64,000 bases of DNA from Cliona cf. orientalis (Eukaryota; Porifera; Demospongiae; Clionaida; Clionaidae). Within the stretch, counting starts at the first letter, position 1, and the number at the start of each line of letters is the position of its first letter. Below are positions 1 through 64,000 of the stretch, in pieces. The notes under the pieces were generated by a model that did no database searches, was not told where the DNA came from, and saw nothing but the letters and a program-made list of their open reading frames with translations. The stretch covers positions 6,820,001 through 6,884,000 of the forward strand of contig OZ005707.1 in the NCBI GenBank assembly GCA_963930775.1. The letters run 5' to 3'. A program made the position numbers and the translations under genes.

Positions 1-3000
1 GAGACTCGGTGTACCCATCGATGAGAGTATAAAAGAGCAGATTTGGTGCTTCAGACTCAATGAAGGTGATCGCTGAGTAGTTAATGCTCGATACATTCAC
101 ACTCTCAGAGAATTCCAGAGTCAGTATGAGGCTATTCATATCGAGGTCAAAATATTCCAAGGTTGGGCTGGATACGTCTTTGGTGTAAGTTTCCACTTGG
201 ATTGGATCACTGGCAGTGATATTGACAACCATATTATCAGACATATCTGAGATGGCAAATGGCTCAACGATTAGGAAGGTGTCATTTTCATTGGTAGCTA
301 GCTCAGTGAGCACTTTGATTTCATTAAAATCCTCTCTGGTGAGCTGTATCTCAATCACTGGATCGTCAAGTGATTCGGTAAAACTGGAGCTGAGTTGGTA
401 GATCTGGTTTGTGGGTTGGTCTCCGCCAGCTAGCACAATTCCACTCACGTTCAGAGATGAACTATTGACAGTTTCAGAGAAGTACAAAGTGAGAATTCTG
501 GCATCGAGATCCAGGTCAAATGCATCGAGCGTGGGTGGAATGTCATCCGGTGTGAACGTGCTCACCTGCTGGGCCATGGACTGCTCAATCTCAACGATAT
601 CATTGCCGAAAACATCCTCCAGTAAGTCAAATGTGAGTCTGATGTAAGTGCTGTTCTCGTCCACAGCCAGCTCAGTTAGTCGCTTGATTTCGTTCAGATC
701 ATCCAAACCTAGCACAATTTCAATGATGTGGGAAGATGGACTGTTGAGATAGCTGGAGTTGGTGAGAGTGTAGTGGCTAAATGTGTTATTTCCTTCAACA
801 GTGTCCTGCAGTGTGATGGAGGAGATATTGAACTGAGATACATCAACAGTCTCAGAGAAACTAAGCGTTAAGATTTCTCTGGTCAGATCGATATCAAAAG
901 CATCGAGGACGGGAGGGGTCGTGTCTGGGGTATAGTTTGACACCAATAGAGCATTGATTCCATTGAGAACTGCCACTACTCCTTGATCACTCATATCAAG
1001 AATCGAATCTTCATCCAGCACCAACCAAGTGGTGTTTGGTGATAGAGCGATACGCCTTCTTTTAAGTTCGTTCAGGTCATCAAGAGTGATTTCAATCGAG
1101 GCCACGAGTCCATCTTCAAACATAGTCAGCATTCCTCCCATTAGCATATACTGGTTCATTTCTAGAGACACATTTGGGGCCCTCTGCAGTATGATACCAT
1201 CAAACATTGTGGTAGAAACATCCACTGTCTCTGGGAAACTCAAGATGAGCACGCCTGTGTCCATGTCGAGGTCAAAGCTAAGGACGATTGGTGGAGTGGT
1301 GTCATTAACATACGCTGAGGTCTGCAGAGCCTCAAATGGTTCAATCTCTGAGGCTTGATTTCCATTCATATCCTCAATGGCCAAAGGAGTGATGGAGAGG
1401 AAGGAAGTGAAACGGCTCGTAAATAGGATCTCGTCTCGTTTGATGGCGTTCAGATCATCGTCAGTGATGATTATTGTGATCTGGAGTCCATTTGAGCTGT
1501 TGGTGGAACCATCAGTGAGAGTGTAGAAGGTGATGGGTATATCTGTGAGGACTGTGCCATCCATTCCATCTCCACTTGCACTACCGCTGCCACTCATAGT
1601 AATATTGGAATCCACTGCCGTTCTATTTATCAGACTGTAGTTGCCCGAGGCCTCTACAGGAACTTGGGTTGAGTACAGAGTGAATGCAGTGTAGTCAATA
1701 CTACTAGCATTGACAGGTTCGTCAAAGTTAAGCACAAGCAGGCCCAAGTTCATATCAATGCTGAAAGAGACGAGCTCTGGACTGACAAGGTCTTCAACAT
1801 ATTCACCCACAGGAATAGTGTCCTCCTGCACATAGTTCACTGCTATAGCCATATCGTGTACAGCTGCAGACAGTATCTGGACGTATGTATCGTTTTCGGA
1901 AGTAGCCAGCTCTGTGTCGAGTTTGATTTCATGAAGATCATCTAGAGCCAGTAGTACTGTAATGATGGTGGAATTATCCATTGAAATTGCTCTGTAGTCT
2001 CTGAGGATGTGGTAAGTGGCTGTAGAGAAATTACCATCAGATTGGACAATAATATGACTAACATTGAAGCTATCGACATTCACAGTTTCATCAAACGTTA
2101 GTACTAGAAGTTCACTGGTGAGATCCAGTGTAAAAGAGAGAAGTACGGGGCCAGTAGTGTCCTCCACAAAGCTATCGGCAGCCAGAGATTCATTGGGGTA
2201 GAGAGGTTGCACAGGCAGTCCCACCATGTCATCAACAGCATCCTCAGTGATGGATATATACGTGCTGTTCGGGGCATTAGCAAGCTCATATATGGCCTTG
2301 ATTGCATTCAAGTCTGTGCTACCAATATACACAGTGATTATAGGGTCATCCGTGCTATTGGAGTAGGAGTAGAGTGGGGGGACACCGTCAAATAAAGTGT
2401 AGCTCTCGTTTGAGAGGAAAGAGTCCTGTGACTGAAGAGAAATGGCTGAGATATTGAGTGTTGTTGCATTCACTGTTTCAGAGAAGGATAGAATCAGTAC
2501 ACCAGTGTTCACGTCAAGACTGAAAGAGACCAAGGCGGGTCGAATCTGGTCTTGAATGAAGTTGGAAACTTGAAGTGCACTGTTTGAGGGAATCTGTACC
2601 ACTGCATTTTCATTCATATCATCGATAGCTGAGGAATTGATGGATAAGTAGGTATTGTTCCCTGATGTAGCAACCTCCGTTAGTCGCTTCAAATTGTTCA
2701 AATCGAACAGTCCAATGTCTACAATGATGTAGGTATTGTTGGGAGAAATGGATGAGCTACTCTCTGGAGTCAGTTGAAGAGTGAAGAGAGGACCTGAAGA
2801 TTCCTCAGCATGCTGTATGGTAATAGACTCCACATTTAGTGACTCCCTATTCACTGTCTCATTGAATCTAAGCACCAGCTCACTGGAGTTCAGATTGAGG
2901 TCAAACTCCTCAAGCTGTGGTGGATTGCGGTCAGCTACAAATACAGAAACTCCAAGAGCATCCTCTTCTGATATATTAACCACAGGATTCTCATTCATAT

Positions 3001-6000
3001 CATCAACAAGGGATGACGTAATGGTGATGTAAGTGCTGAAAGCATCCACGGCAAGAGTAAACTGTCTCTTGATCTCATTCAAGTCTGCTGGTGCCACCTG
3101 GACAATGATGATTGAGGAATCATTCGATTCAGTGAAGCTGGAGTTAGACAGCGTATGAGAAATTACTGAACTATTGCTAGAGTCTTGTAGAGTTATCTGA
3201 GTCACATCAAATGAATCAGACTCCACAGTTTCTGAGAAGAGAAGAGTTAGGACTCCCGTGTTTACATCTAGATTGAATGTTTGCAGGAGAGGAGGAACCA
3301 GATCTTCAACGAATACATCCACGGGTATTGCTAGAGAGAGCTCAACTGCTACCAATCCATTGCCACTCATATCAAAAACAGCACCAGCTCCAGCTGCTAG
3401 ATAGGTATTGTTCTCACTCGTGGCTAAGTACACAAGACGCTTGATGTTGTTCAAATCAGCAGTAGTCAATTCAACATCGAGTATGTGATAGTCACTAGGC
3501 TGAGAGAAACCTCCTGTCAGAGCATGACTCTGCAAAGAATCAACCAAACTGCTGTTAGAGAGGAAAGTGTAGAGGGAAATATCGTGAGTGATGGCTCGTA
3601 CAGTCTCAGAGAATGACAAGGTGAGAATCTCAGAAGAGAGATTGAGACTAAAGGACCTGAGCTCTGGTCTGATCACATCTCTGGTGAAGTTGAAAGCCTG
3701 TAGTGCACTGATAGGGAACACAGGAGTAAGAGCATTGCCGTTCATATCTTTAATGGCCAGGTCCGTGGCAGTGATATAAGTATCGTTGACAAAAGTAGCT
3801 ACTGAGGTGAGACGCTTGATTTCATTGAGATCATTCAAACCGAGAAATATGGTGACAACAGTGGAGTCATCGAGGGAATGAGTGCTGTCAGATAATTGTC
3901 TGAAGTCTGCACGTATCTCATCTCCCTGGATAGCAAACTCTGGTATGACCAGCGAAGAAGCATTGACAGTCTCATCAAAGGTGAGCACTACCTCCTCCAA
4001 TGTCAGATCAATGCTGAAGGAGACCAACTGAGGAGATGTCAGATCCTCGTAGAACCTCAGTGCTTGCTGGGCTGTGTCATTTTCAATAGACTCTACACTA
4101 TTTCCATTCATGTCCATAATCAGCCTCGAACTGAAAGCGATGAACGTATCATTTTCACTCGTTCCTAAATCACGTAACTCCTTGATCACATTGAGATTTT
4201 CCGTGGTGATATACACTGTGATAACCGTTGAGTCTTGCATAGAGGCAATGCCACCAGTCAGCTGCACAAATGAATCCCCAACTTCAGAAATGTTGAATGA
4301 GTTCAAAAGAATAATTTCTTCTTCCACAATGGTGTTGGCACGAACTGTTTCATCAAATGTTAGAGTGAGAGTTCCAAGATTCATGTTGAGTTCAAAGTCA
4401 ACCAGGAACGGTGCTGTTGTGTCCTCCGTGAAGTTGGATGCAAGAATGGCTTCGTGAGAGGTCGTTGGGATGATATTTCTTCCATAGTTGTCATCAAATC
4501 CTTCTCCCCTTAGTGAGACATAGACATTCCCCAGCATCGTTCCAAGGTTGTCATTCAGCTTGATGCGGTTGAGGTCTTCAGTAGAAATATTCACCGTTAT
4601 GAAATATCCATTCTCACTCTCAGTGAAGCTGGACAGACTCAGAGTGACAAAATCACTGTCAACAACCCGGGAGTTTTGAACAGTCAGGGCTCTTGGATAG
4701 AATGTCGACGCATTAATTATGTCATTGAATGTCAAATGAAGCAGTCCTTGGTCCATGTCAAGCGTTAGATCAATGAGCATGGCTGGAGTATCATCCTCGA
4801 TAAAGTCTGAAGCACGTATGGCCACATTCAGAGGTACAGCAACTAAGTCATTTCCATTCATGTCTTGGATTGTTCCTTCGATCACACTCAGCCATGTGTC
4901 TGCCTCACTAGTAGCTAGGTCATCAGAGAGCTTCAAGTAACGGATGTCAGGCTGGACTAGATACCCAGAGAGGATCATAGTGCCATTCATGTCAGTGTCT
5001 TCTGTATTCTCTCCTCCCGTCAGATTTCTGAGGTCTGTTGGAGTGAAAGAAGGCTCTGATAGTAGTGTTAATCCAGTATACATCACACTGGATACACGGA
5101 CTGGTTCATTGAAAGTCAATGTTATGACATCATCGACTAGATTGATGGAGAAAGAGATTACCATTGGAGGCACTCGGTCTGAAACTAGGGTACCAGGAGT
5201 AATAGGCAAAGCAGAGGGAGTATCGATAGCTATGACTTGGTTTGGATTTCGACGAACAGCGTCTGCAATCAAGTTCTCAGTGATTGATATATAGGTGTTG
5301 AAATCAGTGGTCCCAATGTCATCCAGCGCTCTGATTCGGTTCGTATCGACAGGAAGGAGGTCTACAACAATTACTAGTCCATCACTGCTGCTGGTGCTTC
5401 CCCCAGTGAGTTGGATCATAATGGCATCGTCAGATCGACCATTGAGGAAAGTGATAGCAGAGGCGTCCAGAGTTGAGGCCGAGACTGTCTCACTGAATGT
5501 GAGTATAGCTGTGTTGTTGTTAAGATTGAGCTCAAATGCCAGTAGAGTGGGCCTACCGACATCGTCGATGAACGTGGCAGCATCCCTTGCATCTGTTGGA
5601 GGTACTACGATTGCAACGTTTTCTGCCATGTCCCTGGCAAATCCTTCACTCAGAGATATCCAGCAGTTGTTAAGATCCGAGCACAGACCTCTCTGTCTCT
5701 GTATCTCAAACCAGTCTTCATCGGTCAGTATGATGGTCACATTAGTACTATCCTGAGGGATGACAGTCCCACCCATCAGCGTGTAAGACATCTGAGGATT
5801 TCTATAGAACGACTGCAGTGTAAGCTTAGTGACGTCCACAGTAGCAGCGTTGATTGTCTCATTGAATGTAAGAGTGACAGTTCTGCTGTCCAGGTTGAAA
5901 AGTGTGAATTCCACGAGAGCAGGTGCATTTGTATCGATGATGTAATCTGTTGATGAGAACCCACAGTCCTCGAAGGTGGTAGGATCGATGGGGATGTTAT

Positions 6001-9000
6001 TCTGATCTCTCAGCGGTTCACCAGCCAAAGAGAGGCAGCAATCTTGACCACTGTTGTTAAAGAAACACAACGGAAGCCTCTTGATCTCGTTGAGATCTTG
6101 AGGAGTGAGCGTGCAAGTGAAGGTAGTCCTCAATACATCAACGCACTCTCCTCCGGTCAACGAATAGCTGTATGCTGGTATATTGCAAACTGGCTCTGGA
6201 GCTACGACCAGCCCACTTCCTCCACTCATCATCATGGCACTCCCGCTACCACTGCTGATCATGCTCCTAGCCCCACTGCCATCACCACTCAAAATGACCA
6301 TCCCACTACCACTTCCTGCAGGCTGTAGGCCACTACCACTCACTGCTGGTAATACAGTGTTGTCTACACTGCTACCACTACCTGCGATCGCAGGACTGCC
6401 TATGCCACTCCCACCACTGCCACCACTGGAGTCAAATTCACAGTTATAGCAGCAGTCCTGGACGATGATATCCATCGGTCTGAGAGTGGAGATGTTGACA
6501 GCTTCGGTGAAGTTGAGACGAAGCACACCACTGTCGAGGTCAACAACGAAGGAGATTAGTTCAGGAGCAACCATATCTGCTCTAAAGCCACCTTCTCTCA
6601 CTTGCAGCGCTTGCCCATCCTCAATGCTAATGATGTCATTACCATTCATGTCATCAACTAAATTAGATGTGTGTACAATGAAGGTGTTTTCACGCGTAGT
6701 AGCCACTTGCTCTAGTTGCTTGAGGGTGTTCAGATCTGCAAAAGACAATCGAAGCTCGATCTCAGTAGAGTCACGGAACTCCCAAGAGCCTCCAGTGAGG
6801 GTGTAGCGATCAAGAGACCCTGCAAATCGATCAGCTTGGACCGTTAAATCTCGTGGAGAGAAGGTAGATGCACGTACTGTCTCTGAGAAAGTCAGGGTGA
6901 GATTTCCATTGGTGATATCCAGTGAGAATGCAACAATCTGAGGTCTAGTTGTATCCGGAGTGAATGACCTCGTTCTCTGAGCAGACATATCAGGAATAGC
7001 CACTACTTGGTTACCATTCATATCTACAATGGTCGACTCTGAGAGAGTCAAGAAAGTGTTGAATGAAGAAGTAGCTATTGAAGTAATCCTCTTGATATTA
7101 TTCAAATCCTCAGCAGAGAGCTCAACAACGATGGTGGTTGTATTACTGCTTGAAGTATAGCTGGACAAAAGCTGGTACTGGACAGAAGCTGTTGTATTGT
7201 CTTGCAAACTGATTTGGGTGACATCTAAACTCTCCGAGTTCACAGTTTCATTAAAAGTCAGAATAAGTTGTCCTGAGCCATCCAGATCCAGGCTGTACCC
7301 AGCAAGGCGAGGTCTGAGGATATCTTCATAGAAAAATCTGACTTGGAGAGCCTCTTCAATAGGTATTGGTTCAACAAGCAGCCCTGACATGTCTGCTAGA
7401 GCTGCACGTGTGATACTGATATAGGTGTTATTAGCATCTGTAGCCAAGTCAAATAGCTGCTTGATCCTATTCACGTCAGGTGTTAGAAGTGTAACCTCTA
7501 CAACTGCAGAATCCAGAGAGCGTATTGACCCACCAGTCAGCCTATATGAACTCTGAGCAACTCCAGTCAAAGATGGACCATCTACCAGAGTAAATTCTGT
7601 CAAGTCAAAGGTAGATAAATCAACCGTCTCTGAGAAATAGAATATTAAGACCTCAGTGTTTAGATCGAAATCAAAGAAGTCTAGCTCAGGTGATATTTCA
7701 TCTGGAGCGACTAGTGCAGCTTGTAAGCCCCTTGTTGAAGGAATAGTGACCACCCTATTGCCCACCATGTCTGATATGAACTGTGGGGGGTAGCTGATGA
7801 AAGTATTACCAATGTCTGTACCAAGTTCAGGACGCTGCTTGATAGCATTAAGATCATCTATGCTCAAATTTATGATGAATTCTGGTCCATTGACATTGAA
7901 TGACACACTTGAGCTAGTCAGAGAGTAGAAGTTGAAGCTGTCGACGTCCCGATTGATTCTCAAGCTGTTTTGAAGTGTGAGTTCAATCTGATTTAGTGTA
8001 TCTTCCACGTTAACTGTCTCAGTGAAACTAAAACTGATCTCCCCAGAGGTGAGATTGAGAGAGTAACTTACCAATCGTGGAGAAGTAGTGTCTGGTGTGT
8101 AGTCACGGACAGCAACGGCATTTAGTCCATTGATGTGTTCTTCAACCAACTGCATGTTCATATCAGCGATGAGAGTACTTGGAAAAACTAGCCAAGTTGT
8201 AGCTTTTTCATTGGCAATGGTTCTAGCCTTGATTTCATTCAGATCATCATTTGTGATTTGTATATATACTCTGGTATCGTCAATATCTGATAGAAGACTG
8301 CCACCAGTCAATGAGTAATTGTATCTCTCAACCATTACACTAGAGAAGCGCTGAAGAGTGATGTCGGTGAACTGAAGTGAGGAGACATTCACAGTCTCTG
8401 AAAAAGTCAGAACAAGCTGACCATTGTCCATGTCCAGACCGTAGCTCTCAAGCACGGGCATAGTGGTATCATTCCTGAACATATTAGCTTGTCTTGCATT
8501 TCCATCCTCTATGACAGCAATGGAATTCCCAGCCATGTCTCGGATGAAAAACTCATCAATCCTCAGATAAGCCGTGTCGATGCTTGTGTAGAGCATATCA
8601 CTTCTCTTTAGCTCATTCAAGTCGTCTTCAGTCAGCTGCACAAGAATAGAGAGGCCATCAGTGCTGGGGGAGAATCCACCAGTCAGTCGCAGCTGCTGTT
8701 GCATGTGTGTGAACTGTTCATCAGCTTGGAGCACAAGACCGGTGGGGTCAAAGGTGGACCTATCTACAGGTTCATCAAAGTTTAGAACGATGGTACCAGC
8801 ATTGATGTCAACTGCAAATGAGGTGAGCTGGGGGGAGGTTGTATCAAAGCCGTACACATCAGCCAGCTGAGTGAACTCCATGCTTGGATTTGCTGACAGT
8901 GCATTATCGTAGAAGGCTCCTAGTCTGATAGTGAGGTAGGTGTTATTTGGATTGCTGGCTAGGTCTCGACGAAGCTTTATCTCATGAAGGTCTGTATCGG

Positions 9001-12000
9001 TGAGTTGAATAGTGAGAATTGGGCCATCAATTTCTGTGATGCTCTCTACACCAGTCAGTGTATAAGTTGTTATGGTGACCACATCAGCCCCTAGGTCCTG
9101 TCCCATTCCAGATCCAGACCCACTTCCACTTCCGCTTCCAGCTGAAATTCGCATTCCAGAGAAAACTCCAGAACCAGATCCGCTGGTTACATCTGGAACA
9201 TCTGACTGCAAGATCAGGAATGAAATATTGAGAGTACTAATGTCCACAGTTTCATCAAACGTGAGAATAAGCAACTCGGATGTCAGATTGAGAGTATATG
9301 AGAGAAGTACAGGACCTACTACGTCAGGAAAATATGTATCAACTTGCAAAGTCATTCCATTGGGACGAGCAATGATGTTATTTTGAGACATATCCCTCAC
9401 AAATGTTTCAGGGAACTGAATGTATGTGGTGTTTCGGTTTTGTGCCAGCTGTACGATTCTCTTAATGGCGTTGAGATCTTCGGACCCAATGGTGATGAGA
9501 ATGGTGTGAGAATCGGCCAAAGGGGTGGAGCTAAGCAAAGGGCCCGCCCCCATGTTGAGAGTGTAGGAGTAGTTGCTGTCTTGGACAAACTCTTCAGGCT
9601 GTAGGGTGATTTCGCTAATATTGAGGCTGAGTATATCGATAGTTTCTGAAAAATTCAGCAGTAGTGTGCCAGTATTGAGGTCCAGCTCATAGGCAAGCAG
9701 CTCTGGTCTGATACTATCATCAGTGAATACACTGACCTGTGAAGCATTAGACATAGGGATCTCACTTACTAAGTTATCATTCATATCCACCACAGCATCT
9801 GGTGTTAGAGAGATAAACGAAGTAGCATCATCGACAGCCAATCCCCGGATTCTCTTCAGCTCATTAAGATCATCCAATCCTATGATAATCTCCACGATAT
9901 CATCATTAGAAGTGTTGGTGAAACTGCTTTGAGGCGAAAAGGTGAAGGTTCGATTCTCTCCAGTGACATTTGCAGCATACTGCAGTGTGATTTGACTCAC
10001 ATCGAGTGAAGACGTGTTCACAGTTTCTGAAAAGAAGAGTGTTAGTATTTCCGAGGTTAGGTTGAGTTCAAAAGCCAATAGTTCAGGTGGAGTTATATCT
10101 TCAGTATACACACTGACAGGTAGAGCCTCACAGAAGCCATTTTCAGAGGAGCAAAGCCGAGCAGATACATTGTTGGAATTCATGTCATCAACGAGTTCCA
10201 AGGAGAAAGAGATGAAGGTAGTTACGTTGCTAATGGCAAGCTCTGTCAGTCGTTTGATTTCATTGCTGTCCTCCAGTGTCAGATTGATCGTAACAAATGT
10301 TGAATTCTCCATCGAAAAATTTCCACCTGAGAGACTCAGTGCTGTGAAAATAGGTAGAGAAGCATTGCTATGGCTGACCAGGGTGACCTCTTCAACAATA
10401 AATGTTGTAATATCAATCGTCTCAGAGAATGTTAAGAAGAGTTGGCTGGTGTCAAGATCAAGATCAAATGAGGCAAGTGTGGGATCAGTCGTATCTGGAG
10501 TGAAGACTGTAACCTTCAGAGGATCAGAGGCAACAATTCCTACTACCTCATTCATCACCACATCCAGTATTCCACCTTGCTCCAGCACTAGATATGTAGT
10601 ATTTGGGGAGGTTGCTACGTTATAGAGCCTCCTTATCTCATCTGAGTCTTGTTTCGTAAAAATTAAGTCGATGATGAACGAATCAAACTCACTTGAATTA
10701 CCTCCTGTGAGTGTGTACACACCAAACTCATCCGTGCTGTTGGGAGCACTAATGAGAGTGATGGAGGTATAATCAATAGAACTGGCATTGACAGTCTCTG
10801 TGAATGTTAGTGATAGCAGATCAGCATCCATGTCTAAGTCAAATGAGTCTAGCTCAGGATCAGTAATGTCTTCAATGAATGTATCAACTTGTAGAGCAAA
10901 GCTTGTGTTTCTCTCGATGATCTGGTTGGAGTTCATATCACGGACGAGATCAGGAGTGAAAGAGAGATAGGAATTGTTCACCGAGGTGGCAATCTCTAAA
11001 ATTCTCTTAATCTCATCCAGGTCCTCCCTTGTGATCCAGATATAGATTACCAATGCATCATCCATGGAGTGGTTCCCTCCAGTCAGAGTGTGACCAATGG
11101 TTGAATTCATGGCTGATTGGATCCTAAGCTGCGTCACGTCAAGGGTAGAAGCATCCATGGTTTCAGGGAAATAGAGGGTTATGTTGCCACCATCCATGTT
11201 TAGATCCCAAGAGACTAGGTACGGTCGAGTAGTGTCAGAAATGAAGACAGCTGCTCTCTTGGCATCAGTGGTAGGTATGGGAACTATGCTGTTTCTGTTC
11301 ATATCTAGCAAAATGGTGTCTGGGAAGGTGATATACGTTGTGTTTTGTGATATAGCTAGGCCATAGATTCGCTTGATCTCATCAAAGTCTTCATTGGAGA
11401 AGGTGACGTTGATGGTTGTTGCATCGATATTCTCCGTGTGTGAGCCTCCGGTGAGAGTAAAGTGAAGTACGGATGGATCATACTCATAGCCTATAACAAC
11501 CTCCCTCTCTGTGACTGTGTCATTCATTCCTGAGCCCGAGCCAGTGGTAGCATTATCAAATGAGTCATTACCCACTGGCACAAGCTGAGTGATTTCCAAT
11601 AGTGTGGTATTCATCACATTCTGGAAGGTGACTTGAGTTCTGTTAAATGTATTTGCCTTCACTGTCTCATTGAAGGTCAAGAATAGCACACCAATATCCA
11701 TATCCAGGGTATAGGTGACCAAATATGGTGGATTTGTGTCCTCTGTGAACATTCTCACTTGCAAAGCCCGTTCCTCTCCTGGATTAACGAATGGACCAGG
11801 AATTGACAAGATATTCAGACCTCTCTCATCTGAGATAAAGAACTCCGTATGAGTGATGAAAGTCTTATTTTCATTCACTGCTAGTCCCTCGTTCCTCTTT
11901 ATCTCATTCAAATCATCAAAAGAGAACTGCAGCACTGTGAAGTAGTCATCAGGAGTGTCAGTAGATCCTCCAGTGAGACTGTACCTGTTGCTAGTCAGTG

Positions 12001-15000
12001 GATTGGACTGATTATGTAGTGTCAATTCAGGATACACGATACTAGTCTGGTCCACAACATCATCATAGTATATCGTCAGTGTACCCTCATCCAAATCAAT
12101 GTCATAGAACAAAATTCTCGGTTCAAGACTGTCTCTGATGAGCTGTGTGACTATGATAGCCTCTTCAGGAGGAATTTGCACCAAAAGATTTCCTGACGTA
12201 TCCAGTACCGTTCCCTCAACTATAGATAAAAAGGTATCGATGGGGAATAGATTTCCAGGTGGTCGAGGCACCTGGGTGCTAGCTAGGCGATCGGTGAGCT
12301 TGATTGAACGCATATCTGCTGCAGTGACTGTGATAACGAGAATAGATTTATTGATGAAGCCGTACTCTGCTTCACCTCCAGTCAGAGTGAAGATGGGTAC
12401 ATCAGGAATGGAGGCATTTGATGCACCCTGAAGAGTGATGTTGGTGAATATGGTGCTGTTGATTCGAACTGGCTCATCAAACGTGAGGTAGAGGAAGTCA
12501 TTCTGAAGATCAAATCTGAATGACTGGAGCATAGGAGGGGTGACATCTGGTTCATACTCCCAAGGTTGGAGAGCATCGTCTTCTGGTATGGGAGCCACTG
12601 GATTACTGTTCATGTCCTGGATAGTTGTGCTCATTATAGATATGTATGTATCATTTAACTCTGTGGCCAGCTCTTCCATGTATCTGAGGGCTATAGCATC
12701 CTCAAACGAGAGTTCAAAGTGCAGATAGAGCCAGTCTACAGTTGAGATTCGAGTCCCACCAGTGAGAGTGTAAGACTCTGTAGCCTCTGAAACATTGGGA
12801 TGGTTCTGGAAGGTGATGCCTGTTGGGTTGAAAGTTTCGACATTGATAGTTTCATCGAATGTGAGAGTGATATTGTTGGAGTCGAGATGAATAGAGAAAT
12901 TGATGAGTCTTGGAGCTATCATATCGTCAATGACAGTAGCATAAAGGTTGCTGGCTCCATCTGTAGTCTCGTTCACAACAACATTTGGATTCATAGCCAT
13001 ATCGAGCACTAGGTCTGAGGATACGCCTATGTAGCAATTCGGTGGCGACACATCAGTACAGAGAATGGTGTTCTGCTTGATTCTGTTCAAGTCAAAGGTG
13101 GTCGGTTTGAAGGAGACAATTGTACTATCTTCATCAGTAATCAATGAGTCAGGACCCGTGAGCTGTATACCTGCTGAATTTGCATCCGTGAAGAACGATT
13201 TTAGGAATACCTCGACAGTAGAGAAAGTAGATACATTCACAGTCTCGTCAAAACGGATTGTCAAGGTTTCATTTGTGAGATCGAATAGGATAAATTCGAC
13301 TAGTATTGGCCGAGTGTCGTCTGGAATGTACAGATCTACTTGCTGTGAGCTATTGGCATCTCTTTCTCTCACAAGATTCCCATTCATGTCTTGAATGGAT
13401 ATATTGCTGTATGCAAGGAAGCAGTCTGCCTCCCTTAGGCGATCAGTACAAATAGATTTTCGCTTGACTTCATTCAGATCATCAATGGAGAACCTGACAA
13501 TGATCGATGTACTGTTGGGGCTTCGTGAAAACCCTCCAGTCAGCTCTTGCATGTCAAGGATGGCAGTTGTATTATCTTGGAGGATGAACTCCATCACCAT
13601 CAGTGAGTTTCTGTTGACCGTCTCATCATAAGTGAGGTTCATCACTCCTGTGTTGAGATCCATCACCCAGTACACTAGCACTGGTCTGGTGGTGTCTTCA
13701 GTAAAGTTAGCAACTCTCTGACCATTTCCGTTCTCAATTGACACGATGGGATTGCCATTCATATCTCTGATCAGTCCCCTAGGGAAAGTGATGTAGGTAT
13801 TGTTCTCACTGGTGGCCACAAGATAGCGAAATTTGATCTGGTTCAGATCATCGATAGCAAAGTTGAGTTCAATGACAGTGGAGTTGGTCATAGACCACTC
13901 CCCACGACCAGCTGGGTTGAAGAATAAAAATTCGTCAGTCTCATCCACTGTCCTGTCTAGCTGCAGCCTGATCGCTCCTTGATTAAAGGAATCAGAATTT
14001 ATAGTTTCAGAGAATGAGAGGGTGATCGTACCAGCATTCACATCCAGGTCAAATGATTCTAGCTCAGGGGGAGTTGTATCTTGAGTGAAAATTTGCACTT
14101 GCCTTGCTGTTGTATTGGATATTGGCACCACCTCATTTCCAAACATGTCCACTATCAGACTAGAGGTGAATGAAATGTAAGTATCCAGTCTCCCAGTTGC
14201 TAAGAAATAGTCAAATTTGATGAAGTCCAGATCATACTTTGTGATGTTGACTACTACCACTGAGTTATTTTCAGTCTGAGTAAAACCTCCAGTTAGCTGG
14301 TAACTTGTACCGATGGTGGTGCCATCCTGCAGTACTATCTCCTCAGGCATGAGGCTAAGAGTGTTGACAGTCTCAGAGAAGTAGAGAGTCAGAGTAGAAT
14401 CATCCAGGTTGAGGTCGAATTCCTCAAGGATAGGTGAGATCATATCAGCAGTGAAGTTTCTAACAGAAAGAGCTTCAATGGGAGAAATACTCAGGACAGA
14501 ATTTCCATTCATGTCACGAATTGTCTGGTTGAATATGAACAGCATAGTGTTATTTTCATCCGTTGCCAACGTTATGAGCTGCTTTATGATGTTCAGATCG
14601 AATCTCATCAGGTTGACGACCACCACAGGCTCATTCCCATGCCCTACAGAGCCATTGGTTAGTGTGTAGTTCTCTCCCGTCTCAAGATTGAGGAATGTGA
14701 TTCCAGCCACATTGAAGGTTGCCACGTCAACAGTCTCAGAAAAGTAGAGAGTTAGTGTCTCTCCAGTCAAATCAAGGTCAAATCCATTCAGTGTTGGTCT
14801 GGCTGAATCTTCCGTGAATATATCGACCTGCAAATCATTGACAGGACTAACCATATTGCTCACAATCGCCATATCTTCAATAGTGAACCTTGTGAGAGAG
14901 ATGTAGGTATTGTTCATGCTTGTAGCTAGGCCAAGTTCACGTTTGATGTTGTTGCGATCGAACTCACTAAGATATATGACGATGCTTGGGCCATTCGGGG

Positions 15001-18000
15001 AGTCAGAATAGCTTTCATTTGTGAGGGAGTACTGGATAGTATCATTATCATGTATCACTATCTCACCGACATCCAGAGTAGATACCCTCACAGTCTCATC
15101 AAAATGCAGAGTCAGCGTATCTGAGGTCAAATTGAGGTCAAATCTCTCCAATAGTGGGCTACTGATGTCACTTAGGTACATATCGACCCTGAGAGCATTC
15201 ACTCCATCGAAACGAGGGGCATTGGGATTACCCATCTGATCTTGCACTGTGTCAGCTTCAATGATGAGATATGCTGTCCTGTCACTGTTAGCAATCTCTA
15301 AAGCTTTGATAGCATTCAGATCATCCCTGTCCAGCATGATAATGACATCTGGTACATCTCCCATTGAAATGAATGTGCCATTGGTAAGAGTGTAGCTGTT
15401 GGCCAGAGGCATGAGTCTGGTGTTAGAGACATCCTGTAGAGTGATCCTGCTGAAATTAAATGTAGTTATATTGATGGTCTCTGAGAAGTGTAGAATTAGC
15501 ACTCCTGTGTTCATGTCTAGCTCAAAGCTGTCCAAAATGGCCATCCCTGTGTCGTTGATGACAAGATAAGCTTGTAGAGGGTCTTCGATGGTAATCTCCA
15601 TCACTGGATTAGGTTCACTCTCTTCTGTGAGCACAGTGGGATCTGTAATGAAGTCTGGCTCTACACTGATGTAAGTGTTGTTCACATCTGTCCACAAGTC
15701 TTCCATTTGTTTGATGACATTGAAGTCATCGTTTGAGAGCACAAACACGATCTGAAAATCATCCGGAGAATTTGTGTATCCTCCAGTCAGAGTGTAGAAA
15801 GAGGTGGAGTTAGGTCCAGCAATGGCTGTTAGGGCACTGGCATTGAGAGATGAAGCAAGAACTGGCTCATTGAAGTTCAGTGTGACAGTGCCGGCGGTCA
15901 GATCGACAGCAAATGAGAGAATGGTGGGCCCAGTCTGATCATAGGTGTAATCTCTGACCTGCAGTAAGGCAAACATTGCACCATTGGGCACTAGTGCTGT
16001 ATCTTGAATTGTATCTTCATGAAGAAGCAAGAAGGTGTTATTGGGAGTGGTAGCTAGGTGAGGACGGGTCTTTATAGCAAGAATATTCACAGAACTGAGC
16101 TCAAATTGGACAACAGGAGAGACAGTTGTGGTTCGATATGGACCACGTAGCTGATACTCGGAGTAATTGGCAGTTGTGTTGAGGTCGTCCGAGCGAAGGA
16201 ACAGTCGCCTGATCCTCAAAGTGTCTGCATCAACTGTTTCATCAAACTCAAGCGTAAGCACTCCAGTGTCAGCATCCAGGTCAAAGTCCAGCAACACTGG
16301 TCCTGTTATGTCTGGGATGTAGTTTTGTGGGGAAATTGGAAGAGCAGAAGAGTTAGAAATATTCACAGCAAGATACTCCTCCATGTCTTCGACTATAAAG
16401 CTTGTGATACTGACGAACGTATCTGATGGCTGTTTGGCAAGCGTACGGATTGCTTTAATGTTGTTAGCATCAAATATATCCAGCATTAGAGTGACAACTG
16501 GTCCGTCGTACATAGTAAGAACATCACCATCTGTCAGTGTGTAGTACTCTGAATTGTTGAGTTCGAGAGATATCATATTTTGTATAGTAATCTCCAATGG
16601 ATCAAAAGTGCTAACATTCACTGTCTCAGAGAAGGTAAGGATGAGCACCCTGGCATCCATGTCTAGGAGATAGCTCACCAGCTCTGGTGGAGTAGTGTCT
16701 GGAGTGAAAATATCAACCTCCAAAGGAGTAGTAGAGTTGATTTCTTCAATGAGGTTGAAATTCATATCCAAAACTGTCATATCTGTAATGCTGATGTAAG
16801 TTGTATTCTGTGACACTGCTAGTTCGGGTACACTCTTGAGATAGTTCAGGTCATCTGCTCCTATTTCAAGCATTATGATGGTTGTGTCATTCATTGTAAA
16901 GTTTCCTGCTATCAGAGTTCTATTATAGGGGCTTGAAGCATCAGCTAAGATAGTGATCTCCTCAACTTGCAGCGATATTGACATGATTGTCTCACTGAAG
17001 TACAGAATAAGCAGACCCTCGTCCATATCCAGGTCAAATCCTTCCAATAACGGATCAGTGGTGTCTGGTGTGAACTGTTTCACTCTTCGAGCTCTACTAG
17101 GAGGCTCAATTGGATTACCAGTTGTATCTTCAACAAGCTGATCAGTGATGTATATGAAGGTACGGTTTGAGGCAGCTAGGTCTCGAAGATACTTCAGAGC
17201 ATTAAGGTCATCTTCAGTGAATGTGACCGTCACTTGTGGTGCTGAGCTGTTATCAAAATCACCCCCAGTGAGAGAAAATGCAGTGGTGGCCATGGAGTGA
17301 CGATCTGCTAGCGTCACCTCTGTGAGATCCAGAGTTGTGAGTCTGACTGTTTCCGAGAAGGAGAGAACAAGTTGTCCTGTATTGATGTCCAAGTCAAAGT
17401 TCTCCAACAGGGGAGGATTTGTGTCTCCATAGAACGGGGAGGCAGGGAGAGCCATTAGTGGGGCGACTGGTTCAGCGTATATGCCAAATGTATCAGTAAG
17501 GGCTGCAGCTGTCATTGAGAGGTATGTGTTGTCCATGGAAGTAGCAAGGCCATCTAATTTCTTCAACTCATTCAAATCTGCTCTAGTCAAGTTAACTGTG
17601 ATTTCTGGCCCATCCATTGGACTGACCACACCTCCACTCAGAGTGTACTGCTCCAAAGGAGCTTGGCTGCTCTGAATAGTGAATTGCGTCATGTCAAACG
17701 ATGTAGCACTAACCGTCTCAGAGAATGTCAAAGCCAGCTCTTCAGTTGTAAGGTCTATGGAGAAGCTAATAAGCCTTGGAGGCACCATATCTCCTGTGAA
17801 GTTGGCTACTTGGAGAGCACTACCATCTAGTATTGGGACATTGCTATTTCCACTCATATCCTCGACAGTTAGATTGGTGACCACGATATAGGTGTTGTCA
17901 ACAGATGTGGCCACAAGGGGAAGCTGTTTCAGTATATCAGTATCGTTCACAATGAGCGATATATAGACCATAGTAGAGTTGAATTCTGAGCTTATACCAT

Positions 18001-21000
18001 CAGTGAGCGTGTATGCGTCATCCTCTGGCTGACTCATAGCTGATGCTTGGATGGTGATTTGAGTTGGATCCAGAGTCAGCACGTTCACAGTTTCAGAGAA
18101 TGTCAGATGCAGTAGTTCAAAGTTGAGGTCAAGGCTGGCATTGATAAGCCTAGGGGGTGTCTCATCTCGGATGTACTGTCGAGCTTGCTCCAATCCATCC
18201 AATGCAGAATTACCACTCGTATCAACGATAGAGCCATTTCTGATCGATACATACGTATTGAAACGGTCGGTGGCAAAGTTTATATTCTCTGTCAGTCTAT
18301 CTACATCAGACTGAAGCAGCTGCACTGCTATTACTGTGCGGCCAATGATTGTGTGAGTGGTTGCTGGATCTAACATTAGCACACCGCTGCTGTTAGTATC
18401 TCCAACATCATCACTCTGGAGCTGCACGGTTCTCACATCAAACATGAGTGGTTCCACTGTCTCAGAGTACGTCAAAAAGAGAATATTTGAGTCGAGATCT
18501 AGGGTGAAGCGGTCCAATTCAGGTGGGGTGGTGTCTGAAATGACATCAGAAGCCTCAGTGGCATTGCCAAATGTTACTGCTCTCACATCTCTGCCGTATA
18601 TATCATTCACAGTATAGGCAGCAAGCGTGATCCATGTATTGGCTCTCTCAGTAGCAAGGTCAGTATTGAATGTTAGCTCATTCAGATCACCATCTGAGAG
18701 AATCACATCCAGTTCATAACCACTCCGGCTGAGAGTGTAGCTGTCTGCAGTTAGACTGTAGTACAAGTCTGGAGCTCTGAAGAGGGCATTTTGAATCGTG
18801 ATACCACTAGCGAGGAAAGTGGAGGCATTGACAATATCATTGAAGGTGAGGTGTAAGATACCTTCATTCAAATCAAGCACGAATGAGCTGAGAGAGGTAA
18901 TAGTTACATCCTCAACAAAAGTGGTGACTTGATGAGTCTGGTCAATATTAGCATTATCAGCTGTGTCATAGATGGCATCATCTTCCAGCCTTATATAGCT
19001 GTCCAGCTGATCTGTGGCCAAGTTACTGTTAATCTTCAGCTCTGCCAAGTTATCAGGAGCTAAATTGATGGTAACTGTAGTCACTCCATCGACAGAGTCC
19101 ATGCTGAGAATCCAGGATGTAAGGCTCAACACATCAGTCGGCAGAGAATCATTGGACTGGATCAATATGCGAGAGAAGTTAAGAGAAGATGTGAGGACTG
19201 GCTCATCAAATGTTAGAATAAGCTGGTCACGATCCAAGTCTAGCCTAGATCCAATGAGCACAGGACCACTGACATCGCTATCAAACATGCGAACTTGGAG
19301 GGCATTGGAGTTATTCCGTGGTGTAACAGGAACACCAGCATGAGATGTGTCGATGATAAGATCAGAAGTGAACGAGATGTATGTATCGTTTTCACTTTTT
19401 AGGAAGTCCAGAACTGCCTTAATTTCACGAATATCATCTGCAGAAAAGTTGAGTACCACTTCTCTTCCATTTGGGCTTGCAGTTCTCCCTCCAGTGAGAG
19501 TTAGCTGCTGCTCGCCCATAGCAGATGACTGATTCTGCAGAGTAATCGCTCTTGGATCAAGAAACTCAACATTGACAGGTTCACTGAAATAGAGAGTCAG
19601 CGTCTCGTCCTGAATAGAAATATCGAAATACTCCAACACAGGTGGCTGCACATCCCTGATAAAGATAATCGAGTAATCTGCGCTTGTGATCGGGACGGGA
19701 ATGACAGCGTTCCCTGCTGTGTCAGTGATCGTAGCTGAAGACAGCGACAGCCAGCACGTGTTACGACGGAAGCAGAGAGTGGGATGCGTCTTGATGGTAT
19801 CCACATCAGGAGTGGTGAGCTGGAAAGTGATAATATGAGAATTGATGCCCTTAAGGATACCTCCTGTCAACGGCACTATGCTGTCTCCATCCAGGAGAGT
19901 AAAGAAGGTTTGGAAGGAGACCTCAGTGGCTTCAAAGCTGGTGAAGTCAACAATTTCTGAGAAAGTGAGAGTGACTGTCTCATCGCGAAAGTTGAATTCA
20001 CTAAAGGCAATTAAATATGGTGGTGTTGTGTCACTGACGTACTGACTAGTTTGTATAGGCTCTATTAGTACCTCCACACGATTGCCTACCATGTCAAAAA
20101 TGGCTATATCACTGAAAAATAGGTAACAGTCACGTCCCTGTAGTCCTTCCTCACAGAGTGGTTGGCGCTTCAGCTCATTCAGATCTTCAAATGAAAAGTC
20201 TATGACTATGACAGTGCTATCACCAGAGAGAGAAGAGCCTCCTGTTAGTCTGAAAGTGGTTGCATTTTCGGTCTCATTTGAGGAAGACAGAGTGAACTGA
20301 GTGAAGTCAAGACTCAGTCGATTAACTGTTTCATCAAAGACAAGAGTCAGGGTGCCTGCATCCAGATCAATGTTAAAGAACTGTAGCACAGGTCTAGAAA
20401 CATCCAAGGTGAAATTTGTAGCAGGGATGGAATCTGGAGATCGAATAGGTACCAAGAAATTCCCATTCATATCTTGAACAAGGTCAGGATCAATTGTGAG
20501 GAACGTATTGTTGCCATCTGTAGCCAGCTCAGATAATCTTTTGATGGCATTGAAGTCGCTGATTGATAGATCGAGGAGAACGATTGTTGAATTTTCAGTC
20601 AGTACATTGCCTCCAGTCAGAGTGTAAGATCGATTGATGAAAGTATCTTCTTCATCAGCTTGTAGTGTGATGGCAGCTGGGTTAAATGAATCAACATTGA
20701 CAGTTTCTGAGAACGTGAGTGTGATGGTACCCATGTTGGCATCGAAAACAAACTCCAAGAGCTCAGGGGGAGTATCATCTTCCCTGTACCTAGCAGCTAT
20801 TTGAGCTTCTTCCCTCCCTATCTCCATCACAGGATTATCATTCATATCAACCACTGCTGTCATGCTGATTGAAATATAGGTGTCAAATATATCTGTAGCC
20901 AGGTCCCAGTAAAACTTCAGCTGATCCAAATCTTCATCTGTAATCTCCAATATCACCACAGGACTGTTGTAGTCTTGTACCATTCCTCCAGTTAGAGTGT

Positions 21001-24000
21001 AGTTAGTAGCATTCTCATCTGCAGCGTTCAGGAAGGTCACTGATTGGCTGTCAAAAGAGGAGACATTGACGGTCTCTGTGAAGGTGAGGTAGACAATCCC
21101 TTCATTGAGGTCAAGAAAGTACTCAGTCAAATTTGGCCTCACAGCATCCTCTGTAAATAGCTTCACATTTTGAGCTGCTGAAGGATCAATAGCAGTGAGC
21201 AAGTTGTTATTTGCATCTCTGAACCCTCCAGTCCCAACAGAGAGGTAGGTGGAGTCATCAGAGACAGCCAACTCAGTGAAGTTTCTTATGATATTAGCAT
21301 CATCCTCATCGAGCTGTATCACAACCACTGGGCCATTTTGAGATAGGATGGTGCCACCAGTTAGCTGGTGGGACTCATTTGCTGTGTCCGATCGTGAAGA
21401 TAGCAGTGTGAACAGTGATGCATTGTAAGAGTTAACAATCACTGTCTCGGAGAAGCTGAGAGTGAGCTGATCGGTTGAAAGGTTTAGGTCATAACTTTCA
21501 AGAACAGGAGAAGTGATATCTTGCTGAAACATTTCAGATCTCATTGCAGTTACTGTTGAGATTGGTTCGTTCATGTTGCCAAAAGTATCAGTGACTGTCT
21601 CATCAGAGAATGCTATGTAGACGGTGTTTCTCCTAGTCGTGGAAAGGCTTTGACGCCGCTTGATTTCGTTGAGATCGTTGACTGAGAGCTGAATCACCAC
21701 CACTCTACTATCAGAACCTACAAATCCCATAATGACAACTGGCTCAGGTCCCGTTCCCATTCCAGATCCAGATCCTGAACCACTGCTCATCAGTGCCGCT
21801 TCAATCAGCGCAGCTCCTATGGTTGGCCGTATGATACTGGAACTGGTCAATCTGTAGCTTTCAGTTCCAGGAATGGAAATATTGGAACGAGACTGGAGTG
21901 TAATCTGAGTCACATCTAGTGGTACAAGCGTATTGACTGCTTCAGAAAAATACAACACAATCTGTCCCTGATTCATATCAACCGTGAAATAATCCAGCAG
22001 TACATCAGTGGTGTCATTGGTATAGTCATTCACAGGCTCTGCATTGATTCCATTGTAGCGACCATACGCGAACTGGCCTGCCATATCCTGAATGGTATCG
22101 TCATCCAATGTCAACCAGGCAGTCATGCTATTCAATGCAATACTTCTTCGTTTTATTTCATCCTGATCAAAGTTTGTGAGTTGAATTAGAACAGAAGTAT
22201 CATCAACTTCTGAGACCAGTGACCCTCCAGTGAGGCTGTACATGTGTACAGGATTAGTGATGGTAGACATTATCTGCAGAGTGAGTCCAGTGAACATCAA
22301 CGTTGATACATCAACTGTTTCAGTGAAGACAAGAGTTAGCAGTCCTTCATTCATGTCGAGATCAAAGCTATCAAGCCTTGGTCTGACTTCATCATCCATG
22401 AAGACATTGACGCTTGTCGCATTATCACTGGGTACCTCAACTACACGATTGCCATTCATATCAGTGACAAGATTGGAAGTGAAGCTGAGATAGCTGGTAG
22501 AATTGCTACTTAGCAGCTCTTCATCTCGCTTGATCAGGTTGAGGTCATCAATATTGATATCTATAACAATCTGGAGCCCATTGGTGCTGTTGGAATCACC
22601 TCCTGTTAGTGTGAAGAATGTGGCATTTGAGATATTCTGTGCAGACTGTAAGGTTATTGCAGTGAAATCAAGGGAACTGCGATCCACGGGCTCATCAAAC
22701 TCCAGAATTATCGTTCCGTTGCTCAAATCTATTGAGAAGCTCTCAATCATTGGTGGTGTCCTATCTTCATACAGCATTCCCTCAGTCACTGCTACGTTGG
22801 TGAATAAGATTCCATTCTCACGAAGAGAGAGATCTCTCACAGAACCTGGTCTGATTTCGATGAAGGTATTGGCATCATCTGTTGCCAGATCTCGTCTGAG
22901 CTTGATCATGTTGAGTTCATCGTAGTCAACTCCCACTACAATTACTGGAGAATCTGAGGATAGAACTGTACTCCCAGCCAAGGAGATTCCGTTCATGACA
23001 GAGGAGTTGAATTCTGGATAAAGACCAAATCCAGATAGATCGATATTGCTGGCATTCACAGTTTCATCAAAGGTGAGAGTGATTGTCTCGGCAGTTAGAT
23101 CTAGGCTGAAGCCCAGGAGCACTGGCCCAATAGTGTCCTCTCTGTAATCTGTGACTTCACGAGCATCATCAGAACTAATGTTAACAACACTCAGACCAAA
23201 CATATCTTGAATGGTGGTCCCATCAATGGCTATGAATGTATTACCCATTGCGGTGGCCAATTCTGGAATAAGCTTGATGGCATTCAAGTCATCTCTGGAT
23301 ATATTCACTATCACCACGGGACCATTTTCTGATAGAGTAGTTGTGTTCTCTGAAAAGAGCCTGTGAGAGAATTCATCTGTCATGGCAAATTCTTCTGACT
23401 GGAGAACAATTCCTGAAATATTCAGTGAGCTTGTATTAACAGTCTCAGAAAAGAACAGTGTAAGCAACTGTGCGTCAATATCCAAGTCAAATGACTCCAG
23501 CTCAGGTGGTGTGATGTCAGGATAAACCATAACTACTTCTAGGGCTGCTGAACTGTTCAAAGGCTCCACAAGGTTACCATATACATCAGAGATGGCATTC
23601 TCAGTAATGGATAGAAACGTTGTTGATCTGTTAATGGCGAGATCTGTGAACTGTTTGAGTGCATTGAGATCGTCAAGGCTAATAGTCAGAGTGACGACTA
23701 CACCATTTGGCGTGGTAGGGCCACTTGATGCACTGAGATTGTAGGCAGTGAAGAAATCTTCAGATTCATTTCGACCATTTTGCAAGGTGAACTCAACTGC
23801 ATTGAGGGAGGAGGATTTTACCGTCTCAGAGAAGGTCAGAGCAATTTCACCAGAGTCTAGATCGAGAGTATAGGAGAGCAGCTCAGGTCGTGTGATGTCT
23901 TCAGTGAAAATTACCACTCTTTCAGCAGCTGTGTCTGGTACAGGCACAAGCATATTGTTATTCTGGTCAACAATAGCAAGCTCTGTCAGTGCTATGTATG

Positions 24001-27000
24001 TTCCATTGGCAGCGAGGGACAAGGCATCCAATCTCTTGATCTCATTCAGGTCCAAATCAGAAATCTGGATGAATATTGTTGTATTGTCCCCATAGAGCGA
24101 GTAGCCACCAGTGAGAGTGTATGAACCATTTGGTGAAGGATTACTAGCATCATCCTGGAGGGTGATGTATGTGATATTTAGTGAGCTGGCTCTCACAGTC
24201 TCGGAGAATGTGACAGAGAGAATACCAGTGTTCAGATCGAGGTCAAACGATACGAATTCCGGTGGTACATCATCAGCATCGAACATAGAAACCCCAAGAA
24301 TGGCCTCTTCGATGAAATTGAAGTTCATATCTTGGATTGTTGCATTTCTCAAGATGATGAATGTGTTATTTTCTGACGTCAGTATCTCATCAAAGAAACG
24401 GATCTGGTCAGAGTCCTGCTTGTTAAAGACAATGTCCAAGAACCTTGTATCATCGTAAGTTTGATTGCCTCCCGTTAGTTGATAGAAAACCGTCTGATTG
24501 GCTGAGTCATTGCTATTGGTGAAAAGAATGAATGTTATCATCAGAGACTCGGGACGGATGGTTTCAGAGAAGGTGAGGAAGACAGTATCTATGTTCAAGT
24601 TTACATCAAAGGAAACAAGTTCTGGAGGAATTGTGTCCTCAGTGAAGTTGGTGACTTGCAACGCCTCAAACTGCTCAATGATAGAGATTGGATTATCAGT
24701 CATATCCATGATCAGGGACTCAGTAACGGTGACAAAGGTAGAATCCTCTGAAATGGCCAACTCCCTTCTACTCTTAATTTCATTGAGATCATCAAAGTCA
24801 AGCTGAAGATAGACTATGGTGGAGTCATTGAGAGAATTCTCACCAGCTGTGAGGGTGTAGCTCATGGAGAGCATAGCACTGCGGTCAGAGACCAGTGTTA
24901 TTCCACTGGCAACAAAGGAGCTTGCATTGACTGTCTCATCAAAAGTGAGAGAGAGAATTTCGGACGTTAGGTTGAGATTGAATGATACCAACGTCGGTCT
25001 TGTTTGATCTGGCATGAAACCAGTCACATTCAGTGCAGCTTCTTCATCAATTTCCACCACAGCATTCATATTCAGGTCCACTATCGTCTCATTGTCAAAT
25101 GCAATGTACGTATCGAGGACAGAAGTAGCCAGACCTGGAGTCAGTCGCTTTAGCTCATTGAAATCTTCAATGGAGAAGTACACTAATAAGGTAGTGGAGT
25201 CTTCTTGAGTGGAGTTACCTCCCGTGAGTCTGTATGTGAACTCTGTTTCACTATAGTTGGCTGTGCTTCCTAAGATCAAGTTGGTAATGTTCAATGTTCT
25301 TGCTCTCACCGTTTCATTGAACACCAGAGTCAGAAATCCAGCATTCATATCGATATCAAAGTGGTCGAGATGTGGTCTGGATGTATCGGGAGTGTACTCT
25401 GAAGCCTGGAGCCCAATAACAACCTCTGTCAGTGGATTTCTTGAGGTGTCAGAAATCGGATGAAAAGGAGTGTCCTCTGTTGTTAGGAAAGTGTTATTGA
25501 TATCTGTTGCAAGCTCAAGGTTGTTCTTAATGGCATTCAGATCATCTTGAGAGAGAATGACTCGAATGTCATAGCCATTGGGTGAGTCAGTGATAGTCTC
25601 AGAAGTGAGTGTGTAAGAAGTGGTGATATTATCTGGACCTTCAGCACTCTGGATGACTATTCCTGTAGCTCGGAAAGTACCAGTCAAGACTGTGTCATCA
25701 AAAGTCAAGTAGAGTATTCCAGTATCCATGTCTAGGCTGAAGCTTACAAGATCAACAGCGTCATCATCTGTGGTATATCGGTCAACTCGCATTGCAGCAG
25801 TTGCTGGAACTCCAATGACATCGTTCCCAAACATATCTTGAAAAGTGCCATTCTCTATAGAGAGCCAAGTGTTGGATGCCCTATCAGCTAAATTGAAGTC
25901 GAGCTGTATCACAAATAGGTCCTCATCGGTCAGTGTTATGTGTACCCTGGTCTTCAGAGCAGCATCAGGTTGGTCATACGTCACCGTGCCATTGGTCAGA
26001 GTGAAATTAGAAGTACCGGGATCGTTGATGTTGGCAGCGGACTGTAGAGTGACCAAAGTTGGTTCAACTGATGGCAGATAGATGGGCTCGTTGGAAATCA
26101 GAGTGATTGTCTTTTCCTGAAGGTTGAACTCAAACGCAGCGAGCATTGGAGAGGTGATGTCAGGAAGAAAAGATGATGCTTGTAGCCTTTCAGAAGGACC
26201 CCTCACTGCTGCGTCATTGTCACTAACATCTTCAATCAACATGATGGTGTTCTCAAGCCATGTGGAGTTCTCAGAGGTGAGAAGCATCTCGCGATATTTA
26301 ATTTCATTCTGGTCGGCCTCTGTGAGGTAGAACTGAACATATATCCAGTTGAAGGTTGTATCAGAACCATCATGGCCAGACAAAGTGAAAAATTCAGTAT
26401 CATTTACTTCTGCATCAAAGAAAGTGATCCCACGTGCATCCAAGTCAAGATATGCTATCGTTTCATCAAAGGTGAGGGTCACATTCCCATTATCCATGTC
26501 GAGTTCATAAGCTACTAAGATGGGTGGAACCACATCGGGACGGAATGTAGTTGCAAATTCAAAAGGCTCAGTGACCTGATCGTCTTCAACAGGAGCAGCT
26601 AAATTCCCCGCCATATCTCTTAGGAGGTCCATTGTATACCGAAAAAAGCAGCTACGATCAGTGATACACAAGACTCTCATCTGCTTGATTCGATTAAGGT
26701 CATAGACGAGAGGGGTGAACTCAACAGTGATATCATCAATCTCAGTGATATTTGTGCCACCAGTAAGGTTCCAAAATTCAAATGGTAGGCCGCTAACTAG
26801 AGTATCGTTGTAGGTCCATCGCTGCAGTGTGATCTGTGCTGGGTCGAATGTGCTAACATTGACAGTCTCATTGAATTCAACACGAATCTTATTGAATTCC
26901 AAATCGATGAGAATGAAATCCATGAGGTAGGGGCGGTTGCGATCTGGTGTGAAGAACCTCGCTTGTCTTGCATCAAAAGTACTCACTGGCTCCACTTGGT

Positions 27001-30000
27001 TTCCATTCATGTCCTCTACAGTGTATTCTGGAAAGACTATGAAACAATCATCTCTCCTGTTAGCTTCTGTGCACAAGTCAAGACGCTTGATTCGATTCAG
27101 ATCCTCAAATGAAAGCTTCAGTATGAATACTTGGTCATCCCACTCTCCAACTGTACCTCCGGTGAGAGTGTAGTTGAGCACAGCATTAGTACGATTCCTC
27201 ACAACCTCCAGGGTGACTCTGCCATTGAGAAAAGTCTCATTGACAAGTGTAGGAACAAGCTCATTGGGTATCTCCTGAACAGAGAAGAGGGTGATATTGA
27301 GAGTACTGCGGTTCAGTGTTTCATCAAATGTCAGAATAATCTCTCCAGCATCCATGTCTATATCAAAAGCATGGAGATACGGAGGAGTGGTGTCTTCTGT
27401 GAAGTTAGCTACCTGCTCAGCAAATCCGTTAGTGATGGGGACAATTGCATTTCCGTTCATATCCACCAGAAGCTCCCTAGTGAAGGAGATGAATGTATCA
27501 TTCACAGAGGTAGCAATCAATGTGAGATTCTTGATCTGATTAAGATCATCAGGATCATTAGATAGATCTCGGAGAATTTCAATCACAATAACTGTAATAT
27601 TCTCTTCAGTAGAGTTGCCTCCTGTTAGAGTGAAGAACTCCTCACCTGTGTCAGCCTGTGGAGCACCTTGGATTGTGAGCTGAGATGAATCAAAGGAGAA
27701 AGCATTCACTGTCTCACTGAATGTCATTGTGATTGTGCCTGTGTTCATATTCAGCTCCCAGCTAACTAGCTCTGGTGGCGTGGTATCTTCAGTGTGGTTA
27801 GTTACAGGGATGGCTGCACCGTTAGGCACAGCAATGACACGGTTCCCATTCATATCCTCAACCAGATCTTCTGTAATGGAGATATAGGAATCAGTGTTAT
27901 CACCTCCACCGATAACCAAGCTAGTGTTCTGCTTCAGAAAGTCCAGGTCATCCTTAGTGATGTTGACTACGATGACTGAACTATTCACAGTTTCTGTGAA
28001 GCCACCAGTGAGAGTTAGGAGATCATCAGCTGTCTCACCATCTTGGAGAGTAATCGCCAAGGCATTGATGGTCAAACTATTCACCGTCTCAGAGAAGAAG
28101 AGAGTGAGAGTTGAGCTGTCTAAGTCAAGATTGAATGTATTCAATTCTGGGCGAACCAAGTCTTCAAAATAGTCTGTGACCATTGTTGCATTCTGTCTAG
28201 GCACTGTAGTTACTCTATTGCCGTTCATATCATAGATGGTATCATTCGTCAGGGATAGGTAGGTATCTCCTTCATACGTGGCAAGAGTAAGGAGCTGTTT
28301 TATGACATTCAAGTCATCATTTAGAAGAGAAATAACCACTACCGGGTCATCACCATAGACAGTGCTACCTCCAGTTAGTGTATAAGAGGCACCTGCTCCA
28401 TCTCCTCTCTCCTGGATGGTGATCCAAGATGCATCAAGGGTGCTAACATTGACAGTCTCAGAGAAAGTTAGCGTCAGTTGATCACTTGTTAAGTTCAGAT
28501 TGAATCCTTCCAGCACTGGTGGTGTCATGTCATCAGTGAAGAAGGTGACAGGAAGAGCTTCTTCGGGTGAAACTTCAAAATTGTAATTCCTCCTCATATC
28601 AGTTACGGTCATATTGGTGATGCTGATGTAAGTTGTGCCTCGAGAAACTGCCAGAGCTCCAATTCGTTTGATGTTGTTCAAATCTTCTTGGTCCAAGAAA
28701 ACAGTGACGTTCTCTAGGTCAAAGTCCAGTACCATACTCGTCGATATCAGAGTATAGAAAGCAGCTCTGGAGTCATTGGCAGAATTGTAGAAGGTAATCT
28801 GCGTTGGATCAAGGGTCTGAGTTTGTACGGTCTCGTTAAAGAAGAGAAACAGCATTTCAGATGTGAGATCAAGGTCAAACATCTCCAAGATAGGACCAGT
28901 TGTGTCTGAGACATAGTTTGCCCTGCGAATTGGTCTAACACTTACAGCATTCTCTAGGGGCACAATGAAGTTGCCTTCAATGTCAGCAATGGTTATCATG
29001 TCCAGAGTGAGCCACGTCGTGCGCACATTTCGAGCAATTCTTAATCTCTTTATCTCATTGAGATCAGTCCTAGATAGAGATATCTGTATAACCGGGCCAT
29101 CTTCAGAGTGAACTGTTCCAGATGTGAGCATGTACCACACGCCACCAGCTTCAGAGACATTGGCTTGGTTTTGTAGCACTATGCCAAAGAAATTCAGTGA
29201 AGAGACATCGACTGTTTCTGAGAAGGACAGAGTGAGATTTCCTGAGTCCATGTCAAGCCAATAATCTCTCAGGCGAGGGGAAGCTGTATCATTCGAGAAA
29301 CGGTAAGCTTGTCTAGCGTCCTGTTGAGTGATTTCCTGAACAGCATTGCCATTCATGTCCATTACTAGGCTGGAGTTAATGCTCAAAAATGAGCTATCTA
29401 GATCTCTGAGTAGCTCTGACATCTGTTTTATGACATTGAGATCGGCCTCAGTGATTTGCACCACAATCTGTAGCCCATCTTCACTAATGGAGTCTCCTCC
29501 TGTCAGAGTGAAGCTCTCATATGTGACATTTGAGGGATCTGACATATTGAAGGTGATATCCTCGACAGACTGCAGTGTGATGGCTGTGAAGATAAATGAA
29601 TCCCTTTCCACCGCCTCATTGAAGTTCAAAATGAGCTGAGACTCATCAAAAATAACATTCCACAAGACTAGAGATGGCCGAGTGGTGTCCTCTGTAAAAT
29701 TCTCAGCAGTGATGGACTCCATTGGAATGGAGTTTGGAGGAACAGCCATGTCCTGAAAAGTATTCGGTTCCAAAGTTAGGACTGTATTGTTGATATCTGT
29801 GGCAATATTGCGCTCCAATTTGATGTTGTTGAGGTCATGATCGCTCAGAAAGATGGTCACAATTGGTGAATTTTCAGCAGATATTTCGGCATCAGTGAGT
29901 TGGTATGTACTGTTACTGTCACCAATTATGTCCTGCAGTATCACTGATTCCACTCGGAAACTATCAACGTTCACTGTCTCAGAGAACGTCAGAGTTAATT

Positions 30001-33000
30001 CACCAGCATCAACATCCAACACGAACGAAAGTAGCCTTGGTCTGGTAGTATCTCTAACAAAATCATCCTCTTGGACTGCCAAGGCAGAAGACTCATTGAT
30101 ACTAGTAACAAGATTTCCAAACATATCCATAACTGTGAATTCAGTTAGGCTAATGAAGGTATCATTTTGTGAGAGACCCAGTGTAGTAATCTGCTTTATA
30201 GCATTCTGATCATCATCAGTTAGTTGGATAATGATTAAAGGGCCATCCTCACTGAGTACCGTTCCATTGGTGAGAGTGTAGAAGTCGCCTGCAGTTATAT
30301 TAGCATCACTCTGTAGTGTAATCTGTGTTGGGTCTATAGAGCTGGCATTGACTGTTTCACTGAAGTTGAGAATAAGCTGTCCCCGGTTTGCATCAAAGCT
30401 AAATGACTCCAGGTAAGGTTGAATTTCATCCGTTGTAAAATCATCAGCTGGTATAGCATCTTCAGAACTGACAGCAGCAACTCTGTTTCCATCTACATCT
30501 TTAACTGTATTCCTGCTGATAGCTACAAAGGTGTTGTTTCGTGAAGTTGCAAGATCAGGAAATCTCTTCAATGCATTGGAGTCATTGACACTGAGGAATA
30601 CTGTAACAACAGTTGAATCTTCTACAGAAGTCAATCCCATGGTTAACTGAACAGAAGTAGCATTATCATTTCTCTCGCTAAGAATGGTGATTCCTGAAAC
30701 TTCAAATGATGAAGCATCGACTGTCTCGGAAAATGTTAGGACCAGCTCAGATGTGTTCAGATTGAGATCAAATCCGATCAGATTTGGTGGTGTTTGATCT
30801 CTGATATACTCTGATGCAGTGATGGCCTCAGATGGTGCAATTTCTTCAACAAGGTTATCATTCATATCTTCAATCAAGAAGTCATCAATTCTAATCATGG
30901 TAGTATCCCGATTTGCTGCTAGGTTCAAGAGGAACTTGATTGTATCTCTATCAAAATCTGAGATTTGTATATCAATTACAGGTGCATTGGCGTCACCAAT
31001 AACCGAGGCATTAGTGAGTCGATACTCTTGGTAGTTCTCAGTCGAATTTTGGAACACGATAGCAGTTGCATTAAAGGTGGATACACGAACTGTTTCTGAA
31101 AAGCTTAGAGTGAGAGTTCCTTGATTTGCATCAAAGACAAATGCCACAAGCGCAGGCTGAGTGAAATCAGGATAAAACTCATCAGCATCCACAGGCAGTG
31201 GGATTGATGGTAGGATCGGCTGAAGTGGGTTGTTATCAATATCACTAACAGTTGCAGCTGTGGCAGAGATGAATAGATTAGAAGGATCCGTGGCAAAATC
31301 CTCATTCAACTTAATCATGTTGAGTTCTTCTGTTGGCAGAATTAGCTGCAGTACGGGCCCATCGGTCGAATAGGTTGTGGCTCCCGTGAGAACAGTGGCA
31401 TTAGCTCCCACTGAGTTGCTATACAGAGTGATTTCAGAAGCATCCAAGCTAGTAGCCCTCACGGTCTCGGAAAAGTACAGTGTCAGTACATCAGTTGTCA
31501 GATTCAGACCAAACCGCAGCAGTTCAGGTCTCACAGTATCATCGATGAATGAGTCTGCTGGCATTGCTTCAATATCAGTGATCCGAGTGACAGGATTTCC
31601 ACTGACATCAAGAACAGCATCTTCTCCTAAAACCAGGAAGGTTGTGTCTGCATTGCTGGCAATATCTGTCAGTTGCTTTAAAGCATTCAGATCCTCCAAT
31701 GAAATGTCTATTCTAATCTGAGGTGAGTTTATCAGCTGTGCTCGTGAGTTTGTCAGTGAGTACTGACTCCCAGCTCGAAAGATTCTGTCCCCTTGAAAGG
31801 TGATCTGTGAGACATCTAGAGAAGATCCATTGACAGTCTCAGAAAATGAAAGCACAATTTGACCTTCATTCAAATTGAACGAATATGCCAGGAGTTCAGG
31901 AGGAGTCTCATCTTCAAACACTTCACCAGCTTGTAGCGGTTCAGAATCTGTGTCATTGATTTCATTTCCAGCAAAATCAATAATGGCTCCTGGATTTACC
32001 ATAAGGAAGGTGTTTGATAGTTCAGTGCCTAGGTCAGTCAGCTGCTTCAGTAGATTCAAGTCTTCCAAAGTAAGGTCGATTCTCACTTGAGTCAGGGAGA
32101 TGATTTCAAATGGAGTAGAGGCATTGAGCATTAGAAATTCTTCCACGATTGAATCATTGGTTGTGTTAGTACTGTCCTGTAGCTGCAGATCCTCAAGCAT
32201 AAACGTGTCAAACTGAACTGCTTCTGAAAATGTCAACTGCAGGCTTCCCATATTCAGATCCAAGGTGTAGTTCGTTATCACAGGGGCAGTCTCATCAAAT
32301 GTATAATTGGCAACTTGTATAGCTTTGCCATTTGTAATAGCTAGAATATCTTCACTGAAAACATCTTCAATAGCTGAAGCCTGAATGGTAAGGTAGGTAT
32401 CACTTGTATTTGTGGCTAAGTCTAGGTTAGCTTTGATAGCATTCAAGTCATTGTCCCCAATCTGTATTAGAATAGAAAAGCCATCAGGACTCAAGCTTGT
32501 GCTGTCCTCTGTGAGCTGATATCGTGAGTTATCACTAGAATACGGAGAATTCTGCAGCACAAGTCCACGTGGATCAAAAGAACTGCTTCTTACGACATCA
32601 TTGAAAGAGAGGGTGAGCTCACCGCTATCGAGATCTAAGAAGAATGACTCCAGTTCAAGAACACTTATATCCTGAGTAATATCTGTAGCTCCTAGGCCAC
32701 CCACTGGCATATTGGGTTCTCCAAATGTATTGAATACTGTCTCATTGGCTAGAAAGATAAAGGTGTTGTCATCATTAGTTGCAAGAGTACGTGAAGCTTT
32801 GAGGGCAGTGGCATCTTCCTGGGTAAGTTGGATGATGACATCCATGAGACCTTCAAATTGTCCTTCGAAGTTAAAAATGGTGCCACCGGTAAGAGTATAT
32901 ACCTCATCTCCAGCACCAGGCATGGAGGAATTACTGAAAGAGATCCCAGAAAAGTTGAAATTTGGTAGCACTGGCTCATTGAACATCAGAATGAGCTGAT

Positions 33001-36000
33001 TTGTGGTGTAATCTATAGTGAAAGAGAATAGGACAGGTCCATCACTGTCACCAGTGAAATTTCTCACAGGAAGAGCGTCTTCAGGTGAAATCTCAACGAC
33101 ATCATTAGAATAAAATGCCACATCTGTGAGGGCGGCTGGAAAGACAGTGATAAAGGTGGTGTTAGAGTCAACGAAGAATCTTGATGACTTCAAATCTTCA
33201 ACATTTCTAGCTGACAAGTGCAGTAAGAGAGTTCTTGTGTTGAGGAACGTCACGTTCTGTGGCTCTGTCAGAGGAAAGGTGTCAATATCAGTTTCGTTTG
33301 ATATGTTCTGGACACCTTGAAGAACGATTCGTTCATACTGAACTGACTCTAGGTCAATAGGCTCACTAAATTCAAGTGTGAGGGTGCCAATGGCAAGGTC
33401 CAGATCGAAGTTTAGCAACTCAGGAGGGATTGTATCCCTCAAGTATTCCACTACTAAGAATCCAGGGAAGGTGTCTTCCACAGTGATAGCTGCATTGTTG
33501 TTCATATCTTCAACTAGATCTGCAGTGAAGGAAATATAGCAGTTTCCTCGGTACGTGCACACCATAGAGCTAAGCTTGAGGGTATCTAGATCTGCCTGAC
33601 TCAGAGAAATCTCCAGCAGTGATGTGTTGAGTGGTGGAACTTGTCCTCCTGTGAGAGAGATTGTGGCCATTGGTTGAAAGAACAGACTCTGGAATGTGAT
33701 TTCTGATAGATTCAGTGTTGCTACGTTTAGAGTTTCAGAAAACTGCAGTATGACTAGCTCACAATTGAAGTCCAGCTGAGCAAAATCTACTATCTGTGGG
33801 CCAGTTGTGTCCTCAATGAATTCTTCTGGTGGTCTGGCAATATCTAGAGGTATGGCAACAACAAGCAAACCCACCATATCGCAAACCAGATCTTGTGTAA
33901 AGGAAAGATAACAGTCATCTGAGCCAGTACAGAATGGTAGCCTCTTCAACTCATTGAGATCATCCAAGCTAAATGAGATGTTTACGATATGACTGATGTC
34001 TCTATTGCTGAATGCACTGGTTAGGGTCAAATTGAAAGTAAAGTTTCCAGGCTCATCCACTAGAGTAATGTGCTCAGCATTGAGGGCGGTTTCACGCACC
34101 GTTTCATCAAACGTGAGCAATAGTACACCAAGGTTGAGGTCTATGGTGAAATTGAGGAGCTGAGGTCTGATAGAGTCGGCAGTATATTCCAACACACGGA
34201 AAGCATCATTGGGGAATACATCAATCAGCTCATTGCCTGCCATATCTCTCAATGCTTCTCTGTCCACAGCAAGATACGAGTCAGATTCAGAAGTCAAGAG
34301 TCCATCAATGGCTTTGATTGCATTGCTGTCCTCCTCCGAGAGTTGGAGAACTAGCTCTGTTGAATCGTTGGAAATTACTCGACTGTTCCTCAGCGTGTAG
34401 AAGAGGCTGGCAGAGCTGATACTGTTCTGAAATGTGAACATAGTGACATCAACTGAGCTGGCATTAATGGTCTCTGTGAATGTAAAAGAGAGTGTTTCAG
34501 CTGTGAGGTTGACGTTAAACTGCAGCAACATTGGCCCAGTCATATCTCTGATGTAGACAGCCGCTCTTTGTGCGTTGTCTTCCGGAATCAGAACAGCTTC
34601 ATTTAGCGAAATATCCAGCACAACTCCTCTCTCCATGGACAAGAATGTCGTCGCACGTGAGATAGCCAGCTGTGTCAGTCGAGTGATCTCGTTAAAATCG
34701 TCTTCCACAAGTTCAAATACAAGAAGGCTACCATCATCGATAGTTGTTATGTTGCTATCATTAGTCAGTGTTATAAAGGATCCAGCAGTGGCATTGAAGC
34801 CCACTTCACGACCACTGTGCAGGGAGACAAAGGAATAGTTGAAGGTCATAGGTCGGACTGGTTCACTAAACTGCAATAGCAGCACCCCCAAGTCTAAATC
34901 GAGAGTATACGAGAGCAGTACTGGTGGATTGAGGTCTGCAAATGAGCCATTAATATTCTGTGCATTGTTGAGGTCTATTGGAACAATTGGATTTGCTGAC
35001 ATATCGTATACACTGAGCATAGCCACAGAAATGAATGAGGACTCGGGAAGTGTTAGCAGCATGGTGGAGTCAAGCTGCCTGATGTTTTCAAGATCTTCAG
35101 TAGTTACATTGATAATAATGACTGTCGAGTCCAGGGTAGATACCTCACCGCCTGTTAGAGTATACGTCTGGGTGTCCAAGGTAACATTGTCCGTGTTACT
35201 GAAAGTGAAACCAATTGGCTGAACAGAACTAGCATTGACTGTTTCAGAGAATACCAACTCCAACATCAAATCATAGGTACCAGGTTCCAGGTAGAGATTG
35301 AATGCAATCAGCTCTGGGGGTACAAAATCTTCAGTGAATTCGGTCACTTGCCGTGCCTCATCCGCTGGTACTGCTAGCAGCGGATTCCCATTCATGTCCA
35401 GAACAGCGTCAAAGTTAACAGAGAGGAAAGTGGTAGCATTGGATATGGCAAGGGTGGTGTCACGTTTGATGAGATTCAAGTCATCTCCCAAGACTGAGAT
35501 GACAATGATATGACTATTCTCTTGCGATGAAACTGAGGCTGTGGTCAGTTGATAGTAGCCATCACCCGAGGTATTGGTGTTATTCATAGCCTGTATGGCA
35601 AACTCGGTGACATCAAGTGATGAAGCATTCACAGTTTCTGTGAACGTTATGCTGAGCTCACCAGAACTGAGATTGAAGTTGAACGACTGTAGCTCAGGAT
35701 TACGAAAATCGGCATAAAAGTCAGTCACATTCAATGCATCAGGTGGAGCTATTCTTTCCACAGGATTTCCACTGGTATCAGTAATGGCCTGAGGCTCTAT
35801 TGCTAGATAAGAATCATCTTCTGATGTGGCCAGGCGAAGTCTCTTTATCTCATTGGCATCTCGAGTGGATAGCTGTACAAAGATATCCGTAGAATCGATC
35901 AGTGGTGTTACATAACTATCGAATAGTGTGTACATTACTCCACCGTTTTGAGCATCATACAGTGTCACAGCACTCTGCACAAAGCTGGTAGCACTCACTG

Positions 36001-39000
36001 TCTCGTTGAAAGTCAGAGTGAGAATATCTGATGTCAGATTCAAGCTAAAGCCAAGAAGGCGTGGCCCGGTGGTATCTGGAATGACATCATAGGCTTGCAA
36101 AGCCTCGTTAGCTGGAATTGGCATCACTGAGTTCACATTCATGTCCTCAATGAGGTAAGAAGTGATAGAGAGAAACGTGTTCTCCACCTCTGTGGCCAGA
36201 GTCAGTTCAAACTTCAACGTATTGAGGTCTTCAGGTACTAGTGTGATGGTCACATCTGTAAAATTTCTGATAGATACTGATCCAGCAGTGAGGGTATAGG
36301 AGACAATGTTAGATGAGCTATTGCTCACTGTGTCATTGTATAGAGTGACTGCTGTAAAATTGATGCTCTGTGTATTGACAGTTTCAGAGAAGAGCAAGAG
36401 CAGCTGCCCCAAGTTGAGATCCAGAGTGAAGTTGAAAAGCTGAGGTGAGATGAAGTCAGGCACAAAGTCATCAGCCATTATTGCCATATCACTAGCTAGA
36501 GCTTCAATAGCATTGCTGTTGGTGTCCAATACAGCATTGGCATCGTGGCTGACAAAAGTATTATTTTGTGCTGTTGCTAGGGTGAAGATTTCCTTGATGA
36601 GATCGATGTCCACCTTGGATACTTCAACCACAATAATAGGTGAGTCATCCATCTGCACAGCGCCATCAGTGAGTCTATAACTACTAGTGGCGTTGAAGTC
36701 ACTATTCTGTAAAACAAAGGCTGATACTATCAAAGTCGAGGCAGAAACAGTCTCAGAAAAGCTCAGAGTCAATTCTGATGTATTCATGTTGAGTACAAAG
36801 CCTTCTAGGTATGGTGAAACTGAATCTGGTATCACTTCGTCAGCTTTGATTGCAGTCTGGTTGGATATGGGCATTATTGGATTACCATTCATGTCTCGTA
36901 TAAGCTCTGATGTGATAGAGATGTATGTATCATCACGATTAGTGGCCAGATCTAGAAATCTCTTCAATTCGTTCAGATCAGGAGTTTGCAGACGCACCTC
37001 CAAGATAAAATTATTATCCCCCACCATTCCATCTGTTAGTGTGACATAGGAATCCATGATTGCAATACCATTTTGGATGGTAATGGCGGTCGCATTGAAA
37101 GTAGAGGCATCTACAGATTCAGAGAAGGACAGAGTCAGTGTTTCATTGGATAGGTCGAGGCTAAAATCTTCAAGCTCTGGAGATATGAAATCCCCAGTGA
37201 AATTTGTCACCTGTAGAGCCATATCTGAGCTATGTACCACAGGATTTCCAACCATATCAGCGATAGCAGCAGATGTGTACGTAAGGTAAGTGTTATCCAT
37301 TGAAGTTGCAAGGGTGGTGTCAAGTTTGATGATATTCAAGTCGTTCCTTCCCAGGGAAATAGTAATAGTAGTGCCGTCAGAGCTATTAGAAAAACTGGCA
37401 TGAGTGAGTGTCACATTTATCGTACCAAACTCATTCTCAAAGGAAATAGCAGTCACATCCAGTGTCATGGCTCGCACAGTTTCAGAAAAGAACAGCTCCA
37501 GTGTCTCAGCAGTTAGGTTGAGATTGTACTCCTGTAGCTCAGGTGGGGTGGTGTCAGGAGTGTATCTTAGTACACCTCTTCCCTCTACTGCTGTGATATT
37601 GTTATCATTGATGTCTACTACCAATGCTTCAGTAAACGTGATAAAGGAGGTGACAGGGGATGATCCGATCTGTAGCCTCGTTAGCTCATTGAGGTCGCCT
37701 GGCAGCAGACGAAACTCCACGATCTCATCATTGCTGCTAGTAATGAGATTGCCTCCTTGAAGAGGGTACACTGCCACCATAATATCGATCATGTGAGCTT
37801 GCTGAAGGGTGATTTCTGTGAATGTGAACGTTGAAATATTCACAGGCTCATTGAACACCAGAGTGACGACACCCCTGTCCATATCAAGATTGAATTCGAT
37901 TAGAGTGGGGCTGCTTGTATCTGGGATTACATCATCAGCTTGTAGTGGAATACTGGGAGGAGTAAGCATATTGCCCGCCATATCATCGACAAGCTCTTCA
38001 GTCACAACAATGTATGTGGTATTGAGGGAGATGGCAAGCTGATCACGAACTTTGATTTCGTTCAGATCTTCAATAGTCAAGTTAATGAAGAGAGTAAGCC
38101 CATTGATAGTATTATTAACATTCAACACCGTACCATTGACAAGGGTATATGATGATGTCACGTTTACATCATCTTCGGCATTCTGGAGCGTGATGGCCTC
38201 AAAGTCGATGCTACTACCATTCACTGGTTCGTCAAAGTACAAAATCAGTATTCCAGTGTTTAGATCGATCTCAAAACCTTCCAGCATTGGTCTGGTTACA
38301 TCGTCAATAACAGTTGAAGCTTGAAGGGTGACGGCATCAATACGATTGGCAGAACGAGCGTTGTCCTGCACTGCTCCAAACATCACATGAAGATAAGTAT
38401 CCAGTTCATCGATACCAAGATCTTCAAATAATTTCACTTGGTCGAGGTCTGATTTTGTAAGATTGATGTTAATCACTGGGTCGTCAAACATTTGCACGCT
38501 GGAGAGGGCTGAGAGAGTGAGACGAGGTGGGACCAAAGTATCATTGGTGGACAAAAGAGTGAGACCATCTGGTCGTAGGAACCCAACATCCACCGTTTCA
38601 TTAAAGGTAAGACTAAGCACACCTTGATTGATGTCTAGAGAGAATTCAAGCAGCTGAGGAGCCGTTGTGTCCTCCACAAAGCCACCTACTCTGACAGGGA
38701 CAGACTCAGCTTCAAGAACTTCAAGACTGTTCATATCCAGTACAGCACCAAAGGAGAGAGTAAGGAAGGTATTAGTGGAGTCTGTAGCAAGATCTCTCTT
38801 CCTCTGAATATCATGTAGATCATTATAGCCAAGCCTAAGCTCAAAAACTAGTCCATTTTCACTCTGTGTATCAGTGAAATCAGGAAAAATTCCTGGTGTA
38901 AGCTGTTGGGTGGTATCGGTAGTGTTAGCCTGAGGGGAGCCAAGAAGAAATACGCGACTAATATTCAGAGTAGCAACATTTACTGGCTCTGAGAAGGTGA

Positions 39001-42000
39001 GATATAAACTACCCTGATCCATATCTAGTCCAAAGCTGTCAAGCTCAGGAGGAATTTCATCCTCTGTGAAGTTAGCCACGTCCATACCATTATTGCTTGG
39101 GATCTCTACAACAGGATTGTCGTTCATATCCGTGATAGTCTCCGTAGTGAATGAGAGGTAGCAATCTAGTTGAGATGTGCACAGAGAAGTCAGAAGCTTG
39201 ATAGAGTTCAGATCGGTAGTTTCTAGTGATAGAAGGATGTCTGTATCTAGGAGATTTGAGACGATGAAGCTGGTCTCAAGAGTGTAGTTTTCTCGAGATA
39301 AGGACAAATCTTGGCTGGAGTGAAGTGTTATCTGACTGATGTTGAGAGTGTTACCATCCACTGTCTCATCAAAGACTAGTAAAAGAGTCTCAGCTGTAAG
39401 ATTAACATTGAAGTACTCCAACTCTGGAGCTGTGATATCTTCAGTAAATCCATCAACTTGAATGGGGTCGGCAGAATCAATTCCTTCAAGGAGATTTGGT
39501 ACCGGTGCCAAATCTTCAGCCGCATTGGGAGTTATCGAGAGGTAAGTTGTCTCATTATCAACTGCAAGGTCTGTGAGCCTTTTTATGCTGTTTAGGTCAT
39601 CAATAAGCAAGGCAATATTAATAACAGGTGGATAGCCAGGGTAGTCATTTTGGCCAGAGAGCACACCACCATTGAGCATGTATGCCGTAGTTTGATTATT
39701 CTGTAGGCTAATAGCGGTAATATCCAGGGTAGAGCTATTGATGACCTCTGAGAAGGTGAGAGAGAGATTACCCGAGTCAACATCAAGGCTAAAGCTCTCT
39801 ATTCTTGGCTGTGTAGTGTCAGGAATGAGAGTGTCTGGGGTGATCTGGATGATGGCAGTGCCATTGTCGTACAGATTTGCATTCATATCTGCCACTCCCG
39901 AGTCGGCAAGCTGTACAAATGTACTATCAGTGCTTATAGCTAAGCCAGTACGGAATTTTATGAGATTAATATCCATTGATCCAAGCTCTACTTCCAGGAC
40001 AACCGAGTCATTGAGCTGTCCAGTGCTGTCTATCAGAGTATACACCATACTAACCCCAGTATCATTGGAAAGCAAGGTGATGGATGAAATATCCAGGGAT
40101 GTAGCATTTACAGTCTCAGAGAAAGTCAGTCTTAAGAAACCTTCATTCAGATCTAGTGAGAAAGCAACCAGCTCTGGTGGAGTTGCGTCAGCAAAAACAG
40201 CAGTTGCCTGTAGAGCCATCTCTTCACTAATAGCCTCAACTGGATTTCCATTCATATCAACAATGGTGTAGTTTGTGATAGAGATGAATGTATTGTTCAC
40301 CTCTGTACCGAGCAGCGTCAACCTTTTGATCTCATCGAGGTCAGTGCGGCCCAGTGTAATGACAATCTCCGTAATATTAGGGCTGTATGTAATGCTACCA
40401 TTAGGGGGAAACCCTGCAATTAGTATGTGATATTCATCCATGGAGGACACGTTTGTGCTAGCTAGCAGAGTAATGGATGAAATTTGCAGCGATGTTGAGT
40501 CGACCGTTTCAGAGAAAGTGAGCAATACTAGACCTTGATCGACGTCCAAAGAGAAGGCATCAAGTTCGGGGCTGGTCTCATCAGGAGTGAAATTTGTCAC
40601 CTGAATGGCGGAAACGTGACGAAAATCAATTCCATTCATGTCATCAACTACCAAAGCTGAAAGAGCGATGAAACTGTCATTAACTGAGGTGCCTATCTCG
40701 AGATTTTGTTTGATAGCATTGAGGTCATCTGTGGTAATATTCACTGATATAATGGGTGAATTTGTCATGGAAGAATTCCCTCCTGTGAGCTGATAAAATG
40801 AAGTGGGTGTAAGGATGACGTCATTCCCTTGTAGCTGTATCTGGTTCGGCATGAAAGTGGAGGCATCGACAGTTTCGTCAAATGTTATATCCAGTCGTCC
40901 AATATTCATGTCAAGATCAAAGGATACTAGCCTGGGTGGTGTCATATCTGGTGTAAGCATCGTGACTATCCTTGCACTACTAACAGGGATTTCTACAACT
41001 GGATTGCTAGCAGCATCTGAGACAAAAGCTGAAGTCACAGCTAAGAAGGTGGAGCCCATTGAAACAGCAAGATCAGTGAAGAATTTGATGACATTCAAGT
41101 CCTCTCTAGTTAGTTGGATGGAGAAGCTGTAGACATACCGTGCACTATTTACAGTCCCTCCAGTCAGAGTGTGAGAAACTGTAGCACCAGCTGCTCGATT
41201 TTGCAAAGTGAGCTGGGACACATCTAGTGAATCCAGGTCCACTACTTCATCAAAGGTGAGAGAGAGAGTCTCAGTATTATAGTTCAAGTCATACGTCAGT
41301 AGCTTAGGTAGAATCATATCAGGAAAAAAGTCAGTAACACGCATAGCGTTATCTGCGATCACAGAAATGACATTCGCTCCAAAGATGTCATTCAGAGCAG
41401 CAGCTGTGATGGAGATGTATGTGTTGTTTTCATTCGTAGCCAGGTCTGGGATCGCTTTAATGCCATTGATATCTGTGAAGGATAAATCAATGACGAGGAA
41501 AAAGCTATCAGAACTGATACTAGTGCTATCCACAAGTGTGTACGTTGATGTGGACACTCCATCCTGGTCGGGCTGAAGAGTAATCTCAGTAACATCCAGG
41601 GTCGATACATCCAGAATATCATCGAAGCTCAGTGTCAGAGTTTCACTGGTCAGATTGAAGTTAAAGGAGAGCAGCTGAGGCCCTCTTGAATCAGGATTGA
41701 ACATAATTGCACGAAAGGCCGTTGGCGTGGCAATACTGGGAACACCAGAGGTGTCTTCAAAGGCTCCCTCCAACAGCTGAATGTAACTGTTGGCCACCAT
41801 GGTAGCAATCAGGGGCTGCAGCTTGATATCCTGTATATCAGCACTGTTGAAATAGATAGTGACGGTCCGTTTGTCAGTTGTATCGGGGTAGTCAACCATC
41901 CGAGAGCCAGTGAGAGGAATAGAGACAGCAGTCGGATCTGAAAGAGGGCCAGATCTCAATATCACCAAGCTGTAGTTGATAGCATTAATATCCACAGGTT

Positions 42001-43150: not shown

Positions 43151-43610
43151 TGCGCTCAGTTCGTAATCCTAGAGTTATTGCACGTACAAACATTATGATG
43201 CAGTACATGTCACTATTATCATAATAATATGATCTATCTTATGAAACAATTATCAATTTAATATCCCTCAATTATCACTTAATCATAAAGTGTTAATTGT
43301 CATACATTATATATAGCAGCAGTACATGTAATAGTATTTCATTAGCATATCAGACCTAACTACGATTGAAATCTGAGAAGCTTACTATTTCGAGGATGTG
43401 TAGTACTATAGCTGGGGCAACAATTTCATCAAGCCATCATGATGAGATTGTTATGGAGTACATGGTTCATACTGTAACGGATTACCATTATAATATTATT
43501 AGGAATGGTCACCATAAACACATGTAGAGACGTTATTCCATAACAAATTAGCATTCATCAATTGTCAGCCCTTAAACATTCCGATTTGTGTACGTCTTGT
43601 CTGTTGTCTA
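43151..43610. promoter_or_regulatory. AT-rich upstream region of the minus gene
   Basis: This gene-free stretch lies directly upstream of the minus-gene ATG and should hold its 5' untranslated region and promoter. It has an in-frame TAG at 43169-43171 and many TAATAT/ATTAT runs. I can see no convincing TATA box, initiator or splice acceptor. Two divergent starts 1.9 kb apart make a shared regulatory region likely, which is inference. Confidence 0.4.
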
Positions 43611-43613
43611 TTA

Positions 43614-43906
43614 TGCACCTATCAATGTAATGCCCCACTACCCCCCTCCCGGGCACCATAAGGGCTAGGTGGGGATTTGACTAATGAACTCGTCAACTTC
43701 CCGTAAGGTGGGGCCAGCCTCATCTGTCAAATCCCCACTCTATCCCCCTTCCAGGGTGGGGAAATGATAGGGGATTTGACAAATATCGAATACATACTTG
43801 TCAAATGCCCCTGTCTGGGGCTTGGTTTTCTATGTCAATCCCCCTGTGTTGCCCCCTATAGCGCCCGGGAGGGGGGTAGTGGGGCATTATATTATTGATA
43901 GGTGCA
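43614..43906. mobile_element. MITE, 293 bp, with about 40 bp terminal inverted repeats and TTA target duplication
   Basis: The left end begins TGCACCTATCAAT and continues with TAATGCCCCACTACC, a C-rich run and GGGC. The right end is the same in reverse complement, apart from a small length difference after ATCAAT. TTA lies directly outside both ends (43611-43613 and 43907-43909). The interior has no ORF but carries inverted and direct copies of GTCAAATCCCC (43671-43681, 43736-43746, 43780-43790, with a variant at 43800-43811). A 3-bp TTA duplication is typical of PIF/Harbinger-type elements; that family assignment is inference. Confidence 0.8.
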
Positions 43907-43909
43907 TTA

Positions 43910-44716
43910 CCCCCATGATGTCCTGTATTTAAAGCCCTGTGAAACTGTCCCAGATTAAGATTCATTTCCAGAGATATTTCTGCTGTGTACCGACTACTAA
44001 GCGCCTGCTAGCTAACCTGCTGCCATTTACCAGCAGTCAAGTCCACACTACAATACCATACAAATGTTTCCTTAGTACCATAATGTAGCTACAATATCCA
44101 TAGTTTTATATGATATGCTTTATACCACAGATTATACCACCATCGAACTTCTACCAGCTAAAGTATGTCTCTGCAATTATTCAACTGAACTTCACTCACC
44201 TATTTCAGTTCATTGGTGTAGTATGCAGGCCTCCAGGGGGCTATGGCTCGGTATGAAACGATTTTCTTCAATTTCACCAATTGCACTGTAATCTTTGACA
44301 GCCTTACTCTCAGAAGCAAATTCAAAGTTCAATGTTGTGCTGGCTGTTGCTAACATACGGAGACACACACTCGGAGCTGGATTTCATAGGCCCGCCCACA
44401 TTTAGCTTGTTCCGCGTAATTCCGTTCACTTCCGTAAAACAGGCCATGAATTTGCTCGTTTTTGGAGGGAAGCGCTCAGTTTGCCGCCCTTTTTCCATGG
44501 CTACAGATAAATATTGATGGGAAGAGGGAACTTCGGAACTCCCTAGCCGGTCACGTTACCTCTCCTGAAGCTCTCGGAGAAAGAAAGAAGTCTTCTACCT
44601 CTTCTCTGTGAACCTTGCCACGAGCGATTGACCTCGCTTGCGCGCAACTACACTCGTCTGGCTTCCCAAGGGGGCGTTGAAGGTGAATATACACTACCCC
44701 CGCCTCTAAAGCAGAC
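43910..44716. promoter_or_regulatory. Upstream region of the plus gene, CpG-bearing in its right half
   Basis: No gene is supported here. The left half is AT-rich with nothing recognised. From about 44380 to 44720 CpG dinucleotides become frequent, and there is an ETS-like ACTTCCG at 44428-44434. This shift fits the promoter and 5' untranslated exon of the plus gene, ending at the candidate donor at 44746. A short ORF at 44332-44517 lacks any feature that would make it a gene. Confidence 0.4.
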
Positions 44717-44745
44717 ATGAAAGAGAACCTCTCTCCCCGCCAAAA

Positions 44746-45047
44746 GTAAGTTGGTACTATAAGAGTTTATTAGTGATTCTCAGCTTGTGCTAATGTTATA
44801 GATTTTGCTTGCAACATAAGAGATAATTTCTAAAGATGGGCGGATCTCGTAGCTGTATACAAGCCACGTGCTTTTTTACGCTGCACTATGTAGCGCGCTA
44901 ATAAGCGCCGCCTGTTGATATTAATTAAAATAGCGAGACAACTCGGCTTCTGTAGTGTTTATACTTCAGCGATGGGACTTCGTAATGCACCAGAGCCATA
45001 ATATCTCGAACGCTATCTTTTACTTTATTTCGCCCCCATTATCGCAG
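44746..45047 (+). other. Possible upstream intron (302 bp) of the plus-strand giant gene
   Basis: It begins with GTAAGT after CAAAA and ends with a clear pyrimidine-rich CGCAG. If it is real, the exon ending at 44745 carries an ATG at 44717 that is in frame across the splice with the signal-peptide exon. An in-frame TGA at 44630 bounds that upstream frame. The exon could equally be wholly 5' untranslated. The acceptor is more convincing than the donor. Confidence 0.55.
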
Positions 45048-45160
45048 GAGAAGCTTGGCTGGGCGAGGCGGCGCTATGGGCCGTCCTTTTACTACCCTTG
45101 GAGGACCTACCCCTCTCTACTTGAGTCTGGTCACCCTTCTGGTGTTTGTCTCCTCGACAA
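45048..45160 (+). other. Signal-peptide exon of the plus-strand giant gene
   Basis: The exon is flanked by a good acceptor (pyrimidine-rich tract ending in CGCAG at 45047) and a GTGAGT donor at 45161. The ATG at 45076 encodes 28 residues plus one base. The hydrophobic core L-Y-L-S-L-V-T-L-L-V-F-V is followed by S-S-T-S-A, with likely cleavage after the Ala encoded just across the intron. The sequence upstream of the ATG in this exon is also open and in frame with the ATG at 44717, so the n-region may be longer. Confidence 0.8.
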
Positions 45161-48100
45161 GTGAGTTTATAGTGAACTATTTATACTGGTAGTGTACAGT
45201 GGTATTTATGAATATGGGAGTGAAAGTTGGTATCAAGTGTACGGATCCAGGGAGAGAACAGGGGGCCGGCCCCCCTCGCCCCTTCAGCTGTAAGCTTCCC
45301 ATTCAACACAATTGATCTGTAAGCTTCAGTGTTTTATAGCATCTTCAATTTGTTCTAAAACATACTAAGCTCTGCTCAGAAGTTAAAAATTTTTGTTGAA
45401 ACGAAGCTGCCAGAAAGACGACAATCACGGAGGCGTGGTTTATCAATTTTATGGGTGTGGCCAAAATTTTTGCACACGTGCCTATTATTGTGCCCCCCCC
45501 CTTCCTCAAATCCTGGATCCGCCCCTGCGTACTGATGTATGCTGAGACCAACTTAATTTCATAGATGTGGAGTTTTAGGTACACATATCTATTGTTAGAA
45601 ACTGTCAATTCAGCCATAATGTTATGATAATGTGCTTATTTAGCAATGATATTAATTTCGTGGCTATGGAGCGAACGAATAAGAAATATCTTATCAGTTA
45701 CTGGTTCCTTATAACACAGTTACATAAAAATTGTAGCTATAGACTCGATAATCAGTACAACAAACTTTAATAATCAAGACAGTGTTAAAATTGAGAGAAG
45801 ATACATGCACTTAAGAATCCACATCTACCCCAGTCATCTCAATGACTGCAAGAGATAATATTGTATGTTTTTACTGTGGCCAGGAGTAATGAAATTAAAG
45901 GGGGATGAGTATGTGAAATTAGCTTAGTCCTAAAAATGGAGGGAAAATTTTGCATACTGATGAGATGTGTTGATATTCATTGCCGTGATTGCCATGGCAA
46001 TCAAACAGAGAAACATAATATGATGGAATGATGTCATGAATACATAGTGTACGAGGGTGACTTTTGGTGCATCCGGAGTTTGTGTGTGTTCTGCTTGGTG
46101 TAGAGCTTGGCCTGCCATGCACTACACAAAATAACATTATTTATGCCCATAAAATGCATTGTACATGTACATGCAGAATTATTGTGGATGCTCCACCATG
46201 GATGATTTTTTTAATGAGCACGTAAATATGAAGGGTTTTGCAAGGTCTTTATAAATTTACCATTATTAGGTGTTTATAAATTTAGCAGTTTTTATATAGT
46301 GTGGGCAGAAGATTTGTGGCTCGTGCATGTTTACATGTATGTACAGTCTAGGTATTTCCTAGCTGTCAGACTGCAGTCTAGACCGCAGTCTAGACAGTAA
46401 TTAAAAAGTGGTGGAGCTGTAAATTAAGTATGTGCAAAGCTATGCTATACTATGTAGAATTATGTATGTTCATGATAATCATGAAGCAATTTGCGTGTTG
46501 GTAAGTTAAAGAAAAACTGTTTTGATTAGGTGCCCAGCCAATGATTTCGTCACTTTCGGTCGACCTCAATACCAATAACTTGATGTTGACTGTGATGAAT
46601 ATCGATCCAGCACTCATGGATGGTGCAATAAACTGTACTCGATTTCTCATTGGACCTACGATGGGAGCTATTTCAACTGCTACCCGCCTTGCAAATCCTG
46701 CTACAGTGATGACAGGAGGCATGGTCACATGTAGACTCAGCGATGATCTACAGATTGACTTTAAGACAGGAGTCCTTATGCCGGGTAGCTCTTACCTGTT
46801 CATCGAAGCGGGTACTGGCATCGTTGATACCACACCAATGGAACTGGCTCCTGATACAACTGGTACACTGATCAATATGGTCACTGGTGACACTACAGCC
46901 CCTGAGCTGATTGGTTTCGTGGAGTTTAGCTTGGATGAGGGGATTTTTTCATTCTCCTTCAACGAAGTTGTGAATGTATCAGCGCTGAACTTCACTGATT
47001 TGACGCTTCAGAATGATTTCACTGATGCCACTTCCACTCAGTCGTATACCATCTCCAGTGCCTCCTGTACTGCTGCCGATAACTGTGTGGATGGACAGTT
47101 GATTTCGTTTCGAATTTCCAACGAAGATCTGAACCAGATCAAGCTTCGCACTGATCTGTGTACCTCAGGTACTGACTGTGTTCCCACATTCACATCTTCA
47201 TTTGTGGCAGACATTGCGGGCAATCCTATCATTGCCTATGATGAGACTCTGCCTAGTCATCGAAATTCTCACCAGCTTCAGTCCTTTATACCTGACACTT
47301 CGTCACCTCGACTGATGGCATTCGATCTCAACCTATCGAGTGATGAGCTTGTGCTAGTCTTTACAGAGCCTGTGAGCGTGGCAACCTTTGATCCAACTGG
47401 GTTCACCTTGCAGGCTAGCTCTACAGGAGGGGAGGCAGTGACTCTCACAGCAAACTCCCAAGCTCCTGCATCTGATGATGTCACCGTAACTCTTACTTTG
47501 GGAGCTGATGCTCACAGCCTCAAGCTGGCCCCATTTGCCACATCTCAAGGTGATACCTACATCTCTGTACTCGCTGGTGCTATCGATGACCTGTATACCA
47601 ATGCGGTGCAACAAATTGCATCCAGTATGGCTCAGCAGGTGAGAAATTTCATCAATGATACCACACCTCCAATTCTGTCCGCAGCTACACTCGACCTTGA
47701 CACCAATCGCCTGCTACTTACCTTCTCAGAGCCAATCTTCATCACCTCCATTGCCTCTTCCAACTTCACTCTAACAAATGGCTCCAGCTCGATAGTGCTC
47801 AACCTTGGTGGTAGCACTTTGGTTGATACGACTGGTGCGGTGGCCATGGATGCCCTGGTAGTGGTCGGTTTTATGCTTGATGGAGAAGTGCTCACGGCTA
47901 TCAAGACTAATCCCTCCATTGGTGTCGACAGTACCAACACTGTCGTTGAAGTAGATCCTCTCTCATTTGCCGACACTAGCAATAATGATAACGCAGTTGC
48001 TCAGAGTATTCCTGTAAGTACCTTCATTGCTGATACAAGTCGAGCTGTGCTTGATACCTTCGCTCTCGATATGAACATTGGTCAGCTTCGTCTCACATTC

Positions 48101-51100
48101 AACGATGTAATCGATGCTGAGTCAGCTCGTTTGAATCGAAGGACCATTACCATACAGAATGATGAGACTGGTACCACCTTCTATGACCTCACAGGAGGTA
48201 ATGTCGTCTCGGCTGATGGCACTGTTGTGGTTATCGATCTTCTTCCTGAAGATTTGCAAGGTTTGAAGGCCGAGCTTAACGTGGCCTCTAATGTTGTAAA
48301 TTCCTGGATCACTGTAGAGGCTGAAGCTTTCCGTGATGTAATGGGTGTCGATATTCTCGCTGTCACGGACACAAACGCCATCCAGACCTCCAACTTCACT
48401 TCTGATGTCACACCTCCTGTGCTTCAAAGCTTCGATTTTGATTTGGATGCTGGGCAGCTGATCATGACCTTTGATGAACCTGTCAACTCTTCTAGTGTGA
48501 AATTCAACCGGATCACTATCCAAGAAGGTGCCTCAAATACATCAGCAGGGATCACTCTTCAAGGAGGGTCACCTATTACTCAAAACTCCATGACTGTCGT
48601 TAGGCTCACTCTCTTGCGTGATGACCTCAATGCCATCAAAGCGGCCACCAATATTGCTGTATCAATGGAGACCACCTACCTAATGTTGGAGACTGGAGCA
48701 GTAGATGATGTCGCTGGAAATCCAGTCATATCGACGATTGAGAATGAGACATCTGTGGCTGAAGCAGTGACCGTATTCACACCAGACACTACTCCACCTA
48801 CAATCGACTCCTTTATACTGGACATGAACGGTGGTAGGATGGACAGTGGTAGGATTTTACTAACATTTGATGAGACTGTGAATGTCACCACATTCATCAG
48901 TACACGTCTCATTCTACAAAACTCTACTGTTGCAAACAGAATTGAGCGCCAGATTACTGGTGGTCGCTCGACTACAACCATCAGTCCAGAGGTGACTATC
49001 ACCCTTCAACCTGCTGATGTTAACTTCATCAAGCTTCAGGTTGACTTTGGCACTGTGACTGCAAACACCTTTATCCGTGCCTTTGCTGGTGTAGTGGTTG
49101 ACATGAGCAACAACGTAGCTGTCGATGGCACCGCAGTGATGGCTACTCAGGTGATTCCAGACATGACCCCTCCCACCCTTGATCGTTTTGTTCTTGACTT
49201 GACCCTTGATCGCATCCTTCTAACCTTTGATGAACCTATCAATGCCTCCTCTCTTGATTTCGACCGGTTTATTCTGTTCAGTGGTGGTGGTTCTTCTGGA
49301 GGATCATTCCGTGATCTCACAGGCACCTTTGACCTGACTAATGCTATTGAAATTGCTGTACAGCTGCCATTCTCGCTAGCTCAGTCCATCAAGACTGATT
49401 CAGCTATTGGTACATCCATTGCCAATACATACATCAGTTTCCGAAGTGGATCTGTCAGTGATACAGCTGGTAATCCCATAGCTGAACCACTGGTTCGCTT
49501 GCAAGCTTCTCAAGTGCTATCTGATGAAGCTGGTCCACCGATTGACTCATTCAGCTTCGATCTTGATGCTGGTATTCTAATACTGAGCTATGGTGAACCT
49601 GTAGATCCATCCTCCTTTGATGGTACATACATCACAATCCAGGATGCACCCTCAGCTGTGAACTATGTCAATCTGACCGGAGGCACTCCTATAGAGACAA
49701 TGCTTTCTGAGACTATCAGTGTCGTGCTCCTTTCATCAGACTTAAATGCCATCAAGGCCGACACTGAGCTAGCTACTTCTGTGAACAACACATACCTCAC
49801 TCTAGGATCTGCTGCTTTGGATGACTCTTTTGGTAATCCAGTTGTACCTGTGCTCGATGGCAGTGGTATTCAAGCCAGTGACTTCACTCCAGACACCACT
49901 CCACCAAATGTCACAACATTTGAGCTGCGAAATGCTGGCAATGGTATTGATGTCATACTCGTGATAGTATTTTCAGAGACTATTAATGCTTCAACAGTCG
50001 AGCCAACCAGTTTCACTCTGTTGGAGGCTCCTAGCTCTACCAACAACTATGCTCTAACTGGGGGAACTGTGACACTTGTAAACTCAGCAGAGATTGAAAT
50101 TCTTCTCACCCCAACCGACCTTGCAGCCATTAGGGCCAGATACCCCCTAGGCACTGTGATAGCTACAAGTTTCTTAAGCGCAGTGGCTATGGCTGGTACA
50201 GATATGGTAGGACTAACTTCCCTTGAGGTGGCTGCTGGTGATGCTGTAATGGCTAGGAACATCTCTGCCGATCTTATCCCTCCCACGCTGGCTAACTTCA
50301 CTCTAGATATGGACAATGGTGTACTATCTCTGACTTTTGATGAAGCAGTGGTCCCATCTACTTTGAATATTTCTGATCTCCTTCTTCAGAATGCAATGGC
50401 TTCTGACGTTATCAACCAAACTCTAACATCTGGTAGTGTAGTCATCACCAGTGTCACTAACCCAGTAGTGGAGGTACAAATATCTTCCGTGGACTTAGAT
50501 GCCATCAAGATTCAGACATCTCTGGGTACTGTTACCAGCAATACTTACCTGTCCTATCCCACTGGCTTTGTTTCCGATCCTGCTCAAAATCTAGCATTTG
50601 AAATTCCTTCTAGCAATGCCAGGCAAGCTACAACTGTTGTATCGGACACTACCCGGCCTCGTCTCATCGCTTTTGACTTGGATTTGAACACTGGTGTACT
50701 TACAATGGAGTTTGATGAAGCAATGGACCACTCCACCTATCGTCAGGATCAGATTGAGATTCAAAGTAGAATGAGAGATTCCTCCAGTATTGTGAGGCTT
50801 CGAAATCTCGTTATTTCACCTTTATCCACTCCTGATGATCGAATCGTGAGCATTCCTCTCAGAATTGAAGATCTCAATGACATAAGATCTATGCCTAATT
50901 TGGCTATTAATGGTTCAACAACATTTTTGGTCATTCTCAACTTTGCTATTCGTGACATGAATGGAAACTATGTCATCAGGATTCCAAACATTGATGCTCT
51001 TCCTGTACGTACTTTCACTCCTGACACCACACCTCCCATTCTGCAGTCATGGACAATGGATCTGAACAATGGCTATATCTACTTGACCTTTGATGAGGCC

Positions 51101-54100
51101 ATAAACATTGCTACCGCTAATGGGTCATTTTTCTCAGTTCAGTCAGCGAATGAGTCCGCCTTACATAGGTATACTCTCACGACTACAAGTGAAGGCTACT
51201 TTAATGGTGAGCATCATTACGTCCGTTTGAATCGCAGAGCAGAGGATGAAAATGCTATCAAAAGGAACGAAGAATTGTGCACATCTGTTGACAACTGCTT
51301 CCTGTCTGTGATAGCAGGAGCTGTAGCTAACTTTGACAGCCTACTGATGGATGAAATACCAACCAATGCAGCTCTACAAGCAGCACAGGTCGTTCCGGAC
51401 ACAAATCCTCCAGATTTCACTGAGTTTGTAGAATTCAACCTTCGTGATGGTACGCTAACTTTGCGCTTCAATGAGCCAGTGAGAACAGCTAGTTTTGATC
51501 CCACTGGAGTAACCCTCCAGACACTATTTGAGCAACCACTCTCGATGGTCACTCTCACCAATGCTACAGTAATAACTCCAAATGATGCTACCATTGTTGT
51601 CAACCTAACTCAGTCCGAGATTGAGGCTATTAAGCTGGACAGATTCGTATGTGCACGTAGGTATACTTGCTATGTTAGTCTGGACTCTGGTGCCGTGCTA
51701 GATACATCTAACAACACCCTAGTGCCTGTGTCTGATGGATTTCCCGGATTTATAGTCACCAATTTTGTGCTTGATGTTGATAATCCATTCCTCGATACGT
51801 ACACTCTTGACTTGAATGCTGGCACTATCACTTTCACCTTCAGTGAGCCAGTCTCTTATAAGTCAATCCAGCCTACCTATCTCACCTTTCAATCAGCCAT
51901 TGATGCAACAATGACAGCTGTTGAGACCTACACTCTCACTGGTGGTCAAACTCTGGTTCCTGATGGCATTGAAGTCACTCTAAGCTTCAGCGAAGATGAT
52001 TTTTGTGCCCTGAAAGCTAATCTTGATCTTGCTACAGATACTAGCAACACCTTTGTCTATTTCAATGGAAGCTTTGCAACAGATTTAGCTCACGAGCCTG
52101 TCAATATTCTAGAAGTACCTAACAGTGCAGCTGTGCAAGCTGGTATGGTTATTCCTGATACAACTCCACCTCGCATTTCTGAATTTCAGCTTGACTTAAC
52201 ACTCGATCGCCTGCTGCTGACATTCAATGAGCCAGTGCGTACTTCAACTCTCACAAATCTAACTTTGCTGACAGTGCATACTTTTGATATGTCTCAGTCT
52301 CTTCAACTTGACGGTGGTTTGGTAGCTACAAATGAAGATGGTGTTAAGGTGATCATGGTCATGCTTCTCGAAACAGATGTGACTGCAATCAAGCAAAATC
52401 CAGCACTAGGCACGAACCAGTCCAATACCTTCCTATCAGTTGGTGCTGGCATAATTGTAGACATGTCTAATATACCATCGGAGGAGCAGCTGAGAATTCC
52501 ATCAACAGCTTTTGTGCCTGATGCCACCAGACCCCAGCTGATATCATTCACATTGGACATGAACACAGGCATGCTAAATCTCACATTTGATGATGCTATG
52601 AGTGTGAGCACGTTTGATGCAACAGCCTTCCGTGTCCAAAATGGTCTCCGTGCTACAGACAATCGCCACTACACTCTTACAAATTCCTCCACCAACAGTC
52701 CTATTGGCTATGAGGTACTGGTTAGTTTCAGCGATATGGACTTCCTTGGCATCAAGGATGTGTATGGACTTGCCAGAGAGGTAGAGACCAGTTGGCTAAC
52801 CATGCAGGCTTTTGCTATTGATGATGTGGATGGAGTAGATGTTCTAGCCATCACTGATGGCAAAGCACAGCAAGCTTCTTCCTACGTGGTCGATGATCAG
52901 CCCCCACGACTGATGTCCTTCCTCCTTGATCTAGACAAGGGACGTCTGAATCTCACCTTTGATGACTTCATGAATGCTAGTACTCTGATGGTGGGCTCCA
53001 TTGCTCTCCAGAATGAGAGTAGCCTAGATTCTGGTACAACTACCATGCAGCTCACTGGAGGAGATGTGAGCAGGTCTGCTGATGGCAGGACAATCTCCAT
53101 TCTCTTTACCAGTGATAATCTTGATGAACTAAATTTTAATGAGTACATTGCTACAACCATCAGCAACACATTCTTAACTATAAGTATGGGTGGAGTAGAT
53201 GATCTTTTTGCCAATCCCCTCACTCCTGGTGTTCTTGCTGGCAACGCTATGCAAGCATCTGAAGTCATCAACGATACCACACTGATTGAACTGGAATCTT
53301 TCAATTTTGATCTGAATCTTGGTCTTCTAACATTGACCTTCTCTGAGACATACCTGCAGGAGACATTCAATGTCAATTTCATTACATTCCAAGGTCAGAG
53401 AAACGGCACTTTCAGAACTGATGACTACACTCTGACAGGAGCCGAATCTATTTCATTCACAAATACATCAGTGGTAAGTGTTACCTTGCTAAGAGATGAT
53501 CTGAATGCCCTGAAATCGAGGCGTAATGTAGCCAGTCGAAGGAGAAACACTTACCTCTCTGTAAATATGAACCTAGCACAGGATGTCAGTCTCAATCCCA
53601 CGATGATGATTTTTGATGATGATGCATTGAGAGTTACGAATTTCATTCAGGATATGACTCCTCCCACTCTTCTCAATTACACACTTGACCTCAACTCTGG
53701 AGCTATCATCTTCACGTTTTCTGAAATTATCGATCCCGATTCTCTGAGCCTAACTGATGTGACATTCCTGAACACGCCTACAGTATTTCCATTCACTCAG
53801 ATCTACGTACTCACAGGCGGTAGCTTTGATACCACACTTTCCTCACCCATCGTTCAAGTTAACTTCACCGAGCGTGACCTGAATGCCATCAAGGGTATGC
53901 GTAACCTGGCTATCAGCCTCACCACCTCCTTCATTAGCTTCACAAGTGGTTTTGTATCGGATATGGCTGGCCAAATGATAGCACAACAAAGTGGAGTTCA
54001 GGCTGCTGTGTACATCAGTGATGTTACTCCTCCTGAGCTGGAGTCGTACACACTTGATATGAACACTGGTGTGCTGGTATTGAATTTCTCTGAGGTTGTT

Positions 54101-57100
54101 GATGCTTCTACTTTCAATCTTGGAAGCTTTATGATCGTAAACTCTGCTGATCCAGCCTTGGCCACACAAAGTGTACCACTTGTTGCAACTCAAATCACGT
54201 CTGATGCCGACAGTTATGTGCTGATGCTTGCAAGAGAGGACATCAATAACATCAGGCTCAACCAAAGCCTTGCTACGGAGGAAGCTAATACCTTCCTCTA
54301 TTTCACCAATGCCTCTGTGTATGACTTGCTTGGTAATCCCATTGAAAATCTATCCATGGCAATGCCTCCTTTACAGTTCATTCCTGATACAACTGGACCC
54401 TTCATTCGAAGCTATGTTTTAGATTTCGGGCTTGGTACTCTAAACATCAACTGGTCAGAGCCTGTAGATGCCTCTACATTTCTAGTGACATCTTTCATAC
54501 TACAGAATGTGTCTGATGCTAGAACTGTTGGCACCCCCACAACCTTTCAGCTTACCCGAGACAGCAGGCTGATCAGTCCTAGTGGTGATGTCACTGATAT
54601 CAGGCTTGGTGTGCAGGACTTGAATGTCATCAAGAGTTTTGACAATCTAGCCACGGCCATTGAAAATACATACCTGGTTGTCACATCTACTGCTGTTCAG
54701 GACACTGTGGGGAATCCAGTCCAGCGAATCACACCTGATGATGCTCTACAAGCTCTTGATCGCCTACCAGATACCATCGGTCCTATTCCTGAGATGTTTA
54801 CACTCGATCTCAACACTGGTGAGCTCTCTCTTACTTTTGGTGAGACGATTGATGGCGGCTCGGTCATTCTGGATAGATTCATGTTTCAAAATGCTGAGAA
54901 TAATCCAACAGTTATGGTTGAACTGACTGGTGGCACATTTCCACCCACGAACGATATCAGTGTTATAATTGCACTCTCCGGTAATGATCTTGACCTGATC
55001 AAATTTCGAAACTTAGCCAACTTTATTAATGACACCTACCTTATGATTGAATCTGGTGCTCTGTCTGATACTGCTGGAAATCCAAGTGATCCTCGGACTA
55101 TTCGAGCCACTGAGCTCATTCTTGACACAACTAGGCCATCCCTTGATACCTTTGATTTTGATCTGGATGCTGGTGTTATGATCCTCCACTTTGATGAAGC
55201 CGTGAACAATAACACATTTGTGCTCAATGAACTGGTCATTGACGAAGGCGTTGATGATGATCCTGCCTTCAGTCCCTCCAACAGTGTCTATGGCTATATC
55301 ACTAATAGCTTGCGGGAAATCACCTCCTTGAGGGACATAGTGGTCACCTTCACCAGAGAAGAACTGAATGAGATCAAACGTATCCAAGTTTGTAGTGACA
55401 ACTCTACCTGCTTTCTCTACTTCCCCCTGACTGTAATGCCAGGAGTGACTCCCATTGCTATCATCACTGACATTGCTGGCAATGAAGTGGAGATCATTAA
55501 TTTCTTTCAAGCTCGGAGTGTTTCCATCTTCACTCCAGATACAACCCCACCGCAGTTGGAACGATTTGTAAACTTTGACCTCAATTCTGGTCGATTCGTG
55601 ATTCAGTTTGATGAGACAATCAATACCACCTCAGTTGACCTCACTGTTATTAATTTCACTGATTGGTATGCCTTGAACTCTCCTCAGTTAACCACAGATC
55701 CATTCCCCATCACTGGTGGTGAGGTACTCAGTGAGATAGGAGACAGCGTGAGTGTTCAGCTCACTGTGGAGGATCTGAATGGTATTAAGGCTGACACTGA
55801 GCTTTGCACTGACTCCACCAGTTGCTTTGTGAGATTCTCTAGCTCATTATTGGTGGATATGGCTGGTAATCCAGTAATTGAAGTTGTTCAGCGCCCGATG
55901 GATGGTATTATTCCCAATGCAGAATTTCCTGTTCTTTTCATTGATGATGAAACTGCCCCTGAACTCCAATATTTCAATTTCGACCTTGATAGTGGAATCT
56001 TTACTTTGGAATTTGACGAGCCTATCAATCCAGCCACCCTTCGTGATGACCAACTTACCATCCAGAATGAGTTTTCTAGTGTTGTGATGTACACAATCAG
56101 CAGTGGAGCTGGTATCAACACCAGCATCAGCACAAGTCTTGAAGTCATGATCAGTGAGAGGGACCTGATCAACATCAAGGCCAACGCAGATTTAGCTACG
56201 AGGCAGGACAATACTTATATGACATTGACCAGTGGCTTTATTCGTGATGTATCTAGTGCTCGTGCTCCTGATGGCTTGCAAGGAAACCCCATTAGCCCGT
56301 TGATCAATGGAGTGAATGCTCTTGCAGTTCGAAATTTGACTCTCGATACAACCGACCCAAGAGTCACTGAATTCACTCTCCTAGATCTGGACAATGGTGT
56401 GTTGCAGGTTTCATTCAATGAGCCTGTGAGCCTAGAGTCATTTCAAGCTCCCGGTTTCAATCTTCAGTCGATGGTGAATGGAGGAACAAACCTGACACTT
56501 CGCAGTGGCGCTACAACATCGTACAGCACACTGGTGACTGACAGAACACAGGTGCAGATCGAACTGGCCAGTGATGATGTACGTGATCTCAAGCTTTTCA
56601 CCGATCTTGGTACAGTCATGGGAGACAGTTTCCTTGCAGTGGACACTGGTGCCATTGACGATGTGTTTGGTAATCTAGTGAGACCTGTACCTGGTAGCAA
56701 TGCTCTCCCTGTTGTCACCTATGAGCCGGACACAACGAGACCAGAGCTCGAGTATTTCTCTCTAGATCTCAACACAGGCATTCTCCATCTGTCGTTTGAT
56801 GACATCATGCTTGCATCATCATTCTCCGTGACGCTTCTAGCAATCCAGAGCAACATGTCTATTCCTGCTGCTACCTACTCTCTCACGGGCTTTGATGATG
56901 TAACAATGATTAATGGTTACAACATCACCGTGGATTTGACCGACAGAGACTTGAATGAGATCAAGGCTGATACTGAATTGGCTATCAATGCAGATACAAC
57001 TTACCTGGTGATGGCTCCTAATGCTATCACGGATGTGGCTGGAGTTGAAGTGATCGCAGCTTCAGACACTGCCGCCTTCAGAGTCAACAACTACATCGGT

Positions 57101-60100
57101 GATACTGCCCCGCCCGAGCTGCGGAGATTCACCTTTGACCTCGGTGGAGGTGTGATGGTGCTCAGTTTCACAGAAGCCGTGGACACTGTGAACTTTGTAC
57201 CCAGTCAGATCATCCTTCAAAACATCTCCAATGTTGATGATGGGCCGGCCATTCAGTACAACATCATTGAAGGCAGACTAGTTAGCACATCAGATCGCCA
57301 AGTGTACCAATTCTTTCCATCCGTTGAAGATCTCAACCGTATCAAGTCTGAGCTGAGCCTTGGCACAGACGTCAATGATACATACATCGTTATACCTTCA
57401 GCTGCTTTCCAAGACTCAAGTGGCAATCCAATTGTTGCAATTCCTGAGACTAATGCTCTCCAGGCTTCTATGTTCACTGAAGATATTGCTTCACCAACTC
57501 TGCTTGAGTATATATTCGATCTTGATGAAGGGATCATCCTGCTGACATTCTCAGAGTCTATCCAGTTCAGCTCCTTCAACTTCACTGGCTTTGTGCTGAG
57601 AAACTCGCGAATGGTTGTAGCTTCGGCAGAGTATGCTCTAACTGGAGGTGATAGGACTGCCATGAGTGGAAATGTGATCGATTTGATCATCACTCGCACT
57701 GATCTTGACAACATCAAAGCCATGACAAATCTTGCTACATCGATGGCAAACACCTACCTCGCTATCAGTTCAGGTACATATGAAGATACCAGTGGTAATC
57801 CAGGTACACCCTATGGTGCCTCTAACGCACAGCAGCCATCCAGCTTCATTCCCGATACAACTCCTCCCATGCTTGACGCTTTTGATTTTGACTTGGGACG
57901 GGGAATAATAACGCTCAGATTTTCGGAGACAGTTGACCCAAGCACCATCAATCCAAATGCCTTCAGACTACAGAGTGCTCCTGCGTTCCCTGTGGATGCT
58001 CAGAATCTAACAGGAGTTGCGACCAACTCAAGCATTGGCCCTGAAGTGGTGATATATGTCAGGGTCAGTGACCTTGATGTTGTGAAGCAAACAGCAGGTT
58101 TTGGAACAGCTAGAGGCAATACGTATTTAGCTGTTGCTGAGGGAGCATTCACTGATACAGCTGGAAACAGACTAATCGTGGTGCCTACTGATGATGCTCT
58201 CCAAGTATCACAGTTTATTCCAGATATTGTCCGCCCATCCCTTACATCCTTCGACCTGGACATGGATACTGGAGTGCTGACTCTAATTTTCAGTGAAGCT
58301 GTTCTAGCTGATAGCTCTTTCGATCTAACCGGAGTATCATTGCTAAGCAGTATACCTCCGTCGGTTGAGAACTACACGTTAACTGGTGGCGAGTTTATCA
58401 TGACTGGACTTCTGCCACGAGTGCCCATTCAGTTGTCTGATGATGATCTGAATGCTATCAAAAGTCTGCGCATGCTAGCTACATCAGCAAGCAATGTCTT
58501 TGTGTCAATCACAGCAAATACAACTCAAGATGTGGGAAGAAATCTGCTATTTGGTGCCGAATCTGATAATGTTGCCTCTGTATCTGTCTACACTCCTGAT
58601 ACGTCACCTCCAGAACTTGATGGTTTTGAACTTAGGCTGATAGAAGAGCCAATGCAAATCATTTTGACCTTTGATGAAACTGTAGATGTCAATACGTTGA
58701 ATATGAATTCGCTCAGTATCTCAGATGGCTCGGCATTTATTGCTCTATTTGGTGGTAGTGTGGAGCAAAATACTTTCACTGTAGTGACAATCAATGTTTC
58801 GGCATTTAATCTAAATACGATCAGAAATGTTGCACGAACCGTAGCCAGAAGTGCTGATACTACTTTCATCAGAGTAGGACCTCGTGCTATTGAAGATGTT
58901 GCTGTTCCATCCAACATTATCCGGACAATTTCTCTCTTTCAAGTCACTTACTACAACGCTGATCTCATTCCCCCAGTCCTCTCCAACTTCACCTTTGATC
59001 TCAACTCTGGTTCCATCACTCTCACATTCAATGAGGCTGTGCGTTTGAGCACACTTCAGCCCAATACCATCACACTACTGGAAGCCTCAGGCTCAACCAA
59101 CACATTTTCACCTACATTTTCTGATCGTATGCAGCTTAGCTCCAATGTGACTCGTGTCGTACTTTCTAATATGGATATCAGCAGCATCACACTGAATACT
59201 GGCCTTGCTGTTTCCAGAGCCACAACCTACATTGCTCATCAGACTGGTCTAGTCTGTGATATTGCAAACAACTGTGCTCAACCGCTGGCTGAATCCATGG
59301 CACTGATTGCTGGTGCTTACATCCCAGATGTGACCAGCCCTCAACTGTTGAGATTTGACTTCAACGCAAACACTCGTATCATCACTTTGTACTTTGATGA
59401 AGTTGTGAATGCATCAAGCCTGGACCCCAGACAAATCACCTTTCAGAATCAGCAGTCTCCTTACCCTGCTGTTGAGTACACACTCACTGAAGGCACCGTT
59501 CTTTCATCCAATGGTGACACCATCTTGGTGGAAGTCAGTGCTTCTGACAAGAATGCCATGAAGGCTCTTGGTAACATCATCATAAGCCCTGACACCACCT
59601 TTATCTCGATCACATCCGAGCTCGTGCTTGATATGGCTGACAATTATGTCGAAGAGATCAGGCCAAGGAATGCTGAAGGAGTGAACATGCTACAAACTGA
59701 TACAGCCAATCCCGATATTCTATCAGCTACCCTTGACCTAAACTCTGGCACACTGACTATTGAATTTGATGAAACTGTGAATATTGCCTCACTTCAAGCC
59801 AACCAGCTCACACTTTTGGACGATAGAAATGACAACTACACTGTGATGTACACCCTCACAGACTCAGCTCCAGGCAGTGTGTCTCCCAATTCAGCCTCCG
59901 TTGATATCCAGCTCTCCACCAGTGACCTAAACGCCATCAAATTCATGTCTCTTTGCTCTAATGGAGGGGGAGATTGCTTCCTGTCCTATACAGCCTCCTT
60001 TGTCACGGATACAGTCAGCCTCCCTGTTACAGCACGTGGTACTATCAGCCCTCTAGCTGTTACTGTGAATGATGATATCACTGGTCCTCGACTCTTGGAG

Positions 60101-63100
60101 TTCCGTATGTTTAACTTTATCGATAGAACAATTGAGCTGGTCTTTGATGAGCCTGTTGACAATATGACACTGGATGCAACAAAGGTGATTCTCCAGAGTC
60201 TCTATTTGCTCACAGGAGATGAGACTTTCCATCGCATTGTCTCTGGAAACGTGATTGAATCAACGATGTATTCCACGCTTATCACAATTCAGCTCTCATT
60301 GAGTGATATCTATGCCATCCAGGAAGATGGCTATCTGTGCGTTAGCAGAGGCAGTTGTTACATCAGCCTAGAGACTGGTTTTGTCTCTGATCTTGTTAAC
60401 CTCACCAACATCCCTACAACTAACACCTCTGCACTCATTGTCACAAATTTCATCACTGATGAGACCAACCCTACTCTGGATATGTTCTCTCTTGACTTAG
60501 ACACTGGAGTGCTGTCTCTTACATTCAGTGAACCAGTTAGAGCCAGCGATCTTGATTTTACTGGTATCACTATTCAGGGAGCTGAATCAGTATCCAATCC
60601 AGCAGATTTCTACCAACTTACTAGTGGTTCTACGATCGCCATGGATGGTGACAGAATTATCAACATACAGCTTGCCCCAGCTGACTTGAACTCTCTCAAG
60701 ATAGCTGATTTTGCCAGCCATGTTAACAACACATACCTATCTCTCAGCTCCACTACTGTGTCAGATACAGCTAGGAATCCTGTCATTGCCATCCCTTCAA
60801 CAGCTGCTCAGATAGCAGCAAATTTCACTCCAGATATGTCTTCACCAGTTCTCTCTGGATTCACACTCAATGTCGACCAAGATACACTAGAGATGACCTT
60901 TGATGAACCAGTGATGCTTGGAACTCTGAACATTGGTGGTCTGACACTGCAATCAGCTGCAGTAAATCCATCCACTGTATTGCAACTCACGCCTGGAACT
61001 GTTGAGAACAGGCTGGTGAATGCTTCCACCACTGTACTGATTAGTCTTAGTATGCAGGACATAGCCACCATCAAGCTCAATGACAACTTTGCCACTAACA
61101 ACTCAAACACTTACTTGATAATTGCACAAGATTCGATCTATGATACTGCTGGCAATGGTGTTAATATGACTGGTCCAGCGCAGGCAACTGATCACCTTCC
61201 AGATATAACCAGACCTATGTTGCTCAGAGCTTCTTTTGAAGTTCAATCTGGTGTTCTCAATCTCACATTCAGTGATATAGTGGACTCTGGGACTTTTGAT
61301 GCCACAGCCTTCACATTCCAGTCATCAATCACTGGTGTTCCTGGTGAGGTGGTCTATCTGACCAACTCCACCACTACTCAGAGTCCTAATGGCTACGACT
61401 TGATTGTACAACTGTCTCTCCAGGATCTCATTCGCGTCAGAGATACACCAAACCTTGCATCTAGTGTGAATAATCTTTTCTTCACCATGCAGGCTTTTGC
61501 TATAGATGATGTGTTTGGAGTCGATGTGCTAGCTATTACTGATGGAAAAGCTCTTCAAGCTGCTGAAGTGATACCAGATCTTGAACCTCCCGTCCTTACC
61601 AACTACACTCTTGACTTAAATGAGGGAGCTCTCCTTTTCACTTTCACCGATCTCATCTCGGCTACTTCATTCCAGCAGACTTATCTCACCCTCCTAAACA
61701 GCACTGAAGCTGGAGCAGCCAGTCTTTCAGTCACAGGAGGAACAGTGGCCCGACTCAGTGATGGCAGCACCATCCGGCTGACCTTCTCTGATAGTGATCT
61801 AGACCAACTAGTTACAATGAGAGATCTTGGCACTGACTTGTCGACCACTTACCTAATTGCACAAACTGACTTCGTTTCTGATCTATCCAATAATCCAGCT
61901 CCTGCTGTTTCCACTCCACGTATGGCTAGTATGGTTATAGATGATGAAACTGGCCCAAGTGTTAATAGCTACGGCTTGAATATGAACACTGGTGTCCTCA
62001 CACTTGCAATGAGTGAGCTCATTCCGACTGACACATTTGATGCCAGTTTCATTGTAATTCAAGGACGAAGGAGCGTGTCTATCTCAGATGCTCAACTAAC
62101 CTACACCCTCAACAGTAGCGTGGTAACTACATCAGGGGATGCCCGCAACCTCACGATTCAACTCTCTGATTATGATCTTAACAGCTTGAAGGCTCTTCCA
62201 GCCGTGGCCTCATCCACCGAGACCACATACCTGGCCATCACAGGTCCAGCTCTTCAGGACATCAGTGGTAATAACATCACTGTAATCAGTCAGACTCAGG
62301 GAAGGATTGTTGATGACTTTGTCAACGATCAGAATTCACCCAGCTTGGAGTACTTTGACCTCGACATGAACTCTTCCGAGATCATTTTCAAGTTCAATGA
62401 AACAGTGGATGTTGGTACACTAATGCTGACAGAGATAACACTACAAAGCTCTCAGAATGGTCTGTCAGGTAGTATGTCTGTGCTGATGAACGGACTAACA
62501 ACCCAAGATTTTGCAGATATTGTGACAGTGATGTTGTCGGAAATGGATTTCTTTGATCTTCAGCTCCTACTAGATCTCGCGACATCACGAGATGACACCT
62601 TTGTCTCCTTGACTCCATTCGCAGTAAGAGACGCTACTGGAAATAACATCATTGCCATAACACCTAGTCAGGCAATGCAGGTCAGAGATTATATACCAGA
62701 TATGATTCCACCAGTTCTGCGATCATTTGACCTTGATTTGGATGCTGGATTCTTGAATCTAACATTCAGTGAGGTTGTCAGTGCGACAAGTTTCATTGCG
62801 AGCTACGTCAGTTTTACCAACTCTTCAACACCCATGGCAGATATCACCCTTACTTCTGAGAGTGTTGTGAGGAATGGCAATGGATTGAACATTGATGTTA
62901 CTCTCTTTTTAGATGACTTAAACTCTCTTAAGTCCCACCCAGTCATTGGCAAATCGAGACAGACCACGTATCTATTCTTTGAAGATGGTGCCTTTGAAGA
63001 TGTGGCTGGAAACAATATCACTGCACTGACAGAAGCTGTGAGGGTGAACCGACTCATCCGTGATGCAAGACCACCGGAATTGAGTGAGTTTAATGTTGAC

Positions 63101-64000
63101 ATTGCTGGAAGGATGATCGAGCTTGTTTTTGATGAGATAGTGAATGCTGAAGAATTTTCTGCCACCTCTCTGACTCTCATCAACAGCACCATGAGCCCCC
63201 CAGCTTCATCCTTCTTTAGACTGACAACCTCCAGCACAGTGATCAGTGCAAATGGGACTAGAGTCATAATTGCAATCGGCAACGAAGATTTCAATTTTCT
63301 GTCAGATATCTTGGATCTGGCGACCGAGATGGATAATACTTTCCTCTTGGTAGATGGGTCAGCTCTAACTGACTTAGCTGGCAATCCTATTATCGCCATT
63401 CGTGTACCAGATCCTTTTCCCGCTACAACATTCAATCCAGATAGTGAGCCTCCATTCTTGAGAGAATATTCTCTTGATCTTGACTCTGCCATCCTGACAC
63501 TCTCATTCTCTGAGGCCATCAATGCAGGCTCCCTGCAAGTTTCAGGAATCACATTCCATAGCACCGAAACACCAAGTATCAGAAGGGAGTCATATACTCT
63601 CACCATGTATGCCAATGTTGAGAGGACTCTACCAAATGTGCTTCTTGTCACTCTGACAAACACCGACGTGAATGGGCTTAAGGCTAGGAGAAACTTGGCC
63701 GTTGATCAAAATAGTACATTTATTTCTCTCACCAATGCAGTTGTCAGGGACACAGCCACTCTGCTTGTCATGCCAATCCCTGACTCCAGTGCAATGCAAG
63801 TTGCTCAGTACAATGGCGATGAAAATCGTCCCTCCCTCAGTAGTTTTGACATTGATCTCAACAGTGGCGTCCTAGTGTTGGAGTTCAATGAGACCATAGA
63901 TGTTGCAACAATTGCTCTGTCTCAGTTTACACTCCAAAGCATACCATTCTTCACCAGTATCAATGCCTATCTCCAAAGCACACCCATTCCTACTGTTGAT
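45076..64000 (+). CDS. Second giant tandem Ig-like-domain protein, N-terminal 5,852 codons (join 45076-45160, 46530-64000; C-terminus beyond window)
   Basis: A small exon encodes M-G-R-P-F followed by a hydrophobic signal core. It ends in phase 1 at a GTGAGT donor. The acceptor at 46528-46529 restores the frame (A|GT = Ser) so that the chain reads S-A-Q-P-M-I-S-S-L and enters the first domain strand directly. From 46532 to 64000 the frame is open wherever I translated it, with about 46 domains of the same family as the minus-strand gene. An in-frame TGA at 46523 shows that the big exon alone does not extend upstream. The ATG at 45076 has G at -3 and +4. An alternative in-frame start is 44717, through a possible upstream exon (44717-44745), adding 19 residues. 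Asn-X-Ser/Thr sites are frequent and several domains have a C-x5-C loop. It is probably secreted or cell-surface; the function is unknown. Confidence 0.85.
45242..45527. mobile_element. Decayed inverted-repeat element, possibly hAT-derived, inside the plus-gene intron
   Basis: CGGATCCAGG at 45242-45251 reappears inverted within TCCTGGATCCGCCCCTG at 45511-45527, giving the terminal form CAGGGGCGGATCCAGGA at the right end. The left terminus has lost its CAGGGG. G/C-rich runs (a GGGGGCCGGCCCCC palindrome on the left, a C-run on the right) lie just inside both ends. No clear target duplication remains. CAGGGGCGGATCC-type ends are familiar from non-autonomous hAT elements in animals; I recall this from general knowledge and could not check it. 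Confidence 0.5.
45528..46529. other. Rest of the plus-gene intron, no gene seen
   Basis: AT-rich sequence with a few short direct repeats (an 11-bp GCAGTCTAGAC twice near 46.37-46.40 kb, TTTATAAATTTA twice near 46.25-46.28 kb). Short ORFs on both strands carry no recognisable protein motif. Nothing here suggests a conserved element. Confidence 0.5.
47159..47179 (+). other. Cysteine-loop domain of the plus protein (super-unit A)
   Basis: D-L-C-T-S-G-T-D-C-V-P, C-x5-C, in a domain whose first strand reads F-V-E-F-S-L, the cysteine-type variant with an extra residue. A further C-T-A-A-D-N-C lies earlier in the same domain. Confidence 0.75.
49280..49306 (+). other. Short Ser-Gly stretch in the plus protein
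   Basis: S-G-G-G-S-S-G-G-S, immediately before F-R-D-L-T-G. It is the only comparable stretch I noticed in the plus gene and much shorter than those of the minus gene. Confidence 0.6.
51278..51670 (+). other. Cysteine-loop domain pair at the super-unit A/B boundary of the plus gene
   Basis: Loops L-C-T-S-V-D-N-C-F-L-S (51278-51298) and V-C-A-R-R-Y-T-C-Y-V-S (51650-51670), both C-x5-C. The second domain begins F-V-E-F-N-L-R-D-G. Confidence 0.75.
51398..55537 (+). repeat. Super-unit B of the plus gene (11 domains, about 4.1 kb)
   Basis: It starts at the junction before the second domain of a cysteine pair (loops 51278-51298 and 51650-51670). The third domain later has S-P-I-G-Y and D-D-V-D-G-V-D-V-L-A-I-T-D-G-K-A (52.68-52.87 kb). 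It is one domain shorter than units A and C. Confidence 0.7.
55391..55825 (+). other. Cysteine-loop domain pair at the super-unit B/C boundary of the plus gene
   Basis: Loops V-C-S-D-N-S-T-C-F-L-Y (55391-55411) and L-C-T-D-S-T-S-C-F-V-R (55805-55825). The second domain begins F-V-N-F-D-L-N-S-G. Confidence 0.75.
55538..60070 (+). repeat. Super-unit C of the plus gene (12 domains, about 4.5 kb)
   Basis: It starts before the second domain of a cysteine pair (loops 55391-55411 and 55805-55825). The third domain later has I-N-G-Y and T-D-V-A-G-V-E-V-I-A-A (about 56.9-57.06 kb), a weaker version of the signature. Confidence 0.7.
59954..60358 (+). other. Cysteine-loop domain pair at the super-unit C/D boundary of the plus gene
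   Basis: Loops L-C-S-N-G-G-G-D-C-F-L-S (59954-59977) and L-C-V-S-R-G-S-C-Y-I-S (60338-60358). The second domain begins F-R-M-F-N-F. Confidence 0.75.
60071..64000 (+). repeat. Super-unit D of the plus gene (about 10 domains visible, continues beyond window)
   Basis: It starts before the second domain of a cysteine pair (loops 59954-59977 and 60338-60358). The third domain later has S-P-N-G-Y and D-D-V-F-G-V-D-V-L-A-I-T-D-G-K-A (61.38-61.56 kb), nearly the same as in super-unit B. Confidence 0.7.

What the first reader, a model, noticed from the sequence alone, without database searches (positions are those of the whole stretch)
1..34180. Exact 18-domain super-repeat in the minus gene
Counting D-L-N-x-I-K motifs from the window edge, cysteine-domain pairs fall at domains 16/15, 34/33, 52/51, 70/69 and 88/87: exactly 18 apart four times. 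Independent markers keep the same step: T-T-W-L-type domains with an N-G-x-N-A-like end (domains 3, 21, 39, 57, 75; about 1.0, 8.2, 15.3, 22.1 and 29.0 kb), S-x-N-G-L-Q-I-type domains just before them (4, 22, 40, 58, 76), and the third domain after each pair. The gene therefore grew by tandem duplication of an 18-domain block of about 6.9 kb, after which the domains diverged in sequence.
Basis: seen in the sequence. Interest (0 to 1): 0.9.

Follow-up and report, generated by a model that had tools for sequence, protein, structure and literature searches.

The report
Giant sponge proteins with frozen super-repeats
Two neighbouring sponge genes encode enormous chain-like, secreted-looking proteins whose domains follow a strict higher-order rhythm of 18 in one and 23 in the other; the 23-domain rhythm is shared with a single-celled relative of animals, which makes them good candidates for the unidentified filaments of the feeding flagellum.

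Summary
The 18-step is real. The minus ORF is one stop-free exon of 127 tandem ~125-residue Ig-like domains (16,232 aa). Same-phase domains are more alike than others (0 of 2000 shuffles reach it), also without the marker phases; in a domain tree i and i+18k pair far more often than neighbours. The register covers domains 25 to about 112 (five blocks), not the first 24 or last ~13.

The divergent plus gene is more striking: one 125-kb stop-free exon, 41,694 aa, 334 domains, with a 23-domain unit (11+12) kept without a slip. Dysidea, Ephydatia, Amphimedon and Corticium carry colinear orthologues, domain for domain where covered. The choanoflagellate Salpingoeca rosetta has the same 23-unit in the same phase. 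So the blocks are older than the sponges compared, the 23-unit older than animals.

The window domains reach no Pfam cut-off in four pieces scanned; the fold is a β-sandwich nearest S-layer protein SbsC. Best mechanistic guess (unproven): secreted glycoprotein filaments, most likely of the flagellar vane, with the super-repeat setting node spacing, as titin's super-repeats do on myosin.

The parts
1..43150 (-). Minus giant gene, part in the window (residues 1-14383 of 16,232); runs on to a stop codon just below C19:6814455, about 5.5 kb left of the window
   Evidence: stop-free frame; C-terminal orthologues end at the same place
43043..43150 (-). Hydrophobic N-terminal stretch that looks like a signal peptide; similar stretches start P0001, P0002, P0050, P0051, P0134
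   Evidence: read directly; no predictor run
34187..43027 (-). Domains 1-24, outside the 18 register
27404..34186 (-). 18-domain block 1 (domains 25-42)
20414..27403 (-). 18-domain block 2 (domains 43-60)
13706..20413 (-). 18-domain block 3 (domains 61-78)
6587..13705 (-). 18-domain block 4 (domains 79-96)
1..6586 (-). Block 5, part in the window (domains 97 to part of 113); register fades after about domain 112
33470..34186 (-). Cys-Cys domain pair 25/26
26567..27403 (-). Cys-Cys domain pair 43/44
19679..20413 (-). Cys-Cys domain pair 61/62
12962..13705 (-). Cys-Cys domain pair 79/80
5558..6586 (-). Cys domain pair 97/98; domain 97 carries a long insertion with 10 Cys
   Evidence: Cys-rich also in orthologues P0122 and P0067
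46541..64000 (+). Plus giant gene, part in the window (about 46 of 334 domains); stop-free to C19:6991622; 23-domain super-repeat
50636..52165 (+). Plus domains 11-14, holding the Cys-Cys pair 12/13
54767..56263 (+). Plus domains 22-25, holding the Cys-Cys pair 23/24
59318..60838 (+). Plus domains 34-37, holding the Cys-Cys pair 35/36
43151..46540 (.). About 3.4 kb between the two divergent ORFs; a splice-acceptor-like TTTTGATTAG stands just before the plus ORF, so a short upstream exon is likely; not found

Best explanation
Shown by sequence: a head-to-head pair of giant genes encodes chains of one beta-sandwich domain (127 and 334 copies) rich in N-glycosylation sequons, the minus one with a signal-like start. 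The domains have position identities arranged in super-repeats of 18 (minus) and 23 = 11+12 (plus). Following from trees and orthologues: the super-repeat comes from duplication of whole blocks before the compared sponges separated, and the 23-unit was present in the common ancestor of a choanoflagellate and sponges; since then domain order hardly changed in the stretches compared, while sequence drifted (37-60% identity per domain, about 80% in the two nearest relatives). Inferred: each protein is an extracellular filament about 0.5 um (minus) or 1.3 um (plus) long, and the super-repeat is a ruler. In the plus protein paired disulphide-loop domains recur every 11/12 domains (about 44-48 nm at ~4 nm per domain) and mark nodes where filaments cross-link or bind a partner, as titin's 11-domain super-repeat sets a ~44 nm spacing. 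The most likely structure is the flagellar vane of choanoflagellates and sponge choanocytes, whose component is unknown.
For: Register and tree. Plus Cys-Cys domains: 55 of 56 fall on phases 11, 12, 0 and 22; pair 11/12 in 14 of 14 blocks, pair 22/0 at 13 of 14 places (missing at domains 322/323). Of 26 relatives aligned as domain strings, 19 match minus or plus clearly with no slip inside the aligned stretch, among them Dysidea avara 51/51 and 60/60, Amphimedon 39/39, Corticium 47/47 and 51/51; three more (P0128, P0053, P0084) show 2, 1 and 2 extra query domains. E. muelleri gene numbers agree with the same head-to-head pair. S. rosetta P0116: self period 23 (0 of 1000) and rotation 7 on the sponge phases (0 of 1000), also without the Cys columns and without the Cys-phase domains (0 of 2000 each); 6 of its 7 Cys-Cys domains fall on sponge Cys phases. 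Fold: pLDDT 96.6; four-domain model 90.8. Sequons 435 against 226 expected (minus) and 797 against 592 (plus). Vane: S. rosetta vane filaments ~3.5 nm thick, branching ~80 nm from the membrane, sheets ~45 nm apart, component unknown, no MST1 homologue found by the authors (PMC9671500, sections 8 and 12 read). Sponge choanocytes also bear vanes, 0.7 um wide in a flow model (PMC7755389 passages). Titin 3.98 nm per domain (PMC7427331 passages).
Against: Nothing here shows expression, localisation or a filament. The vane link rests on shared taxa and rough dimensions, which other collar-cell structures would also fit. PMC9671500 reports that external proteinase K did not remove the S. rosetta vane (data not shown there), which its authors take to favour carbohydrate or glycoprotein. 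The S. rosetta gene model has only 37 domains found and ends inside one. Rise per domain was not measured; 23 x 3.98 = 92 nm is not 80 nm. Two periods (18 and 23) would need two node spacings. Only 13 of 180 homologues carry an organism name, so absence from other animals is not established. No signal peptide was found for the plus gene.
Confidence: 0.4

Rival explanations
1. Same filament protein, other place: the mesh between collar microvilli, the gasket (Sollas' membrane) linking collars, or general sponge matrix or cell-cell adhesion.
For: Signal-like N-terminus of minus, high sequon count, domain array filling the exon to the stop. PMC7755389 passages name a collar mesh, vane and gasket as extracellular elements of the pump.
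Against: A gasket or multicellular matrix does not explain the same 23-unit in S. rosetta; a collar mesh could.
Confidence: 0.4
2. Neutral fossil: blocks of 18 or 23 domains were duplicated early by unequal exchange; once the domains diverged exchange stopped, so the register persisted without any function of its own.
For: Blocks are nearly equidistant (plus 0.28-0.36, minus 0.348-0.387), as after an early burst, though identities this low saturate. Domains at ~32% identity no longer recombine easily (inference).
Against: One Cys pair persists in 14 of 14 plus blocks, the other at 13 of 14 places, and both in S. rosetta. Hardly a domain lost or gained in long orthologous stretches. S. rosetta's own copies are far more alike (0.54 at step 23), so 23-blocks were copied again or homogenised there, with the same unit.
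Confidence: 0.35
3. Convergent periodicity: no block duplication; selection by a periodic partner made domains at equal phase resemble each other.
For: Same-phase excess is small (0.366 vs 0.318).
Against: The excess is spread over the domain and over non-marker phases, and specific stretches pair in order (70, 71, 74 with 120, 121, 124 at step 50; 11 pairs at step 36), which is the mark of copied segments.
Confidence: 0.05
4. Assembly or translation artefact: the long frames are not genes.
For: No transcript was available here.
Against: Stop-free frames of 16,238 and 41,699 codons; independent colinear sequences at 36-80% identity in other records.
Confidence: 0.01

Closest known systems
Titin / connectin A-band super-repeats (7- and 11-domain)
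   Same: Giant chain of small beta-sandwich domains with domain-level super-repeats that keep register over many blocks; ~4 nm per domain (PMC7427331, passages seen)
   Different: Here one domain type, extracellular-looking, single huge exons, 18 and 23-domain units; titin is intracellular, Ig/Fn3, many exons (recall)
Big_5/CopC-like bacterial Ig-like domains, S-layer protein SbsC
   Different: 13% identity to SbsC; window pieces stay under Pfam's cut-offs; no 18/23 super-repeat known there (recall)
Bacterial giant extracellular filament proteins such as GhpA of Aureispira
   Same: Top Foldseek hits of the four-domain model are GhpA fragments
   Different: TM-scores 0.12-0.16: only beads-on-a-string likeness, no kinship claimed
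Mastigoneme protein MST1 of Chlamydomonas
   Same: Extracellular flagellar filament (functional analogy only)
   Different: PMC9671500 reports no MST1 homologue in S. rosetta; not compared here by sequence

Membership tests
Pfam Big_5 (PF13205) domain | Window pieces score above Pfam's gathering cut-off | tested here: not met
   Four pieces scanned, best Big_5 score 18.6 against 23.6; 3 of 82 single domains reach E <= 0.01, best 0.0002, scores not shown
Pfam Big_5 (PF13205) domain | Relatives carry the label | tested here: met
   Precomputed PF13205 in 10 of 49 and 2 of 69 hits, S. rosetta P0116 included; other hits bear PF18564, PF04234 or PF01833. So a distant kinship with Big_5-like domains is likely
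NCBIfam families | Score above curated cut-off | tested here: inconclusive
   Two unrelated families, 1 of 82 domains each, best E 0.0027; cut-offs not shown for them
Ig-like beta-sandwich fold | Two-sheet beta-sandwich of ~7 strands in a confident model with solved matches | tested here: met
Titin family | Ig/Fn3 domains with sequence kinship to titin | tested here: inconclusive
   One domain: titin Fn3 at Foldseek E ~0.04. Four domains: titin A84-A86 E 2.6e-6 but TM 0.12-0.17. Profile search of PDB sequences: 3 hits, no titin
Titin-like super-repeat (works like) | Exact domain-level higher-order period over many blocks | tested here: met
   18: z 10.4; 23: z 44
Flagellar vane component | Located in vane filaments | not testable with these tools
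   No expression or localisation data
Flagellar vane component | Present in vane-bearing lineages (choanoflagellates and sponges) | tested here: met
   S. rosetta P0116 and four named sponge genera
Flagellar vane component | Absent from animals without vanes | tested here: inconclusive
   The 13 organism-named hits of 180 are sponges or S. rosetta; the search is limited by length and exact words, and its candidates were capped

The most novel reading that the evidence does not exclude
These are the unidentified filament proteins of the flagellar vane: a glycoprotein ruler older than animals, kept almost domain for domain since the ancestor of sponges, with 11/12-domain spaced disulphide nodes that set the mesh; and in this sponge perhaps the largest animal protein read from one exon.
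Probability: 0.3. Interest if true: 0.95.

Novelty: new variant of a known kind. Interest (0 to 1): 0.85.

Why it matters
Domain super-repeats kept in register are known from titin, where they measure out a filament. Here is another, probably extracellular case, in longer units, with the 23-unit kept since before animals arose and shared by organisms with collar cells on both sides of the animal origin. It gives a concrete, taggable gene (S. rosetta PTSG_06209) for testing what the flagellar vane is made of, an open question in the origin of animal feeding cells. The 41,694-residue frame in one 125-kb exon exceeds titin (about 35,000 residues, recalled) though not the algal PKZILLA-1 (about 45,000, recalled), and asks how such an mRNA and protein are made.

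Tried and rejected
Single-domain walking or neighbour duplication as growth mode: rejected; 1 of 40 (minus) and 1 of 119 (plus) sister pairs are neighbours, while 16 of 40 and 42 of 119 are whole multiples of 18 and 23. The minus tree is an IQ-TREE quick tree, the plus tree FastTree; many branches are weak at 130 columns, and 24 of 40 minus and 77 of 119 plus sister pairs do not follow the period.

18 across the whole gene: rejected for domains 1-24 and ~115-127. Same test within relatives: a self-period of 18 is seen in P0122 (0 of 1000), weakly in P0067 (7 of 1000) and P0050 (28 of 1000), not in P0051 (733 of 1000) or P0134 (592 of 1000); the last two cover domains 1-51 and 1-39, largely the off-register part. 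Among 69 giant relatives the top step was 23 in 29, 18 in 7 (z only 1.6-2.9 in P0050, P0052, P0067, P0071), neither in 33.

Was the choanoflagellate match only the Cys pairs? No: it stands without those columns and phases. P0115-P0118 resemble each other in layout and are not four independent cases. P0063, P0116, P0115 and P0117 match the phases but no single place in the sponge arrays.

Orthology by plain BLAST is not clean in each case: for P0067 (Corticium), P0122 and P0054 the highest-scoring BLAST match to minus is a block-shifted one at 32-34%, and the colinear one (36-49%) comes in shorter pieces, interrupted at the Cys-rich domain 97; the domain-string alignment prefers the colinear placing. 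E. muelleri P0024 has no clear orthologous place (27-29%).

Can 18 be derived from 23? The phase matrix has a diagonal 6-12 with 11-17 and a second 6-10 with 22-3, so the units share a segment and the 23-unit looks like a half-duplication; an exact derivation was not worked out.

Alignment A1 of domain triples slid by whole domains (702 columns for 380 residues) and was not used. The own-genome search for further family members did not complete. Bacterial genomes were not scanned (one search failed). Coordinates of the structure models were not available to me, so rise per domain was not measured (one search lists the files). Literature: searches list no title or abstract start describing this protein family; the library is open-access PMC only. 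I read sections 8 and 12 and passages of PMC9671500, and passages of PMC7427331 and PMC7755389; the rest are search listings.
Full report
WHAT IS THERE. The window lies in a 216.8-Mb genome that is searched as a eukaryote's (G000:C19:6820001-6884000). Two stop-free frames diverge from a 3.4-kb gap. The minus frame is C19:6814455-6863168 (16,238 codons), the plus frame C19:6866526-6991622 (41,699 codons, 125 kb). Both consist almost end to end of one ~125-residue domain: 127 copies in minus, 334 in plus, by an HMM built from 120 seed domains drawn from 159 candidates. The organism is a sponge by its relatives: the named orthologues are Dysidea, Ephydatia and Amphimedon (41-49% identity per domain) and Corticium (39%). 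That the first three are demosponges and Corticium a homoscleromorph is recalled.

THE OBSERVATION. Period 18 is the best of 2-59 with z 10.4. Restricted to domains 25-112 z is 17.1, and without the marker phases 11.5, each 0 of 2000 shuffles. The signal is small in size (0.366 same-phase, 0.318 other-phase identity) but spread widely. The register holds from domain 25 to about 112 and fails on both sides.

THE BIGGER PATTERN. The plus gene has a 23-domain super-repeat, z 44, 0 of 2000. In 40 of 40 overlapping stretches of 16 domains (domains 1-328) the best register is the same one, so no slip was seen. Cys-Cys domains fall on phases 11, 12, 0 and 22 in 55 of 56 cases, so pairs recur at steps of 11 and 12; the last expected pair, 322/323, is missing. 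Off-diagonal phase likeness (0 with 12, 3 with 15, 2 with 14, 11 with 22) suggests that the 23-unit is itself an old half-duplication. The 18-unit shares a segment with it, minus phases 6-12 with plus 11-17.

AGE. I aligned 26 relatives as strings of domains. Colinear stretches without any inner slip, 19 of 26: minus P0050 63 domains, Dysidea 51 and 60, P0052 50, P0054 56, P0061 48, Corticium 47, P0074 44, Amphimedon 39, Ephydatia C-terminus 10; plus P0119 60, P0056 65, P0059 60, P0060 53, Corticium 51, P0110 49 (weak, 0.367), Ephydatia 31, 28 and 13. P0119 and P0110 have one further HMM hit before domain 1. Three relatives show one or two extra query domains, which may be split HMM hits (P0128, P0053, P0084). 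Four do not align to one place (P0063, P0116, P0115, P0117; identity 0.29-0.31). Coverage is incomplete: Dysidea spans minus domains 1-51 and 68-127, P0052 spans 21-70, Corticium only 81-127; for plus, domains 175-269 are not covered and Corticium spans 284-334. Orthologous domains average 0.37-0.79 (Corticium 0.39), block copies within the gene 0.366 (minus) and 0.311 (plus). Therefore the blocks were copied before the compared demosponges separated and, for the two last blocks of each gene, before Corticium's line separated; the array has hardly changed its domain count since.

CHOANOFLAGELLATE. S. rosetta PTSG_06209 (P0116, 5584 aa, 37 domains found) repeats at 23 with 0.54 identity. Its domains match sponge plus phases best at one rotation, 7; this stands after removing the Cys columns and also the Cys-phase domains (0 of 2000 each). 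Its Cys pairs (5/6, 16/17, 28/29) then fall on the sponge Cys phases; one further Cys-Cys domain (11) falls on phase 17, which is not a sponge Cys phase.

FOLD AND FAMILY. Four window pieces reached no Pfam cut-off; single domains gave weak Big_5 hits in 3 of 82, and some relatives, S. rosetta's among them, bear a Big_5 label, so distant kinship with Big_5-like domains is likely. A model of one domain from 82 window domains has pLDDT 96.6 and is nearest SbsC of a bacterial S-layer. A four-domain stretch around the Cys pair has pLDDT 90.8, pTM 0.74. Lysine and cysteine are rare (0.8-0.9% and 0.3-0.4%) and N-x-S/T sequons exceed expectation from composition.

HOW IT MAY WORK. Shown are the array, the registers and their age. 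Inferred is a secreted filament of ~0.5 or ~1.3 um at titin's 3.98 nm per domain (PMC7427331 passages), in plus with nodes every 11/12 domains (~44-48 nm), and a full unit of ~72 (18) or ~92 nm (23). PMC9671500 describes S. rosetta vane filaments ~3.5 nm thick, branching ~80 nm from the membrane in two sheets ~45 nm apart, of unknown component. The coincidence of taxa, thickness and spacing makes the vane the leading single candidate, but it is unproven; other collar-cell meshes fit nearly as well.

NOVELTY. Super-repeats are known from titin, so this is a new variant of a known kind. I found no paper on this family in the searches listed under Tried and rejected.

Noticed in passing
window 46541-64000 and on to C19:6991622: Plus gene: single stop-free exon of 125 kb, 41,694 aa, 334 domains, exact 23-domain super-repeat
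   Followed up: yes
C19:6994217-6995383 (locus L023): Decayed, frame-broken partial copy of the 3' end of the plus gene about 4 kb downstream, with matching 3' flank (6992077 and 6996055), so probably a recent tandem duplication of the tail
   Followed up: partly
window 5975-6586: Domain 97 of minus carries a long Cys-rich insertion (10 Cys in a protein with 47); the same domain is Cys-rich in Dysidea P0122 and Corticium P0067
   Followed up: partly
Ephydatia muelleri EMCRGX_G018692, 693, 694, 704, 705: Published gene models split the two giants into fragments; gene numbers agree with the same head-to-head pair, so existing annotation misses the genes
   Followed up: partly
P0084, P0068, P0149: P0084 (plus orthologue) has a strong 4-domain step (0.449) and P0068 a 5/22-domain step (0.43), i.e. 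recent local copying in some lineages; other relatives such as Dysidea P0149 carry TIG and Calx-beta labels
   Followed up: no
C19:6807281-6811669 and 7002810-7013735: Neighbours: a DLK-like kinase, a topoisomerase-II-like gene and a KLF-like zinc finger (names from recall of the sequences)
   Followed up: no
C19:6720001-6726773: Retroelement-like long frames on the minus strand (recall of the look of the ends only)
   Followed up: no
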